From the NCBI RefSeq assembly GCF_027571385.1, contig NZ_CP085636.1, forward strand, positions 1,426,001 to 1,490,000: a stretch of 64,000 nucleotides of DNA, given 5' to 3'. Source of the stretch: Shewanella sp. MTB7. Its GTDB lineage: Bacteria; Pseudomonadota; Gammaproteobacteria; Enterobacterales; Shewanellaceae. The notes beneath the pieces were generated by a model that was given only the letters and a program-made list of their open reading frames with translations, made no database searches and was not told the DNA's origin. The position numbers and the translations under genes are program-made. This document shows, piece by piece, positions 1 to 64,000 of the stretch (its first letter is position 1; each line of letters opens with the position of its first letter).

Positions 1-534
1 TTCACTATCGATGCCGGAATTACAGGTGATTACAACTTGCATATTAATCAGGGCCATATCGCTTGGGGTGTTGGCTACTCTGCATGTTATCTAGCATTTG
101 GCACTGCAGATTTCACTATGCGAGAGTATCCAGCCGGTACCAACCTGTGTCAATGGGTCGCTGATGGTGCTGCAACCTGTGCCGGGCCTATACAGGCATG
201 TATTGGCGGAGGAGCTGGAACACCAGACAGCGATAATGATGGTATTGCTGATAGTAGTGATAACTGTGTTAATACAGCCAATGGGGATCAAGCCGATAAT
301 GATGGTGATGGTATAGGCAATGTGTGTGATTCAACACCTGATGGTGAAGTGTTCCAGTGCACTGAATCAACAACCAGTAATTATGCTCACGTTCAAGCGG
401 GACGAGCCATCACGAATGGTTACTACGTATTTGCCCTCGGTTCTGGCGCAAACATGGGTCTTTATAATGTGTTTTACTCAACAACACTGGCCGAAACCAA
501 TAATAGCTACTTCGTCATAGGCAGTTGCCCGTAA
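1..534 (+). CDS. C-terminal part of a secreted protein with thrombospondin type 3 (calcium-binding) repeats
   Basis: The reading frame is open from base 1, so the gene begins outside the window; a TTG at 37 is an internal codon rather than a convincing start. About residues 75-100 of the visible part hold Asp/Asn-rich repeats (DSDNDGIADSSDNC, then DNDGDGIGNVCD), the pattern of thrombospondin type 3 repeats that bind calcium in exported bacterial proteins. Several cysteines and the absence of membrane segments fit an extracellular or surface location. The part after the repeats resembles no domain I recognise. A hairpin terminator follows at 572. The repeat assignment is good; the overall function is unknown. 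Confidence 0.7.
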   Translation, partial: FTIDAGITGDYNLHINQGHIAWGVGYSACYLAFGTADFTMREYPAGTNLCQWVADGAATCAGPIQACIGGGAGTPDSDNDGIADSSDNCVNTANGDQADNDGDGIGNVCDSTPDGEVFQCTESTTSNYAHVQAGRAITNGYYVFALGSGANMGLYNVFYSTTLAETNNSYFVIGSCP

Positions 535-571
535 CAAGGCAAACTAAGCCAATGTATCATCTCTAATCCAC

Positions 572-600
572 AAGCCAGTAATTCTAATACTGGCTTCATC
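572..600 (+). terminator. Probable terminator of the calcium-repeat protein gene
   Basis: A 9-bp perfect inverted repeat (AAGCCAGTA / TACTGGCTT, 7-nt loop) lies 38 bases after the stop codon and is followed by a pyrimidine-rich stretch. Just downstream, a 17-base unit ending in TCAGGCCA is tandemly duplicated (about 615-648). Confidence 0.6.
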
Positions 601-723
601 TTCCTTTATCACACCTCTTTTATCAGGCCATCTCTTTTATCAGGCCACCCATTAAAGCTAATGCAGTTCAATCATTCTTAACTAGACTTAAATGATTAAG
701 TAATGGGTAGAAAGGTGGTTGTA

Positions 724-1708
724 ATGCCAAAACCAAGAGAACATCAAATAAGTTTGTTAGATACTGAATACTATAATATTTCTAGTCGAGTCGTTCGTAA
801 GGCATTTCTTTGCGGAGTAGATGAGAGTACTGGAAAGAGCTATGAACATAGACGAAAATGGGTAGAAGATAGAATTCTGCAACTTTCGCAAGTTTATGCC
901 ATTGATATTTGTGCTTATGCTGTCATGCATAATCACCTTCATATCGTTCTTCATGTCGATGTGACTAAGGCTAAATCATGGAATATGCAGGAAGTGCTTT
1001 CACGCTGGCATCAGATTTTTAAAGGTACTTACTCAGCAATATATAAATCATGAACAACTAAGTAAGTTTCAATTAGATACAGTAGAGAAAACATCGGAGA
1101 AGTATAAACAGAGGCTTATGGATATAAGTTGGTTTATGCGCTCTTTAAATGAGCCTATAGCGAGGAAAGCTAACAAAGAAGATAGGTGTACAGGTCGTTT
1201 CTGGGAGGGGAGATTCAAATCTCAAGCCTTACTTGATGAAGCAGCTCTATTAACTTGTATGGCCTATGTTGATCTCAATCCTATTCGAGCACAAATAGCT
1301 AAAACTCCAGAAGAATCTGAATATACGAGTATTAGGCGAAGAGTTAAATCTGCCATGGTAGGGAGTCAGCCAAGTGAGTTGATGAAGTTCAAGGAAGGGG
1401 AGGTTTCTATAGAGGTCGTTCATAGTACTTTGTTGCAATACCAACTTGAAGACTACCTCGAACTTGTTGACTGTACTGGTAGAATTATTCGAGCAGATAA
1501 AGCGGGCTCAATTGATTCACATACTATAGCTATTTTGAATCGTCTGCATCTTCCTTGTGAGAATTGGATATATCTCACCCGCGAATTTGGAAGAGTGTTT
1601 AAAGGAGCGGTCGGAACTCCTGAGCATTTAACCGAATTTACAGAACATGTTGGCTTGAAAAGACGATATGGCATATCCAGTTGTCAAAAGTGGTTAAACT
1701 CAGCTTAA
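724..1708 (+). pseudogene. REP-associated tyrosine transposase (RAYT, Y1 family), frameshifted
   Basis: The two halves of a RAYT are in different frames. The first half (ATG 724 to the stop at 1051) carries the Y1 transposase signature: FLCGVDESTGKSYEHRR, then DICAYAVMHNHLHIVLHVD, with the metal-binding His-x-His of the HUH-like motif. At about 1027-1030 the frame shifts; reading from CTT at 1028 continues the family sequence through SWFMRSLNEPIARKANKED and GRFWEGRFKSQALLDEAAL to the stop at 1708. A single-base insertion or two-base deletion explains this. The frame opens upstream at 703, but ATG 724 matches the usual family start (MPKPRE). A second RAYT copy lies at 46814-47870. Confidence 0.85.
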
Positions 1709-1979
1709 GACAGGTACGTTACTGTTATCTGGTTAGATAAATTGCAGTTATCTATCGATTAATTTTAGGTAAAACTCCCATCAAGAAAGTGGCGAATTCT
1801 TGTATCTGACATTCTTATAAATTCAACTAATTTGGCCAAACTGGATAAGATTTGTCTATTTCCAGTCTGCTTCTATCGGTTTCTCTACCCTTCGTTATAA
1901 AAATCAAGTTTAAATGATCGTTCGCAGTACATGGGGGAGGTAACCCATTGGTTTATAATGGGTGGCTTGTTAGAGGGGG

Positions 1980-2984
1980 TTATTTCATAAACTCGCTGAT
2001 GTGAGCGTAGGTTTGCTGGCATTCATCTTTGACGAGGTCGTGGAGGAGCATATAGGCGTGGATTAAACCGTCGAATTGGTGGTGTTCCACTTTGACGCCA
2101 GCTTCGTGTAGCGCGTGGGCGTAGGCTAGACCCTCATCTCTAAGGGGATCACAACCAGCGGTGAAAATTAGGGTTTCAGGCATCTTGTTAGAGAAGGGGC
2201 CGAATAACGGTGAAGCTTGTTTGATGATTTGTTCGTGGCTAACGCCTTGTTCTGAATTTGCGTTAGTGATTGAGTTTGTACTGGGGATTGATTTTGCATC
2301 AGATCTCAAACTGTCGATAAAATACTGTTGAAAGTACCAACGTATTTTGTCCTGTTCCAGCAAAAAGCCCGTGCCGTTACTCTGCATTGAAGGACTACTC
2401 ATGGTGTAGTCAACGCTGGGATAGATAAGGATCTGCTTGTCGATTTTTATGGCGCTGTTTTTCAAACTGTTCATGGTGAGCGTGGTGCAAATTGCACCGC
2501 CGGCGCTATCACCGACAATGGCGACCGTATCGTTATGACCAATATTTTCCAGTACTTGCTTGTAGTGGATCAACGCGTGCTGACAATCATGAATGCCAGC
2601 GGGATAAGGATGCTCGGGTGCTAAACGATACTCAACACAGATCACCACACAATGGGCCGTTTTGGCCAAGTGTCTGCTGATAGGATCGTAAAGCTCAACA
2701 CTGCCACACATGTGGCCGCCACCATGAAAGTGCAATATTACCGGCAGTTTCTCATCGGGGGCGGGACTATAAACTCGAGCTTGTAGTTGGCGACCTTCAT
2801 ATTCAAAGGCTCTATTTTCGATAAATTCGACTGCTACTGACTCGCTCATTAAGGCGGCCAGTTTATCTAGATTGCCGCGTATCAATGTAGGGGTCCATTC
2901 AACCTTGTTGCGTTTCGACTCGGCTAGAGCGGTATTGGCTTGTTCAAGGAAGCCTTCAAGCTTAGGGGAAATTATGCCTCGCAT
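1980..2984 (-). CDS. Alpha/beta hydrolase of the hormone-sensitive lipase (HSL/GDSAGG) family
   Basis: A cytoplasmic carboxylesterase-like enzyme of 334 residues. The HSL-type oxyanion motif HGGG is at 87-90, and the nucleophile is in GDSAGG at 158-163 (Ser160). The acid is probably Asp279 (CDPLRDEG) and the base His309 (DGLIHAY). There is no signal peptide. A good ribosome site (AAGGAG, 8 bases upstream of ATG 2984) lies inside the end of the preceding MFS gene, and the two genes overlap by 13 bases, so they should be co-transcribed and translationally coupled. The family hydrolyses short acyl esters; the substrate here is not known. With the divergent solute-sensing kinase and the PHB-depolymerase-like gene at 18.0 kb, an ester or hydroxyacid-oligomer substrate is a reasonable inference. 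Confidence 0.85.
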   Translation of the reverse strand: MRGIISPKLEGFLEQANTALAESKRNKVEWTPTLIRGNLDKLAALMSESVAVEFIENRAFEYEGRQLQARVYSPAPDEKLPVILHFHGGGHMCGSVELYDPISRHLAKTAHCVVICVEYRLAPEHPYPAGIHDCQHALIHYKQVLENIGHNDTVAIVGDSAGGAICTTLTMNSLKNSAIKIDKQILIYPSVDYTMSSPSMQSNGTGFLLEQDKIRWYFQQYFIDSLRSDAKSIPSTNSITNANSEQGVSHEQIIKQASPLFGPFSNKMPETLIFTAGCDPLRDEGLAYAHALHEAGVKVEHHQFDGLIHAYMLLHDLVKDECQQTYAHISEFMK

Positions 2985-4156
2985 GGTGTTATCTCCTTAA
3001 CTTTGCCAGTTTCCGGCAGGAGATAACTGCCAATGAAGAAGGTGGTACTGATAAGTGTTATTAAGATAAATGATGCGGAATAGTCACCGCCATTGATGTC
3101 GACTAACTTGCCGAATAGCCATAAAACCAAGGTGGAGAACAGATAACTAATAGAGTAGAACAAGCTAAATACCACAGTGATCTTCTGTCCCGTCATTTTT
3201 GGCAATTCGTGGGGAATCGTCACCAATGCAGTCACGGGGAAGAAGATAAAGAAGCCTAACGTAATGGCTGACAGTGTTTGTATCCACATATCATGACTAA
3301 ACGACAGGCCAAAGATGGTCAAGGTGATGATGGCTCCAGAGAAGCGGATAACCGGCAGTCGCAGTGGCTTACGCTTGCTGTAGAATATACCTGCAATCGT
3401 CCCCACAATGCCGAAGCCAATGACCCATTTGCTTTGACTGATCCCTGCATTTGGGTAGAAAGTAAATAGGCAGATATAGAAAGAGAGTAGCCCTGAATAG
3501 GTAAAGCCGTAGGCCCAGTTGAACTTATCTTTTAAGCCATCCATGTAGCTGTAATGGATTTCACTATTCGCAGCTTGCGCGTCAGCGGCGCTGCAGGTCT
3601 CGAATTTGACCAATAACCAGGCAATGGCTAATACCAGACTCGACAGAGAAAATAGCATTAAGCTGCTTTGCCAACTGCCAGTTAATGCGTTGATGTCGGC
3701 CATAAACCACAGGATGATGGCGGTGCCGACGTTAAAGGCGACCGCGTTGATGCCATTGATCACAGGGCGCTCTTCAGGAGTAAACCACTGCATTACTATG
3801 GGATTGAAGTAGACAATCATAAATGCACCACCGAGTCCCATTAAAAAGCGGCTGATCAGCAGGAATTCATAGTTAGGTGCAAACGGAGTCATTAAGCCTG
3901 AGACAATCAATAAACTGGCAATTAAAAAGGCATACTTAACCCCGAATTTAATGGTTATCCAGGCCGCACCAAAGGTGCCGACTATCTTGGCAATCGTTAC
4001 CGCGCCACTGATAAAGCTAGCGGAGGCCAGACTGTCAATATGCATGGAGGCCATGATCTGATCCATGCTGGCGGTGCCACCGACCCAAGCCATAGCAAAC
4101 AAGACATAGCTAAAGAAAACAAGGGATTCTACTAGGTATTTATTGGTTATCTTCAT
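2972..4156 (-). CDS. MFS transporter (12 membrane segments)
   Basis: An inner-membrane carrier of 394 residues made almost entirely of hydrophobic helices with short charged loops, typical of the major facilitator superfamily. The loop after helix 2 (WITIKFGVKYAF) and the helix 4 region (SRFLMGLGGAFMIVYFNP) fit the anion/cyanate-permease-like branch. ATG 4156 is preferred over an in-frame TTG at 4171. The stop codon overlaps the esterase start, so transporter and esterase form one operon, divergent from the hybrid kinase at 4403. The substrate cannot be read from sequence; linkage suggests the carrier imports or exports the compound the esterase handles. Confidence 0.8.
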   Translation of the reverse strand: MKITNKYLVESLVFFSYVLFAMAWVGGTASMDQIMASMHIDSLASASFISGAVTIAKIVGTFGAAWITIKFGVKYAFLIASLLIVSGLMTPFAPNYEFLLISRFLMGLGGAFMIVYFNPIVMQWFTPEERPVINGINAVAFNVGTAIILWFMADINALTGSWQSSLMLFSLSSLVLAIAWLLVKFETCSAADAQAANSEIHYSYMDGLKDKFNWAYGFTYSGLLSFYICLFTFYPNAGISQSKWVIGFGIVGTIAGIFYSKRKPLRLPVIRFSGAIITLTIFGLSFSHDMWIQTLSAITLGFFIFFPVTALVTIPHELPKMTGQKITVVFSLFYSISYLFSTLVLWLFGKLVDINGGDYSASFILITLISTTFFIGSYLLPETGKVKEITPCEA

Positions 4157-4222
4157 AGAGTTAAGCTTCAAATCATATGTGAATACTGAAACTTAGGTTA
4201 TCTGATGGATATGAATAAAGAA

Positions 4223-4243
4223 GTACTACCTTAGTGCACTACA
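4223..4243. promoter_or_regulatory. Candidate operator between MFS operon and hybrid kinase
   Basis: GTACTACCTTAGTGCACTAC lies 67-87 bases before the MFS start and 160 before the kinase start. Its GTACTA...TAGT pattern partly recurs at 17889-17907, upstream of the TonB receptor gene. A shared site for the LuxR-type regulator is inference only; nothing else in this 246-base gap stands out. Confidence 0.25.
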
Positions 4244-4402
4244 TAGGCAGACTCATCATGTTATGCTGGCTTTATCAAATGGTTAAGTAAGTGTGTGTTG
4301 GCGATGATGTATGTCATCGACCACCCTTCTTATAGATAAAGAGTTATAGATAATAATGTGGTGGGTTAACCGCAGTGGTGGAGACTTGATGAAGGAGAGA
4401 GC

Positions 4403-7400
4403 GTGTTAGCTTGGCTGTCGTTAGATACGTGGTTGATCACCTTTATCTCTATCGCTTATCTGGTGATCTTGTTTGTGGTGGCTCAGTGGGGACAGGGACA
4501 AGCTCAGAGTCAGTGGGTTAGTCGGCCATGGGTATACAGTCTGTCGCTGGGAGTCAGTTGTACCTCTTGGGCGTTTTACGGCACAGTGGGTCAAGCGGCA
4601 ACAACTGGGGCTTGGCTTGCCCCTATCTACATAGGATCTATCTGTTGCCTCGTGTTGGCCTGGCCCATGTTGCTGCGTATGCTTAAGATCATCAAGGCGC
4701 AGAATCTCACTTCCATCGCCGATTTTATTGCTTGTCGTTATGATCGCTCGCCAAAAATTGCAGCGACTATTGCCATTGTTTCTTTACTCGGAACCATTCC
4801 CTATATTGCCTTGCAGTTGAGAGCTATCAGCACCAGTTTCGATCTGCTTACCGGCACTTTTCAGTCAGGAATAAGTACCGCCTTTGTGGTGACCTTAGTA
4901 TTAATTGTATTTAGTATCTGGTTCGGTACACAGCAAATTGCTGCCAGTAAACAAAATCAGGGGTTAGTGCTCGCTATCGCCTTTAGTTCAGTGGTGAAAC
5001 TGTTTGCCCTGACGGCGGTGGGGATCTTCGCCACCTTCTTTATCTTCGATGGTTTTGGTGATCTCCTCCTGCAAAAAGAGAGTTTAAAACCTGTTACCGA
5101 CAGTAGTTCAATTTACTTTGTGCTGATCCAAATTATTCTCGGTGCGATAACCATCTTTATCTTGCCCCAAGAGTTTCACATGATGATGATTGAAAACCAT
5201 CATGAAAAAGAGCTTAAGGCTGCACGTTGGCTCTTTCCCCTGTATTTAATCTTAATCAATGTTTTTGTATTACCCATCGCCATCGCAGGTCAGTTGACTT
5301 TCCCCGGTGGCAGTGTCGATGCCGATACCTATGTGCTGACCATTCCGCTATTTTACCAGCAAGCTTGGTTGGGGATCGTGGTTTATGTCGGTGGTCTAGC
5401 CGCCGCAACCGCCATGGTGATAGTGGCGGCGATTGTGCTTAGTACCATGATCTCCACCGAGATATTAACGCCGCTACTATTGCGCCACCCTAAGTTTAAT
5501 GCCCAGCAGACACCGCAACTTGCGGGGGTACTGCTTAATCTTAGACGGGTATCCATCGCTGCAATCTTGCTGTTCGCCTTTGCTTTTGATCGTTTTATCG
5601 ATGAACAGAGTCACCTAGCGGGGATAGGTCTGCTTTCTTTTGTGTTGTTATCACAATTTGCCCCCGCGGCCATCGGTGCCCTGTTTTGGCGACAAGCCAC
5701 CTCCAATGGTGCCTTTATTGGCTTGATTGTCGGTACGGGCTTGTGGCTCTATACCTTGCTCTTACCGACTATTTTCTCCGATGCAAACTGGGTGTTACAT
5801 GGCCCCTTTACGATTAGTTGGTTAACGCCCACTAACCTGTTTGGCCTTGACTGGCTCGATCCTATTACCCATGGGGTTTTTTATAGTTTGTCGGCCAATC
5901 TTGCTTGTTACTTGTTAATTTCACTGCTCACGCGGCGCAGTGTCGGTGAGTCGATTCAAGCTGAGCTGTTTTTAAATCGCACTCAGAGTCAGTTTGAACG
6001 TCACTTGACGCTGGATGATCTCTATAGTCTGTTGCATCGCTTTATCGATAAAGAGGAAGCCGATGGCTTGTTGGCGTTTGCTAAGTTGGAAGAGGGGCGT
6101 GAACTAGAGAGTCATCTTATCAATGACAGCAAAATCAGTGGTAAAGGCCAGAGTAAAAATGACAAGCTGGTGGAATATACCCGTTTAAAGCTGTCCGGCG
6201 TGTTGGGATCTGCATCGACTCGCATGGTGATGAAAGCCGCCTCATTTTCACAAGAAGTTCCCCTTGAAGATGTGGTGAGCATTGTCGATGAAGCCAGTCA
6301 GATCTTCGAATTTAACCGTGAACTGTTGCAATCTGGGGTCGAGAATATCGAGCAGGGGATCAGTGTGGTCGATGCCGATATGCGTTTGGTGGCCTGGAAT
6401 CAAAGATATATAGAACTGCTTGAGTATCCTGAACACTTCGTTAAAGCAGGGCTCCCCATCGAAGCATTAATCCGTTTTAATATCGAGCGTGGGGTGATAA
6501 CAGGGGATGAGGCCAATAATCTGGTTGCACGACGAATCGCACATATGCGCTCGGGTAATGGCCATCACTTCCAACGCACCTTGCCCAACGGCATTGTATT
6601 GGAGATCCGTGGTCAAGCTATGCCTAGAGGAGGTTTTGTCAGCACTTTTTCTGATATTACCGCGCATATTCAAGCCGAGAAAGCACTGCAGCAAGCCAAC
6701 GAAACCTTAGAAAAACGGGTTGAGAGTCGCACCCATGAATTGGCCAAAGCTAAGGCAGAAGCTGAAGCGGCTAACAGTTCTAAAACCCGCTTTTTAGCTG
6801 CAGCTAGTCACGACTTGATGCAACCCTTTAATGCATTGACTCTGTTTACCGATATGTTGAAACAGCGAGTGAAATCCACTGAACTTAAGGATCTTGCCGC
6901 GCATATTGAAGACTCCCTCAATGTGGTGGAGAATCTGTTATCTGATCTGGTGGAGATATCTAGGCTTGATGGCAGTCCACAGAAAGTGGAGCAAAGCCAT
7001 TTTGCTATTGATGATCTATTAGCGACGTTAACAAACGAATTCAGTGCGCTCTCTAAGCAAGCGGATATCGATTTTAACTATCAGTTTTCTAGCTGTTTTG
7101 TCGACACAGATCAGCGTATGTTAAGGCGCATTATTCAAAACTTTCTCTCTAACGCCTTTCATTATTCACCAGCTGGGATGTTAACTCAGTGCGCTAATGA
7201 CTTAGAAAATATGTCCAATAAAGCAAATTTTAAACCTAAGGTGATACTGGGTGTGAGACGTTTTAAAGGGCACCTTTCGATTCAGATCTGGGACAATGGC
7301 CCAGGTATTCCTGTTGATAAACAGCAAGCCATCTTCGGTGAGTTTGAGCGGTTAGAGCAGACACGAGAAGTGCCAGGTTTAGGGCTAGGTTTGGCTATTT

Positions 7401-7948
7401 CAGATCGTATCGCCAAGCTGCTCAATCTTAACATATCCCTACACTCGGTGGTTGGTAAAGGTACCTGTTTTGCCATCGAGGTGCCTAGAGTTGCCAAGCA
7501 AAAACGTCGCAGCAATATCGTCAGTTTTCCATTTGATGAGAGTCAATCGAGCAAGACTCAATTTAATATCACAGTGCTGGTGATAGACAACGACGAGTTG
7601 ATGCTCAAAGCCATCTCATCACAACTGACAGAGTGGGGATGCAAGGTCCTCGCCGCCAAAGATGAAGTAAGCGCAATAAGCCTACTTGAACAGGGAACAC
7701 CTGATGCACAATCCCCTAAACTTATCATCGCAGATTATCATCTAGACGATGACCACAATGGTGTCGATTTAACCCAAGGCATACTGTCTAGCCATAGTGC
7801 GTTTGTTACCAAGCCACCAAGCTGCGTCATCTGCTCCGCCGACCCGTCAGAGCAAGTGCGCCAACACACCAGCTCGGCAGGCTTTGGATTTGTGCGCAAA
7901 CCGGTGAAGGCTATTGCGCTAAAGCGCATGATCAAGAAGTTGTCTTAA
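4403..7948 (+). CDS. Hybrid sensor histidine kinase with N-terminal sodium:solute symporter domain (CrbS/CbrA/NahK-like)
   Basis: A membrane protein of 1181 residues. Residues 1 to about 520 form a sodium:solute symporter-like module with about 13 helices. A PAS domain follows (about 645-755), then a coiled coil, HisKA with phospho-His803 (ASHDLMQPFNALT), HATPase (DNGPGI, GLGLGLAISDRI), and a C-terminal receiver with Asp1111 in IADYHLDDDHNG. The start is GTG 4403, with AAGGAG six bases upstream. This architecture is that of CbrA/CrbS kinases, which respond to carbon compounds and, for CrbS, act through a LuxR-type regulator CrbR on acetate activation. A CrbR-like regulator lies at 14703, but no acs gene is present, so this is more likely a paralogue serving the neighbouring esterase/receptor genes. 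Confidence 0.85.
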   Translation: MLAWLSLDTWLITFISIAYLVILFVVAQWGQGQAQSQWVSRPWVYSLSLGVSCTSWAFYGTVGQAATTGAWLAPIYIGSICCLVLAWPMLLRMLKIIKAQNLTSIADFIACRYDRSPKIAATIAIVSLLGTIPYIALQLRAISTSFDLLTGTFQSGISTAFVVTLVLIVFSIWFGTQQIAASKQNQGLVLAIAFSSVVKLFALTAVGIFATFFIFDGFGDLLLQKESLKPVTDSSSIYFVLIQIILGAITIFILPQEFHMMMIENHHEKELKAARWLFPLYLILINVFVLPIAIAGQLTFPGGSVDADTYVLTIPLFYQQAWLGIVVYVGGLAAATAMVIVAAIVLSTMISTEILTPLLLRHPKFNAQQTPQLAGVLLNLRRVSIAAILLFAFAFDRFIDEQSHLAGIGLLSFVLLSQFAPAAIGALFWRQATSNGAFIGLIVGTGLWLYTLLLPTIFSDANWVLHGPFTISWLTPTNLFGLDWLDPITHGVFYSLSANLACYLLISLLTRRSVGESIQAELFLNRTQSQFERHLTLDDLYSLLHRFIDKEEADGLLAFAKLEEGRELESHLINDSKISGKGQSKNDKLVEYTRLKLSGVLGSASTRMVMKAASFSQEVPLEDVVSIVDEASQIFEFNRELLQSGVENIEQGISVVDADMRLVAWNQRYIELLEYPEHFVKAGLPIEALIRFNIERGVITGDEANNLVARRIAHMRSGNGHHFQRTLPNGIVLEIRGQAMPRGGFVSTFSDITAHIQAEKALQQANETLEKRVESRTHELAKAKAEAEAANSSKTRFLAAASHDLMQPFNALTLFTDMLKQRVKSTELKDLAAHIEDSLNVVENLLSDLVEISRLDGSPQKVEQSHFAIDDLLATLTNEFSALSKQADIDFNYQFSSCFVDTDQRMLRRIIQNFLSNAFHYSPAGMLTQCANDLENMSNKANFKPKVILGVRRFKGHLSIQIWDNGPGIPVDKQQAIFGEFERLEQTREVPGLGLGLAISDRIAKLLNLNISLHSVVGKGTCFAIEVPRVAKQKRRSNIVSFPFDESQSSKTQFNITVLVIDNDELMLKAISSQLTEWGCKVLAAKDEVSAISLLEQGTPDAQSPKLIIADYHLDDDHNGVDLTQGILSSHSAFVTKPPSCVICSADPSEQVRQHTSSAGFGFVRKPVKAIALKRMIKKLS

Positions 7949-7964
7949 GCTGTAGCGAGAGCGG

Positions 7965-8320
7965 CACCTAATGCCTTCGAGAACGTTCGCAGGCTCACTG
8001 CTAGTCAAGCTGAGAAGGGCGGGCTTCGCGCCCTACTAGGGTGGCACTTTGTGCCTTCGAGGACGTTCGTAAGCTCATAGCTAGAGCGCTTCGCTGCGAT
8101 AAAATCAAGAGATAAAGGCTTAATGGCTATTGCTTTTCTCCGTGGCCCTCTGTGGTGAATAGCTTTGTCTTTGGTTAGTGCCGATAGGACGGGCTTTGCC
8201 TGCTAGTTACGGCACTTCGTGCCTCGCTGCTATAAATTCAAAAGATAAAGGCTTAATGGTTGTTGCTTCTCTCCGTGGTGAATAGCTTTTGGCTTAATTC
8301 ACTACGACTTATTTATTAGC
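7965..8320. repeat. Left composite repeat block, first part
   Basis: Non-coding 3' flank of the hybrid kinase. A 33-base unit at 7972-8004 recurs identically at 14150-14182, with a degenerate copy at about 8054-8086. Two copies of a REP-like motif follow (TCTCCGTGGCCCTCTGTGG near 8137, a shorter one near 8270), each ending in GGTGAATAGCTTT, then TTAATTCACTACGA. The same order of motifs is found at 14130-14275. A GC-rich hairpin (AGGGCG/CGCCCT) sits near 8017-8036. Confidence 0.75.
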
Positions 8321-8390
8321 ACGTTAAGAGATGGCGTCATGTGGGATGAGAATACAGGTGAAAATAAGTTATTGACGGCATAGTCGTTTG

Positions 8391-8795
8391 TTATGGTTCT
8401 CGTTTCCACGGTAGATCTTTTGCTACTTTTATACCCTGATAATTACAGTTTATAAAAAATTCAAAGTCCACTTCTTTGCCATTAATTTGTACGCTACCAA
8501 CAGCCTCGTTGCAATCGTTGGTATATTTAACGTACCTAAGAACATTGTTAATTTGTACTTTCGTGCCTTTAGGTAAAAGGGCTAATTGTTTTCCATTTGT
8601 ACAACAATCTGATTGGAGCGCAAGCGCATTTTTAACAAAACTGTAGTTGTGTTCGCTACTTTCAAATAAAGCCATATCTTCAGTAAGATAAAAACTACCG
8701 ACAACATGTTCAGGATAATATTGAGACATGTTTTCAGTTTTTGCTGTACACGCTGAAGTTAGCATGATTGATAACAAAACGAGAATTCTACGCAT
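8391..8795 (-). CDS. Small putative lipoprotein, cassette-type gene
   Basis: A 134-residue protein with a lipoprotein signal (MRRILVLLSIMLTSAC), so probably membrane-anchored in the periplasm. The mature part has several cysteines (SDCCTNG, NDCNE, INCNY) and no domain I recognise. ATG 8795 is chosen because AAGGAAAG lies just upstream and the lipobox follows at once; the frame is open further upstream, but only through the attC-like site. Its stop codon TAA is the first part of TAACAAACG, the left-box pattern of integron attC sites. This placement, and the attC-like sequence directly upstream, suggest a gene cassette. Confidence 0.6.
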   Translation of the reverse strand: MRRILVLLSIMLTSACTAKTENMSQYYPEHVVGSFYLTEDMALFESSEHNYSFVKNALALQSDCCTNGKQLALLPKGTKVQINNVLRYVKYTNDCNEAVGSVQINGKEVDFEFFINCNYQGIKVAKDLPWKREP

Positions 8796-8810
8796 ACTTT
8801 CCTTGAGAGC

Positions 8811-8910
8811 TATAACGCCACCATCAACTGCGTAGAAGCCTGGCGCGTCTTTGTGCGGCACGCACAAAGCGTGACAGGTTGCGGAGTCAGATTGCATGGT
8901 CTTGTTAAGC
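8811..8910 (-). other. attC-like recombination site (integron cassette type)
   Basis: On the minus strand the segment begins GCTTAACAAG and ends GGCGTTATAGC, the box pair of chromosomal-integron attC sites. The roughly 100 bases between can fold on themselves: the centre has a perfect 9-bp stem (CTTTGTGCG/CGCACAAAG, 3-base loop, 8849-8869), and outer parts pair imperfectly. The TAA that ends the gene at 8905 is inside the left box, as is common in cassettes. No integrase gene is visible in the window. Confidence 0.6.
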
Positions 8911-9240
8911 GCTGACACGAGAGAAAGCCTTACTCGCTGCAGTGCCAACCCATCCAGAAATATAAGGTGCTAGTTTAATATGATGATTAATCATTTCAAC
9001 TGTTTCCTCCTTTGTACTCCAAGGTTCTTCATTCTTTAAATCACGTAATCTATTTAAAATTCGGTGATTCAGTTCATTCACTTGTTTAAGAGCGTAAGTA
9101 ATATCGTTTTCTTTGTATTCTATGCTGATTGCACGATATGAAATTGTTAGTTCAAATAAAAGCTCTATTAAGAACTTTTCTTCCTGATTCGACAAAGCCA
9201 GATATTGTTCTTCAAATTTGCTAATTTTCATATCCTTCAT
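8905..9240 (-). CDS. Hypothetical helical protein, cassette-type gene
   Basis: A protein of about 111 residues (start at ATG 9240; ATG 9231 and 9252 are alternatives and none has a strong ribosome site). It is soluble and mostly helical (FEEQYLALSNQEEKFLIELL, then YALKQVNELNHRILNRLRDL). It resembles small uncharacterised proteins often carried on integron cassettes; I assign no function. Just upstream of the start, GTTAAGT at about 9243-9249 matches the cassette boundary consensus GTTRRRY, and the gene ends within the attC-like site, so the unit 8811-9249 has the extent of one cassette. Confidence 0.5.
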   Translation of the reverse strand: MKDMKISKFEEQYLALSNQEEKFLIELLFELTISYRAISIEYKENDITYALKQVNELNHRILNRLRDLKNEEPWSTKEETVEMINHHIKLAPYISGWVGTAASKAFSRVSA

Positions 9241-9348
9241 GCCACTTAACATTTGTATATACGACTTGCGCGTTTTGCCAAGTCCTCTGGGGAAAGTGTG
9301 CACAGGAATTATTAATAAAAACCTCATTAATACAACGCATTGAGACAT

Positions 9349-9903
9349 ATAAAGTTAAATTGTGTTCAATACACATTCGGACAAAACTCAGTTGCATACT
9401 TTCATCTTACTGAATTTACACAACTTGTTTGCAGCCCGCAATGGCAAACGTGAAGTGTAAAACAAAGAGATCGCAGTGAATGAGCTAATGGTTAAATCGA
9501 AGAGATAGCCTTCTTGTGAATTATCTAGTGTGGATGCGGCTCCGAACGTTGATGGCAGGGATGCCATCGTCGAGCCTACAGGGAGCGTACTTGCGGCGTT
9601 TCGTAGAAGCGTCTACACATAAGCACGCTGTAAGCGATAGATCACGATGAATCTCAGACTTTCAACAACCCACCTAATACGAGCTCAGCCAGAAGCTAAA
9701 CCAGAAAATGCAATAAGGCTTCATTTGAAGGCTAGCTAACTTTGGGTAAATAAGTAGGTCATTAACCCGACCAATTAAAGCTAAATCAGAGTTAAGTGCA
9801 CAGGAATGAAAATTTAAAAGTACTCACTCAAATACGAGCAAAAATAATGGTAGATATCAATGAACCTCAATCTAGCATTAACCGTTATTATGCACTAATA
9901 ACC
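9349..9903. repeat. Left composite repeat block, second part (no gene)
   Basis: A 555-base gap with no convincing gene. Bases 9400-9535 align with about 14300-14440 (shared stretches such as AAATCGAAGAGATAGC and GTGTAAAACAAAG / ATTGTAAAACAAAG). A dispersed structured repeat occupies 9494-9737. The segment ends with the inverted repeat GTTATTA-TGCAC-TAATAAC near 9883-9901, which recurs with loop CGCGC at about 14699-14717. The remaining bases (9740-9880) show nothing recognisable. Confidence 0.7.
9494..9737 (+). repeat. Dispersed structured repeat, copy 1
   Basis: Starts AAATCGAAGAGATA. It contains GATGCGGC, then a hairpin GATGGCA-ggga-TGCCATC, then CGTCGAGCCTACAGGGA, GTACTTGCGGCG, GAAGCGTCTACACATAAG and a tail that pairs with those of the other copies. 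Related copies are at 46425-46565 (inverted), 52971-53221 and 53249-53540. Confidence 0.7.
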
Positions 9904-10395
9904 CTACTCTATTAACCAGCGGACTAAAATGGATTGGCTGATAACGCCACTTTTACCGTGGAACTCGCCATCCCTGGTCACAAAATAACTTCGAGGTAGC
10001 TCGCCATACCAGTGGGGATCGATAAGGAAGCGATTTTGATCCCCTTGATCTTCTGCAAAATGAAAGTTTGGAAAATCATCGAGTTGAAACTCTTGTATGA
10101 TCTTAAACTGCTCTGCCAGTGCCTCTTCATTGGCATCGGTATTGACCAGCACCACGTTGAGCTGGAGATGTTTCTGTTTTAATCTCTGTTTTAGTTTTTG
10201 AATGCTTGCCAACTCCTTAAAACAGGGCGGGCAGTCGACAGACCACAACAACATTAGCCATCTTTTCCCCATGTTTTGCGCTTTAATCGTTGTAAGTTGT
10301 GTCTTATTGAATACCGATGAAGTCCCATGGGCATAGTGTGTGCTGAACACTGTGCAGATGAATAAAGTGAGCAGGCGTTGTTGTAGGCTATTCAT
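9904..10395 (-). CDS. TlpA/thioredoxin-like periplasmic protein
   Basis: A 163-residue exported protein with signal peptide MNSLQQRLLTLFICTVFSTH and a thioredoxin fold. The active-site motif CPPC is at 55-58 (WSVDCPPCFKEL), and the cis-Pro region is LPRSYFVT near 134. Such proteins reduce or shuffle disulfides, or reduce metal-binding cysteines, in the periplasm. ATG 10395 overlaps the stop of the upstream gene (TTATGA), so the two are translationally coupled. A slightly longer frame to 10434 would bury the signal peptide. The partner is probably the cysteine-containing Asp-box protein encoded just before it. Confidence 0.75.
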   Translation of the reverse strand: MNSLQQRLLTLFICTVFSTHYAHGTSSVFNKTQLTTIKAQNMGKRWLMLLWSVDCPPCFKELASIQKLKQRLKQKHLQLNVVLVNTDANEEALAEQFKIIQEFQLDDFPNFHFAEDQGDQNRFLIDPHWYGELPRSYFVTRDGEFHGKSGVISQSILVRWLIE

Positions 10396-11636
10396 AATGC
10401 TTGTATCCAGTGACTTTGCTTCAATCGATGCCAAGAGACAAAGCTCATCTTGTTATTGGTGATAATAAATGGCCGATCGGCGCCTGCAGTTGCTGTGGTT
10501 AATAACTTAGGTTGGCTAAATGATTGACCATTGTCATCGGAGTATTGGTGCCAGAGTTGATGCTCAATGCCATTGAATTGGGTCCAGACTATGTTGACCT
10601 TGTTACCAAGCGTGTCGATATGGGGATGTGCAGCTTGCGCCGATTGTTCACCAATGCTCACAGGCTTGGTTAAGGTTTTGCCCTGATCTAGGCTTGATGC
10701 ATAAAAAATTCCCTTACCTAAGTCTCCTTGGTTAAACCACACCATATGATATCGGTTATGTTTATCAATACTGAGCCCGCCACCTTGATGTGGGCAACCA
10801 TCAATTTGCCAGTGGTCATGGCTTATTTGGTAGGGAGTAAGCGGTGTGTTTTCATCTTGAGCAAGGGTCAGTAATGCAAACTCTCGAATATTATCGCCAT
10901 AAATATGTCGCCATAAAATCGCGAGTTCACCCTGACTACTAGTATCGAGGGCTATGCGGCAACACACGCAGGTACTGTTGGCTAATGCTTGATTAGTAAA
11001 AGTCGGTTGCTGCTTGCGGTAGTTTGCCTTGCCAAGGTATAGGGCTGAACCATTGGTTTGCTTTCCCTGTGATCTCGCTTGATGGGCTAAACGAGCGTCA
11101 AGCCACACTAGCGAGATTTCACCTTCATCTGAGACCTGCATTTCATTAAAGCTATGGCCGGTTTCAAGCTTGTCGTTATTGACGGTTATCGGCTTGGTAA
11201 AGCTGGTTCCATAATCCTTGGAATAGGCAAAACGTATATCAGCGGTGTATTTTTTGGCTTTTGGCATCGCCCACGACAGGTACACGCCCTGATACTGGTC
11301 AAAGGCTATCTTGGGACGGTTTTCATTACGTGCCGATATGCTCTCTTTAGCGATAGGCACTCGTCTAACGGTGGAAAAAGTGACGCCCTTATCCCGTGAT
11401 ATTTGAAAATAGAGGCTGTCGTTGTGCGACCATAAACGCCATAAATCACCATTGGGGGCAAATGATGCGGTCACTGTTTTGGCGCAGGTTATCTCTTCTT
11501 GCGTACATGTGGTGGTGCTGTCAGTTTGAGATTGCAACTTGTGGTGAGCATGGGCGGCTTGGGCGGCTTGGGCGCTGGTAAACGTTAACGGTATGCAGCT
11601 AAAAAATAAAAATATCAAACAATTATATTTAATCAT
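10392..11636 (-). CDS. Exported Asp-box (BNR) repeat protein with Cys and His clusters
   Basis: A 414-residue secreted protein (signal peptide to about residue 24) with at least four Asp-box repeats of the S-x-D-x-G-x-x-F type (SRDKGVTFS about 80, SKDYGTSFT about 139, SLDQGKTLT about 315, SDDNGQSFS about 366), predicting a sialidase-like beta-propeller. Features unusual for a sialidase are HAHH at 29-32, CTQEEITC at 44-51, CVCCR at 223-227 and CPH at 281. The catalytic Arg triad of true sialidases is not evident. Ten bases separate it from the TonB receptor upstream, and it overlaps the thioredoxin-like gene downstream. I infer a periplasmic metal- or cofactor-binding role rather than glycan cleavage. 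Confidence 0.65.
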   Translation of the reverse strand: MIKYNCLIFLFFSCIPLTFTSAQAAQAAHAHHKLQSQTDSTTTCTQEEITCAKTVTASFAPNGDLWRLWSHNDSLYFQISRDKGVTFSTVRRVPIAKESISARNENRPKIAFDQYQGVYLSWAMPKAKKYTADIRFAYSKDYGTSFTKPITVNNDKLETGHSFNEMQVSDEGEISLVWLDARLAHQARSQGKQTNGSALYLGKANYRKQQPTFTNQALANSTCVCCRIALDTSSQGELAILWRHIYGDNIREFALLTLAQDENTPLTPYQISHDHWQIDGCPHQGGGLSIDKHNRYHMVWFNQGDLGKGIFYASSLDQGKTLTKPVSIGEQSAQAAHPHIDTLGNKVNIVWTQFNGIEHQLWHQYSDDNGQSFSQPKLLTTATAGADRPFIITNNKMSFVSWHRLKQSHWIQAL

Positions 11637-11645
11637 GGACTTGGC

Positions 11646-13775
11646 CTACCATTGATAATTTACACCGACATAAGCGGTTCTAGGGGCTCCTGGGGAGTAG
11701 AATGTTTTGCCGTATCGATATGAGGCTTCCTGTGCATACTCCTCATTAGTGACATTTAACACTCTGGCATTGAAAGATAGCTGCTTAGAGAATTGATAAA
11801 GGGCTTTGATATTGGCGATGGTGTAGCCATTTTCAATACGATCCATTTCATTATCATCTTGGCTGTTCGCATCGTCTAACCAGTATTCCCCTATGGATTG
11901 TATCTCTAGCATGCTGGTTAAGCCTTGTGCAAATGTCGGCATATAGCGTAAACGCACGTTAGCGATATAGTCCGGTGCAGCCGCCATTTCATTACCTGAG
12001 TAAGCTTCATGTTGATCAAATTCATGGTGAGATCTGCTGTATGCCGTACTAAGGTTTAGCTGTTCATTGATCTTCCACGCAACAGATACTTCAACCCCTT
12101 GATGAATAACCCTAGCTGCATTGGTTAAATAGCGCTGGCCTGCATCGTTATAAGCACGCACAATACCATCATCTACATCCATATAATAAACGGCAGTATC
12201 AAGTGATATGGATTGCCAGTTGGCTTTAAATCCAAGTTCATAGGTATCAGATATCTCTGGATCGACCGCTTCGGCATTGCCATCATCTTTAATTGTTAAA
12301 TGGTACAAACTACTTGCGGTTGGTAAGCGAAAACTGTTGGCATAACGTAGATAAAGGCTAGTATCTTGAGTCAGGTGATAGTTTAGACTTGCTTTAGGGC
12401 TTATATGGCTAAAGTTATCTTTTCTGTCTTTAATACTGCGTTTTCCATGGCCTATGTCACCAAAAACACCTAAGTGGTTGTTAAAATCATATTGACCATA
12501 ATCATATCTGGCACCAAGAGTTAAATCGAGATTATCTGTTAATTCCCGCTTGTGCTGAATATAGGGAGAGAGACTGAGGTATTGAGTGGTGTCATCATAA
12601 AATACTTCCCCCTTAGTGAAGGTGTCGGCCCTAAAACCTGTGCTGGTATAGTCAAGGGGTTGATAGGAAAGTTGGTCGCCTTCGGTAAGCTCAATATCTA
12701 AGCCAACAGTGGTATCACTGTCACTTTCATGCTCAAAATTTGCTAATGCCAGTAAGCCCAAGGTGTGTACTTCAGACTCTACCTTAGGCATGTTTTTATT
12801 CCAGGTTGCGGTGTAATCGTTAGTACGGTAGCGATAATATGGGATGAGTGAAAAATAATTATTGTCGGTGGTTTTGTCCCACTGACTAGACAGTCGTAAG
12901 TATCTGGTTTTGCGTAGTGGATCATTTGCTAATACGTCAGCAGATAACCCCGAATTTGTTTTGTCATTGTCATATAAGGCTTGGGTTAAATTTCCTGCCA
13001 TCTCCTGTTCAAGGTCTGAAACCACTAAAGAGGTGACGAGGCGTTCATTATCTGCTAACTCGAATTCATGTCTGAAGGTTAATTCAGCCCGTTCAGATCC
13101 GGTATGGTCACGCCACCCTTCATTGGTTAGGTATGACGCTGACACTCGAATGCCTTGAGTATCGGAGAGTATATTGCTGTGACTAAATTGCGCCTTAGCA
13201 TAATCATCTTGCCCGAGTGTCAATCCCACATCCGTTTGAGGAGACTTCGCCACCTCTTTAGATAAAATATTAATCGTTGCAGCTACGGCTCCAGATCCAT
13301 ATAAGGCAGTACCAGCGCCCTTTAAGACCTCCATTCGGGCAATGTTAGAGTTAAAACTGGACCACCAAAGGGCATTATGGTTAAAAAAGGCCGGAGATTG
13401 CAGGGGGATATTATCCTGTAAATAGAGATAGTAACCACTGGTGTTCATGGGCATTCTGATTGCTGCCTTATGGCCTTGGCCGCCAGAAAGTTGGTCAATT
13501 AACACCCCTGAAATGCTGTTAAGTGATTCGGCGATATGTTGACCACTATCAATGGCTAGCTCTTCTGTGCTGACCCCCTGTAGTGACATGGCAAGATCAG
13601 TATCTAAAGATTGCTGACGTGTTGCTGTGACAGTAATACGTTCAAGATTATTGTTGGTGTTGGTTAATGCATTCAGGGTAGGCGTTTCTTCACGGTAGTC
13701 CTCGCTACCTAAAACAGTGAAAGATGCAATCAACCCTGTAATAAGTGCGAATGCGGATATTCTTTGTTTACTCAT
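11646..13775 (-). CDS. TonB-dependent outer-membrane receptor (metal-type)
   Basis: A 709-residue receptor with a signal peptide (about 1-23), a TonB-box-like RITVTATRQ near 46-54, a plug domain (VLKGAGTALYGSGAVAATINIL) and a C-terminal barrel ending in aromatic YQW. The size and plug resemble siderophore/copper-type receptors. It is the first gene of a three-gene operon with the Asp-box protein and the thioredoxin-like protein. The ribosome site AGAGGT precedes ATG 13775. The substrate is unknown; the neighbours with His/Cys clusters point to a metal or metal chelate. No clear Fur-type box was found in the 640 bases upstream. Confidence 0.85.
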   Translation of the reverse strand: MSKQRISAFALITGLIASFTVLGSEDYREETPTLNALTNTNNNLERITVTATRQQSLDTDLAMSLQGVSTEELAIDSGQHIAESLNSISGVLIDQLSGGQGHKAAIRMPMNTSGYYLYLQDNIPLQSPAFFNHNALWWSSFNSNIARMEVLKGAGTALYGSGAVAATINILSKEVAKSPQTDVGLTLGQDDYAKAQFSHSNILSDTQGIRVSASYLTNEGWRDHTGSERAELTFRHEFELADNERLVTSLVVSDLEQEMAGNLTQALYDNDKTNSGLSADVLANDPLRKTRYLRLSSQWDKTTDNNYFSLIPYYRYRTNDYTATWNKNMPKVESEVHTLGLLALANFEHESDSDTTVGLDIELTEGDQLSYQPLDYTSTGFRADTFTKGEVFYDDTTQYLSLSPYIQHKRELTDNLDLTLGARYDYGQYDFNNHLGVFGDIGHGKRSIKDRKDNFSHISPKASLNYHLTQDTSLYLRYANSFRLPTASSLYHLTIKDDGNAEAVDPEISDTYELGFKANWQSISLDTAVYYMDVDDGIVRAYNDAGQRYLTNAARVIHQGVEVSVAWKINEQLNLSTAYSRSHHEFDQHEAYSGNEMAAAPDYIANVRLRYMPTFAQGLTSMLEIQSIGEYWLDDANSQDDNEMDRIENGYTIANIKALYQFSKQLSFNARVLNVTNEEYAQEASYRYGKTFYSPGAPRTAYVGVNYQW

Positions 13776-13925
13776 ATTACCTCTTAGTAGGGTTATGTCG
13801 TTTTGGTGATACTAAGTAAGGCATTTTGTATGCCACAATCTAACTTGTTGATTACTTATTGTTATAACCATCTTTAAATAAATTAATTGTCATTAAGACA
13901 CTTATTTATCAGTGTTAAAATAACA

Positions 13926-13942
13926 GTGATTGTCTTAATCAC
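13926..13942. promoter_or_regulatory. Inverted repeat upstream of the metal-type TonB receptor
   Basis: GTGATT-gtctt-AATCAC lies about 150 bases before the receptor start. It is symmetrical like an operator, but the 9-base spacing between TGA and TCA half-sites does not fit CRP. A second perfect hairpin (CTGCGACA-aag-TGTCGCAG) is at 14062-14080. Either could be a regulator site or part of a terminator for a lost gene. Confidence 0.3.
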
Positions 13943-14129
13943 ATGACCAAAGCAAGGGTCTAAATGACCGGTTACTTGATAAATATGTGCTGGGTCATAA
14001 CCAGAGATGCATTTTTAGTCTTGATCTTGTCACCATCCTAAAATGCTTTGTCGAATTCGTCCTGCGACAAAGTGTCGCAGATGTTGAATTGTGGTTGCTG
14101 AGTTGTTTTATTTAAAGGGTGGACTTTGC

Positions 14130-14717
14130 CCTGCTAGAACGGCACTTTGTGCCTTCGAGAACGTTCGCAGGCTCACTGCTAGCTACGGCACCTTGTACCT
14201 TCAAGCTGTTGCTCTTCTCCGTGACCTTCCGTGTTCTCTGTGGTGAAAAGCTTTTAGGTTAATTCGCTACGACCCCTTTATGATGCAAAGTCGTTCACTT
14301 TCATCTTATTGAATTTAAACAACTTGCTTACACCCCAGAATAGTAAACCGTGAATTGTAAAACAAAGGGTAGTAGCGAATTAGTTAATGATTAAATCGAA
14401 GAGATAGCTTTTTTGTTAATTACCGAGCGTAGATGCGGCCGTGGAGGGATTCGCAACGCTTATCCATCATTTGTAGTTTCGCGTGCCAAAGTGACACAAG
14501 GGTTACTTATTGATGCACTTGGTAAACTATTGGCTGCTAGTGATTGCGTAGCATTCCCAATCGTCATTGTAGATGCCAAAGATGGTGGAAAACATTTCTA
14601 TGAACGCTATGGATTCCAAGCTTTTCAAGATGCGGAAAACAAACTGTTTATCACTATTTCTGATGTACGAGCAAGTTTAGGCTAGTTAACTCTAGCTCGT
14701 TATTACGCGCTAATAAC
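14130..14717. repeat. Right composite repeat block
   Basis: Repeats, in the same order and orientation, the motifs of the left block. These are the 33-base unit (14150-14182), a REP-like CTCCGTG...GTGGTGAA segment (14216-14250), TTAATTCGCTACGACCCC, the AAATCGAAGAGATAGC region and the terminal inverted repeat GTTATTA-CGCGC-TAATAAC. The two blocks flank the TonB receptor operon at 9904-13775. The structured dispersed repeat is truncated here and followed directly by a GNAT gene fragment. Confidence 0.7.
14413..14685 (+). pseudogene. GNAT acetyltransferase remnant (toxin-antitoxin type), N-terminus missing
   Basis: The frame 14413-14685 encodes only the C-terminal half of a GNAT domain: LLIDALGKLLAAS, then IVIVDAKDGGKHFYERYGFQ and the tail NKLFITISDVRASLG, typical of GNAT toxins of the TacT/DUF1778 pair class often found in integron cassettes. 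The N-terminal half and most of the acetyl-CoA pyrophosphate loop are absent, and the frame before about 14470 belongs to the dispersed repeat. No antitoxin gene precedes it. It is therefore a non-functional remnant. Family assignment is from the C-terminal motif only. Confidence 0.6.
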
Positions 14718-15374
14718 CTGATTCTCTGGTTGGGTGATCATCAACTGCTGATACACCAGTCCCGCTTGGGTGCGATTATACACCTCTAGTTTGAGCAGTA
14801 TTGCCGAGACATGCTTCTTCACGGTAGTTTCTTTAATGTCCAAGTCATAGGCTATCTGCTTGTTGAGTTGTCCGCCTGCAATACGGGCAAGTACGGTATA
14901 TTGTTGTGGGGTGAGTTGTGCCAGTTGTGCAGCTAAACGTTGATGCTCAGCGGCGCTCTGTTGATCTGTGTTGATTGAGGTGTGTTCTGGCAGCCAAATC
15001 TCACCGTCGAGTACTTGTTCGATCGCTGCGCCAATCTGGGTCAAGTTGGCCGATTTGGGGATAAAAGCGCTGGCACCAAAGTTGATGGCTTTGCGCATGA
15101 TGTCACTCTGGTCGTCCGATGACACCATGATCACCACGAGATCTGGGAAGTGATTTTGTAGGAGTGTCAGGCCTGTAAAACCATCGTTACCGGGCATATG
15201 TAGATCGAGAAAGACGATTTCAAGTGAGGGGGTTTGCTCGACTATGGCGAGGAGTTCTTGAAAATTTTCAGCTTCTAGTATGTCGGCCTTATCGAAGCTC
15301 TCTACTACGGCCTGCTTGAGTGCAGCGCGAAACAGTGGGTGGTCGTCTGCAATAGCCACTTTAGCCTGTGACAT
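14703..15374 (-). CDS. LuxR-type response regulator, CrbR-like
   Basis: A 223-residue regulator with an N-terminal receiver (acidic pair in IADDHPLFR, phospho-acceptor Asp57 in FLDLHMPG, conserved Lys in FIPKSA) and a C-terminal LuxR/NarL helix-turn-helix (LTPQQYTVLARIAGGQLNKQ, then ETTVKKHVSAILLKL). ATG 15374 has AAAGGAG six bases upstream and is preferred to an in-frame TTG at 15380. The receiver sequence resembles CrbR, partner of symporter-fused kinases such as the one at 4403. It lies next to the TonB receptor and PHB-depolymerase-like genes, which are the probable targets. Its last codons overlap the inverted repeat that ends the right composite repeat block. Confidence 0.85.
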   Translation of the reverse strand: MSQAKVAIADDHPLFRAALKQAVVESFDKADILEAENFQELLAIVEQTPSLEIVFLDLHMPGNDGFTGLTLLQNHFPDLVVIMVSSDDQSDIMRKAINFGASAFIPKSANLTQIGAAIEQVLDGEIWLPEHTSINTDQQSAAEHQRLAAQLAQLTPQQYTVLARIAGGQLNKQIAYDLDIKETTVKKHVSAILLKLEVYNRTQAGLVYQQLMITQPENQVISA

Positions 15375-15520
15375 AATCAACTCCTTTAGGTTCTTCTCTG
15401 ATTGAACGGATTGCTCTGATATATAAGGACACTAACACATTAACATTAAACGTAAGCACCGAACTGGGCAGTCAGTTCGGTGTTGATTGTGGTGGTTATA
15501 AATAAAGAGTTCTTATCATG

Positions 15521-17797
15521 TTAGAAACTATAACCAACAGTTAATGAGACAGTTTGCGGATCGCCATAATAGCCAATTAGGGTATTATCACCGCCGAGTC
15601 CAGGTAGATAGCCGCCGTCATCGGTTGGGGTCACAAAGGCGTAAGTTCCGACCAGATACTCTTCATCGGTGACATTCTTCCAATGTAGACCAGCAGTCCA
15701 GCTGCCTTCATCGCTATACCAGTTCAGGCCGAAGTTAAGTAGGCCATAACCATCCTGAGTGAGCAGATTGTCGGTCACGGTCAGATCATAGTCGCCGCGG
15801 TAGTAGTAGTTACCGTTGAAGACAAAATCACCGATGCTGGTGGCAAAGTCATAATTAAAGCCGACATTGGCAGTGGTGTCTGGTGTGTTGGCTATGGTGT
15901 AGATGTCGCTGAGATCGATCTGGTTACCATCTTCATCATAGGATATGACTTCATCGAATGAGGAGTCGATGAGCCCTAAGGTGCCGAACAGATTGAGAGA
16001 TTCGGTAGCGGCATATTGGATCTCAAGCTCGAGACCCGTGGCGGTTGAGGTGCCGATATTGCCCAGACGTTGATTTAGGTCGGCGGCATCTTCTCCTGGT
16101 AGTACTGTGACGAACTGCCTGTCTTGATGATCCAGATAAAATGCGGTGGCGTTGAGGCGAAGATTACCGTTCCACTCACTCTTAAAGCCTATCTCGTAGG
16201 AGTTTACCACTTCAGGGTCTACCGCAGGCTCTGCCCCTGTGGCTCTTGGATTAAAGGTACCGGATTTAAAGCCCTGAGAGTAGCTGGCGAACATCATCAT
16301 GGTATCGCTGTGTTGATACTCGATGCCGATTCTAGGGGTAAAGCGTGACCAAGTTTCACTGTCATCGAGTACCAAAGGGATCTTTTCTTCGATAAGCGCT
16401 TCATCACGTTCGAAACCTGGGTACCAGCCACTTTCCGGGTAGATACTGTCGAAGATCACGCCGTTATAGACGGTGGCATCTTTGGTCTCTCGGGTATAAC
16501 GGGCACCTAATGTAAGTGACCACTGTTCACTTAAACTGTATGACCCTTGGGCATAGGCGGCGTAGCTTTCGCTGTTATTACAGCCGCGCACTTCTCGAGT
16601 GAGACCACCGTAATCTTTGAAGGCTTCCTCAAGAATGGCATCGAAGTGACCACAGGAGTCGCCCTTGAAGTAATAGAGGCCCGAGACAATATTGAGATCT
16701 TCGGTGTCGTAGTTAACCTGAAACTCTTGGGAAAACTGCTCATCATCATAGATGGCGGGCACATCGAAAATGCGCAGTGAAGTATTATCGAAATCAATAT
16801 TAGTGGGTGAGTAACTCTCACGTGATGCTGTCACTGACTTGAAGGTCCACTCCTCATTGATAAAGTACTCAAGGGTAAAGCTTAGGCCTTCGGTTTCCAC
16901 CTTGTTCCAAGTTGGCATGCTGGTGTAGGAGTCATAGACACTGTCGGGAACGGGAGCTTCGGTCAACTTGCTTGGAAGTAAACGGTAGCCGCCCTTGGCG
17001 TTTGACTCATCTTCAGTTCTGTCATAGTTAAGTCGCATAAACAGATCGTCGGTTGGGGTGTATTCTAAGGTCAGACGACCAGCCATCACATCCTTGTTGT
17101 AGTTTTCTGAATCTTGGCCCGACAAGGCTGAGGTGACAAAGTCGCCATAACCGTCACGGTTAAGGCTCGCAAGGGCAAAGCCAAAGTAGAGCTTGTCTTC
17201 GACTAGGGGATATTGACCAGCAATCTTATAGTCTTGCTGTTTGTAGCTGCCTAAGGTGGCATTGAGATCTAGTTGAGCGTCGCCTGACATCTTCTTGGTC
17301 ACATACTTAATGGCGCCACCAATGGTGTTTTTACCATATAGGGTACCTTGTGGGCCGCGCAGTACTTCGACGCGCTCAACATCGAGAATATCCAGTACAG
17401 CCCCTTGTGGGCGAGCCACATAGACATCATCGATATAGATACCAACGCCTGGCTCATAGCCCCATAAGGGATCCTCCTGACCCACGCCACGGATAAAAGC
17501 CGTAAGGGTTGAGTTAGTGCCTCGGCTACGTTGCAGGGTCGTATTGGGTGAGAACTGCTGCACTTCAGTGACGACGCTGATGCCATTTTCAGCCAGTTGC
17601 TCGGCATTGATAGAGGTGACAGCAATCGGCACATTTTGTAGACTTTCAACGGTCTTACGCGCGGTAACTTCGATGCGCTCTAGGATAGGTTCCTGTTCAA
17701 CACTGGCCTCAGCATCGGCAGCGAGTACAACTTGGCTTGTTAGTGCTGTTGAGATGGCTAATGCGAGGCAGCTTAGCTTGATAGTATTCTGTTCCAT
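15521..17797 (-). CDS. TonB-dependent receptor (large, organic-substrate type)
   Basis: A 758-residue outer-membrane receptor. Signal peptide MEQNTIKLSCLALAISTALT..., TonB-box-like ERIEVTARK, and a plug with FIRGVGQEDP, VGIYIDDVYVARPQGA and VERVEVLRGPQGTLYGKNTI, followed by a barrel ending LTVGYSF. This plug type is common in receptors of alteromonads and sphingomonads for bulky organic compounds as well as iron complexes. ATG 17797 is preferred (AGGGAA upstream, signal peptide follows at once) over a longer frame to 17878. It sits between the CrbR-like regulator and a secreted PHB-depolymerase-family esterase, which suggests uptake of hydrolysis products such as ester oligomers. This is inference from neighbours. 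Confidence 0.85.
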   Translation of the reverse strand: MEQNTIKLSCLALAISTALTSQVVLAADAEASVEQEPILERIEVTARKTVESLQNVPIAVTSINAEQLAENGISVVTEVQQFSPNTTLQRSRGTNSTLTAFIRGVGQEDPLWGYEPGVGIYIDDVYVARPQGAVLDILDVERVEVLRGPQGTLYGKNTIGGAIKYVTKKMSGDAQLDLNATLGSYKQQDYKIAGQYPLVEDKLYFGFALASLNRDGYGDFVTSALSGQDSENYNKDVMAGRLTLEYTPTDDLFMRLNYDRTEDESNAKGGYRLLPSKLTEAPVPDSVYDSYTSMPTWNKVETEGLSFTLEYFINEEWTFKSVTASRESYSPTNIDFDNTSLRIFDVPAIYDDEQFSQEFQVNYDTEDLNIVSGLYYFKGDSCGHFDAILEEAFKDYGGLTREVRGCNNSESYAAYAQGSYSLSEQWSLTLGARYTRETKDATVYNGVIFDSIYPESGWYPGFERDEALIEEKIPLVLDDSETWSRFTPRIGIEYQHSDTMMMFASYSQGFKSGTFNPRATGAEPAVDPEVVNSYEIGFKSEWNGNLRLNATAFYLDHQDRQFVTVLPGEDAADLNQRLGNIGTSTATGLELEIQYAATESLNLFGTLGLIDSSFDEVISYDEDGNQIDLSDIYTIANTPDTTANVGFNYDFATSIGDFVFNGNYYYRGDYDLTVTDNLLTQDGYGLLNFGLNWYSDEGSWTAGLHWKNVTDEEYLVGTYAFVTPTDDGGYLPGLGGDNTLIGYYGDPQTVSLTVGYSF

Positions 17798-17888
17798 AGA
17801 GGTTCCCTGTTTTGTACTTAAGTTTGTTAGGTACTTGTTATTGTTTTTCTTGGTATTGACTCTATAGCAATGATTCAATAATTTAATC

Positions 17889-17907
17889 GGTACTATAGTA
17901 GTATACG
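17889..17907. promoter_or_regulatory. Candidate operator upstream of the organic-type TonB receptor
   Basis: GGTACTATAGTAGTATACG contains a perfect TACTATAGTA palindrome about 92-110 bases before the receptor start. It partly resembles the sequence at 4223-4243. It may be a target of the adjacent LuxR-type regulator; evidence is two sites only. Confidence 0.25.
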
Positions 17908-18018
17908 TTTGTTAATAGTTTGTTTTAACTGGCAATTGGTCTTTGCCTCGGTATTGCTTTAGTCGATGATATGCTTATGTAACAGTGTTTATTCGGTCGT
18001 TATCACTGTGTGTTCGGA

Positions 18019-18930
18019 TTAAATATTCCAAAATTTAACAATCTCAACAGCGCTACTAACGGGGGCTGATAGAATAAAAGGCGCGGCTTCTCCACCATTT
18101 TCAATATTTGGGTTGACCACCATGCCATGGGCTAAACCTGATACTTGCACCAACTCCACTGCGATATTATCTAAGCTATCTAGCCACTGGGTTTTCTGGA
18201 TCCCATTGTGCTGGGAGACACTCGGTTGTGCCTGTATCTGCTTGAGGCCTGCCCATTGATGGGCCAGCTTCTTAGCGTTGGCCGGATTTACTACGCTGTC
18301 GTCGTTTCCAGCCCAGACACTTAATCTTGGCCACTGCTTTTGATTAGGTTGTTTTTTTCTTACCAGTGATATCAATTCAGAGACTGGTTGCGGTGGGCCT
18401 TTACGCATGCAAGAGATGGCTTTCGTTAGACTGTCGGCACAGGGGAAGGGCAGACCCGCGATCACTGCGCCAGCCGTAAACAGATCGGGGTAGTTAACCA
18501 ACATGGCGCTGGTCATGGCGCCGCCAGCAGATAGGCCTAAGATATAAACCTGTTCAGCATGGAGTTGTTTTTTGGTCGCCAAAATCATGTTCTTGATGGA
18601 GAGCATCTCGCCGGAGTTTAGGTTGGTGTCTTGGGTTGAAAACCAGTTAAAGCACTTTTTGATGTTGTTGCTGTAGCTTTGCTGGGGAGCAAGCAGTGAA
18701 AACTGATGGGCTTTGGCTAATGCAATAAGTCCGCTCTGTTTGGCTAAGGTTTGTCCATTTTGCTCGCAGCCGTGGAGTAGTACAACGAGATTATTGCTGG
18801 GATCTTGTGGAGAAAAATAGCTGCCACTGAGTTCACCAGGATTTTTTCCAAAGTCAGACAAGGGTGTAAAAGAGGCTGATGCAAAGGGGGGGACGAGTAC
18901 CAAAAGACAGCTGAGGCTTTTGATTAACAT
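18019..18930 (-). CDS. Secreted PHB depolymerase-family esterase (LpqC-like)
   Basis: A 303-residue exported alpha/beta hydrolase with signal peptide MLIKSLSCLLVLVPPFASA. The oxyanion region is LLHGCEQNG (about 52-60), the nucleophile Ser134 is in GLSAGGAM, the acid Asp210 or 211 is in WAGNDDSVVN, and the base His268 is in GLAHGMVVNP. This order and the HGC motif define the esterase/PHB depolymerase family, which includes poly(3-hydroxybutyrate) depolymerases and feruloyl esterases. The frame also opens at 19008 with AAGG upstream, but that start would leave the signal peptide internal. The 330 bases between this start and the dodecin gene hold nothing recognisable beyond promoter-like AT-rich sequence. 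Confidence 0.8.
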   Translation of the reverse strand: MLIKSLSCLLVLVPPFASASFTPLSDFGKNPGELSGSYFSPQDPSNNLVVLLHGCEQNGQTLAKQSGLIALAKAHQFSLLAPQQSYSNNIKKCFNWFSTQDTNLNSGEMLSIKNMILATKKQLHAEQVYILGLSAGGAMTSAMLVNYPDLFTAGAVIAGLPFPCADSLTKAISCMRKGPPQPVSELISLVRKKQPNQKQWPRLSVWAGNDDSVVNPANAKKLAHQWAGLKQIQAQPSVSQHNGIQKTQWLDSLDNIAVELVQVSGLAHGMVVNPNIENGGEAAPFILSAPVSSAVEIVKFWNI

Positions 18931-19260
18931 GTTCTTGTTAATTCCTGCTAATGAACCTTTTTGTGGGAGTAGTCTGGTCTTAGCGATAAAGTCAGATATT
19001 GAGAGCATTGTAAAACCTTTGTTAAATTCCTATGGGTTAAACTTGCTGAATTTTCTGCTGCACGACAATGGCACTTTAGATCTATAGTCGGGGAAAACTT
19101 ATGTAGATTGGTATTAGTGATGGAATATATTTTAGTTTTGGATAGTATGAAAACTGAACGTTTATTCGTTTGCCGATTTATACTGTTAGATGTTTGTTGA
19201 TAATCGAGCTTACGTAACCCGAATACGAATGGAATAGCTAGTCATCATTAGGAGTGCACT

Positions 19261-19470
19261 ATGAGTCATACTTATAAAATTATCGAGTTAGTCGGTTCAT
19301 CACCTATTAGTTCAGATGATGCGATCAAGGCTGCTATCAATACGGCAGGACAAACATTGATGCATTTACGTTGGTTTGAGGTGGTGGAAACCCGAGGTCA
19401 CATAGAGGCCGGTGTCGTAGCGCACTGGCAAGTGACCATTAAAGTCGGATTTACATTAGAAGAGAATTAG
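19261..19470 (+). CDS. Dodecin family flavin-binding protein
   Basis: A 69-residue cytoplasmic protein. The pattern [22 protein letters not shown], the conserved Trp in [11 protein letters not shown], and the C-terminal [14 protein letters not shown] are those of dodecins, which form hollow dodecamers that store flavin or related ligands and buffer free riboflavin/FMN. ATG 19261 has TAGGAG upstream. It stands alone, convergent with queG, with a shared hairpin between them. Confidence 0.9.
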
Positions 19471-19475
19471 CATTT

Positions 19476-19503
19476 AATTCCTAGGTTCTATGACCTAGGA
19501 ATT
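19476..19503. terminator. Bidirectional terminator between dodecin and queG
   Basis: A perfect 11-bp inverted repeat (AATTCCTAGGT / ACCTAGGAATT, 6-base loop) lies between convergent genes. It has no long T tract, so it may act as an RNA 3'-end stabiliser as well. Confidence 0.55.
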
Positions 19504-19521
19504 CGCTCCTTGAAACAGTGT

Positions 19522-20718
19522 TTACGCATCCCTTGGTAGGCCTTTTTCGATACTGCGGATCACTCTTTGAGTTTTGCGGTTAGAAGCAAGAGTTTCCTGA
19601 ATCAGCCGTTCTTTTTGCTGAAGCAACGCCCAATCAATATGCTCGTTTACCAGTTCATCAACCTCGTCAGAACACTTTCTTAGTTCAAGTGCAGCTATGA
19701 TGGTTTGTGAAGCTGGTGCATTGCCTAATGCGACAGCAATATTTCTCAACCACCGCCTGTGGCCTATACGACGTATTGGGCTACCTTCGGTGATCTTCAG
19801 AAATTCAGTCTCATTCCAGTTAAATAAGATCAGCAACTCAGGCTGTTTTAGTGGGTCTCGAGTATGGAAGTCAGTTTCTACCGTGAGCGGTGCTTTACTG
19901 TTAATGGGACATACTAACTGACAATCATCACAACCATAAATACGGTTACCAATAAGAGGACGAAACTCCTCTGGGATCGGGCCTTGTAGCTCTATGGTGA
20001 GATAAGATATACAGCGTCTGCCGTCGACAATATAGGGGGCTATAATGGCATTAGTTGGGCAAGATTTAATGCAAGCGACGCAGGTGTTGCAGCCTTCTTT
20101 CACCGGAATGTCAACTGGCAGTGGCAGGTCGATTAATAATTCACCAAGAAAGAACCAACTACCCACCTCTTCGTTGAGTAACAGGCTATGTTTGCCTGTC
20201 CAGCCTAGACCCGCTTTATGGGCAAGGGGTCGTTCAAGGATAGGGGCTGAGTCGACAAAGGGCCGAAAATTTGTCTTGCCTCCATCTAAGGTGTCAAGCT
20301 CGGTTTGGATTCTTTGTCCCAGCTGTTTGAGACGGTTGCGGATAAGTTTATGATAATCACGGCCTCCTGCGTAGCGGGAGATATAGGCTAGGTTTGGATC
20401 TTTTAAGTTCGTCGCAAAGCCAGCTTCTGGTGGCAAATAGTTCATTCGTGCCGAGATGACTCGGACAGTCCCAGGATGAAGTTCATTAGGACGTGCGCGC
20501 ATCATGCCATGGGTTTCCATATACCCCATGTCACCGTGATACCCCTTGTCTAACCATTGTTGTAGCTTTGGCTCTTCCTTGGCTAAATCAGTGTCACAGA
20601 TGCCGATTTGAGCGAAGCCAAATTCCTTTCCCCACCGCTTAATCTTGAAGGCCAGTTGAGATAGCTCGCTAGATGTGAGGGGATTTAAATGTGATATGGT
20701 TGATGCAGTTTCAGACAT
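19522..20718 (-). CDS. queG: Epoxyqueuosine reductase
   Basis: A 398-residue cytoplasmic enzyme that carries out the last step of queuosine synthesis, reducing epoxyqueuosine in tRNA with cobalamin. The N-terminal part matches QueG (FGFAQIGICD, RYAGGRDYHKLIRNRLKQL). Two 4Fe-4S ferredoxin-type clusters follow: CNTCVACIKSCPTNAI and CDDCQLVCP. The C-terminus carries the HEAT-like region RRIGHRRWLRNIAVALGNAP. Length agrees with the family. It lies 49 bases downstream of the diguanylate cyclase gene on the same strand, so read-through is possible. Confidence 0.95.
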   Translation of the reverse strand: MSETASTISHLNPLTSSELSQLAFKIKRWGKEFGFAQIGICDTDLAKEEPKLQQWLDKGYHGDMGYMETHGMMRARPNELHPGTVRVISARMNYLPPEAGFATNLKDPNLAYISRYAGGRDYHKLIRNRLKQLGQRIQTELDTLDGGKTNFRPFVDSAPILERPLAHKAGLGWTGKHSLLLNEEVGSWFFLGELLIDLPLPVDIPVKEGCNTCVACIKSCPTNAIIAPYIVDGRRCISYLTIELQGPIPEEFRPLIGNRIYGCDDCQLVCPINSKAPLTVETDFHTRDPLKQPELLILFNWNETEFLKITEGSPIRRIGHRRWLRNIAVALGNAPASQTIIAALELRKCSDEVDELVNEHIDWALLQQKERLIQETLASNRKTQRVIRSIEKGLPRDA

Positions 20719-20767
20719 AGAGAAGCTAAGGGTTAAGGAATTCCTGAATATGATAGCAGGTATTAGA

Positions 20768-22684
20768 TTAGGCTGTTATCCCACTCAATTGAGTATGGCT
20801 GTTCGCGCGGTTTTTACCCGCAATTTTAGCTTCATAGAGAGCGATATCGGCTCGTTGCAGTAGTTCAGAAAATGTCTTGTCTTGTTCTTTTGCTGCAACA
20901 CCAGCGCTGATCGATATCGTTAATTCTTCTGAATAGCTGGAAAGATCTGTCTTTGAGATTGATTCAACGAATCTATTAGCGATTTTCATCGCTTGATCCA
21001 ATGTGGTGTTTGGCAGGAGAATAAGAAACTCTTCTCCACCAACGCGCCCGACTAAATCACTCCTTCTCATCATTAGATTACTGGCATTGGCGAGTTCGAC
21101 CAATACCTTGTCTCCGATATCATGACCAAATTTATCATTAATATTTTTAAAGTCATCTGCATCAAATAGAATGAGTGCTAAGTTCATACTCTTATCAGAA
21201 AAAATCCTCTCTGCTTCAGCATATGTCCGTCGGCGATTAGCTAGTTTGGTCAGATGGTCGGTTAGAGCCAAAATGGTCAATAGCTTAGATTTCTCTGCTT
21301 GTTTGATGGCTAAAAAAGAGATGAAAAGTAACATGATGACAACTAAAATAAGTACAGCATATTGAAGGTGTTTATTTTGTTTAAGGATCTGGACTTCATG
21401 ATCTTTCGCCCTTTGTAATTCAATGAGTTGTTTGTTTTCGATCTCAATTTGTTCGGTATTAAAACGTGCGCGCATCTCAGCAGTGCGAGTCGATTGCATT
21501 TTTGCATCAAGCTCATTATGCAACTGCAGATACCGTTCTAAAGATTGAAATGCCTTAGGCCAGTCATTCAGTGTTGTGTATACTTGGCTTTCAAGCAGTG
21601 ATAGTTCTGCCAATCCTCGCTTATTTTGTACTCGTTTGAAAGCCTCACTGGCTTCTGACAGATCAACCAGAGCTTCATTGGCTTCATTGTTGGTTAAGTG
21701 AATTTTAGCTTCAAATAGCTTCATAAAACTGTAGAAAATTTCATCGCTTGGGGTAATTGAAGCTTTGGCAAGAGCCAAATAAGCGTTAGCCTCTGAGATC
21801 CTATCAAGTTTAAGTAAACTTCCAGATATGTTGACCGCTATTGTGGCTGCGCCGAAACTATCCCCCTGGTTAATCCAATACTCATATGCTTGATTGTAAT
21901 ACTCTATAGCCTGCTCATATTCACCTAATTCTTCATAGGCGATGGCCATTTCAGTGGCCATGCCAATAGCTGAGTCATGATCATTGAGTTTAAGGTATTC
22001 CATTTCGAGTTGTTTGTAGTATTTTATGGCTGTTTGAGGATCCCCGAATCGACGATAGCTGGTAGCTAAGTCGGATAGGTTTACCTGACTCCAATGATTA
22101 AGGCCAAGATTGTCATATAGGTGCTGGGCGGTAATCAAGTCCTCTAGTGCCATCGAGAAGTTGCCCTGAAATGAGTGCATGGCACCGCGAATACTGCGCG
22201 CGTCAGCGATGAGCTTAAATGATTCTATTTGATAGGCTTGTTGTATGACTTCATTGTATTCATCGAGTGCCAGTGGGGCTTGCCCGTTTAATTCATTAAA
22301 CCAGGCTCTACAGAGTTTAATGTCGAGTAAAGACTCTTGGGATTGTTGCGTATAAGGTTTATCAATTTGTTCATTAGCAAATGCAATCGCTAGAGATCTT
22401 TGTTTTTCATCACCGGCATCATAGTTCCAACAAAGTAAAGCCTGTAATCTAAGGTAGTTGGTAATATTTTGTTTAGGTATTCTGGTTTTAAGGTAGATTA
22501 GTTTTTGCATAACTTTTTCTTCGGAGAGGGTTGCTCCACTCTCTAGTTCAGTTAACATTTGCTCAATGGACTGAGGTTCATCAGCTTTGGCGCTCGACAA
22601 GCCTGCTAAACAGCTTAAAAAGTAAAAATTTAATATTAAGAGGTTTGTCTTGTTAAGCACTATTGTTCCACTCTTCTCTATCAT
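20768..22684 (-). CDS. TPR-containing membrane diguanylate cyclase
   Basis: A 638-residue protein with an N-terminal signal or anchor (LLILNFYFLSCLAGLSSAKA), a periplasmic array of TPR-like helices (IKYYKQLEMEYLKLNDHDSA, YEQAIEYYNQAYEYWINQGD), a coiled coil, one transmembrane segment (YAVLILVVIMLLFISFLAI), and a cytoplasmic GGDEF domain. The active motif GGEEF is near 546-550, preceded at the right distance by RRSD, an intact inhibitory I-site, so an active and feedback-inhibited c-di-GMP synthase is predicted. ATG 22684 lacks a clear ribosome site; GTG eight codons later (VLNKTN) has GAAGAGTGG upstream and may be the true start. Confidence 0.85.
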   Translation of the reverse strand: MIEKSGTIVLNKTNLLILNFYFLSCLAGLSSAKADEPQSIEQMLTELESGATLSEEKVMQKLIYLKTRIPKQNITNYLRLQALLCWNYDAGDEKQRSLAIAFANEQIDKPYTQQSQESLLDIKLCRAWFNELNGQAPLALDEYNEVIQQAYQIESFKLIADARSIRGAMHSFQGNFSMALEDLITAQHLYDNLGLNHWSQVNLSDLATSYRRFGDPQTAIKYYKQLEMEYLKLNDHDSAIGMATEMAIAYEELGEYEQAIEYYNQAYEYWINQGDSFGAATIAVNISGSLLKLDRISEANAYLALAKASITPSDEIFYSFMKLFEAKIHLTNNEANEALVDLSEASEAFKRVQNKRGLAELSLLESQVYTTLNDWPKAFQSLERYLQLHNELDAKMQSTRTAEMRARFNTEQIEIENKQLIELQRAKDHEVQILKQNKHLQYAVLILVVIMLLFISFLAIKQAEKSKLLTILALTDHLTKLANRRRTYAEAERIFSDKSMNLALILFDADDFKNINDKFGHDIGDKVLVELANASNLMMRRSDLVGRVGGEEFLILLPNTTLDQAMKIANRFVESISKTDLSSYSEELTISISAGVAAKEQDKTFSELLQRADIALYEAKIAGKNRANSHTQLSGITA

Positions 22685-22944
22685 TTATTATTTTTGTTCG
22701 CTATTTAACCATATTTATAAGGTTTAATCACTATTAAGCTCATGCTTAATTACCTATATGACAGGATGATTAAGTCACGTTGCAGATAGATTCAAGGGGA
22801 GCTATAGGTATCGTATCTGCTCTCTATTTTACAGACTCTTATAAAGGCATTACCATTACACCAATAACGGGCAATGGTAACTATGGCCTGTATATTTATG
22901 ACACTTTTTCGTTGTCAATTTTAATTAATCTTTAGAGCAAAATC

Positions 22945-23382
22945 ATGATCGATATTACCCCTGAGTACAAAGCTCGAGTTGAGCAAGTTTCGCTAAATGT
23001 GTCTAACGTGGTTATTCCAATGGATAAGCTGCCAGATAATCTATTGGAAGCTTATGCAAATCTATGTAATGAACTGGTTGAAGACAGTGATGAGAAATTT
23101 GCTAAAGGATGGGAAGCTTTACCCAAGAGTGCAAAAGCTCTGCTACCTCAAGCGGATTTTCATGGTTTCTATATTGCTAATGCTTGGTTGCAATTGAGCC
23201 GAGTGGCTCAGAATATTTCTGAGATGGCTGACAGTGATGATGCAATAGCAGAAGATGAATATAGCAATATTTTTACCAAAATCTCAGATGAGTCATTTAA
23301 GGATAGTGCTAAGAAACTAAAAAAATCTCGAACAAATAGAGCGCTGCTTAACAGTCTTCGCGCTGTTATCGATGGTAAGTAG
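22945..23382 (+). CDS. DUF3069-like cytoplasmic protein
   Basis: A 145-residue acidic, helical, soluble protein without signal peptide (ITPEYKARVEQVSLN, LPKSAKALLPQADFHGFYIA, KKSRTNRALLNSLRAV). It resembles DUF3069 proteins found in Shewanella and Vibrio; their function is unknown and I infer none. It has its own gene unit, with a 260-base upstream gap that shows no gene and a hairpin after the stop. Confidence 0.6.
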   Translation: MIDITPEYKARVEQVSLNVSNVVIPMDKLPDNLLEAYANLCNELVEDSDEKFAKGWEALPKSAKALLPQADFHGFYIANAWLQLSRVAQNISEMADSDDAIAEDEYSNIFTKISDESFKDSAKKLKKSRTNRALLNSLRAVIDGK

Positions 23383-23392
23383 TCTTTAAAAT

Positions 23393-23429
23393 GAGTGACT
23401 GTCATCATGAATCTGAATTGCAGTCACTC
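23393..23429 (+). terminator. Hairpin after the DUF3069-like gene; rest of the gap to 23715 has no gene
   Basis: A perfect 9-bp stem (GAGTGACTG / CAGTCACTC) with a 19-base loop lies ten bases after the stop codon. The 333-base gap continues without a convincing gene; one short frame (about 23494-23661) has a two-cysteine zinc-ribbon look (CIKCKDCNKQF) but is too short to assign. Confidence 0.5.
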
Positions 23430-23715
23430 TAACTTTCCAGTTACTCGTTATCACTAGTCTAGCTTTATGAAAGACTTTGTTAAGGGGATTAGAGACAGAT
23501 AACGGAACGTCTGCATCAAGTGCAAAGACTGCAATAAGCAGTTTAGGGCAAATTTGCGTTACCAAGGTGAAGAAATGAGGGGCGACGGCTCCCTGCTAAT
23601 CGTTTGTGGATTTCCTAATGACGTAAATCCAATAGCAATTATTCAATCCATATCCTACATTTAGTGAGTAAAGATAAAACCTCCCATCACTCTGAGCAAT
23701 TAGAGGAACACATAG

Positions 23716-24993
23716 ATGCGAAACATCATTCACTTCTTAGGTATAAGCAGTTTTATGTCTCGGGGATCTCGTCCCTTGAGTCTGGTTACTTACTTCACTT
23801 TTTTACGTTTTTTAGCGCTATTGTTGGTGGTGTTTATACACACAAGCACCAATGCCAGAGCGTTAGAGCCAGTGAAAAAAGAAACCTTGCAATTTGGTAT
23901 GTCAACAGCATTGAGCGGACCTGCTGAGCAGCTAGGTGAGAATATGCTGTTAGGCATCAATATGCGGTTTGAGCAAGAAAATAGCTTGGGCGGCATTAAT
24001 GGGCGGTTGCTGCATTTGATTGCACTGGATGATGGTTATGAGCCCATTAGGACTGCACCTAATATGCGTACCTTGATTGAGCAGAAGCAGGTGCTCGCTG
24101 TGATTGGTAATGTAGGCACTCCCACTGCTATTTCTGCCATTCCGATAGCCAATGAGAAACAGACCTTACTCTTTGCACCTTTTACAGGGGCCGGAGTGCT
24201 ACGTAAGACACCGCCTGATCGATATATTATCAATTATCGAGCGAGCTATGCGGAAGAAACATCGACTATGGTGGAAGCTTTAATTCAGCATGCTGGTTTG
24301 AAACCTGAAGAGATAGCGTTTTTTACACAAAGAGATGGGTATGGTGATGCCGGATACATAGGGGGGATTACGGCTCTATTAAAAAATGGGTTGAAGTCTA
24401 AGTCTCTGGTTGTTCATGGTCGATATGAGCGTAATACACTGTCAGTCGACAATGCCCTTGCCGATATTTTATTGGCAGAAACACCGCCGAAAGCCATTAT
24501 CATGGTCGGGGCATACGCCCCCTGCGCTCGATTTATCAAGCTAGCGAAAGAATCAGGAGTTAATGCACTGTTTTTAAACGTGTCATTTGTTGGGAGTGCG
24601 CCTCTTGCGCGTCAACTAGGGGATGATGTTAGTGGTGTTATTGTGACTCAAGTAGTACCTCACCCCGGTAATTATTCAATACCAATAGTTAAGCAATACC
24701 GAAATGCGTTAAAGAGCTTTGCGTCGGATATCGAACCTTCTTTTGGCAGTTTAGAAGGATATATTGCTGCAACCATTATGATTAAGGCTTTGAAGACGAT
24801 AAAAGATAGACCAACGAGAGAGTCACTTATCAATGCCTTAGAGGGGTTAGATCAATTTGATATAGGGATCGGTAACACGCTCTTTTATGATTCCAAAAAT
24901 CATCAAGCAAGCCATATTGTTTGGCCAACTAGATTGCAAAAGGGCGAGTTTGTCTCCTTTGAGTGGACTGAAATAGCCTCTTTTCTAGATTAA
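23716..24993 (+). CDS. Periplasmic binding protein, branched-chain amino acid/amide type
   Basis: A 425-residue exported protein with an N-terminal hydrophobic segment (FLRFLALLLVVFIHTSTNARA), followed by a type I periplasmic-binding fold: LQFGMSTALSGPAEQLGENM, GGINGRLLHLIALDDGYEP, and a C-terminal half with SFGSLEGYIAATIMIKAL. Such proteins usually feed ABC importers, but no permease or ATPase gene is near. The next gene, 13 bases on, is a histidine kinase with a periplasmic sensor domain, so this protein probably presents a ligand to that kinase. AGAGGA precedes ATG 23716. Confidence 0.85.
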   Translation: MRNIIHFLGISSFMSRGSRPLSLVTYFTFLRFLALLLVVFIHTSTNARALEPVKKETLQFGMSTALSGPAEQLGENMLLGINMRFEQENSLGGINGRLLHLIALDDGYEPIRTAPNMRTLIEQKQVLAVIGNVGTPTAISAIPIANEKQTLLFAPFTGAGVLRKTPPDRYIINYRASYAEETSTMVEALIQHAGLKPEEIAFFTQRDGYGDAGYIGGITALLKNGLKSKSLVVHGRYERNTLSVDNALADILLAETPPKAIIMVGAYAPCARFIKLAKESGVNALFLNVSFVGSAPLARQLGDDVSGVIVTQVVPHPGNYSIPIVKQYRNALKSFASDIEPSFGSLEGYIAATIMIKALKTIKDRPTRESLINALEGLDQFDIGIGNTLFYDSKNHQASHIVWPTRLQKGEFVSFEWTEIASFLD

Positions 24994-25006
24994 TGATGGT
25001 TATATT

Positions 25007-27097
25007 ATGATAAAGCCACCGACAGAAGCAAAGCGTGTAGTCAAAATGCTCTGGGCCATAATTGGTCTGACAATTGTCACCTCCATTTGCGTCAATCTGT
25101 CCATGGGATGGGGGATCAAAAATCAACGTGATCAGTTAACTCAGTTGTCGGGGGAGACGATTAGGTTTGCTGAACATGAATCAATGGTTCGTTTTGAACT
25201 TGGTAAGGGAAGGTTGGCGTTGGTTAAGCTGCTCAATATCGATGAACCGGTAGATGAAGAGGGCGGCACCTTGTCGATCATAAATCTTGAGCGCAGTATT
25301 GAGTTCCTTATTAATGCTGATGTATCTCTCACTGACACAGAAAATCAACTTCTTCTAGCCCGTTGGCAATCACTAAAAAATCGGGGACAGGAGTTCAGTC
25401 GTTTACTGATTAAAATGCAATTGTGGCGTGGTCGACATGAAGTTTTAAATTTGGATATTAGAGAAAAAATATCACTAAATATGGTCCGCGATCGTTTACT
25501 GGAACTTTATGCCTTAATTAATGACTCTGCTGGTCGCGAACGTATTCGCGCTTCTCTTCAAATTAGACAGTATCAAAAGGCGAAAGGCGAAACCGTCAAT
25601 TTACTTGCTAAAGAGATTGTCGATATTTACCTGAAAAAGCTTAGAGGGGGGCGGGATAACCTTCAAGTTGAGATCGCGGGTATCCAGCAGTTAGTCGAAG
25701 TCCTTGATGGGGTAAATCAATATGATCAGCTAACGGATATTAAAGACAACAAATTAAAACCCGGATTAGAGCGTTTACAACAAGATATTGAAAAGGCCTT
25801 TACTACCAGTGATATTAACGGCGTTGCTGAACTTGAAGCACTCAGGGTTTCTCTATTTGGTCAAGACTATGTGATAGATGAAAAACACCAAACTATTAAT
25901 GTTAGCCAAGGTGGTTTTTATACTCTTCGGCAAGATTTTTTGTCGATGCAATTGGAAAAACAAGAGTTTAAAGAGGAATTAGAAGCTTTAGTACTGGATA
26001 TCGAGCAGGAGTTAGCCAGCTTTGTCTTACTGGAACAAACTCGGCAAAAGTTGATGGATCAACGTTCGGGAGATGAGCTAACTGCGACATGGACCTGGGT
26101 GTTGGCATTGAGCTTGATTGGCACATTTATTTTTCTCATCTTAATCCGTAGAGTATTTACGGCAATTGAAAAACAGGTTGCAGCACTTGCTATTTTGAGG
26201 CAAAAAGCAGAAAAATCAAAGCGAACAGCTGAAGCCGCATTGAACAAATTGGATCTTGCTCAAGAGACCTTAATTCAGTCTGAACAAATGGCGGCATTAG
26301 GCACCTTAGTTGCGGGTGTAGCTCATGAAGTGAATACTCCAATAGGGGTCTGTGTTACTGCTATCTCTACTATGAAGGAGGAGATGGCAAAGCTTGAGAA
26401 TGACTATAATAATGAGTGCCTTGAACATGAAGGAATAGAAAATTATTTTGAAGTCAGTAAAGTCGCTGAATCATTAATCACTAACAACTTAACAAGAGCA
26501 AGCGATCTTATTCGAAGCTTTAAACAAGTGGCTGTCGGTCAGCATGTCGATGATAGAGTCACCTTTGAATTGACCTCATTTATTGAGGAATCCATGATTA
26601 GCCTTAAACATGAATTGAAGATGGGTAAGCATCAATTGAAGGTTAAAGGTACAGGCTCAATTTATGTTCACGTTACGCCAAATAACATATGGCAGATAGT
26701 CAGTAACCTGGTTCTCAATGCCGTTCGCCATGCTTTTAGTCAGCGAACTGCTGGTACCATTAATATAGAGGTTGGAGAGATCTCCAATAATGTTTTTTTC
26801 TCCGTTGAGGACGACGGGCATGGTATGAATGAGGAGACAATGAAGAAATGTTTTGATCCTTTTTATACTACGGCCAAAATGACAGGAGGCAGTGGACTGG
26901 GACTCTCTATCGTGCATAACTTGATAACAGAGGGGCTAGGTGGGAACATTGATGTTGAGTATAAAAATAGAGAGAAAGGGGTGAAATTTATCATTGTTTT
27001 CCCCAGCGGGATCAGTGACGATCAATCCGAATCGATAGAAGAAAGTGAAGAGCTTCATTCAATAAACACTCTTCCTATCGAACCTATAAAAGAGTAA
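25007..27097 (+). CDS. Orphan sensor histidine kinase paired with a periplasmic binding protein
   Basis: A 696-residue inner-membrane kinase: transmembrane segment about 14-32, a long helical periplasmic domain (about 35-360), a second membrane segment (TWVLALSLIGTFIFLILIRR), a coiled coil, HisKA with His440 in LVAGVAHEVNTPIGV, and HATPase (NIWQIVSNLVLNAVRHAF, VEDDGHGMNEE, GSGLGLSIVHN). No HAMP or receiver domain is evident. There is no response regulator gene beside it. It is in an operon with the upstream binding protein, as in systems where ligand-loaded binding protein triggers the kinase. The signal and the partner regulator are unknown. Confidence 0.85.
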   Translation: MIKPPTEAKRVVKMLWAIIGLTIVTSICVNLSMGWGIKNQRDQLTQLSGETIRFAEHESMVRFELGKGRLALVKLLNIDEPVDEEGGTLSIINLERSIEFLINADVSLTDTENQLLLARWQSLKNRGQEFSRLLIKMQLWRGRHEVLNLDIREKISLNMVRDRLLELYALINDSAGRERIRASLQIRQYQKAKGETVNLLAKEIVDIYLKKLRGGRDNLQVEIAGIQQLVEVLDGVNQYDQLTDIKDNKLKPGLERLQQDIEKAFTTSDINGVAELEALRVSLFGQDYVIDEKHQTINVSQGGFYTLRQDFLSMQLEKQEFKEELEALVLDIEQELASFVLLEQTRQKLMDQRSGDELTATWTWVLALSLIGTFIFLILIRRVFTAIEKQVAALAILRQKAEKSKRTAEAALNKLDLAQETLIQSEQMAALGTLVAGVAHEVNTPIGVCVTAISTMKEEMAKLENDYNNECLEHEGIENYFEVSKVAESLITNNLTRASDLIRSFKQVAVGQHVDDRVTFELTSFIEESMISLKHELKMGKHQLKVKGTGSIYVHVTPNNIWQIVSNLVLNAVRHAFSQRTAGTINIEVGEISNNVFFSVEDDGHGMNEETMKKCFDPFYTTAKMTGGSGLGLSIVHNLITEGLGGNIDVEYKNREKGVKFIIVFPSGISDDQSESIEESEELHSINTLPIEPIKE

Positions 27098-27293
27098 ATA
27101 TACCAATAAATTCAATGCTAAATATCCTATTTCCCATTGCTCACTTTCAGAGATGTTGCAGACGTTTTAATCTGAATAAGATGTTTGAGCTTTCCCCAAA
27201 CAGTGAGGAAAGAAATGTTAATGATTAATTTTGTTAACGATAAACGACAAAGAAGATATGACCTTCAATAGCACAGTTTAATTTTATGAGATT

Positions 27294-27322
27294 AAAGCCA
27301 CCTTATAAGTAAGAGTGGCTTT
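27294..27322. terminator. Hairpin between the convergent kinase and rpiA genes
   Basis: AAAGCCAC / GTGGCTTT stem with a 13-base loop between convergent genes. The arms resemble those of the terminator at 32646-32680. Confidence 0.45.
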
Positions 27323-27376
27323 ATGATTTCAAGCTAGATAGCAAAGTTATTAAATTGACTGATATTAGATAACGGT

Positions 27377-28033
27377 TTATTTAACCGTTTTAACTCCATC
27401 AGGTGTCCCGATTAATAAGACGTCTGCTCCGCGATTAGCGAATAAACCATTTGTCACCACGCCCACAATTTTGTTGATCTGATCTTCAAGTTCTTTTGGT
27501 TTCATTATTTTCATGTTGTACACATCAATAATAATGTTGCCGTTATCGGTAATCACGCCTTCGCGGTACACAGGGTCCCCCCCGAGTTTTACTAGTTGGC
27601 GAGCGACATATGAGCGTGCCATAGGGATAACTTCAACAGGAAGTGGGAATTCACCCAAAATATCAACTTGTTTGGTGTTATCGACGATGCAGATAAATTT
27701 TCCTGCAACGGCTGCGACAATTTTTTCACGAGTTAATGCAGCACCGCCACCTTTGATCATGTCCATATGCTCATTGATCTCATCGGCGCCATCGACATAC
27801 ACTGAAAGTTCGTCGACAGAATTAAGATCATATACCGGGATCCCAAGGGCTTTCATTTTCTGTGTTGATGCTTCTGAGCTGGATACAGCTCCCTCTATAT
27901 CAGCTTTGATTGTTGCTAAGGCATCAATAAAGTGATTGACAGTAGAACCTGTGCCAACACCTACGATACTGTCTCTTTCTACATATTCTAGTGCAGCCCA
28001 ACCGGCGGCTTTTTTCATCTCATCTTGTGTCAT
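27377..28033 (-). CDS. rpiA: Ribose-5-phosphate isomerase A
   Basis: A 218-residue cytoplasmic enzyme interconverting ribose 5-phosphate and ribulose 5-phosphate in the pentose phosphate pathway. Family signatures are all present: [40 protein letters not shown] (catalytic acid) and [14 protein letters not shown]. Length matches E. coli RpiA (219). AGGATG precedes ATG 28033. It is a single-gene unit here; no serA neighbour is present. Confidence 0.97.
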
Positions 28034-28296
28034 ACTGGCATCCTGTAAGGAGTATTTTATGAAATTCTGTTTCTATTATACGCTTACACTAGGATAGCTG
28101 TCAGCTTTGGGCTGCCATTTTTACCTATGAGTACTATCAGCTACGTTACGACATTTTATCCTATGAGTTTGTTTTACCTTTTGAGAAAAACCTAAGTGGA
28201 TTAATTTGATGCTCAGGAGTAACTTGTTGCTATCTGTATTTATCTTCTCTTTCTCATTTAGTGTTTGAAAGAGTCAATAGACCTAAGGGAGTTATT

Positions 28297-29226
28297 ATGG
28301 CAGGAGCGAGCTTACTGACCTTGTTAGATGATATCGCAGCAATCTTAGATGATGTGGCTTTAATGAGTAAAGTGGCTGCGAAGAAGACGGCAGGCGTATT
28401 AGGTGATGATTTAGCGCTAAATGCACAACAGGTCTCTGGCGTTAGTGCTGATAGAGAGTTGCCTGTGGTCTGGGCGGTTGCCTTAGGGTCGTTGAAGAAT
28501 AAATGTATTTTAGTTCCTGCGGCATTGCTCATTAGTGCTTTTATTCCACAAGCTATAACACCGCTTTTGATGTTTGGTGGCCTGTTTCTTTGCTATGAGG
28601 GATTTGAGAAGCTCCATCACACCTATAGCCATAAACGGGCTCAGCAGGGAAAGCAAGAGGATGAAGCCATTCCTGTTGTTGATGATTTAGTTGCTTATGA
28701 AAAGGTGAAAATAAAGGGAGCAATTCGTACCGATTTTGTTTTATCAGCTGAGATTATTGCTATTAGTTTAGGTGTGGTGGTCGAGGCGAGTTTTTTAACT
28801 CAAGTACTGACTTTGTCGGCGATTGCATTGTTGATGACCATAGGTGTTTATGGCTTAGTTGCAGGGATTGTGAAGCTGGACGATTTGGGTCTTTATCTGA
28901 ATAGGAAAGAGGGGAAAGGTGTCTTTACGCGATTTGGCCGTTGGTTTGGTGGTGGGTTAGTCAATGCTGCCCCATATCTGATGAAAGGACTGACAGTGGT
29001 GGGAACCATTGCGATGTTTATGGTCGGTGGGGGTATCTTAACCCATGGGCTGCATGTGGTGAGTGAGTTGTTTGCACATATTGCTATTTTGGTTGGTGAA
29101 TTGGCTGTTGTTGGGCCTACATTTGCTTATATCACACCAAGCTTGCTTAACACTTTATTTGGGGTTATTGCTGGTGCCCTTGCGTTGGCTTTTATTTCTG
29201 GGATTCAGAAAGTACGAGGCAAGTAA
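28297..29226 (+). CDS. DUF808 / YedI family membrane protein
   Basis: A 309-residue inner-membrane protein with several hydrophobic helices and the family start MAGASLLTLLDDIAAILDDV, followed by KVAAKKTAGVLGDDLALNAQQVSG. The conserved ELPVVWAVALGSLKNK precedes the membrane part. The function of the family is not established. ATG 28297 has AAGGGAG at good spacing, so the frame extending to 28261 is not used. It is a single-gene unit, divergent from rpiA. Confidence 0.85.
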   Translation: MAGASLLTLLDDIAAILDDVALMSKVAAKKTAGVLGDDLALNAQQVSGVSADRELPVVWAVALGSLKNKCILVPAALLISAFIPQAITPLLMFGGLFLCYEGFEKLHHTYSHKRAQQGKQEDEAIPVVDDLVAYEKVKIKGAIRTDFVLSAEIIAISLGVVVEASFLTQVLTLSAIALLMTIGVYGLVAGIVKLDDLGLYLNRKEGKGVFTRFGRWFGGGLVNAAPYLMKGLTVVGTIAMFMVGGGILTHGLHVVSELFAHIAILVGELAVVGPTFAYITPSLLNTLFGVIAGALALAFISGIQKVRGK

Positions 29227-29494
29227 GCGAGTGCTCATTGGCAAGCTAAACAGCTGTTATTCATTTCTAATTCCCAACTCTCGGCGCAATAATCTCACTA
29301 GGTGAGTATTGGTCGTGTGGTTGGGAATTTGCTAATCTAAGTTCATATCCACGTTAACTTCTTCAGTAACACTTTGTATCTAGCATTGTGTATGCGCGCA
29401 CTTAAATATAACATCCTATCAACCTTTGACTGTCATAGTGTCAACGCTTCCCCAAGGATTTGGAAGCAGATGCTCAATAGGAAATAAAATAACA

Positions 29495-30139
29495 ATGAAG
29501 AAGTTACTATTAAGTTTAGTCATGGGCTCTACCTTAGTTGCCTGTGGTGGTGGCAGCGATTCTGCGGATACAAGTCCTCCAACCCCCACTCCAGTTCCTG
29601 ATCTTGCTGCCGATGTTTGTTACCTGATGGACACTAGCATGGGAACGGTTAAACTGGCTGTCGATCTGACTAACACGCCGATAACTGGTCAAAACTTTAA
29701 GCAATATGTAGATGAGGGTTTCTACGATGGTATGATATTCCATCGCGTGATTTCTCAGTTTATGGCGCAAACAGGTGGGTTTACTCCGGGTTTAGTTTAT
29801 AAAACAGGTCGTGATCCTATCGTCAATGAATCGAATGTGGGCATTAGTAATACCCGGGGTACTCTAGCGATGGCTCGTACGAGTGCAGCCAATTCAGCGA
29901 CCTCACAGTTTTTTATCAACTCAGTGGATAATGACTTCTTAGATAAAGAGCACGCATCAGATGGTGTTGGTTATGCGGTCTTTGGTAAGGTGATTGAGGG
30001 CTTGGAAGATGTGATCGATCAGATTGACATTGTAGATACAGATGATACTAAAGATCCCAACGGTAACAATTTCAGCGATGTTCCTGTCGAAGATATTGTG
30101 ATAAATAGTATTGCTGAAACGATTTGTCCAAGCGTGTAG
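29495..30139 (+). CDS. Cyclophilin-type peptidyl-prolyl isomerase, lipoprotein
   Basis: A 214-residue protein with a lipoprotein signal (MKKLLLSLVMGSTLVACGGG) and a Pro/Thr-rich linker, then a bacterial cyclophilin domain: FYDGMIFHRVISQFMAQTGG, AMARTSAANSATSQFFIN, HASDGVGYAVFGKVIEG. These hold the catalytic Arg and the binding groove, so it should isomerise prolyl bonds of exported proteins while anchored to a membrane. ATG 29495 is chosen for the signal; an upstream frame from 29426 is not supported. A strong terminator follows at 30168. Confidence 0.9.
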   Translation: MKKLLLSLVMGSTLVACGGGSDSADTSPPTPTPVPDLAADVCYLMDTSMGTVKLAVDLTNTPITGQNFKQYVDEGFYDGMIFHRVISQFMAQTGGFTPGLVYKTGRDPIVNESNVGISNTRGTLAMARTSAANSATSQFFINSVDNDFLDKEHASDGVGYAVFGKVIEGLEDVIDQIDIVDTDDTKDPNGNNFSDVPVEDIVINSIAETICPSV

Positions 30140-30167
30140 AGTGACGAGGTAATATTTGAATGAATGT

Positions 30168-30198
30168 AAGCTAGGGGCGGTAGCTCCTAGCTTTTTTT
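30168..30198 (+). terminator. Rho-independent terminator of the cyclophilin gene
   Basis: Stem AAGCTAGG...CCTAGCTT followed by seven T. Confidence 0.85.
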
Positions 30199-30249
30199 AT
30201 TTCAAAGATTCATATTCAAGTCACTTGAAAGTGAGGACTTAGTGGGGAT

Positions 30250-30672
30250 TCATTGGCTTTTAAGTAGCTCAGCGCACAGCTTTACAAAGTCTGATGAAGT
30301 CACGATGCCCTCTATCTTACCTTTAGCATCGACAACGGGCAGACAACCAAGTTTGTTGTCGATGAAGTATTCAGCGACGATGGTAAGAGGCTCATCTTTA
30401 TTCAGTCGTTGGAAGTCTGATTCCATTAATGTTTGGATCCCTTGATGACGCTCTTTTTTCTCTAGCGCATCAGCCCCATATTTATAGATTATCGACATGA
30501 CAGTGCTGATCATTTTCTTATGGGTCAATATTCCCACTAAGGTCCCGTTAGATTCTGAAATCACTGGCAGATGGCGTACGCCACGGTTCTTCATTAGGTC
30601 GTGAGCATCTTTTAAGCTGGCTTCATGACTAATACATACGAGCTGAGTACTCATTATATTACTGACTTTCAT
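30250..30672 (-). CDS. CBS-domain pair protein
   Basis: A 140-residue cytoplasmic protein made of two CBS motifs: MSTQLVCISHEASLKDAHDLM with RGVRHLPVISESNGTLVGIL, and LTIVAEYFIDNKLGCLPVVDAKGKIEGIVT. Stand-alone CBS pairs bind adenine nucleotides and act as energy-state sensors; the partner is not known. ATG 30672 has AAAGGAG upstream and is preferred to a longer frame to 30705. It is convergent with the cyclophilin gene. Confidence 0.85.
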   Translation of the reverse strand: MKVSNIMSTQLVCISHEASLKDAHDLMKNRGVRHLPVISESNGTLVGILTHKKMISTVMSIIYKYGADALEKKERHQGIQTLMESDFQRLNKDEPLTIVAEYFIDNKLGCLPVVDAKGKIEGIVTSSDFVKLCAELLKSQ

Positions 30673-30854
30673 CGAACAACTCCTTTTAATGCATTGACTT
30701 ACCAATTCTATTATACCAACTAAAAGGCTTCCATTACTGTAAATAGATCAAACCTGTGGATTTTTGTCGCACGAATGTCATAGTGGTGTTACTAAATAAA
30801 TACTCGTTAGACCTCTTACCACTATGAGATGACAAATATAAAGGGATAATAATA

Positions 30855-32627
30855 ATGAATCGGTCTTTTACACGTCGTGATTTTTTAGCCATATCGGCTA
30901 AAGGTGTAGGTGCAGCAGTTGTTTCTTATGGCTTGATGGGCTGTAGTAGCAGTGATGATGAAGATAATAATGCAAATCAAGCTAGCTTTATTCATGGTAT
31001 TGCCAGTGGCGACCCTAGTCATAGTGCCGTGATTTTATGGACGCGAGCCACGCCAAGCAGCGAAGGTGAGGTTAAGGTTAGTTGGGAAGTTGCGACAGAT
31101 TCAGGTTTTACTGATCTGGTGACCAATGGTGAAATGATCACCACAGCAGATCGTGATTATACCGTAAAGGTTGATGCCATAGGGCTAACTTCAGGTACGG
31201 TTTATTATTATCGCTTTACATCGGGGGAAAATATCTCAGAAGTTGGGGTGACGCGTACTCTACCTGAGGGTGTTGTGGATTCAGTAAAGCTAGCTGTGAT
31301 GTCATGCGCAAATTTCCCTGCGGGCTATTTTAATGTCTATGAGCTTGCGGCTCAGCAGGAGGAGCTCGATGCTGTGGTACACCTCGGGGATTATATCTAT
31401 GAGTATGCGCGTGGAGAGTACGCTAGTGAAAATGCCGCTGAGTTTGACCGTGAAGTATTGCCAGTAGGCGAGCTGTTCACATTAGGTGATTACCGTACCC
31501 GATATGGACAGTATCGCGGTGATGCCAGTTTACAAAAGCTGCATGCTAAAGTGCCATTCATTACCGTATGGGATGACCACGAAGTCGCGAATGATACCTG
31601 GTCTGAGGGAGCTGAAAACCATAACGAAGGTGAAGGGGATTTTGACACCAGAAAGGCTGGTGCCCTACAAGCCTATTTCGAGTGGTTGCCTATCCGTCCG
31701 TGGCGCGAAGGAAACCATGAGGAGATCTACCGCTCTTTTAGTTTCGGTGACCTTGTCGATCTGCATATGATGGATACACGAGTATTGGCCCGTGATAAGC
31801 CTCTGGATTATGTTGATTATATCGACCCAGCAACTCAAGCTATCGACAGTGCAAAGTTTATGGCCGACGTTACCAGCAGTGATCGCACTATGCTAGGCCA
31901 AGATCAGCTACAGTGGTTGCAGCAGACTCTGCTAACCGCGACTGGCAAATGGCAAGTGCTAGGTCAGCAAGTATTAATGGGAAGAATGCTATTGCCGGCA
32001 GCAATTGCGACGCAACAGTTGAGTATTGCCCAGTTTGCTGAGTTAGGTGCAATCGCTCAGCTTGCAGCTCGTGCTCAAGCAAATGATCCGACTTTGACCG
32101 CGAGCGAATACAGTTTTCTTATCGGTAACCAGCATAAGTTAACACCAGAGGTGATGGCCCTATTGCAGATGCCTAGTATCCCTTACAACTTGGATGCTTG
32201 GGATGGATATGCCTATGAGAGAGAAGTTATCTTAGGGACTGCAAAATCAAAGGGCTGTAACTTGGTTGTCATTGCTGGTGACACTCATAATGCGTGGGCA
32301 AATGAGCTTAGCGATGCGGCGGGGGATGCTGTCGGTGTCGAGTTTGCTACTAGTTCAGTATCTTCTCCTGGTCTCGAATTTTACTTAGGGATCCCGGAAG
32401 ATCAGCAAACGGCCACTGAGGCTGGGGTGGCTCAAATGGTAGCGGGTCTTAAATATACCAATTTGCGTGATCGCGGTTTTATGGTGCTGACATTTACTGC
32501 TGAGCAAGTACGCAGTGATTGGCATTTTGTCGATACCATTTCATCGACAGAGTTTAGTGAGAATATGGATAAGCGTTACAGTGCGGTTACTCAGCTTGGC
32601 TCGACAACAATACTCCCAGCAGGTTAA
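30855..32627 (+). CDS. Alkaline phosphatase D (PhoD) family phosphodiesterase, Tat-exported lipoprotein
   Basis: A 590-residue protein. The N-terminus has a twin-arginine signal (TRRDFLAISAKG) ending at a possible lipobox (GLMGC). A fibronectin-like N-terminal domain (FIHGIASGDPSHSAVILWTRA) precedes the metallophosphatase domain with VHLGDYIYEYARGEY, ITVWDDHEVANDTW and VVIAGDTHNAWA, the metal-binding Asp/Asn/His motifs of PhoD enzymes that hydrolyse phosphodiesters such as teichoic acids or phospholipid headgroups. It should use calcium/iron and act in the periplasm. No Pho box was identified upstream. A terminator follows. Confidence 0.9.
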   Translation: MNRSFTRRDFLAISAKGVGAAVVSYGLMGCSSSDDEDNNANQASFIHGIASGDPSHSAVILWTRATPSSEGEVKVSWEVATDSGFTDLVTNGEMITTADRDYTVKVDAIGLTSGTVYYYRFTSGENISEVGVTRTLPEGVVDSVKLAVMSCANFPAGYFNVYELAAQQEELDAVVHLGDYIYEYARGEYASENAAEFDREVLPVGELFTLGDYRTRYGQYRGDASLQKLHAKVPFITVWDDHEVANDTWSEGAENHNEGEGDFDTRKAGALQAYFEWLPIRPWREGNHEEIYRSFSFGDLVDLHMMDTRVLARDKPLDYVDYIDPATQAIDSAKFMADVTSSDRTMLGQDQLQWLQQTLLTATGKWQVLGQQVLMGRMLLPAAIATQQLSIAQFAELGAIAQLAARAQANDPTLTASEYSFLIGNQHKLTPEVMALLQMPSIPYNLDAWDGYAYEREVILGTAKSKGCNLVVIAGDTHNAWANELSDAAGDAVGVEFATSSVSSPGLEFYLGIPEDQQTATEAGVAQMVAGLKYTNLRDRGFMVLTFTAEQVRSDWHFVDTISSTEFSENMDKRYSAVTQLGSTTILPAG

Positions 32628-32645
32628 CGTCCTACTTTAGATGAT

Positions 32646-32680
32646 AAAGCCACCTTAGCTGATAGCTAAGGTGGCTTTTT
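32646..32680 (+). terminator. Rho-independent terminator of the PhoD gene
   Basis: Perfect 14-15 bp stem (AAAGCCACCTTAGCT / AGCTAAGGTGGCTTT, 3-base loop) ending in a T run. Confidence 0.9.
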
Positions 32681-32882
32681 AATATTCTGATAAAATAAAA
32701 TATGCGCAAAGTTTCAAGATTCAACTTTAAATAGAGCATAAAATTGTTTTTTAGTTTAAAATTTTGCTCCAAAATCTGGTAGGTACTAATTATCCGTACT
32801 CTATTAAAGAGAGGAGCGTCTATTTCCATCTTTTGGATAGCGGCCCCTACTATATATACCAATAACAAGATGGGATGGTCAG

Positions 32883-33449
32883 ATGTCAGATAAACAATTT
32901 ATCACTGCTCAGGGGTTACTTGAAGATTCATTTCGCTTGGCAGCGCAAGTATATGAGAGCGGTTTTCGTCCTCAATTTATCGTCGGCATTTGGCGCGGTG
33001 GTGCACCTATAGGTATCGCAGTTCAGGAATATTTCGATTTTAAGAAAGTAGAAACTGATCATATCGCAGTTCGTACTTCCTCCTACTACGGTATAGGCAC
33101 AGACAAACAGAGTAAGCAAATCAAAGTCCACGGTCTGCACTATATTGTTGAAAATGCCAACGCTAGTGATGGTCTTCTAATTGTCGATGATGTGTTCGAT
33201 TCGGGCCGCAGTATCCATGCCCTTATGGAAAACTTAAGTGAATTAATGCGTTTGAACATGCCTAAAGATGTTCGTATCGCTTGTCCTTACTACAAGCCAA
33301 AAAATACTGCAGTGCCGTTAAAGCCTGACTATTTTGTTCATGAGTCGGAAGAGTGGTTGGTTTTCCCCCATGAAGTCTCTGGTTTGACACCTGAGGAGAT
33401 TGCCGAAGGTAAAGGCGATCTTAAAAATATCAAAGAGCTTTTTGTTTAA
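32883..33449 (+). CDS. Phosphoribosyltransferase family protein (hypoxanthine PRT-like)
   Basis: A 188-residue cytoplasmic protein. The PRPP-binding motif is LLIVDDVFDSGRSIHAL, preceded by the pyrophosphate-loop region IVGIWRGGAPIGIAVQEYF. This places it among type I phosphoribosyltransferases, probably for a purine base such as hypoxanthine or guanine; the hood region is not diagnostic to me. It is a single-gene unit with its own terminator. Confidence 0.8.
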   Translation: MSDKQFITAQGLLEDSFRLAAQVYESGFRPQFIVGIWRGGAPIGIAVQEYFDFKKVETDHIAVRTSSYYGIGTDKQSKQIKVHGLHYIVENANASDGLLIVDDVFDSGRSIHALMENLSELMRLNMPKDVRIACPYYKPKNTAVPLKPDYFVHESEEWLVFPHEVSGLTPEEIAEGKGDLKNIKELFV

Positions 33450-33498
33450 CATCATTTTGGTATATTGAGTTTGCTAGATGAGATAGCGGTGATAAATG

Positions 33499-33523
33499 AG
33501 CCAGCTTTGATGCTGGCTTTTTT
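33499..33523 (+). terminator. Rho-independent terminator of the phosphoribosyltransferase gene
   Basis: Stem AGCCAGC / GCTGGCT with a 6-base loop, followed by six T. Confidence 0.9.
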
Positions 33524-33542
33524 ACGTTTGTAATTGAAGAGA

Positions 33543-33755
33543 CTAGAGCGAATTTATTTGCTGGTTAAGTTGATATGATTTATCTGTCACTATGGTTTCC
33601 AGCGTGGCCACTCTGTCCTGAAGCTTTACAAGTTCAGCTTTTAATTCATCCATGTCGCTGGAATCCACACTTCCTTTGCGTTTGTTATATTCTTTATAAG
33701 CGCTTACTGAAAAAGCGCCAATGATAGCGATTGCTGCAATTTCGAAAGGTCCCAT
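33543..33755 (-). CDS. Small membrane-anchored coiled-coil protein (PspB-like)
   Basis: A 70-residue protein with one N-terminal membrane helix (FEIAAIAIIGAFSVSAY), a basic stretch (KEYNKRKG) and a C-terminal coiled coil (MDELKAELVKLQDRVATLET). The layout matches PspB-type envelope-stress proteins, but no pspA or pspC is adjacent, so a role in the phage-shock system is not shown. It has its own unit in a short gap between the terminator at 33499 and the M1-like gene. Confidence 0.6.
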   Translation of the reverse strand: MGPFEIAAIAIIGAFSVSAYKEYNKRKGSVDSSDMDELKAELVKLQDRVATLETIVTDKSYQLNQQINSL

Positions 33756-33947
33756 AAGCTAAACTCCTGTTTACTATTTTGCTGAATGGTATCAGCTCTG
33801 TATTAAAATGTATCAAGCTGAGCATGTTAATACAAACACCATGCCAAAAATAAAAGTCCCCACTTATCATGATATTAAATATTCATTCTTGTTGGAATCA
33901 AGTCACAACTGTATTTTAGTGGTCAGTATGACTAAGTTTTAGTTAAG

Positions 33948-36599
33948 TTACTGAAGTAACCGATCCTTGATTCTTATGCAACGAAGCTCCTCTTGGTGGG
34001 CTTTGCGAAGAGCATTATAGGTGACTTTTGATAATGTGGGTTTATCTGACTCTTGAGAGAGCTGAGCTGAATATTTAATCAAAGCCTTGTCAAGAGTAAC
34101 AATGCCTCTGCGATCGCATTGAGTGGGGATCAAGTAACTTACATAGCGTTGCATAAATGCAGCATGCTTTCGGTTATCCAGTTCGCCTAAGTTATCGATT
34201 CTAAGTGTAGAGGTTATCGCACTCTGTTGCTTTTGTTCACTTGGATAGAGGTAAGGAATGACGGTATCTAGTGTTAAATCGTCGAAGCGTTCATTACTAT
34301 GAATCCGAGTTAACCAGTGTTCTTTTAGATTGGTTTCAGGTCGAGAAATTGAGGCTGAGATGGAGGCGTTTACACCCGTTTGTGAACTGTCTTTTTTCTT
34401 TTCGGCCAACAGTAAATCTTTACTCTTGATATGATCATAACGGTTAATTTGATGGATAATTTTCCAGCGAGTCTCTTGGTTTAGTGTTAGTCCGTTAATT
34501 TTAGTCGAGCCTTCAATTAACTGGATTAAATGTTCGAGTGCTTGGTGACTGCTGGAAAACTGAATATAAGCATTAAACCAGATCTGTTGAAGCGCTGGTT
34601 TATCTTGGTAGAACATAGACTTTCTCAGGCTCATCTGTTCTAGCCCTTTAAGTGCTCTGCGAGTGTAACTTAGGTGTATGGGATACATCAGGTTCAGATA
34701 AACTTTGCTTTGAATAAGGGTTTGTAACACCTGAACTAACACACTGCTGTCTTGTTCTTGGGGCAAGTTAATGAATACGGCACCTAAATATTGATCCAGT
34801 GGAAGTTCTCCATTTAAGACACTCTCCCATAGGCTTTGCCATAACATGGACTTAAGCAATGGATCCTGCACTTTATTGAGCTCAAGCATTGCAGTCTTGG
34901 CCGATGTTTCATCGAGTACGGCTTTTACATAACCCCAATCATGCTCGTTGGGATAAACAAGATCTGGACATCTAACCCCGATAAGCCGCTTGATATCTGT
35001 TTTAGCCCCCCAATAGGTGACAACAACATCTAGGTTGCGATGTAGCTGAGATCGGCCCTTAGTGTATAAACCTAATGTCACTTTCTGTTCTGGTAGTTTT
35101 TGTAGTTCTGTATGTTTATTGTTAGTCGGTGATTGTAGTAGGCTAAAAGCCGTTATGCGGTTGTTACTGCACCTAAAGTCAACCTTAATACTGTTTACAC
35201 CTACTTGTTGTAACTGGCTCACTTCCCAGTGACTAAGATCCCGTTTAGTGCTTATCTCAAGCTCAGTTATAAAGGCTGCTAGCGTGACTGGATTGCGCGC
35301 ATGTGATTGCAGTAGCGTTGTCAGTGCCAGTTTGAATTTTTCAGTGCCAAATTGATACTCCAACTGCTTGAGAATCGCGACGCCCTTGTATGAGTTTGTT
35401 AAGGTGTGTTTGTCTGTATCTTGATATGTAGTAAGTAAACTATCTTGCGCGTAAGCGTAGCGTTTGTTGTTCAGATAGAATTGGTGCCAAATCTGTGGGA
35501 ATTCACCGGTAGCGGCCAAAGATTGTGTCGTCATGTAGAGCACTAAACTATCGAGCATAGTGTCTTTGGTTAACACTCCATTTTGAGACCAATAATAGTC
35601 TGTGAGACTATTTACCCATTGTGAGGCCACGCCATAGCTGATGCCTGAAATTAAGCTTTGTCTTATTGTCTCAGTTACTTGTTCGCCCGCTGGAATGGTT
35701 TTTTCATAAAAGCTGCTCATTCCAGCGCTGGCGATGACCTTGTGGGGCGTGGAGCTATTATAAGGGCTAATAATCTGATCGTACTTCTGATAAGGGTAGG
35801 GAGTCCCAAAACGTTCGGTAAAATCAATCAGCTGATCCTTGATTATAGAAAACCACAGAGAAGCATCAATAGTTTCTTTGTTGGATTGTCGAGTCATGAG
35901 CCTTAGATTGAAGGTCTGTATCTTGTCTTGCCAAACTTTAAAGGGCCCTGCATAGAGAGGAAGTTGTTCGGCGCTTAGTTTTGGGCTTGCTGGAAATTGC
36001 CAGAGATTAAATTCACCTTTCTCTGTGATCTCTGTTTCTTTCATGGTGGTAATTAAGGTCCAGCTTTTGGGTGCACTAATACTCAGCTGGTAACTGGCTT
36101 TCAGGGAGGCTTGCTTGAACTGTGGGAGCAGTAGACTCGTATTGTCTTCATTAAAATCTGAGTATAAGTAGACTCGATTGTCACTCGGGTCTACCACGCG
36201 GTTCAATCCGCTATTTTGGGCAGCCAAGGTGCCAGAGTAATTTATTTCAATACTATTGCTGCCATTATTCAATAAGCGTTGGTTTAGTTGGAAGTGTTTA
36301 CCATCATAATTGGGGTAGATCTTATGGCCATTGATATTGAAAGAGTGAACCTGTGCCTGCTTAAGCGCTAAGCTGAGTGGACGTTGGCTATCTACAAGAT
36401 TGAACTTTATCTTGCTGATTGCGCTAAATTCCGGCTTCTCACTAATGGACAGCATTAGTTGGTAGCTGAGTTCAGAGATTTGCTGTCGGTGCTTTGTTTT
36501 ATTTCTTTCCACATTGCTCTGTGCTTGTGCGAAAGCTGTTGTACAGAAAAAGATGGTCAGAGAGAGAAAAGAGGTAAGGCTGACACGCAACAGATCCAA
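33948..36599 (-). CDS. Secreted M1-aminopeptidase homologue lacking the zinc site
   Basis: An 883-residue exported protein (signal peptide MDLLRVSLTSFLSLTIFFCT, cut near 25) with the N-terminal beta domain and helical C-terminal domain of M1 aminopeptidases, and a length close to PepN. The catalytic elements are missing. At the place of GxMEN it has SAGMSSF (291-297), at HExxHQW it has SYGVASQW (321-328), and the third ligand region NEG reads SQNGVL. Other M1 landmarks persist, such as the fold around VYLYSDFNEDNTSLLLPQF and the helix SYKGVAILKQLEYQFG. It therefore should not bind zinc or cleave peptides; a binding or scaffold role in the periplasm is possible. It forms its own unit. Confidence 0.75.
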   Translation of the reverse strand: MDLLRVSLTSFLSLTIFFCTTAFAQAQSNVERNKTKHRQQISELSYQLMLSISEKPEFSAISKIKFNLVDSQRPLSLALKQAQVHSFNINGHKIYPNYDGKHFQLNQRLLNNGSNSIEINYSGTLAAQNSGLNRVVDPSDNRVYLYSDFNEDNTSLLLPQFKQASLKASYQLSISAPKSWTLITTMKETEITEKGEFNLWQFPASPKLSAEQLPLYAGPFKVWQDKIQTFNLRLMTRQSNKETIDASLWFSIIKDQLIDFTERFGTPYPYQKYDQIISPYNSSTPHKVIASAGMSSFYEKTIPAGEQVTETIRQSLISGISYGVASQWVNSLTDYYWSQNGVLTKDTMLDSLVLYMTTQSLAATGEFPQIWHQFYLNNKRYAYAQDSLLTTYQDTDKHTLTNSYKGVAILKQLEYQFGTEKFKLALTTLLQSHARNPVTLAAFITELEISTKRDLSHWEVSQLQQVGVNSIKVDFRCSNNRITAFSLLQSPTNNKHTELQKLPEQKVTLGLYTKGRSQLHRNLDVVVTYWGAKTDIKRLIGVRCPDLVYPNEHDWGYVKAVLDETSAKTAMLELNKVQDPLLKSMLWQSLWESVLNGELPLDQYLGAVFINLPQEQDSSVLVQVLQTLIQSKVYLNLMYPIHLSYTRRALKGLEQMSLRKSMFYQDKPALQQIWFNAYIQFSSSHQALEHLIQLIEGSTKINGLTLNQETRWKIIHQINRYDHIKSKDLLLAEKKKDSSQTGVNASISASISRPETNLKEHWLTRIHSNERFDDLTLDTVIPYLYPSEQKQQSAITSTLRIDNLGELDNRKHAAFMQRYVSYLIPTQCDRRGIVTLDKALIKYSAQLSQESDKPTLSKVTYNALRKAHQEELRCIRIKDRLLQ

Positions 36600-36852
36600 A
36601 GCTAACTTCCTATATTATCGTTATTTGGGCTAAGGTTACCCGATTTAACATAGTTTGTTGACAATTTCTACTCGGTTATTGCTTGTTTAACGATAAATGG
36701 CCTGCCACTGGTAGTAAAAATGTTGATGCAAGGTCAACCTAAGAGTGAACAGACTCTATGGCTATTCATCTTTCTAGCATGGACAAAGTTAACAGTAATT
36801 ATGGCAAAATAAGCGTATTATACCGCTCCAATTCTTACCACAGATCTGCCCT

Positions 36853-37401
36853 ATGAAACTATTTTTCGCCTCAGATATTCACGGTTGTTTCGAGAGTGCA
36901 CAGAGGATGATGGCTGCCTTCGAACAGAGCGGTGCTCAGCACTTATTGCTATTAGGCGATATTCTCAACCATGGTCCGAGAAATGCTATCCCTCAAGGCT
37001 ATGCGCCGTTGAAAGTGGTTGAGCTACTTAATGCATATGGGGATAAGATCGTTGCAGTGCGGGGCAATTGCGACAGTGAAGTGGATCAGATGCTGCTTAA
37101 TTTTCCAATGATGGCGGATTACAACTGGGTATTGCTCCCTGATGGTCGGCGACTCTTTCTTACTCATGGACATCTTTATCGCGACGATAATTCGGCGTAC
37201 CTTAACGCTGGAGACATCATAGCCTCGGGACACACACATCTAGCGGTTGCCGAAAAGCTGGGCGAGATAATCCTCTTTAATCCAGGTTCAGTGACGATTC
37301 CTAGAGGTGAGGATAAGGCAAGTTATGGCCTGCTTGAAGATAATAGATTGAGTGTGATGACGTTCGATGGGGATGAGATAAGCAGTTGTATGCTAGATTA
37401 A
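36853..37401 (+). CDS. yfcE: YfcE-family metallophosphodiesterase
   Basis: A 182-residue cytoplasmic protein with the calcineurin-like metal motifs FASDIHGCFESA, LLLGDILNHGPRN, VRGNCDSEVDQ, LTHGHLY and SGHTHLAV, in order. It matches E. coli YfcE (184 residues), a manganese phosphodiesterase with unknown natural substrate. It is a single-gene unit followed by a clear terminator. Confidence 0.9.
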   Translation: MKLFFASDIHGCFESAQRMMAAFEQSGAQHLLLLGDILNHGPRNAIPQGYAPLKVVELLNAYGDKIVAVRGNCDSEVDQMLLNFPMMADYNWVLLPDGRRLFLTHGHLYRDDNSAYLNAGDIIASGHTHLAVAEKLGEIILFNPGSVTIPRGEDKASYGLLEDNRLSVMTFDGDEISSCMLD

Positions 37402-37408
37402 AGTGATA

Positions 37409-37438
37409 AATGCCAATCGGAAAATCGATTGGCATTTT
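37409..37438. terminator. Terminator between yfcE and the lpoB operon
   Basis: Stem AATGCCAATCG / CGATTGGCATT followed by TTTT; convergent genes may share it. Confidence 0.8.
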
Positions 37439-37476
37439 GCTAAGGCATTGTGTACGTTTTAGCCGTTAAGGGCGTA

Positions 37477-38070
37477 TTATAAACCTAGAAACGACTTAGA
37501 TTTTACTTTACGGATCTCTTTCTCATCAGACCATTCTATTAAGCCTGTTTCCAGATCCATCAAACGCATGGTCATCTTGTAGTAAACATCTTTAGTGCTA
37601 CCGTCCTGCTTCACGATGCTGGAAAGATTGCCATAAAGCATATACTGAGCGCCAATTTGACGACCAAAACTGATGGCCGTTGATGGGTCAACCATGCCTG
37701 CATTGTTCTGATAATCCAACTGCTTGCGAACCGAATCAACCTTAGTCATATCGATAAAGCGAAATTTGCCGGATCTTAGTAGCTTATTGCTGATTGAATC
37801 GGTAACAGATTCTGTATCGATATGTTCAGAGGTTTTGTTTTTGATCTTGTCGACAAAAATAATGGGACGATCGTTAGCCGTTAATACCATCACAGGAGGG
37901 AAAGTCAGCATACTATCAACCATCTTAGCCGTGATAGCTTGTAGATCGGTAGAACCAAAGTTTTCATTAACGGTTTCCACTTCAGTGGCATCCCCGTATT
38001 GCACTTTAGATTGGCAACCTGCGAGTCCGATAGCGGCTGCTAGTAGAAAAATAAGTTTGAAATGTTTCAT
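37477..38070 (-). CDS. lpoB: LpoB-like penicillin-binding protein activator lipoprotein
   Basis: A 197-residue outer-membrane lipoprotein (MKHFKLIFLLAAAIGLAGC). The domain VMVLTANDRPIIFVDKIKNKTSEHIDTES, then GRQIGAQYMLYGNLSSIVK and MDLETGLIEWSDEKEIRK, fits LpoB, which reaches through peptidoglycan to stimulate PBP1b. ATG 38070 is preferred over ATG 38082, which lacks a ribosome site. It follows a COG3014-type lipoprotein gene with a short gap, the operon partner seen for LpoB in related genera; the small YcfL lipoprotein gene often found between them is absent. Confidence 0.85.
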   Translation of the reverse strand: MKHFKLIFLLAAAIGLAGCQSKVQYGDATEVETVNENFGSTDLQAITAKMVDSMLTFPPVMVLTANDRPIIFVDKIKNKTSEHIDTESVTDSISNKLLRSGKFRFIDMTKVDSVRKQLDYQNNAGMVDPSTAISFGRQIGAQYMLYGNLSSIVKQDGSTKDVYYKMTMRLMDLETGLIEWSDEKEIRKVKSKSFLGL

Positions 38071-38092
38071 AATAAATTCCATTAGACGTTGA

Positions 38093-39460
38093 TTATATGA
38101 TTATTGAATAAAAACGGGTGTAATTACCAGTGTCGATCACCCAAACCAATGTAGTTCTTCCACTTTTTACCTCTATTTCTGCGGTAGAAGATCCGTCGAG
38201 CTGGATTGAATACTCTCCTTGATTAAGGTAAGTACGTACTATTTGAGCTTGCTTGGGTAAAGTTAACCAACTGCGGCGATCTGCCTGCTCTGTGACGACA
38301 TTGAATATCTGCATGGCGATTGAGCCAAAATCGGTTTCATTGTTGCGGGATTTTGATTCGCTACGAACTCTCCTTGCCATCTCAGCTTTAGCATAAGCTC
38401 TGGCAGCTTGACGAACTAAGGCGGCAGGCAGTTCTTCTTTTAATGCCGTAATGGCCAGAGCGTCGATATTGGCTATCGGTGAGGCCGTTAATGTTTTACC
38501 TAGTCCTTTTATTTTCCCGTTGGGAATTGGGCGAGAGTTTAAAGGATAAGTCGCCAGTGAGGCCGTTTGCCAGCTGCCGTTTACACGAAAAGGAACGGTA
38601 AGACTTTGCTTTTCATCTACGAAGCCGCGCTCGATTAGCATGATCACTTCTCCTTGACCTTTTTTCGCTAAGTTAGCCTTACCCCAACGCTTTTCAAATT
38701 CATCAGCCTGAGGCATAGCAAGTTGCTTCGCTAACCTGACGAGATCCTTTTGTAGATAAGGATTATTAGGAGATATTTGTGCTGCTTTACGATAATCGAT
38801 AAAGGCATCATTTGGCTCGCCTAATACCTCGTGGAGCACTCCGGTGATGTAATAACTATAGGCGTTTAAAAATGAACTGGTTACCGTTCCTGCAGCTTGG
38901 CCTAACTTATTTACCTCTGCATCTATGGTACCGTTGGCAATGGCCTGTACCGACGCGTTAGATTTCTGATATTTGGCTTGTTCAGAGCTTTGTAAGTTGT
39001 TGCTACGCCGGACTTCTACCAAGGCACCTTCTTTATCACCACTGAAGAGGTAATTGAGCGCTTGATACTGATGCAACATGATGCGTTCGTAGCCTGGGCC
39101 ACGATAGGGGATCACATTATCATTGATAAATAAACTGCTAGCGGTGGCGCCGAGCTCGGAGGCACTGAGGGTCGCTTGATCGTCAAAGGCTAAATAGTCA
39201 GATACCGCAGCTTGGTAAAATAACTTGCTGGCTTCAAAATCCCCGGCTATTTGGGCGACTCTACCCGCTTCCTGAGCATAAAGTAGGCCATCGGCTCCTG
39301 AAATCTTATCGGTAAGATCGTCAATATCTTTGGTTGGCTCATTAGTATTGATCTGAGCTTTAACTGGGGATATTTGAGAGGGATAATTAATGAAAATACT
39401 GTTAAATGCGCAGCCGGAAAGCAGTAAGCTGAACAGTGGGATGAGTAGCCACTTCTTCAT
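38093..39460 (-). CDS. COG3014-type TPR lipoprotein
   Basis: A 455-residue lipoprotein (MKKWLLIPLFSLLLSGCAFN). The N-terminal half holds TPR-like helices (AGDFEASKLFYQAAVSDYLA, HEVLGEPNDAFIDYRKAAQISPNNPYL). The C-terminal half holds a beta-rich part ending STAEIEVKSGRTTLVWVIDTGNYTRFY. It resembles the uncharacterised COG3014 family that precedes lpoB. The pairing suggests a role in cell-wall synthesis control at the outer membrane, as inference. ATG 39460 starts directly at the signal. Confidence 0.7.
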   Translation of the reverse strand: MKKWLLIPLFSLLLSGCAFNSIFINYPSQISPVKAQINTNEPTKDIDDLTDKISGADGLLYAQEAGRVAQIAGDFEASKLFYQAAVSDYLAFDDQATLSASELGATASSLFINDNVIPYRGPGYERIMLHQYQALNYLFSGDKEGALVEVRRSNNLQSSEQAKYQKSNASVQAIANGTIDAEVNKLGQAAGTVTSSFLNAYSYYITGVLHEVLGEPNDAFIDYRKAAQISPNNPYLQKDLVRLAKQLAMPQADEFEKRWGKANLAKKGQGEVIMLIERGFVDEKQSLTVPFRVNGSWQTASLATYPLNSRPIPNGKIKGLGKTLTASPIANIDALAITALKEELPAALVRQAARAYAKAEMARRVRSESKSRNNETDFGSIAMQIFNVVTEQADRRSWLTLPKQAQIVRTYLNQGEYSIQLDGSSTAEIEVKSGRTTLVWVIDTGNYTRFYSIII

Positions 39461-39645
39461 TGTACAGTCTCGATTGGACTTACTTGCTGCATACTCTTCC
39501 CTATGTTTTGGATTGTATCGAACATCATACCCTTAAACATTCATATTATACACGCAAGCTAAACATCAGATTTAAACACAATAAAGCTGAATAAACACTG
39601 ACTCATTACCTTGCTAGGTTGGCTAAATTGAGTCAGTGAGTTGAA

Positions 39646-39858
39646 TTAATAATGAGGTGGTGGTGCCTCTTCTGACTGAGATGCCATATTGCTCGGCTCT
39701 ACACTCTGAAGCTTACTGATAAGTAAACGCAGTTGTTGCTGTTGAAATGCAAGTAGATCGTTTAATTTGATCATTTGCTGGTCGAGTTCTTCGATGGTGC
39801 TTTCTTGGAAGGCTAGTTTCATCTCAAGATCTTCGACTCTTTGGGCTAATTGTTCCAT
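39646..39858 (-). CDS. slyX: SlyX family coiled-coil protein
   Basis: A 70-residue protein of one coiled coil ([20 protein letters not shown], then [19 protein letters not shown]) with the characteristic Pro-rich end APPPHY. SlyX is often near fkpA in gammaproteobacteria, as here; its function is unknown. Confidence 0.9.
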
Positions 39859-40192
39859 TTTTTCCTCTAATGGACAGATACTGGCTAAATTTTGATTTGG
39901 CCGTTTATGATCTTATTAAGATCCTTGTTTGCGACAGAGTATACAACGGCTGCTTTAATTTGAGCAATATGGGGACTGACTTACGGGTAAAGCAAACGGT
40001 AAAAAGTAACCGAAAGCTATTTTTGATGAACTTGATCCCAAAGTTGTTGTCTGTAGCCTAGTTGAGGTACATTTGATGCCGAAAATGAAACTTCAGTAAT
40101 GTAATTGGAATATCATATTTAACTAGTATAAAGTGGTTCGCCTAAATAGAGTTAGGTTATTGCCACGACAAAAAGATGCTGAGGAAGCTTTA

Positions 40193-40972
40193 ATGAAATC
40201 AATTTACAAAATATCACTGGTTGCGTTGGCCGTAATGGGCCTGTCAGCTTGTAATCAAGATCAAAAAACAACTGAAACTGTTGCTAATGTTGAATTGACA
40301 ACAGAGGCACAGCAACAAGCATACAGCGTTGGGGCATCAATTGGTAAGTATATGTCTGGTCATATCAAAGAGCAGGAAGAGCTTGGCATGCCTGTCGATC
40401 GTAGCCTTATCATCACAGGATTCAGTAATGGCTTAAACGATGAGTTAAAGCTGACTGAAGAGGAGATGCAGACGGTACTACAGAGTCTTGATGAGAAACT
40501 AAATGAGAAACGTCAGACACAAGCAACAGCTTTAGCTGAGAAAGCGTTAGCAGATAGCGCTGCTTTCCTTGAAGCTAATAAGGTTAAAGAAGGCGTCGTG
40601 ACAACAGAATCTGGTCTTCAGTATGAAGTCTTAACTCCTGGAACTGGCGAGATGCCTGTGGCAGAAGATACGGTTGAAGTTCATTACGTAGGTACTCTAA
40701 CTGACGGTACAGAGTTTGATAGCTCAGTTGCTCGTGGTGAGCCAGCTAAGTTCCCGCTCAATCGTGTTATTCCTGGTTGGACTGAAGGTGTACAGTTAAT
40801 GCCTGTTGGTGCCAAGTACAAGTTCGTGATCCCAGCTGAACTTGCTTACGGTGAGAATGATACTGGTACTATTCCTGCAAATTCAACCTTAGTATTTGAA
40901 GTTGAACTTCTCTCTATCGAGAAAGCTGCAGCTCCTACTGCTGAAGCAGCAACAGAAGTACAAGCTCAATAA
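40193..40972 (+). CDS. fkpA: FKBP-type peptidyl-prolyl isomerase, FkpA-like lipoprotein
   Basis: A 259-residue periplasmic protein with a lipoprotein-type signal (MKSIYKISLVALAVMGLSAC), an N-terminal helical dimerisation domain (TEAQQQAYSVGASIGKYM ... NEKRQTQATALAEKALADSA) and a C-terminal FKBP domain (VEVHYVGTLTDGTEFDSS, WTEGVQLMPVGAKYKFVIP, LAYGENDTGTIPANSTLVFE). It is a folding chaperone/isomerase for envelope proteins. ATG 40193 has GAGGAAG upstream; a frame from 40133 would displace the signal. A terminator follows at 40997. Confidence 0.93.
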   Translation: MKSIYKISLVALAVMGLSACNQDQKTTETVANVELTTEAQQQAYSVGASIGKYMSGHIKEQEELGMPVDRSLIITGFSNGLNDELKLTEEEMQTVLQSLDEKLNEKRQTQATALAEKALADSAAFLEANKVKEGVVTTESGLQYEVLTPGTGEMPVAEDTVEVHYVGTLTDGTEFDSSVARGEPAKFPLNRVIPGWTEGVQLMPVGAKYKFVIPAELAYGENDTGTIPANSTLVFEVELLSIEKAAAPTAEAATEVQAQ

Positions 40973-40996
40973 TTTGAATATGTTTTTGTAGCAATT

Positions 40997-41024
40997 AAGG
41001 ACGCTTATTTAAGCGTCCTTTTTT
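40997..41024 (+). terminator. Rho-independent terminator of fkpA
   Basis: Stem AAGGACGCTT / AAGCGTCCTT with six T. Confidence 0.9.
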
Positions 41025-41033
41025 ATGTCTGGA

Positions 41034-41240
41034 ACATTTATGCCGATTTTCCATGGATGGATTAAAATCGGTTTTATGTATACCAATTAATGTTCCTGAC
41101 ATTAATTGGTATTTCCTTCACTGACCCATAGGGACATGGGAAATGTCTTTGAAGTGTATGGAACGCTTAAGACCTTGGAGGTCAGAACATTTATACCAAT
41201 CTCCCATGGGCCCATGATGTTCTATTCATCATTTTGGTAT
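41034..41240. repeat. Hairpins and duplicated motif in the fkpA-yacL gap
   Basis: The 429-base gap has no gene. It holds two perfect hairpins, CCGATTTT/AAAATCGG (41043-41071) and a 13-bp stem TACCAATTAATGT/ACATTAATTGGTA (41081-41111). It also has two related segments of about 27 bases beginning GAACATTTAT (about 41035 and 41187) that share CCATGG. TATACCAAT motifs of the same kind occur at other intergenic positions (about 27100, 32857). Confidence 0.65.
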
Positions 41241-41401
41241 TTTCTATCCATGTAACTTATGGGATAAAAACACTTTGTCTAATATTATTAAAGTTTTATC
41301 CTTATTATCCCTACATGCGAGCACCAGAGCACATTTTTAGTTACCCCTCTTACTTCCCGTTGAGTTAAAATTAATGTAGATATGTTTTAGGGTTAAAATT
41401 T

Positions 41402-41776
41402 ATGGAATATGAATTTCGACGTAATACCTTAACGGGCACGGTTATGGCCAGCTTTAGCATGGACCATGAGGCATTAGGTTTTTGGTTGGTTGAAGAGCTA
41501 GGGGAATGTACCGATAAGTATGCCGAGATATGTCAGGTAGTGGCTCAACTGCAGTCAAATCAGTTGCTGCATTGGCGTATGGTGGGTAAGGCTCTGTCTC
41601 TAGAGTTGGATTCCGAGCAGGCTAGAATTTTTGCCAATGAACTGGAAAATGGCGAAGAGTTTGAACTTGAATATGCCATGTCTCTTTATGACGGCGAATC
41701 AGAAGCTTATTGTGGTTTAGAGGATTTTCAGTCTGCGCTTGATAGTTGGCATACCTTCTTAAATGAAACCCACTAG
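41402..41776 (+). CDS. yacL: YacL family (UPF0231) protein
   Basis: A 124-residue acidic soluble protein with the family start MEYEFRRNTLTGTVMASFSM and the body QLHWRMVGKAL-like segment (LLHWRMVGKALSLELDSEQA). Function unknown. It shares a bidirectional terminator with the convergent narP gene. Confidence 0.88.
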   Translation: MEYEFRRNTLTGTVMASFSMDHEALGFWLVEELGECTDKYAEICQVVAQLQSNQLLHWRMVGKALSLELDSEQARIFANELENGEEFELEYAMSLYDGESEAYCGLEDFQSALDSWHTFLNETH

Positions 41777-41794
41777 AGTAGCCTTAAGCCAATC

Positions 41795-41835
41795 TAAGTA
41801 AGAAAGCAGAGAGTGACTGCTTTCTTACTTATTTT
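41795..41835. terminator. Bidirectional terminator between yacL and narP
   Basis: Perfect 15-bp stem (TAAGTAAGAAAGCAG / CTGCTTTCTTACTTA, 7-base loop), followed by T on the plus strand. Confidence 0.9.
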
Positions 41836-41846
41836 TAGAATCAAGG

Positions 41847-42476
41847 CTATTGATTCAAATAACGTACAGCCATTTCGGTTCTCGATTTGGCACGACCCTT
41901 TCTAAGTAGATTCTTTACATGAACCTTTACCGTTCCTTCGCTGATGTGTAACAGCTCGGAGATCATGCGGTTACTCTTGCCTTCAGCAACCAGCTCTAAT
42001 ATTTGTAACTCTCTTGGGGTTAAATTGCTGAGCCAGTCTTCTTCATCGACTGCATCTTTGAGCTCATAGAGGTAATCTTCGACAGCGTCGCTGATGACTC
42101 TGTGACCGAGCATGGCACTTTTTAACTTTTCCAGTAGCAGGTCTGGTTCAGTATCTTTTAATAGATAACCGTCAGCGCCTGCACGGATGATACGAATAAC
42201 GTCTTGCTTAGCATCGGACACGGTTAATATGACGATACGAGAAGTGACTCCTTCTTGTCGAAGTGCATTGAGAGTGTCTAAGCCCGTCATGCCCTTCATA
42301 TTGAGGTCTAATAAGATGATATCTGGTTCACTTTCTTCTATGGCTGATAATGCATCTAATCCACTACCCGCTTCTCCAAAAAGGGTAAAGTCAGAGTCTG
42401 AAGTAATTAATTGGCAGATCCCACGACGTAGCAGTGGATGATCATCGACAACGAGAACTGAATATGGTTTACCCAT
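41847..42476 (-). CDS. narP: Nitrate/nitrite response regulator NarP
   Basis: A 209-residue NarL-family regulator: receiver with SVLVVDDHPLLRRGI, phospho-acceptor Asp in IILLDLNMKGM, Lys in YLLKDTEPD, and a C-terminal helix-turn-helix (LTPRELQILELVAEGKSN, SEGTVKVHVKNLLRKG). Next to narQ and near the nrfA promoter it is best read as NarP. The genes run narQ then narP with a 55-base gap. It should bind heptamer sites such as the one at 44376-44391. Confidence 0.9.
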   Translation of the reverse strand: MGKPYSVLVVDDHPLLRRGICQLITSDSDFTLFGEAGSGLDALSAIEESEPDIILLDLNMKGMTGLDTLNALRQEGVTSRIVILTVSDAKQDVIRIIRAGADGYLLKDTEPDLLLEKLKSAMLGHRVISDAVEDYLYELKDAVDEEDWLSNLTPRELQILELVAEGKSNRMISELLHISEGTVKVHVKNLLRKGRAKSRTEMAVRYLNQ

Positions 42477-42531
42477 GTTATGTACCGACTCCTTGAGGTG
42501 TAAGCGTCTTAAACTTGATTCTTTTATACTG

Positions 42532-44232
42532 TTAAGCAGGTTTTTGTTGAGGAGGAAAAGTCAGTGTCACGGAAGTTCCCCCTCTAGCATTGCTGCTAAA
42601 CTCCACTATACCCGATAAGCGGCTCGCACGCTCATGCATAATACCTATTCCAAAGTGTTGATCTCGTTCCCTGATCTTCTCTATTCCGATACCATCATCA
42701 CTGATACTGATTGTTACATGGGTATCTGAGCTTTTATAACAGACAATTTTTATGTGTTTAGCTTGTGCATGCTTGATAGCATTAAGTGTCGCCTCTCGGG
42801 TCAGTTGTAACACGTGTATGTGCTGATGTGCCCCCAGAAGTTGTAATGGTAACTTATAATCCATTGAGATTGAGATTTTAGATTGGCTCCTAAGTTGCTC
42901 TAGCATGACTTCGAGTGCATGGCACAGATTCGGATCACTCATTGTGAGCCTGAACGTTGACAATAGTTCTCTTAATTGCACATAGGCGGTGTTAACTCCT
43001 TCATTTATCTCTGCTATTTGTCCTTCAACTTGGGGGCTTCTACAAGCACTGTCCAATCCTTTAGAAAGCAAATTTACCTGAATTTTTAAAAAAGATAGGA
43101 TCTGACCTAACGAGTCATGTAACTCTCTGGCTATCACGCCTCGCTCTTCCATTAAAGCAAGTTGTTGCTTCTGTTCTCCAGCATTGAATATGACGATAGA
43201 GCGAGCAATCATGATAGCGAAATTGCCAAAAAGTGGGTGATTTGGCGCATCAGAAATAACTTCTAGATAACCCAGTTTGTAATTTTCAAATATTAATGGG
43301 TAATGTATCTGATTTGTGGGTACCTGAGGCCAACCGCGATCAGTTTCAATGACTTGTTTATCTTCTTGGTCTTGAGCGATGACGAGACGCAAAAAAGTAT
43401 GTGGTTCATGCTGACTCAGTTGATTTAAGACTTTTTTGAGTGTAGTAATTTCTAGAATACCTGAGTGCAGTATGACCAGATTGTTATAGAGTAAGGTGAG
43501 TTCATTGTTAGACCGAGTTAAGGCAAGGGTTTTTTCTTCAACCTGGGCTTCAAGATCACTGTAGAGTGCGGAAAGTTCTTTAGCCGTACTCTCTAAGGCG
43601 TGACTTAATGAGGTCAGTTCAACATACTCAGTTTTAGGCATTTGAATATTGAAGTTCCCTTTTGAGATGGTATTGGCTGAGTCCATCATTTTCTTCAATG
43701 GTATTACGACTTTCTTCTTAGTAAAACGAACTGCGAGAAATGCAATAAAAAGCATTAAACCTAAGCCAAAAATTTGGCTTGCAGCTAACAACTTTAATTT
43801 AAAAGCTGCATGTTGCTCCATTTCTAGTACCAGTAGATCTATGGTGGCGACAAAGTCTTTTAATGAGGCTGCATAGCGTCGAGAGTTTTCCTCCAGAATA
43901 TAGAGTTTCATTACCTGCCACTTTTCGATAACAAGTCGATATTGGTCTGCTAATGCATTGGGGCTATACCAGACAATGGATCGCTTTAATGCTCCGGAAT
44001 ATAAGGTGTTTTCAAATTCTTCTATTTTCTTCTCAGCTTCATTGCTGCCGGAATTAGCATAAAACATCAACCGATAACTTTGCATTCGCAGAGACCCTGA
44101 TGCATTGATGGTTCGAGCATCCCCTAAGCTGTAGGACAGGTTGATGATGGCAAAGGTTGCTAAGCCACTTGAAAGTAAAATTAGCGTTAACATTAACCCT
44201 AAAATGGTGGATGTTAGACTACCGTTTTTCAT
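42532..44232 (-). CDS. narQ: Nitrate/nitrite sensor histidine kinase NarQ
   Basis: A 566-residue membrane kinase: helix about 8-32, a periplasmic four-helix sensor with the nitrate-binding P-box (NASGSLRMQSYRL, about 42-54), a second helix (IFGLGLMLFIAFLAVRF), HAMP, a coiled linker with a degenerate GAF-like part, then HisKA_3 with ARELHDSLGQ and HATPase (SDDGIGI, HFGIGIMHERA). ATG 44232 is preferred; GTG 44247 is possible. It is divergent from nrfA and upstream of narP, so a complete nitrate/nitrite response unit is present. Confidence 0.9.
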   Translation of the reverse strand: MKNGSLTSTILGLMLTLILLSSGLATFAIINLSYSLGDARTINASGSLRMQSYRLMFYANSGSNEAEKKIEEFENTLYSGALKRSIVWYSPNALADQYRLVIEKWQVMKLYILEENSRRYAASLKDFVATIDLLVLEMEQHAAFKLKLLAASQIFGLGLMLFIAFLAVRFTKKKVVIPLKKMMDSANTISKGNFNIQMPKTEYVELTSLSHALESTAKELSALYSDLEAQVEEKTLALTRSNNELTLLYNNLVILHSGILEITTLKKVLNQLSQHEPHTFLRLVIAQDQEDKQVIETDRGWPQVPTNQIHYPLIFENYKLGYLEVISDAPNHPLFGNFAIMIARSIVIFNAGEQKQQLALMEERGVIARELHDSLGQILSFLKIQVNLLSKGLDSACRSPQVEGQIAEINEGVNTAYVQLRELLSTFRLTMSDPNLCHALEVMLEQLRSQSKISISMDYKLPLQLLGAHQHIHVLQLTREATLNAIKHAQAKHIKIVCYKSSDTHVTISISDDGIGIEKIRERDQHFGIGIMHERASRLSGIVEFSSNARGGTSVTLTFPPQQKPA

Positions 44233-44324
44233 TATATAAAAACTCACTAAATTAGAATTATTAAGCTGAAAATTGAAACGGCTTAATGGGTTGATTCTTT
44301 ATCTGGTTAACAAAATGGCAAAAG

Positions 44325-44391
44325 TGTGACACATAACACCTTCACACATTGATCTACCGCAAACTTTGCCTTAGATACCTCATAGGTGGTA
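44325..44391. promoter_or_regulatory. narQ-nrfA intergenic control sites (CRP-like, FNR-like, NarP-like)
   Basis: Three sites lie in order toward nrfA: a CRP-like half-match TGTGA-N6-ACACC (44325-44340), an FNR/EtrA-like TTGATctacCGCAA (44349-44362), and a NarP 7-2-7 heptamer pair TACCTCATAGGTGGTA (44376-44391). The NarP-type site is the most convincing; it is 85-100 bases before the nrfA start. The other two are partial matches. Confidence 0.55.
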
Positions 44392-44475
44392 TATGCATTA
44401 TTAAGTTAAAGGGATAACTTTGCCCTTGGAGATATTGCGGTTATTAAGATTACTATAAAGTAACACGGAGATGAG

Positions 44476-45876
44476 ATGGTGAGAATATTATCTAGAAAAT
44501 CCTTTGCACTAAGTGCATTGGTCGCAGCAAGCATGATGGCTTCAAGCGTAATGGCGAGCGATGAAACTGAGCCGCGTAATGAGCAATATAAAGAAAAATT
44601 TTCTAAGCAATACAACAGCTGGCATGATACTTCTAAAAGTGTTGAGATTATCGATGCGCTTGAGCAAGATCCTAACCTCGTTGTTTTGTGGGCAGGTTAT
44701 GGGTTTGCTAAAGATTATAACAAGGCACGTGGCCATATGTATGCGGTTACTGATCTGCGTAATACATTGCGTAGCGGTGCTCCAAAGCAAGACTCTGACG
44801 GACCTATGCCGATGGCATGTTGGTCTTGTAAGAGCCCAGACGTACCTCGTATGATCGAAGAGCAAGGTGAAGACGGTTATTTTTCTGGTAAGTGGTACAA
44901 AGGTGGTGCTGAAATAGTCAACACTATCGGTTGTAGCGATTGTCACGAGAAGGGTAAATCTAAGCTACGTATCTCTCGACCATTCGCAGAGCGTGGTATG
45001 GAAGCAATTGGTACCCCATTTGATAAAGCATCACGTAAAGACAAACAATCTATGGTGTGTGGTCAGTGTCATGTCGAGTACTACTTCGAGAAGGCAGGCG
45101 ATAAGAAAGGTTTTGTGAAGTTCCCATGGGATAAAGGCACTACAGTTGAAGATATGGAAGCATATTACGACGGCATTGAATTCTCAGATTGGACTCACAA
45201 ACTGTCTAAGACACCTATGTTGAAAGCGCAGCACCCAGGTTATGAAACTTGGCAGTTAGGTATGCACGGTAAGAACAACGTAAGTTGTACAGACTGTCAT
45301 ATGCCTAAGGTGAAGAATGCAGAAGGTCGTAAGTTTACCGATCATAAAGTAGGTAACCCCTTCGATCGTTTCGAAGAGACCTGTGGTTCTTGTCATGAGC
45401 AGAGCAAAGAGTTCATGGTTAACCTTGATAATGAGCGCAAAGCTAAGGTTAAAGAGATTCAGCTTAGAGCTGAAGTTCAGCTAGTTAAAGCTCACTTCGA
45501 AGCTGCTGCAGCGTGGGAAGCGGGTGCTACTGAAGCTGAAATGAAGCCGATCCTTACCGATATCCGTCACGGCCAATGGCGTTGGGATTATGCCATCGCC
45601 TCTCATGGTGTTGCATCACACGCGCCAGATGAAGCGCTACGTGTTCTAGCTACTGCGGTAGATAAAGCAGCGGATGCTCGTGTTAAGTTAGCTCAACTTC
45701 TTGCTAAGAAAGGCGTTAAGCAACCGATTTCTTACCCTGATATCTCTACTAAAGCTAAAGCACAAGCCGCTATGGGTATGGATATGAAGAAGATGAATGC
45801 TGACAAGGCTGAGTTCAAGAAAACTGAACTACCTAAGTGGGATGCTGAAGCTAAAAAGCGTGAAGCAACTTACTAA
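44476..45876 (+). CDS. nrfA: Ammonia-forming cytochrome c nitrite reductase
   Basis: A 466-residue periplasmic pentaheme enzyme that reduces nitrite to ammonium with six electrons. Signal peptide to about residue 28 ([17 protein letters not shown]). Hemes: the catalytic CWSCK at 115-119, then CSDCH 153-157, CGQCH 195-199, CTDCH 271-275 and CGSCH 303-307. No nrfBCD genes follow, as in Shewanella, where electrons come from CymA. A strong terminator ends the unit at 45923. Confidence 0.98.
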
Positions 45877-45922
45877 GCCGATAAGCTTGATATAGTGTAA
45901 GTTAGTTATACTTGCATAGAAG

Positions 45923-45948
45923 AAGCCCTCCACACGGAGGGCTTTTTT
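45923..45948 (+). terminator. Rho-independent terminator of nrfA
   Basis: Stem AGCCCTCC / GGAGGGCT with a 5-base loop, then six T. Confidence 0.93.
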
Positions 45949-46049
45949 ATAGCCTTAGAATGAAGGTTGATTACATTTATTGGATGACATAATTATGGTT
46001 GATGCCGTTAAATATCTTCATTTGTGTTTGGTAGCTTTTAGAGTTGAAG

Positions 46050-46330
46050 ACAAAAAATTCCTCACCACGGCGAATATGGCGAAGTCATAAGCTTATGAAC
46101 GAGATACAGGGATTGTAGAGCTGGCTGTTAAACAGGGACGTTATTGTGCTGCGCTTCACGGAGAGCACGGAGAAGAGCTGGAGTTTTTTGTTGTAGGTTT
46201 TCTCCGTGGTCTCTGTGTCCTCCGTGGTGAATCGTTTTTATTTGGATTGTTTAGCTAAAAGACAAAAGCTTGTTCTCACCACGGAGCGCTTCGCTTCACG
46301 GAGTACACGGAGGTAAAGATGGAGGTAAAT
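46050..46330. repeat. Cluster of REP-like CTCCGTG hairpin motifs
   Basis: Several direct and inverted copies of a CTCCGTG / CACGGAG motif: near 46063 (CACCACGGCG), 46156 (CTTCACGGAGAGCACGGAG), 46200 (TTCTCCGTGGTCTCTG, then TCCTCCGTGGTGAA) and 46277 (CACCACGGAGCGCTTCGC, then CACGGAGTACACGGAGG). Opposed copies can pair as hairpins. The same motif occurs at about 8137, 8270 and 14216. The 937-base gap after nrfA has no gene apart from these repeats and the structured repeat that follows. Confidence 0.75.
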
Positions 46331-46424
46331 CTACGTTGAGCAGGGTTACATTTTTTGATTTAACTTTTGGCTGAGCCGGTATTGGGTAGTGTGTTTATAA
46401 TTTTCTGCTTAATTGTTATCTATC

Positions 46425-46565
46425 GCCTAGCCGGCGAGGCATGTGCAGATACTTCTGTGACACGCTGTGAATACTTCCATGTAAGCTCGACGACAGCGTC
46501 CTTGCTGTCAACGGCCACAGCAGTACCTACACCCGTTCATCTATCTCTTCGATTTGGCTTTACTT
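46425..46565 (-). repeat. Dispersed structured repeat, inverted copy
   Basis: On the minus strand it reads AAATCGAAGAGATAG, then GACAGC-aaggac-GCTGTC, CGTCGAGC, GAAGTATTCACAG and CACAGAAGTATCTGCACA, matching the copies at 9494, 52971 and 53249. A short plus-strand frame across it is a by-product of the repeat. Confidence 0.65.
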
Positions 46566-46813
46566 GGTAGAGTTTCGTAACTCATTTCTGCCCCAAACCT
46601 TGTTGGCGGTAGAGATTTAGCTATCTTATGTTACGCAGATATTGCCTTATATTATCTCATCTATTACGCTCTAAATGTTAATTAGCTACGACCCCTTTGT
46701 TTCAAAGCTAAACTCGCACCCATGCGAACTTCACGCAATTTGAAACTCTATACTTCGGCCACTTCCAACGGGGGAGTCTTGTAACCTGCAGCGGCATTTG
46801 GCTTATCGTCATT

Positions 46814-47870
46814 TTAGGGTGATGGATGAATTGCTTGGCTAGATGCTTTGCCTTTGCACCATTTCCCACTTTGATGCTTCTTCTTAAATTCACACATTGC
46901 ATCCCAACGACCACTAATCCCACTGTATTGACGGCGGAACTCTTGGGTTGAGGTTAACCAAGCATCAGATGAAATACCAAGCTCACAAAGTAGTTTCGGA
47001 CGTATTGAATCAATAAAGCCTTTCTTATCATGCCTAATTGCTCTGCCTGTCCAGTCAATCAGTTGTAGGTAATCAGAAAAGTGAAATGGAATACCTAATT
47101 GGGTTGTTTGGTGAATTGAACCATCAAATTCAGCAAGGGGTTTTAATGGCATTACAGTGATGGATTCTGCTTTATCATCTGCTTTTCTTAACACTTTTTC
47201 TTGGGTATTCCCTGTTGTATTTAACTCGGTAATACGCTCTTGAATCGAAGTGAAATCAGAAGTTTGTAGCGAGTCGGCAATGCCCGCTCTGATAGGGTTT
47301 AAATCCACGTACATCATACATGCAAGGACAGCTTGTTCATCGAGCAGAGCTTGTGACTTGAAACGTTCCTCCCAGAAAGCACCTTTACACTCATCTTCAC
47401 GATTAGCTTTTCGTGCAACCTCCTCATTGAGACAGCGCATAAACCAACTAATACTAGATAAACGCTCCTGCCATTCGGCAATAAGTCCATCCAGCAGTAT
47501 CTGCTCCCCTTCAATAAGTCCCTCACCTTTCATGTATTTAGTGGCGACTTCATTACCGTGAAACAACTGCTGCCAGCGACTAATCACGTCTCGATGACTT
47601 AAGACATTAGCTTCATTCAAGTCAATCTTGAGCACTAAATGATAGTGATTGCTCCCTCTCTGTCACCAAGAGTGCATAAGCACATATATCAATACAAAAT
47701 ATGGTAGAAAGCGCTTTGATTTTATCGACAATCCAACCACGTCTATGCTCGAAACTCTTTCCCGTCAGTTTATCTTCACCGCAGAGATAAGCCCTTCTCA
47801 CACAACGATTAATTACATGATAAAACGGAGTTGTTTCTGCATCAATTAAGATCCGGCGAGCTGAAGTCAT
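46814..47870 (-). pseudogene. Second REP-associated tyrosine transposase, disrupted at the catalytic motif
   Basis: The N-terminal part (ATG 47870: MTSARRILIDAETTPFYHVI, then RAYLCGEDKLTGKSFEHRRG) and the C-terminal part (SWFMRCLNEEVARKANREDE, WEERFKSQALLDEQAVLACM) are in different frames. Just before the HUH-type motif about 13 extra bases (GTGACAGAGAGGG, about 47650-47663 on the plus strand) separate CIDICAYALL from SNHYHLVLKID and shift the frame. Without them the protein would be continuous. The sequence is clearly diverged from the copy at 724, so these are separate RAYT lineages rather than a recent duplication. Confidence 0.85.
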
Positions 47871-48012
47871 AGAAGCTACCTCATATAAAGCTAAGTCAAG
47901 ATAACTTAAAGCCTAGTAAGAGATAGCTCAAAAGACAAAAGGTATGGCTGTCCTGTCTTTAGCGGTGGGGATTCGTCAGGCTACGACCCCTTTGTTCTTC
48001 TTTTATTCTTAA

Positions 48013-48459
48013 TCAACTAAATGTTCTAGCGCATGAGTATTTATTTCTGACATGAAGAACCCAAAGAAATTTCAAACCATAATAAGGCCACGTGATTATT
48101 AACAAAATATTGGTAATGAACTTAGGCAATCTACTCGCTAACCGCAACCTTAGTACATGCATACTAGATAATGTATGTCCTTGTCTCTTTGAAAGCATAT
48201 AACATTTTAAAGATTCATTATCATGCTCTATAAATTGACCACTTTCATACATATAACCCAACAAAAAGCTTGCGGCAGGATAATCTCGCTCCACTAATTC
48301 AACAAGTAGGTAATATACTAAATCAAACTTATTTTTCTCTCGGCAATATAAAGCAAAGCTGTATAATTCATCATGATTTTCAGTGTTATCAAACAAATAA
48401 GATTCTATACAGTTATTATCCTCATATTGCTCCATTATTTTTTTATAATCTAAATGCAT
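48013..48459 (-). CDS. Sel1-like repeat protein downstream of RHS gene (candidate immunity protein)
   Basis: A 148-residue protein with Sel1-type helices ([40 protein letters not shown]) and a hydrophobic segment near the C-terminus ([20 protein letters not shown]). Its start ATG 48459 overlaps the last ten bases of the RHS gene, so the two are translationally coupled. Position, size and AT-rich composition fit the immunity gene of an RHS toxin. The family match is by pattern; the immunity role is inferred from position. No other gene lies in the 140 bases up to the RAYT pseudogene. Confidence 0.55.
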
Positions 48460-51400
48460 TGTTGTCCAGTCCCTGCAGTATCATACCCTAATTCATTAAC
48501 AATCATACATGCACCGACATCACCAGATAAGCAATTTTGATACATCACTGAAATAAAAACCAACGAAAGTGGTGAATTTTTAAATGCTTTACCAAATATT
48601 TTCTGCAACTTTTTATAATGAGCAGAGTTTTTGGGATCATATGGCTGTGTATTTTTGGTAGAATTATGTTTATTGTCAGGACTATTTGGTCCATTAGCAT
48701 CTGAAGAGTCTATATTATGACCAATATCACCATTTAGCATACCAACAGCACCTAAGAACGCATCTAACCAAGCTTTTTTCTTAGCCAACCCTAACTGGTC
48801 AACATAACTCAAAGGATTCCCACCCACATACGCATAGGTATTCAACCCACCCGCTAAACCAATCGGATCAGATTGCAAGTAGCGACCAGTTGCCGCATCG
48901 TAATCTCTAAACATATTGTAGTAAGAGCCTTTTTCTTCGTCCCAATATTGTCCCGGGAATCCGAGATTATAACCGCCTATTGAATTAGTCATCACCTCAC
49001 GGTCAAAGGCAAAGTTACGTGCTTGCCACACGGTACTGCGACTCTGATTAGTAATACGCTCAGCACGGCCTAAATGGTCATTATGTACATAATAACGTTG
49101 TCCAGCCTTAATGATGGCAACTGGCTGACCATGAAGATAGACATACTCTTTAATCAGGCTACCACTGCTGGTGTATTCTGCCAATAGCTGTCCGGATTCG
49201 TTATAGAGGTAGTGAACGTTGCCACCGCTACCTGATTTTTTCGCCCGCTCTCCTAAGCTGTTATATCGGTAATGGGTAACACTACTGCCTTTTGTGAACT
49301 TAGTTAATCTATTGCCACTGTTGTAGCTATAACTAGCTCCCGCTTTGGTGCCAGTATTACCATTGGTGGTATAGCCAATTGCACCGATACCATTAGTAAT
49401 TGATGTTAACTGGTTACTTAAGCTTGAGTAGTTATAGGTTTGTGTTGCTTGAGGATATAAACGATAGCTTTTACGATTACCGACTTTATCATAAGTAAAA
49501 TATTTACTGCCGCCGGTGGATGAGCGCTCTGAGGTTAAACGACTCGCGGGATCGTACGCTAACGTTTGGGTTAACCCTGATACTCGATTATTGGTCAGCT
49601 TGCTGATATTGTCTCGGCTATCGTATGCATAGCGTAAATCTTGGATCCCAGAGGTAAAGATTTGGGTTGGCTTAAACTTACCGTCATAAGCTATACTTCG
49701 CACTGCATTGTTGCCAAAAGTGAAACTTTTATTTGGACCAAAGGGAATATATTGAGCATTAGATATCACGTTAGCGTAACTGCTTGAACCCGAAGAGTAT
49801 GCCACGCCAGCCACTCTGCCTAACGCATCATAGCTATACTTAATCTTGTGTCCAGATGGATAGGTTATCACACTGACTTGATTCATATTATTATATGAGT
49901 AACGAGTATGATATGTTCTTGAGTCAAGCTGAGTTGATTTTAATGTGACATTACCTATTTTGTCATAAGCGTAAGTTGTTTGGCCTGTAATATCACTGAC
50001 ATAATGTAATCTTCCTTTGCCGTATGTACCTGTGTCATAGGTATAGATAGTTTGATCACTGCCAATCGAACTCGATTTTAAACGGCCTAAAGCATCATAA
50101 GTAAAAGTGCTAACCGTACCATCATTACTTTTTGACCATATTGGCTGTCCCAGTTGATTATAACTAAGCTCTGTTGTTCCAGTATCAGGGCTAACAATAC
50201 TGATAACATCACCAAAGCCATTGTACCTATACCGAGTCACTAAACCCCGTGCATCAGTAATACTAGTAACGCGGCTTTTATGATCGTAAGTATAATGAGT
50301 GTAACCACCATCTTGATGTTTAACTTTAGTCAGCTGATCAAGCGCATTAAAGGTACTGTTAACAGAATAACCCATAGGATCGGAGACTGAAGTGACATTA
50401 CTATTATTGTCATAGCCAAAGGTATACTTTTTCGAAAAAGAACCTTGAGTTTTCATCCTTCCTAGTTTGTCGTATGTGTAGCCTTGATCGAAATATATGT
50501 CCTGCACTAACTCGACATCGGGCTCACAATCATCGTCGCTATCCTCTTCATCTGGGTCACAATCGTCATCATACTCGTAAACTTCTACTGGCTCACTTCC
50601 AATATCCCGCCAAGTGATATCACTGTTTTTGTTGTAGCCGTAGCCTTGCTGATTATTATTCTTATCTCTAACGGTTACCAATCGATGTGCATCATCGTAA
50701 TCATAGCGATAATAGTTACCGTTAGGATAGGTAACCTGTCTTAGTTTGCCAATCGAATTATAGGAAGTTTTGTGTAGCTGTTGCCCTGTAGAGTTATACC
50801 GTTTTGTCGTTAATAACTGCCCCGTTGGACTATAGCTATAGTCCGTTTGTAAGCCATTGCTATCGAGCATTCGACGAGCATTACCCAGAGCATCATAATT
50901 CGAGTAGGTTACTCTATGGCCTATAGGATTCGTCATTTTAGTCAGATTACCAGCGCTATCGTATTCTAGTGTGATGATATCCGAGATATCAGTGCGAGGA
51001 CCGTCAATGGTCATCTTCTTTAAAATAGCGTTCGAATGATTTATGTAACTATATGTGGTTTTTCTCTGCTCACCGTAATTACCATGGCTACTTAAGTCCG
51101 TTTTAATAACCGATTTTAAACGCCCATTGGAGAGGTAATCATAATCAACTCTTAAATCTCTACTTGTCAGACGAGCGATTTTATTTTGACCTGCCAACCA
51201 GATATATTCTTGAGTAAACGCTAACGCTGTTCCTTTAGCAGTGATTTTGGACTTAAGCTGACCATTTTCAGCAAAGTCATACTCTGTTAAATTACCATTC
51301 CAATCGGTACTGGTCTTTTTTAAACCTGTTGCAGTATAGGTAATATTTTTAACTGCGTCGGGACAATCAATAGAGGCAACTCTATCTACAGAAGCTAACC

Positions 51401-52475
51401 TCTTGAGAAAAACAGGCTCCTCTGGGGTACCGACTTTAATTTTAGTGTAATTATATTTAGTCTTTTGCCCTAATGGATTTGTCACTGTAGTTGAATTCGT
51501 TGAATAACTAAAAGTACTCTTCTCGACACCACCGGTATGTTCAGATGATATTGCATCCCCACTGCTATCATAAACAAAAGAAGCATAATTTCTATAATTA
51601 ATATTGATGCGTGATAACTTGCCGCCAGTGTAATAATAGTCGGTAACGTGGCGAAGTGAACCTGGTTTAACGACCTTTGCTATTCGATTATTTACATATG
51701 TATATAAATATTGATTGCCAGCATTATCTTCGACCTTAGTGACATCACCATAGTACATTGTATAGTGCAACCAGCGACCCGATGAATGAGTCACTCTAAT
51801 GCCATTTGAGTAGCTATAGGTATGCGCAATCCCTGTTGGGTGGGTTCTTTTCAGTATTTTACCGCTAGTATCATATTCTTCGGTAATGCCGCCTTCGGTC
51901 TTTAAAATCCACTTGTTACCTGATTGAGCCAAGGTTTGAATCGAATCCTCTTTATAATCCGACCATGTCCCTTGTGCATCTTTAACAAACTTAATCTGTT
52001 TCCCATTTGGTCTATGGTTGAGAATATAGCCTTTAAAATCAAGCTTAAAGCGAAGGTTACTTGACCATTTAAACCCAAACCATGAGTTACCTCTACCCTT
52101 TGAGTTATATGTTCGCTCAATTTTAAGCGGGAATTCCCCCTTACCTTGAAAATCAACAACCTTCTCAATCTTTGCCCCTGTACGCACCATAATTGGATTA
52201 GCGCAAGTTAACCCTTCAGATAAACCAGTATCGAATCCTTCGATCTCATCTTCTGCTAGTAATTCCTCAAATGCTTCATCCATCAAATCTTCTAAATCAA
52301 GGTATTTAATATCGCTAGGAGGAGGACGCTGACCAACAGTTCCAATACACTCCATAACTTCACAGTCATCATCAGTATCCCAAATATCAGCTTTTACAGA
52401 GTGGCTTTGGCTTAATCCACCTAGCGCTAAAAATATTAAGAAGAGAAATGATTTATACTCAAGTAATTTGTCCAT
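48450..52475 (-). CDS. Secreted RHS/YD-repeat protein with variable C-terminal tail
   Basis: A 1341-residue protein. Signal peptide [20 protein letters not shown]; acidic N-terminal region; DUF6531-like start ([35 protein letters not shown]). About thirty YD repeats follow (such as [20 protein letters not shown]), forming the RHS shell. The conserved core end [20 protein letters not shown] is followed by [18 protein letters not shown], after which a 110-residue tail (48453-48782) shares no domain I know. An acidic stretch with paired Cys ([18 protein letters not shown], about 50500-50590) interrupts the repeats. ATG 52475 has AAGGAT upstream. The layout is that of polymorphic toxins; a Sec signal rather than a PAAR domain suggests surface or Sec-dependent delivery. 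Confidence 0.85.
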
Positions 52476-52970
52476 AACTTCATCCTTGTAGTTCATTGCG
52501 TAAATAGTTTACAAACATTCGAGTTAAATGCAACCAGACTAACTAGCAAAAGCCTCTTTACAGTGTTCAATACTTGGCAGCGCCTATAAATAGATAAACA
52601 AACGATGTAATATTGATATTAAAAAGATAGAACAATAACTTCTGATTAAGCGGAAAGGGGTTTTGATTAATAAAATGTAAGGCTGTTAATGGCTATATTA
52701 GTCTTAGAGTTGTATTAACAATTTGGATTTTTAATTTATATAACGAAATAATTCGGGTAGATGATGTAAGAATCGTAACAAATACTCTTAATGTAAATCG
52801 AAGAGATATTTATATAGGAGATAGGGCAAAGCAGAATGTCTGACCCAAGGACGATTCATCTAGAATGCCTAACCGAGACTCTGGTTAGCTTCTTTATTTC
52901 GTAAGTAAACTGAGAGTATATATCTTAGTGAATATAGTCCAAAACGAAGCGGTCGTAGCCAATGGCCCAA

Positions 52971-53221
52971 AAATCGAAGAGGTAAACAACCAAGTGTGAA
53001 TGCGGCTATGACCTTCGACAGCAAGGACGCTGTCGTAGAGGCTATAGGGATATACTTGCGCCGAGTCATAGAAGTATTCACACATAAGGCATGCTGCAAG
53101 CAATAAACACTAATTCAGCTATGGTATTCAACAAATAAACTAAATACCAAACCAGCCCAATGAACCGAACCCAAAAGATACTTCAAACTTGCTATCAGGC
53201 AAGTCAGCAAACTTTTGTTCA
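52971..53221 (+). repeat. Dispersed structured repeat, copy 2
   Basis: AAATCGAAGAGGTAAACAAC, GTGTGAATGCGGCT, hairpin CGACAGC-aagga-CGCTGTCG, GGCTATAGGGATATACTTG, GAAGTATTCACACATAAGGC, GCTGCAAGCAATAAAC, then the tail with CAGCCCAATGAACC and ACTTGCTATCAGGCAAGT. Confidence 0.75.
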
Positions 53222-53248
53222 AAAATGAGTTCGCTACTCGAAGAACCT

Positions 53249-53540
53249 AAATCGAAGAGATAAACAATCAGGTGTGAATGCGGCTGAGGGCGTTGGTGGC
53301 AGGGCCGTTCTATGACATCCATGTCACCACGGCATTTCCTATATCCATATAGGTCAGATGCCACCGTCGAGCGTATAGGGACATATTTATAGCGTCCCGC
53401 AGAAGTATTTACACATCGGCCTGCTGCAAGCAATAGACTGCAATGAAGCGATGGTTATCAAGTAATAACCAAACACCAACTCAGCCAAATGAACACATCA
53501 AAAAGAAATTTGAAGCATTGTTATCCGACAATGCGACTGA
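53249..53540 (+). repeat. Dispersed structured repeat, copy 3 with enlarged loop
   Basis: Same flanks as copy 2 (AAATCGAAGAGATAAACAAT, GTGTGAATGCGGCT). The central stem is GGTGGCA / TGCCACC with about 55 bases in its loop, then GTCGAGCGTATAGGGACATA, GAAGTATTTACACATCGGCC and GCTGCAAGCAATAGAC. Confidence 0.7.
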
Positions 53541-53549
53541 ATCTGTTGT

Positions 53550-53682
53550 AAGCAATAAACAACCTTGCAGTTATGGTATCCAGCAAACCAACCAAACACT
53601 AAGCCAGCCCAATGAACCAATCCAAAAAGATATTTGAAACTTGCTATCAGGCAAGTCAGTAAACTTGTTATCCAACAAGTAT
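53550..53682 (+). repeat. Isolated tail of the dispersed repeat
   Basis: Contains GTAAGCAATAAACAAC, CAGTTATGGTATCCAGC, CAGCCCAATGAACCAATC and ACTTGCTATCAGGCAAGT, as in copy 2, and ends with a second hairpin CTTGTT-atcc-AACAAG. The hairpins may terminate transcription of the convergent isochorismatase gene. Confidence 0.6.
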
Positions 53683-53686
53683 CAAG

Positions 53687-54229
53687 TCACTTAATGAGTT
53701 TAAGTAACTGCTTAAATCTTTCACCTACGGCCTCATGTTGAAGTTCAAACAGCAGTGATTCCATATTGGTGATCTGTGCGCCTTTAGCCTGCATCATTTC
53801 TATGCCTAGCTGTTTGTTTGCAGCTGTGCGGGATGAGATAGCATCGACAACCAGATGGACATCAAAGTAGTTATCCAGTAGGTCATGACAGGTTTGGTAA
53901 ACGCATACATGGGCTTCTATACCAACTAAAAGTATCTGTTTACGGTTTAATCCAATCAGCTGCTCTTTAAACTTCTCAGCTTGCCAGCCGCTAAAATGTT
54001 GTTTAGCTATGGGGTGACAAGATTTTATTAGCTCTTCATGGACAGCTGGAGTGGTTGGTCCTAGTTTGTCAGGAAGCTGCTCTAACCATAGGGTGGGTAT
54101 ATCAAATAGGGCAGTGCCTTTAATTAGGTTCACTAAGGTTTGGTGTAGCTCATCACTACGATCCATTATTTGGGCTAATTTGCCCTGAACATCCACGACG
54201 ACTAATACACACTCTTGTGGTTTCAACAT
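53687..54229 (-). CDS. Isochorismatase-like cysteine hydrolase (YcaC-like)
   Basis: A 180-residue cytoplasmic protein. The triad positions are visible: Asp in LVVVDVQGKLA, Lys in LPDKLGPT, and the nucleophilic Cys in VGIEAHVCVYQTCHDLL with the preceding cis-peptide motif. Further conserved AISSRTAANKQLGIEMMQ. Members hydrolyse amides or similar bonds; YcaC-type proteins have no known substrate. It is a single-gene unit, divergent from glnK. Confidence 0.85.
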   Translation of the reverse strand: MLKPQECVLVVVDVQGKLAQIMDRSDELHQTLVNLIKGTALFDIPTLWLEQLPDKLGPTTPAVHEELIKSCHPIAKQHFSGWQAEKFKEQLIGLNRKQILLVGIEAHVCVYQTCHDLLDNYFDVHLVVDAISSRTAANKQLGIEMMQAKGAQITNMESLLFELQHEAVGERFKQLLKLIK

Positions 54230-54346
54230 CTATGTCACTCAACTCTGCTGGATAATCATTTTATTCTACTGTTAAAAATACCCTTTCCAAATAGGTATTT
54301 GGTCTAAGAAATAAGGCGCGCTATTTTTGTGCGATGAGCTTAGAAC

Positions 54347-54363
54347 TGCACTTACTTGGTGCG
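54347..54363. promoter_or_regulatory. NtrC-binding site upstream of glnK-amtB
   Basis: TGCACT-tactt-GGTGCG is a 10/12 match to the NtrC consensus TGCACY-N5-RGTGCA. It lies about 130 bases before glnK, a usual enhancer distance for the sigma54-like promoter at 54426. Confidence 0.7.
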
Positions 54364-54425
54364 GGTGATGGTCGCAATATTGGTAATTAATATCTTAACT
54401 CATTAAAAGTTAACAGTTTGTTAAG

Positions 54426-54442
54426 TTGGCCTAATGATTGAA
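54426..54442 (+). promoter_or_regulatory. Sigma54-like promoter of glnK-amtB
   Basis: TTGGC-ctaatga-TTGAA has the correct spacing between the -24 TGGC and the -12 TTG element, but GA replaces the usual GC at -12. It lies 45 bases before the glnK start. The nearby NtrC-type site supports it. Confidence 0.5.
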
Positions 54443-54453
54443 TTAATAAATGA

Positions 54454-54825
<372 letters not shown>

Positions 54826-54837
54826 GGGGGAGATGTT

Positions 54838-56088
54838 ATGGAAGATTTAGTGAAGTTAGGTGTAACGGTATCAGAGTTAAGATTTGCGCTGGATACATTC
54901 TATTTTTTGATTTCTGGTGCCTTGGTGATGTGGATGGCAGCAGGGTTTGCCATGTTGGAAGCTGGACTTGTTAGATCAAAAAATACTACCGAGATCTTAA
55001 CCAAGAACGTTTGCCTATACTCTATTGCATGTGTGATGTATCTGATTGTTGGCTATAACATTATGTATGTTGATAACAGTGAAGGTGGTTGGTTACCTTC
55101 GCTTGGCACGCTGATCGGCAACCAGGCTGCAGATGCCGATCATGCCCTTGAATCTGATTTCTTCTTCCAAGTGGTATTTGTTGCGACGGCTATGTCTATT
55201 GTTTCCGGTGCCGTTGCCGAACGCATGAAGTTGTGGGCATTCTTGGCCTTTTCCGTGGTAATGACAGCATTTATCTACCCGGTTGAAGGGTATTGGACTT
55301 GGGGTGGTGGTTTCCTTTCGGAAGCGGGATTTGTAGATTTTGCCGGTAGTGGTATCGTGCATATGGCTGGCGCAGCTGCAGCGATTTCAGGGGTATTATT
55401 ACTCGGTGCTCGACAAGGTAAATATGGCCCCAATGGGCAGGTTAATCCTATACCAGGTTCAAACTTACCTATGGCTACATTGGGTATGTTTATTTTATGG
55501 ATGGGTTGGTTTGGGTTTAACGGCGGCTCTCAGTTATTGGTTTCTGATACTGAAAATGCGACGGCTGTTGCTAAGATTTTCCTCAATACAAATTCAGCTG
55601 CGGCATTTGGTGCCGTGTCATCATTAATTGTTTGTAAGATGGTGTGGGGTAAAGCGGATTTGACGATGATCTTAAACGGTGCGCTAGCCGGGCTTGTTGC
55701 GATCACCGCCGATCCGCTTTCACCCTCTCTGGCTATGGCTGGTGTGATAGGTTTAGTGGCTGGTGGTTTGGTTATTTTCTCTATTGTGGCGCTAGATCGC
55801 ATTAAAATCGATGACCCTGTCGGCGCTATTTCGGTTCACGGTGTTGCTGGTTTTTTTGGTTTGATGTTAGTGCCTCTTTCTAATGCTGATGCAACGATTT
55901 TGGGTCAACTCTATGGTGCTGGTGTTATTTTTGCTTGGGTGTTTGGTGCTTCTTTCGTTGTTTGGTATGTGTTGAAGCTTACTATGGGGATCCGTGTTAC
56001 TGAAGAAGATGAGTATAAAGGCATGGATGCATCGGACTGTGGTATTGATGCTTATCCTGAGTTCGTATCGATTAAAGGTACACGTTAA
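54838..56088 (+). CDS. amtB: Ammonium transporter
   Basis: A 416-residue inner-membrane channel with 11-12 helices and no long signal extension. Amt signatures: FAMLEAGLVRSKNT, the signature region FAGSGIVHMAGAAAAISGVL with the first pore His, FNGGSQLL, and ISVHGVAGFFGLMLVPL with the second pore His. Preceded by GGGGGAG. It is in an operon with glnK, which plugs the channel when nitrogen is sufficient. Confidence 0.95.
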   Translation: MEDLVKLGVTVSELRFALDTFYFLISGALVMWMAAGFAMLEAGLVRSKNTTEILTKNVCLYSIACVMYLIVGYNIMYVDNSEGGWLPSLGTLIGNQAADADHALESDFFFQVVFVATAMSIVSGAVAERMKLWAFLAFSVVMTAFIYPVEGYWTWGGGFLSEAGFVDFAGSGIVHMAGAAAAISGVLLLGARQGKYGPNGQVNPIPGSNLPMATLGMFILWMGWFGFNGGSQLLVSDTENATAVAKIFLNTNSAAAFGAVSSLIVCKMVWGKADLTMILNGALAGLVAITADPLSPSLAMAGVIGLVAGGLVIFSIVALDRIKIDDPVGAISVHGVAGFFGLMLVPLSNADATILGQLYGAGVIFAWVFGASFVVWYVLKLTMGIRVTEEDEYKGMDASDCGIDAYPEFVSIKGTR

Positions 56089-56129
56089 ACTTGATTAGTT
56101 AAGGGCCAATTATCTAGATATTGGATTAA

Positions 56130-56158
56130 ATGCCAGCCTCTATTGGGCTGGCATTTTT
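56130..56158 (+). terminator. Rho-independent terminator of glnK-amtB
   Basis: Stem ATGCCAGC / GCTGGCAT with a loop of about 8 bases and a T run. Confidence 0.9.
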
Positions 56159-56249
56159 GTCTCTAGGATAGGCAAGGGAAAACTTGAGCTGTGTCTGTTT
56201 GGTGTGTAATAATTGAACTATGAAACGTGTTATTTGACGGAGAGGAATT

Positions 56250-56609
56250 ATGGCTATCTGCTGGCGTAAGTTTGCATCGAATCTAGTGTTCGTTTTGTTT
56301 ATAACTCTCTTTGCTTATAACGTTTTTGCGGGGCAGGTGGTGGTGCGTAAATCCAGTGAACCTTTCGATGCTTTTGCTGTGCGTGATCAAGTATTACTTG
56401 ATCATGAGTGGAAGCAAGCGTTAAGAATGCAGCAGCAGATCCAGATATTGCAGGTACTGCCAGCGGCTTGTATCCCTTTTTCTCGCCCCTATATCTATTA
56501 CCTATGCAATGGTCTTTCTTATCGACCTTATCACTATAAAAACAAAGAGTTGTACATTAAAGTCGACGAGGTAAATCAACCTCCTATGCTCAGGGGAAAG
56601 GTAGAATAA
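56250..56609 (+). CDS. Small exported hypothetical protein
   Basis: A 119-residue protein with an N-terminal signal (NLVFVLFITLFAYNVFAGQ) and a short mature part with two cysteines (PAACIPFSRPYIYYLCNGLSY), possibly a disulfide pair. GGAGAGG precedes ATG 56250. I do not recognise the family. It precedes the TPR lipoprotein gene by 118 bases on the same strand. Confidence 0.55.
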   Translation: MAICWRKFASNLVFVLFITLFAYNVFAGQVVVRKSSEPFDAFAVRDQVLLDHEWKQALRMQQQIQILQVLPAACIPFSRPYIYYLCNGLSYRPYHYKNKELYIKVDEVNQPPMLRGKVE

Positions 56610-56727
56610 CCTTGGGCATATAGTCATCAACTCATTTGCTAATCTTTTGTAACGCATTTGCTGTGCATGTTTTTTGTTCGTTAATGTAAACTGATCATAA
56701 CCTCTTGCTCGATTAAAGTTGGTGATC

Positions 56728-57906
56728 ATGAAATCTATTCTCTCGAAATCTAGTCTCCTAATCATGTGTCTGTTTAGTCTGTTTCTGCAAGCATGTACTT
56801 CGACTTCAGAAGTCACTGGTGTTAGCCATGTTGAACAATATTTTTATGATGAACACTTTGTAAGCGTGGAACGACTTCCTGCACCAGAGGATCTTTTTTC
56901 TCTGCCTGATGAGGCAATAAAAGAGCTTAAAATGGAGCTGCAACGTTCTAAATTGAATCGGTCGAACCGTTTGTTGGCACATGAATGGTTGGCTAAATAT
57001 ATCAATGCTGAAGAGGGGGCATTTCAATACCGTGACAATATGACGCGAGTCGCCAGTGAAACCTTTGGAGAGCGAGCGGGAAACTGCTTATCCTTGGTAT
57101 TATTAACCGCAGCTTTAGCTAAAGAACTTAATGTTATTGTTGAATTTCAGGAGATTGATGTTCCACCAGTATGGGACAAGCAGGGAGGTTTTTATCTGGT
57201 AAATGGCCACATAAATCTTAGGTTACTGGCTCCGAATGAAAGCAATAGTATACAGATGTTGAAAAGCGCGATTCAAGTTGATTTTTTGCCTGAGCGAGCA
57301 GTGCGTGGCTATGGTAAGAAAAAAATCAATAAGCAGACAGTTATCGCTATGTTTTACAACAATGTGGCAGCAGAGTCTTTGGTGATGGGGGACTATGACA
57401 AAGCCTATGGCTTTTTAAAATTGGGTCTGCTGCAGATGCCCAATTATGCCCCTGCATTAAATACGTTAGCAGTCTTGTATCGTTATAAAGGGTTGAACAA
57501 TGAGGCTGAAGTCCTTTATAAGCTTGCACTTGACCTCGATAATAAAGATATGAATGCCCTCTACAATTATGCAGTGATGTTGGGATCACAAGACCGACTT
57601 GATGAGTGGGCTGCTGTTCATAAGATACTAGAGCTAGAACGAATAGATAATCCCTATTACTACTATGATATCGCTCAACAAGCCTATTTTGATAAGGAGT
57701 ATCGAGATGCTTTGCTTTGGTATAAACGTGCGGTTGCAAAGGCGGATTATCGTCATGAGTTCTATTTTGGTTTATCCAGAGCGTATTGGAAGACCGGTGA
57801 TGAACGTAGAGCTCAGACGAATATGAAGAAGGCATTAGCACTTACCCAGGATGAGAATAATAAATTAAGGTATCAGTCAAAGCTTCATGCAATGAAAAGT
57901 CATTAA
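56728..57906 (+). CDS. TPR lipoprotein with transglutaminase-like segment
   Basis: A 392-residue lipoprotein (SLLIMCLFSLFLQAC). After a linker it has a transglutaminase/NlpC-like core: Cys in ERAGNCLSLVLLTAALAKEL and His in YLVNGHINLRLL. Then TPR repeats follow (YDKAYGFLKLGLLQMPNYAP, NNEAEVLYKLALDLDNKDMN, YRDALLWYKRAVAKADYRHE). The Cys-His order fits papain-like transglutaminase folds that remodel or bind peptides or peptidoglycan; activity is not proven. ATG 56728 is used; the frame extends to 56719. It ends at the long palindrome at 57918. Confidence 0.7.
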   Translation: MKSILSKSSLLIMCLFSLFLQACTSTSEVTGVSHVEQYFYDEHFVSVERLPAPEDLFSLPDEAIKELKMELQRSKLNRSNRLLAHEWLAKYINAEEGAFQYRDNMTRVASETFGERAGNCLSLVLLTAALAKELNVIVEFQEIDVPPVWDKQGGFYLVNGHINLRLLAPNESNSIQMLKSAIQVDFLPERAVRGYGKKKINKQTVIAMFYNNVAAESLVMGDYDKAYGFLKLGLLQMPNYAPALNTLAVLYRYKGLNNEAEVLYKLALDLDNKDMNALYNYAVMLGSQDRLDEWAAVHKILELERIDNPYYYYDIAQQAYFDKEYRDALLWYKRAVAKADYRHEFYFGLSRAYWKTGDERRAQTNMKKALALTQDENNKLRYQSKLHAMKSH

Positions 57907-57917
57907 CTATTGGCTAA

Positions 57918-57954
57918 AACGGAAATGCTCCTTAAAATAAGGAGCATTTCCGTT
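57918..57954. terminator. Long perfect palindrome between convergent genes
   Basis: A 17-bp perfect stem (arm AACGGAAATGCTCCTTA) with a 3-base loop between convergent genes. There is no T run of the usual length, so it may end both transcripts as a stem-stop rather than a classical terminator. Confidence 0.75.
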
Positions 57955-57970
57955 AATGGATAAGTGTATG

Positions 57971-59266
57971 TTAATTAAGCGTCAGGCCGTGGGCTTGGTA
58001 ACTTAGCCTTGCCATCTGTCCCTGATCTTTAAGGGTTAAGCCTTGAAGTTTATATGGTGGGTTTAGACCTGATTTAACGATTAATTCAGCATCTAGTTTC
58101 AAGGTGATTTCAGTTGAATTCGGCGTTAACCAACTTGCGGACTCGGTTTTAAGGATTGGTCTGTCGATGCCTAGCTGATCAACACCGGTCAAGTAACCTG
58201 CAACAGAGAAACGTCCAGCTTGGCTCATATCGAGGGCTACAGTGAGTGACTCTGGAAGCCCATTCAGCCATTGACTTGTGATCTGAGGTTGAATCTTAGC
58301 CGAGGGCACAAACTGCTTAAAGGCCTTTTTAACGGTTCTTACCACTGCTTTTCCTGCAACTTGAGTGCTCACTTGGAGTTGAATTTCACTTAGCCCCAAG
58401 TTGTTGCTAGGCATTGCGTTTACCACAGGCAATTTGGCTTGCCATTGACCGTTTATTTGTTCAACTTTGAGAGCCTGAAAGCTACCGTCAGCGTGCTTTA
58501 GACTCGCACTCGGCTTTAGAACCGTCTTGCTATTGGTTAACTCAAGTTCAAATGGAATGGACGTTTGAGTTGATGAAACAGCATTCTTACTGGTTAACTT
58601 CAATTGATAGGGCGAGTTTTTCTCTTTAACGTTGATCATGTAGCTGGCATTGGGCTGAAGTTTTTCATTTACTCGCAAACGATACTTTCCCGCCTTAGCG
58701 TCGGCTGAAAGAAGCAGGGCACTCGAGTCATCCGTCAGCCCTGCAGTGGCTAAAGCCTGAGGATCTGCCAGTGATTTGATGTATGACTTAGCCTTAGTGT
58801 TACTGGTCTTATCATTTTGCTTTAACAGTTGAATATTTTCAGGAGAGATGGCTTTGCTGTGGATTAAAGCACCTGAACTTGTGTCGGCTCTAGGAGAGAT
58901 ACGAATGACACTTGAGGCTTGGCTTATGGTTAACGCTACACCGCTATTTAGCTCGGCTCCTGATACCTTAGTCCAATATTCGTCACTGTGTATCGAGTGT
59001 GAAGTACTGGGTGAGGCAATCTTAAATTCAGCGGAGATTTTAGTGATAAAGCTAACCGTATCACGGCTAGTGTTTATGGGGGGTGATGTGGGGGCATCAA
59101 TATCAGCGACGCTGAAGTCATTCAGTTGAGGTGCAGCAAGGGTGAAGGTTTTTGTCAGACTTTTAGCTGCTTCCGGTTCTTTAGTCTCGGTTTTTGAATC
59201 ATCCTGACAGGCGACCAGCATACTTGCCATGGTTAGAATCGTGGCTAAATGAGTTAATTTGTTCAT
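57971..59266 (-). CDS. DUF4785-like lipoprotein
   Basis: A 431-residue lipoprotein (MNKLTHLATILTMASMLVAC) of mostly beta-rich, Ser/Thr-rich sequence, without enzyme motifs. The middle section (LRVNEKLQPNASYMINVKEK, PFELELTNSKTVLKPSASLK) suggests immunoglobulin-like domains. It resembles DUF4785 proteins. It starts ten bases after the lipase gene ends on the same strand, so the two are co-transcribed; it could assist or anchor the lipase. ATG 59266 begins the signal; the longer frame to 59320 overlaps the lipase gene. Confidence 0.65.
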   Translation of the reverse strand: MNKLTHLATILTMASMLVACQDDSKTETKEPEAAKSLTKTFTLAAPQLNDFSVADIDAPTSPPINTSRDTVSFITKISAEFKIASPSTSHSIHSDEYWTKVSGAELNSGVALTISQASSVIRISPRADTSSGALIHSKAISPENIQLLKQNDKTSNTKAKSYIKSLADPQALATAGLTDDSSALLLSADAKAGKYRLRVNEKLQPNASYMINVKEKNSPYQLKLTSKNAVSSTQTSIPFELELTNSKTVLKPSASLKHADGSFQALKVEQINGQWQAKLPVVNAMPSNNLGLSEIQLQVSTQVAGKAVVRTVKKAFKQFVPSAKIQPQITSQWLNGLPESLTVALDMSQAGRFSVAGYLTGVDQLGIDRPILKTESASWLTPNSTEITLKLDAELIVKSGLNPPYKLQGLTLKDQGQMARLSYQAHGLTLN

Positions 59267-59276
59267 TTGTGGTCTC

Positions 59277-60134
59277 CTATATATGATCGCGAATGATGGT
59301 GTGAAGATTAAAGCAGTCACGTCGACTCTGCTGGTGGCTTAGAGGTTCACTGCCTCGAGTACGTTGTTTATCGGTAAACCACACTGTGCCGGCAGCGCTT
59401 TGGGAACGACACTCTAAAAAGCCATCAGAACAATCATCAAGCCAGTTCTGAGTGGTTTCTAATGCTACTTGGTATTGATAACCTGCACAGTAACTATCTC
59501 CATCCCATATAGCCGAATCGACATCAGAGCCGACTACAGCTTCAAAAGTGGTGTTGAGTGAAGGGCGGCCTTGAGTACCGTTAAGCCAAGTGCTGTTGTA
59601 ATAGCTCATCCAGCTTACCTGTTGTTGCTTTACGGCATCACTGCCATAACCCAACAGCCAACCTAAGGTCGTTTCGAACACTGAACCTTGGTTCACTGCA
59701 TCGGCTAAGGGGGTTCCGCCACTAGAAGGAGCGATAGCAACGACTCGATCGACGACATTGATAATAGTGGGGTATCGACTATCCCAGGTTGGATTTGACA
59801 GTATCCATCTAACGACGTTGCCGCCATTGGAGTGAGTGATGAGGGTGAGTGAATCGATATTGTTACTGTCGATAAATTGAGTGAGTTGACCAGCAAGGCA
59901 ACCAGAGGCTGCATTGTCCCACATGTATTGATCGAAATCGCAATTAACCACCAGATAGTTGTTGGGGTTGGAAATACCTTGCCTAATTGTGTTTACAAAG
60001 TTTTGATTCCAATAATCATTTAAAGCATCACTTTGATCACCTGTTCCATGTATGAAGGCGACTCCGGTAGCGCTTTGGGCGAATGGGCTGACAGTAAACA
60101 GACCCAAGAGTAGTAACTTGTAGTAATGTTTCAT
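59277..60134 (-). CDS. Secreted lipase/alpha-beta hydrolase
   Basis: A 285-residue exported protein with signal peptide MKHYYKLLLLGLFTVSPFAQ. The opening GVAFIHGTGDQSD is an oxyanion-type strand, and the nucleophile is Ser in LTLITHSNGGNVVRW. Later ones are less sure: Asp in VVGSDVDSAIWDGD and His in CFNLHTIIRDH. Six or more cysteines suggest disulfides in the mature enzyme. Probably hydrolyses lipids or esters outside the cytoplasm. Confidence 0.75.
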   Translation of the reverse strand: MKHYYKLLLLGLFTVSPFAQSATGVAFIHGTGDQSDALNDYWNQNFVNTIRQGISNPNNYLVVNCDFDQYMWDNAASGCLAGQLTQFIDSNNIDSLTLITHSNGGNVVRWILSNPTWDSRYPTIINVVDRVVAIAPSSGGTPLADAVNQGSVFETTLGWLLGYGSDAVKQQQVSWMSYYNSTWLNGTQGRPSLNTTFEAVVGSDVDSAIWDGDSYCAGYQYQVALETTQNWLDDCSDGFLECRSQSAAGTVWFTDKQRTRGSEPLSHQQSRRDCFNLHTIIRDHI

Positions 60135-60805
60135 TGGCTATTCTCTTTATTATCTTGTTAGTTAGGGTAAGAGGTCGGACGTCAGACCTCCATGTTCAAC
60201 TTAGCGATAAGATTTTGCGCTATCAAGCAAAATTGACAGTACGTCAGTACCAGTTAAGTCGCAGATTCCGTTGTTTTGTTTTAAATATTTTTCAAGCCTT
60301 GATACAGCTATAGCTGTAGAGATAAATAGATATGAAGGCTGTTTAAACATTTTTACTGTCAATAGGCTAAAAATCAGTCTTTTTGATGTTATTGTCTGAT
60401 AGTCGTTGCGGTTTTGGTCTGGCTAGATGTTTTGGTTAGCTTGTGGTGTATTGATCCATTCTTTCTTAAGGTCGCTGAGAAGAAAAGTTAATATTAAGTT
60501 CACTTGTTAACAGGCTTCATCATGGCTTGTTTTATAAAATCTAATATATGTATGTTTAAGCTGTGATGGTTATCAAAAGCCACGATTTCATAAATGTTAG
60601 TAGGATATACTTCCAGCTTTACCCAGTGAATAAGATGTAATATTTATTTTAGCATTACTCATGGTTATGATTTTTATGGAATAAATCTGTTTGTTTGTTT
60701 ATTTATTATATCTTGATTGCATTGTCGATAAATACTGGATAAATTGAAGTTAGTAGTGCTGTTGAGAGAGCTGTATTTATAGGTTAGCCGGAGTAGTTGA
60801 TTACC
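60135..60805. other. 671-base gap upstream of aroG and the lipase
   Basis: No gene is visible. A near-perfect 20-base palindrome (GAGGTCGGACGTCAGACCTC, one mismatched pair) at 60171-60190 lies 37-56 bases before the lipase start and could be an operator. The rest is AT-rich, with promoter-like runs but no TyrR-type box that I can defend for aroG. Confidence 0.5.
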
Positions 60806-61858
60806 ATGTATTATAAAAATGATGATGTACGAATTAATAAGATTAAAGAACTATTGCCTCCAATTGCGATTTTGGAGCGATTTCCGGCGACAGAGAATGC
60901 ATCGACATCCGTATTTAATGCGCGTGAAAGTATACATCAAATTCTTAGAAAAAAAGATGATCGTCTATTAGTGGTCGTTGGTCCCTGTTCTATCCATGAT
61001 CCTGTGGCTGCGCTAGAGTACGGTAAGCAGTTAGTTAAATTGAGAGAACAGTATAAAGATCAGCTCGAAATTGTTATGCGAGTGTATTTTGAAAAACCGC
61101 GTACTACTGTTGGATGGAAAGGGTTAATTAATGATCCGGATATGGACAACAGTTTCAAACTCAATGATGGACTCCGAACTGCACGTAAACTGCTATTGGA
61201 TCTGAATGATCTTGGTATGCCTACAGCGGGTGAGTTTCTCGATATGATCACGCCACAGTATGTTGCTGATCTTATGTGTTGGGGAGCGATAGGCGCGAGA
61301 ACGACTGAGTCACAGGTTCACCGTGAGTTAGCGTCAGGCTTATCTTCTCCAGTTGGGTTTAAAAATGGTACAGATGGTACGATTAAAGTTGCAATCGATG
61401 CGATTGGAGCAGCAAGTGCACCACATCATTTCCTCTCTGTTACCAAGTTCGGTCACTCTGCTATTGTTGAAACGAAAGGAAATGAAGATTGTCATATTAT
61501 TCTTCGTGGTGGCAAAGAACCTAACTATAGCGCTGAACATGTCAGCGAAGTAAAACAACAACTCGATAAGGCCAGTTTACCGCTTAATATCATGATTGAT
61601 TTTAGTCATGCTAATAGTGCTAAGCAGTTTAAGCGTCAGATGTTGGTCGGCGAAGATATTGCTGCGCAATTAAGTCAAGGCGACCGGGCCATTTTTGGTG
61701 TCATGATTGAGAGTAATCTCGTTGAGGGGCGACAAGATTATATTCAAGGTGAACCCCTTTGTTATGGGCAAAGTATTACCGACGCTTGTATCGGTTGGGA
61801 TGATACGGAGTCGTTACTTGAAACGCTTAATCAGAGTGTAAAGACTCGCCGTGGTTAG
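60806..61858 (+). CDS. aroG: 3-deoxy-7-phosphoheptulonate synthase (class I)
   Basis: A 350-residue cytoplasmic enzyme making DAHP from phosphoenolpyruvate and erythrose 4-phosphate, first step of the shikimate pathway. From MYYKNDDVRINKIKELLPP onward it matches AroG closely: VVVGPCSIHDP, FEKPRTTVGWKGLINDPD, GARTTESQVHRELASGLSSP, GGKEPNYSAEHV, MIDFSHANS. Length equals E. coli AroG. ATG 60806 is preferred over an in-frame TTG at 60797. A classical terminator follows. Confidence 0.93.
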   Translation: MYYKNDDVRINKIKELLPPIAILERFPATENASTSVFNARESIHQILRKKDDRLLVVVGPCSIHDPVAALEYGKQLVKLREQYKDQLEIVMRVYFEKPRTTVGWKGLINDPDMDNSFKLNDGLRTARKLLLDLNDLGMPTAGEFLDMITPQYVADLMCWGAIGARTTESQVHRELASGLSSPVGFKNGTDGTIKVAIDAIGAASAPHHFLSVTKFGHSAIVETKGNEDCHIILRGGKEPNYSAEHVSEVKQQLDKASLPLNIMIDFSHANSAKQFKRQMLVGEDIAAQLSQGDRAIFGVMIESNLVEGRQDYIQGEPLCYGQSITDACIGWDDTESLLETLNQSVKTRRG

Positions 61859-61892
61859 AGGAGCTAAAGTCACTAGCTAGAGTTTAGATAAT

Positions 61893-61921
61893 AAAAAAGG
61901 AGGCAATAGCCTCCTTTTTTT
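61893..61921 (+). terminator. Rho-independent terminator of aroG
   Basis: Stem AAAAAAGGAGGC / GCCTCCTTTTTT with a 4-5 base loop and seven T. Confidence 0.93.
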
Positions 61922-62156
61922 CTCCTGTAAGCTCTTGATTTACAACTGAAACACGGTGGAAGTTGCCACATGTTGACCACATCTATTTCAATCACATACA
62001 AAATCTATAGAAAAAACCAATAAAAATATCTGTCAATTATTCCCATTAAAAAAACCTACGAGGGATTTCATATCACCCTGAAAGCCTTGCACAGCAAGGA
62101 ACTGGCAATTCGCTGACCACGCATTGACCACACCTAACCGTTAGGAATGAAAAAAC
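61922..62156. other. Gap left of the IS66 element with repeated TGACCAC motifs
   Basis: No gene. TGACCAC occurs three times: in GTTGACCACATC (about 61974), CTGACCACGC (about 62114) and ATTGACCACACC (about 62124). A palindrome-like CCTTGCACAGCAAGG lies between, near 62085. It could be an old integration-site flank or chance. Confidence 0.3.
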
Positions 62157-62236
62157 GTAAGCGTGTGGTGAAGTACATCTACAGATAATAAGTCAGATTG
62201 ACTATGTTAACACCTCATATATTAATGGGAGTCAAC

Positions 62237-62572
62237 ATGACAATACGAACTGAAGAAGAATGGCAACAACTGTTAGCATCGCAGCCTTCTTGCGGTTTAT
62301 CAGTGAAAGATTTCTGTCGAAAACATCAAATTAGTACCAGTACTTTCTATAAGAGAGGCGCTAGGCCAGAGTTGCTCCAAGCTGTTAATGATTTTGTGAA
62401 AATTACATCCATTGTCGAAACACCAGCAATGCCAGAAGCCACCGTAGTTATCTCAGTGGTCACTCAATCAGAAACGATAAGTTTACAAACGTCTGTAGGG
62501 ATATTTAGCTTCCCATGCTCATTACCAGCAAGCTATATGGCAACACTTATCCGGGAACTGCTACCATGTTAA
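62237..62572 (+). CDS. tnpA: IS66 accessory protein TnpA
   Basis: A 111-residue DNA-binding protein of IS66 elements: EEEWQQLLASQPSCGLSVKD, then FCRKHQISTSTFYKR, the helix-turn-helix of this family. ATG 62237 has GGAG upstream; a longer frame to 62198 is not needed. The stop overlaps the tnpB start. The gene appears intact. Confidence 0.85.
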   Translation: MTIRTEEEWQQLLASQPSCGLSVKDFCRKHQISTSTFYKRGARPELLQAVNDFVKITSIVETPAMPEATVVISVVTQSETISLQTSVGIFSFPCSLPASYMATLIRELLPC

Positions 62573-62913
62573 TGTTTCAGCAGCTCCCAGATGTTTACTT
62601 GCACCGTGATGCGGTTGATTTTCGCAAATCAATTAACGGGTTGACTGTTATCGTTGAGCAACATATGGCACTTTCCCCCATTGATGGTAGCCTCTTTGTG
62701 TTCTGTAACAAGTCTCATGACAAACTAAAAATACTTTATTGGGATACCACAGGCTTTGCTCTTTGGTATAAGCGGTTAGAGCAAGCTAAGTTCAAATGGC
62801 CAACCAAAATTAAGAATAACAATATGTCATTATCAGAACAGGAGCTGCATTGGCTGTTATCTGGTTATGATGTATTAGGTCATCAACCTGTCCAGGTGCT
62901 CAATTACAGTTAG
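62566..62913 (+). CDS. tnpB: IS66 accessory protein TnpB (Orf2-like)
   Basis: A 115-residue protein with the family hallmark DVYLHRDAVDFRKSINGLTV and LKILYWDTTGFALWYKRLEQ, needed for IS66 transposition by an unknown mechanism. ATG 62566 (MLMFQQLP) overlaps the end of tnpA. The frame opens earlier, at 62515, but within tnpA. Apparently intact. Confidence 0.9.
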   Translation: MLMFQQLPDVYLHRDAVDFRKSINGLTVIVEQHMALSPIDGSLFVFCNKSHDKLKILYWDTTGFALWYKRLEQAKFKWPTKIKNNNMSLSEQELHWLLSGYDVLGHQPVQVLNYS

Positions 62914-62977
62914 ATTTAATTTCTCATGTTTTATATATTTATCGTCTTATTTATCATTGACTTGGTATAATGTCCTT

Positions 62978-63441
62978 ATGAATATGACGTTAAACTCCTT
63001 GCCTGACAACCTTGATATGTTGAAGCAAATGCTGCTTCAATAACTTCAGCTTGTCTCAGAACAAGGTGAAGTAATTACTGCTCAGCAAATGACTATTATT
63101 GAGTTACAACAAACGATTCAATATCAACTTGAATAATTTCGCTTGGCTAAGCAAAAGCGTTTTGGTACCAGCAGTGAAAAGCGTGACTATCAAGGAGAAG
63201 TGTTTAATGAAGCCGAAACCATCATTGCTGAAGAAGATACAGAAGCTGAAACTGATAGTCATCAGCGTCTAGAGCCTAATAAGCAACCAAAGCGTACGCT
63301 TTTATCCCAAGCTTTGCCTCGGGACGTTATTATTCATGATATCAGTGATGAAGAAAAACAATGGCACTGTGGCCATAAATTAACGTTAATGGGGCAAGAT
63401 AGCAGTGAAAAGCTTGAGTTTGTACCTGCTCACATCAAAGT
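62978..63441 (+). pseudogene. IS66 transposase TnpC, N-terminal part with two nonsense codons, truncated
   Basis: From ATG 62978 the frame reads MNMTLNSLPDNLDMLKQMLL and then meets TAA after LLQ, and again TAA after QYQLE. Both stand where Gln codons are expected. The frame continues with FRLAKQKRFGTSSEKRDYQG, a Gln/Glu-rich region and FVPAHIKV, the usual IS66 zinc-binding and N-terminal region. After GTC at 63441 the IS630-type sequence begins, so the catalytic DDE part is lost from this window. Confidence 0.85.
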
Positions 63442-64000
63442 CTAATGTCACTAATAAAGCTATTCCAAGCTTGTGTCCATTGCTCGACAATATCTTCATA
63501 ATTGGCAAAACACCTATTGGCTAAATGATGCTGTCTCATCCATCCCCAAACTTGTTCGATAGGATTAAGCTCTGGTGAATAGGGAGGTAGTTTAATCATG
63601 GTTAGATTATCGAATTCATTATCTAGATCTTTTGTATGTCAACCGGCACCATCCATGAGCACGACAGCATGACGATCTGGAAGAGTTGCTTCAGAGATCA
63701 ACTTTAGGTGTTGCCGCATGAACCTTTTATCTACCCACGGAGTGATCAGCGCTTCGGTATTTCCATTCGACGGACATACAGCCCCAAAAACATAAGCGTA
63801 CTCAAATTGTTGTTGCCGAACGACTCTTGGACGACTTCCTTTTTTGGCCCATAAGCGTGTCGTCGTGTTTTGTTGTCCTATACGAGCTTCATCTTGAAAC
63901 CAAACATCAACTTGAACTAGGGCAATATGACCGGGGATGTTAAGGATCGTTTCCAAGCGGAAGTTTTTTAAAAGCTTCTTGTGCTTTTTGGGATTGTTTA
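63434..64000 (-). pseudogene. IS630-family transposase, internal stop, runs off the right edge
   Basis: On the minus strand the frame from the window edge reads VWFQDEARIGQQNTTTRLWA, KKGSRPRVVRQQQFEYAYVF, then VVLMDGAG. A TGA follows at 63639 where Trp is expected (GWHTKD); the frame then continues to KLPPYSPELNPIEQVWGWM and stops at 63434. The DDE catalytic set is recognisable (QDEAR, LMDGAG, PELNPIE). A single nonsense codon inactivates it. It begins at a TA after the IS66 tnpC sequence, fitting IS630 target choice. Confidence 0.85.

Follow-up and report, generated by a model that had tools for sequence, protein, structure and literature searches.

A dispersed repeat of Shewanella folding as a three-way junction, a probable end module of small mobile gene cassettes

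Integron attC sites keep their shape while their sequence varies; they are recognised as folded single-stranded DNA and are bound to single-gene cassettes. The hairpins of IS200/IS605 and REP elements are also recognised as folded single-stranded DNA, and a REPtron typically has its RAYT gene set between inverted repeats. Among RNAs, CsrA sponges of the CsrB/RsmY type are built of hairpins with ANGGA loops. REPs measure 20-40 bp, and some Shewanella species are reported to have GTAG repeats (PMC3733652); many REPs begin with GTAG (PMC2817692). MITEs can flank and mobilise cargo, for example Acinetobacter integrons (PMC10969869).

The element described here, found in the window (the whole 64,000-nt stretch of DNA that was analysed), shares something with several of these. 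Like MITEs, ERIC and SonMITE_1 of Shewanella, it is short, non-coding and intergenic, with many copies and stable folds: at least 73 matches at E<=1e-3 occur in the 6.37 Mb genome, and 72 of the 75 copies examined (86 matches minus the 11 weakest) overlap no ORF of at least 100 aa. The other three overlap ORFs of 109-115 aa, and the copies are not all parts of a single coding family, an outcome in line with the preliminary description of this DNA. It may differ from MITEs in that no terminal inverted repeats or target duplications were found here, and in its covariation, which the MITE passages of PMC10969869 do not mention; the sequence of SonMITE_1 (Romine et al. 2008) lies outside the comparison. 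With REP/BIME it has in common a chromosomal location, high copy number and hairpins, but its units are ~280 bp long with a three-way junction, and the coupling to RAYT genes fails. The likeness to attC would lie in a kept shape, a variable sequence and an association with cassettes. However, attC keeps its foot and varies its head, whereas this element keeps loops and junction, and the cassettes here have two opposed ends and lie at scattered sites. Among the island proteins scanned, none stood out as an integrase. No title or abstract that came up in searches of the open-licence literature describes the element.

A folded strand with two conserved loops

The window holds the following copies and parts of copies.

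9495..9640, plus strand: copy 1, modelled part, which also includes P4 (129.0 bits, model R1; row 1 of alignment A1)
9528-9546 with 9600-9618, plus: P1 of copy 1
9547-9556 / 9563-9572, plus: P2 hairpin of copy 1, loop AGGGAT at 9557-9562
9551-9556 / 9563-9568, plus: central stem GATGGC/GCCATC of copy 1
9574-9579 / 9587-9597, plus: P3 of copy 1
9641..9740 (end approximate), plus: 3' tail of copy 1, closing with small hairpin P6 (AGGCTTCATTTGAAGGCT, ~9716-9733); extent taken from repeat matches to 9690 (the query end), the sequence and the unit extent of other copies
14391..14439, plus: 5'-part fragment of a further copy (86% identity to positions 3-51 of copy 1, E 1.75e-10)
46420..46554, minus: copy 2, left outward-facing island end (126.8 bits)
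46509-46504 / 46497-46492, minus: P2 stem GACAGC/GCTGTC of copy 2
52796..52921, plus: weak degenerate copy (22.8 bits, E 0.0097)
52972..53106, plus: copy 3, right outward-facing island end (145.9 bits)
53013-53022 / 53029-53038, plus: P2 of copy 3, loop AAGGAC
53016-53022 / 53029-53035, plus: central stem CGACAGC/GCTGTCG of copy 3
53250..53436, plus: copy 4, forming a tandem with copy 3 (spacing 278 bp; 128.5 bits)
53295-53300 / 53360-53365, plus: P2 stem GGTGGC/GCCACC of copy 4, ~52 extra bases inside the hairpin loop

The preliminary description had reported four copies with different, fully paired central stems, one of them with about 55 bases inserted in its loop. All four are recovered by the covariance model where it placed them, the quoted stems can be read in the sequence of each, and the insertion, of ~52 bases, belongs to copy 4 (match length 187 versus 135 bases). 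Tandem units are mostly spaced 277-279 bp apart, with two exceptions (273 and 263), and copies are mosaic in composition.

The fold is a three-way junction in which P1 encloses hairpins P2 and P3, with small tail hairpins after it. The genome-wide alignment and covariation test proposed in the preliminary description return strong covariation. In A1, which has 25 aligned copies (rows L015c and L024 are mixtures of near-identical copies; the other 23 are exact), 25 of the 34 base pairs show two-sided changes and 95.3% of 850 cells pair, a percentage that leans towards the structure, which was drawn on the same sequences. Restricting the count to the 23 exact rows gives 94.9% and again 25 of 34. 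The covariation score is 0.575 versus 0.242 in shuffles, none of 500 reaching it, while slid registers do not exceed 0.129. Five measures were compared, and in one of them, further pair types, the alignment is not above shuffles (107 of 500 as high). Covariation is present in P1, P2, P3 and P4; the preliminary description had noted only the central hairpin, to which the junction adds further covarying stems.

G-U pairs outnumber A-C by 50 to 4 in P1-P3 of A1 (44 to 4 on the exact rows), and therefore one strand is the folded one. The ratio is 183 to 38 in A2, whose 86 matches were fitted to the model, so that its pair counts lean that way. Strong covariation together with this strand polarity bears out the suggestion that the compensatory changes reflect a selected fold: selection maintains, on a single strand of every copy, the ability to form the three-way junction.

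ANGGA is almost invariably retained in the two hairpin loops. Read together with the pair that closes it, the P2 loop of A1 is CANGGANG in 24 of 25 rows, GGA is present in all 25 P2 loops and GG in all 25 P3 loops, the following A in 24; in A2, 75 of 86 matches contain CANGGANG one or more times and 60 contain [CT]ANGGA two or more times. About 24 nt separate the two GGA sites. The literature gives RUACARGGAUGU (E. coli) and (A/U)CANGGANG(U/A) as CsrA/RsmE motifs (PMC6692469), and CANGGANG also appears as a CsrA-type motif in PMC6849547; the agreement of 24 of the 25 P2 loops with this motif was noticed after the fact.

It is possible, if doubtful, that the element acts as RNA: an outward transcript from either cassette side would fold, its two ANGGA hexaloops docking one CsrA/RsmA dimer, and read-through RNA would be silenced or processed, or would serve as a sponge for CsrA. 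The loop match and spacing of P2 and P3 speak for this, as do the tolerated G-U pairs and the recurrence of similar loops in other Gammaproteobacteria, where CATGGATG (44) and CAGGGATG (18) are the commonest of 117 P2 loops. Against it, the folded strand has no sense bias outside the genus (flanking genes both sense in 12 cases and both antisense in 25; 6 versus 7 in a second sample of 21 loci), and the matching registered sRNA family, Ysr224, is on the opposite strand. The CsrB/RsmY sponges share the ANGGA-loop hairpins; the element differs in being dispersed in scores to >100 copies and is known here as DNA. If the loops do bind CsrA, a mobile element is tied to a global RNA regulator.

Cassettes between outward-facing copies

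Three of the four window copies (2, 3 and 4) form the two ends of one island, in the order nrfA-like gene, copy 2, RAYT, 148-aa ORF, RHS, copies 3 and 4, and a convergent isochorismatase gene. Its cargo is as follows.

46814..47852, minus strand: broken REP-associated-type tyrosine transposase (RAYT-like), in pieces
48013..48459, minus: 148-aa ORF adjoining the RHS gene, without Pfam family
48450..52496, minus: 1348-aa RHS-repeat protein (Pfam RHS_repeat 9.2e-47, DUF6531, RHS)

The RAYT-like pieces were recognised by protein matches of G000:1473270-1473653 and 1473661-1473852 (G000 being the window genome) to the RAYT-like protein of locus L120; the 273-aa ORF at 46814-47635 has no Pfam family.

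This geometry is general. Outward-facing pairs surround cargo at all 16 fetched loci with both orientations as well as at the window RHS island, mostly between convergent genes, and in 16 of 17 sources with both orientations every minus copy lies left of every plus copy; the sole exception is the window, where the distant copy at 9495 is separate from the 46-53 kb island. The 3'-side gene is convergent for 63 of 75 copies (47 of 59 with each downstream gene counted once, p 5e-6), although at L093, L094 and L110 the flanking genes are not both convergent, which counts against a cassette reading. P6 directly follows the neighbour's stop codon on both sides of L113 and on the left sides of L105 and L121.

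Comparison between genomes shows what these ends enclose. At the yaaA site, 8 of 14 genomes are filled, all 8 with outward minus and plus elements around mutually different cargo, and none of the 6 empty sites has an element; at this one place, then, the cargo held between such ends varies among related species, and some have none. A HipA_2-DUF3037 cassette, 2.5 kb at 92%, is common to the window genome and a second species (G041). The homology starts inside the left element and ends at P6 of the first right unit, and the flanking genes differ, so that the same cargo with its ends occupies unrelated sites in two species, as expected of a mobile cassette. Less favourable are G015 and G038, where only one side of the HipA cassette shows a recognisable element, and G041, where one of the two elements is a poor copy (45 bits).

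We consider it probable, on this evidence, that the repeat serves as an end module for mobile cassettes of small gene content. Going beyond the reach of the preliminary description, the family, with matches in 125 of 129 Shewanella genomes, marks cassette ends across the genus. In a genus that serves research on metal respiration, it can be seen as an address label by which small cargo genes (defence-like, toxin-like, transport) are located, and the covariance model finds these ends.

That folded single-stranded DNA is the form that matters is plausible but somewhat short of an even chance. A chromosomally encoded factor acting in trans may recognise the folded outward strand at each end during cassette movement, by analogy with attC sites or the hairpins of IS200/IS605 and REP elements, and the stem sequence could therefore drift while shape and ANGGA loops stay. 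Read from the other strand, P6 probably stands in for the terminator of the neighbouring gene, and insertion behind the stop codon would then be tolerable. If the fold acts as DNA, it is another case of recombination reading shape and not sequence. The match of both loops to the CsrA motif is left without explanation by the DNA reading. More tentatively, we propose a new class of chromosomal, genus-wide mobile cassette in which it is the shape of the folded single strand that identifies each of the two ends; the three-way-junction head would belong to a Gammaproteobacteria-wide element with two CsrA-type loops that in some genomes has a fresh near-perfect arm of ~30 nt per new copy.

No match was found in plasmid (72,556) and phage (50,697) records to a 96-nt Shewanella-type query (E<=0.01) or a 58-nt head (E<=0.001), and a 68-nt head gave one 25-nt match. 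This absence is odd for a mobile cassette; the record set may omit records close to the window genome. Units end in small hairpins, with no common termini or target duplications at the ends compared, and no common recombinase was noticed among island proteins read or scanned. Cargo exchange may instead proceed by ordinary recombination in the common ends.

A passive hot-spot is an unlikely account of these pairs. MITE-like repeats would insert behind gene ends in fixed orientation, and a cassette would simply be the DNA caught between two such repeats, with homologous recombination exchanging it. The convergent gene end faced by 63 of 75 copies would alone yield outward pairs in convergent gaps, and mosaic copies and the pair at L102, with ~170 bp between, also fit; the 6 empty yaaA sites without any element, and the HipA cassette with elements at unrelated sites, do not.

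It is very improbable that these are large REP/BIME units whose movement depends on the genomes' own RAYTs. Three RAYT-like genes, the window's among them, do lie inside element-bounded islands, their inverted-repeat flanking resembling REPtrons, but 14 of 15 fetched RAYT regions have no element match at E<=5, one genome (G061) combines 21 elements with a complete lack of RAYT matches while another (G055) has 7 RAYT matches and no element, and the RAYT-like proteins match NCBIfam REP_Tyr_transpos below its cut-off (31.3 and 39.6 versus 80 bits). The RAYT association of REP/BIME was not found. As a partner enzyme, RAYT is largely rejected: of ~20 RAYT places in the window genome, three are within ~2 kb of an element and a fourth is 2.1 kb from a partial match, and presence is uncoupled across genomes. 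Among the RAYT and island proteins looked at, no enzyme for cassette movement was found. A group II intron, an IS110 bridge RNA and an attC site were also considered as readings and not adopted; an IS110 gene stands beside a small number of copies only.

The junction head outside the genus

The junction head occurs across Gammaproteobacteria. Among outgroup copies, Ysr224 (Rfam RF02770, Yersinia sRNA 224) matches L204 at 72.9 bits, the only match above the cut-off of 70, and on the complementary strand; L201 (38.0), L195 (31.3), a Stenotrophomonas copy (28.1) and L205 (25.6, plus strand of the locus, the element being on the minus) are weaker. In the window, Rfam gave no match at cut-off, Ysr224 included, and at a relaxed threshold L018, L015 and L001 gave no Ysr224 and only matches far below cut-off. 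The P2-P3 head is common to both, but the stronger matches to Ysr224 fall on the complementary strand and have a different structure, and it is known as an sRNA, neither as a dispersed element nor as the end of a cassette. This suggests that what Rfam lists as a Yersinia sRNA belongs to a dispersed element whose best-supported fold is on the other strand, and counts of this sRNA family, among the most abundant in bacteria (PMC9029176), may therefore be element counts.

Genome G373 has 11 long, near-perfect arms, unique per copy. Outside their own elements these have only 15-17 nt matches within G373, which makes an origin elsewhere in that genome unlikely; for an inverted target duplication, no close empty site could be aligned. 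Such arms suggest one-step making or correction, but that palindrome-correcting DNA repair and not selection keeps the stems paired is very improbable, with G-U over A-C polarity (50:4 in P1-P3, 198:49 in outgroup arms) and near-invariant loops arguing for single-strand selection.

In E. coli, 5 of 5,426 genomes have one copy each, and the two inspected have it in the same stretch, beside IS elements.

Fold and strand

We read the element as a selected, strand-specific fold at the ends of moving gene cassettes. The preliminary description held that four copies in the window differ in their central stems yet keep them paired, and that the changes are compensatory; the sequence agrees with the first point, and a genome-wide alignment bears out the second. 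In this alignment (A1; 25 copies aligned by sequence, fold drawn by hand), the fold is a three-way junction of an outer stem (P1) and two hairpins (P2 and P3), with a small hairpin (P4) next, and 25 of 34 pairs are changed on both sides. Paired cells make up 95.3% of 850 (99.6% for P2 by itself), and the covariation score is 0.575 versus 0.242 for shuffles, none of 500 of which reached it; slid registers gave at most 0.129. The count of further pair types was no better than in shuffles (107 of 500 as high). Two rows are composites of near-identical copies; leaving them out, the 23 exact rows have 94.9% of 782 cells paired and again 25 of 34 pairs with two-sided changes.

Both loops are conserved: GGA is invariant in that of P2 (25/25), and in P3 GG is present in all 25 rows and the next A in 24. 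The closing C-G of P2 is also invariant, and the remaining P2 and P3 stem columns mostly carry 0.4 to 1.5 bits. The ANGGA sequence of both loops is that of the CsrA/RsmE motif given in excerpts of PMC6849547 and PMC6692469. Small hairpin-rich inserts, some 50-110 bp, lie within the P2, P3 or P4 region at window 53301-53359 and in the loci L029, L005, L014, L017, and L022.

On the modelled strand, G-U pairs outnumber A-C pairs 50 to 4 in A1, which is free of model fitting, and 44 to 4 in its exact rows; the ratio is 183 to 38 among 86 matches fitted to the covariance model (A2), a set that hence leans towards that strand. Selection for folding therefore acts on a single strand of the element, not on the duplex.

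BLAST of the first copy against its own genome gave at least 38 matches. The covariance model, built on all 25 A1 rows, places the element in at least 83 positions of this 6.37 Mb genome at E≤0.1, at least 73 of them at E≤1e-3. Matches occur in 125 of 129 genomes of the genus (many with at least 26) and, in a sample of the order, in 66 of 295 genomes and 18 of 99 genera, with up to 126 in a single genome (G222).

Outward-facing pairs and their cargo

The model matches 86 places in 508 kb; context was counted for 75 of them, the 11 weakest being left out. The 3'-side gene is convergent for 63 of the 75 copies (47 of 59 when each downstream gene is counted once, p 5e-6), and the 5'-side gene lies on the same strand for 37 and the opposite for 38. 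Both orientations are present in 17 sources, and in 16 of them no plus copy lies left of a minus copy; the 17th is the window, where the ordering is broken solely by the separate copy at 9495. The copies thus form outward-facing pairs around cargo, some with tandem units spaced mostly 277-279 bp apart. One orientation only is found in 21 of 38 sources, and at L093, L094, and L110 the flanking genes are not both convergent.

Cargo includes HipA_2 with DUF3037, NERD, KAP NTPase, DUF4062, DUF5677, GNAT, a superinfection-immunity-like protein, IS110, and RAYT-like proteins that score below the NCBIfam cut-off. The window island is bordered by a cytochrome c552 gene on one side and an isochorismatase gene on the other, and contains:

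Within the island: RAYT-like gene, broken
48013-52496: 148-aa ORF and adjacent gene for a 1348-aa RHS-repeat protein, cargo

The latter layout is typical of a polymorphic toxin and partner, and one might guess that the 148-aa ORF is the partner of the RHS-repeat protein.

ORFs of 341 aa recur (L095 5454-6479, L104 5160, L106 8231, L112 5320, L118 8046), and L095 and L106 encode the same IS110-family transposase. At L095 and L104 the gene sits 103 bp away from the 5' end of an element with a 99% identical junction, and it may target the element. Long N-extended RAYT-like transposases are present in many copies (27 matches in the MTB7 genome; window 724-1312 and 47270-47852), most of them missed by Pfam Y1_Tnp, which has one match there. 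CACGGAG/CTCCGTG inverted repeats cluster at window 46157-46312, beside copy 2, and similar words adjoin L003 and L021.

Filled and empty sites

The yaaA site was sought with joined gene-end queries in 14 genomes; both sides were placed in 13 (G039, with one side, was dropped), and MTB7 makes 14. It is filled in eight (1.5-7.3 kb) and empty in six (gap 74-189 bp). At all eight filled sites the cargo has an outward-facing element on either side, disregarding a 13-bit other-strand match inside the right element of L169, and the six empty sites gave no element match at E≤1. The enclosed ORFs differ between species (proteins compared by reading, not by search). At the L120 site, elements flank both sides in MTB7, G041, and G062 and one is present in G125; the three fetched gaps of 1.7-2.1 kb (G028, G082, G016) have none. 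At the L113 site of G041 (L424, an rlmG-like site), what look like a left A-type and a right B-type tail are joined without junction or cargo, likely an excision scar.

Relatives of the cassette HipA_2 protein occur in 9 of 126 genomes (E≤1e-20). A stretch of 2.5 kb is common to MTB7 and G041 at 92%; it begins within the left element, runs to the terminal hairpin P6 of the right side's first unit, and has different neighbour genes in the two genomes. One of the two G041 elements is a poor copy (45 bits). The G041 cassette site holds 4.6 kb of other DNA in MTB7, with no element match, so this site does not serve as a clean empty one. The gene pair recurs at further sites in G015 (92% over 1.7 kb) and G038 (71% over 1.6 kb), where an element is recognisable on just one side.

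Relatives beyond the genus

Beyond the genus, the P2-P3 head is the only shared part of the element. In G373 (of a genus with 13 genomes), the repeated core is 68 bp, with matches of 59-82 bp (94-100%) at 11 further places; each of the 11 elements read has an outer stem of its own, 21-40 bp long. Such arm uniqueness is not universal, since members of subfamilies in G222 and G352 have arms in common.

A pattern scan of named genomes returned at least 120 stretches. Taxa were taken from 80, all Gammaproteobacteria bar one unassigned Pseudomonadota MAG, and including Xanthomonas, Stenotrophomonas, Marinobacter, Microbulbifer, Halomonas, and Shewanella. Across 117 pattern-scan elements, arms have a median length of 29 (range 3-40; <18 in 17), with 2570 Watson-Crick, 198 G-U, 49 A-C, and 165 other pairs. 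A role in the mRNA of neighbouring genes is disfavoured by the absence of a sense bias: leaving out 43 of the 117 that overlap a predicted open-ended ORF of ≥100 aa, the scoring covered 60 elements whose two flanking genes lie no more than 500 bp away, and these genes are both sense in 12, both antisense in 25, convergent in 14, and divergent in 9.

A description of the element was not found in the open-licence papers searched. Cargo flanked by MITEs is a known arrangement, according to a portion of PMC10969869. Rfam Ysr224, a Yersinia sRNA, matches the complementary strand of the head. In a few wastewater E. coli, a Ysr224-like head adjoins an alcohol dehydrogenase gene (NZ_CP058751.1 34770-34839; NZ_CP022154.1 2514548-2514617), in a stretch beside IS elements.
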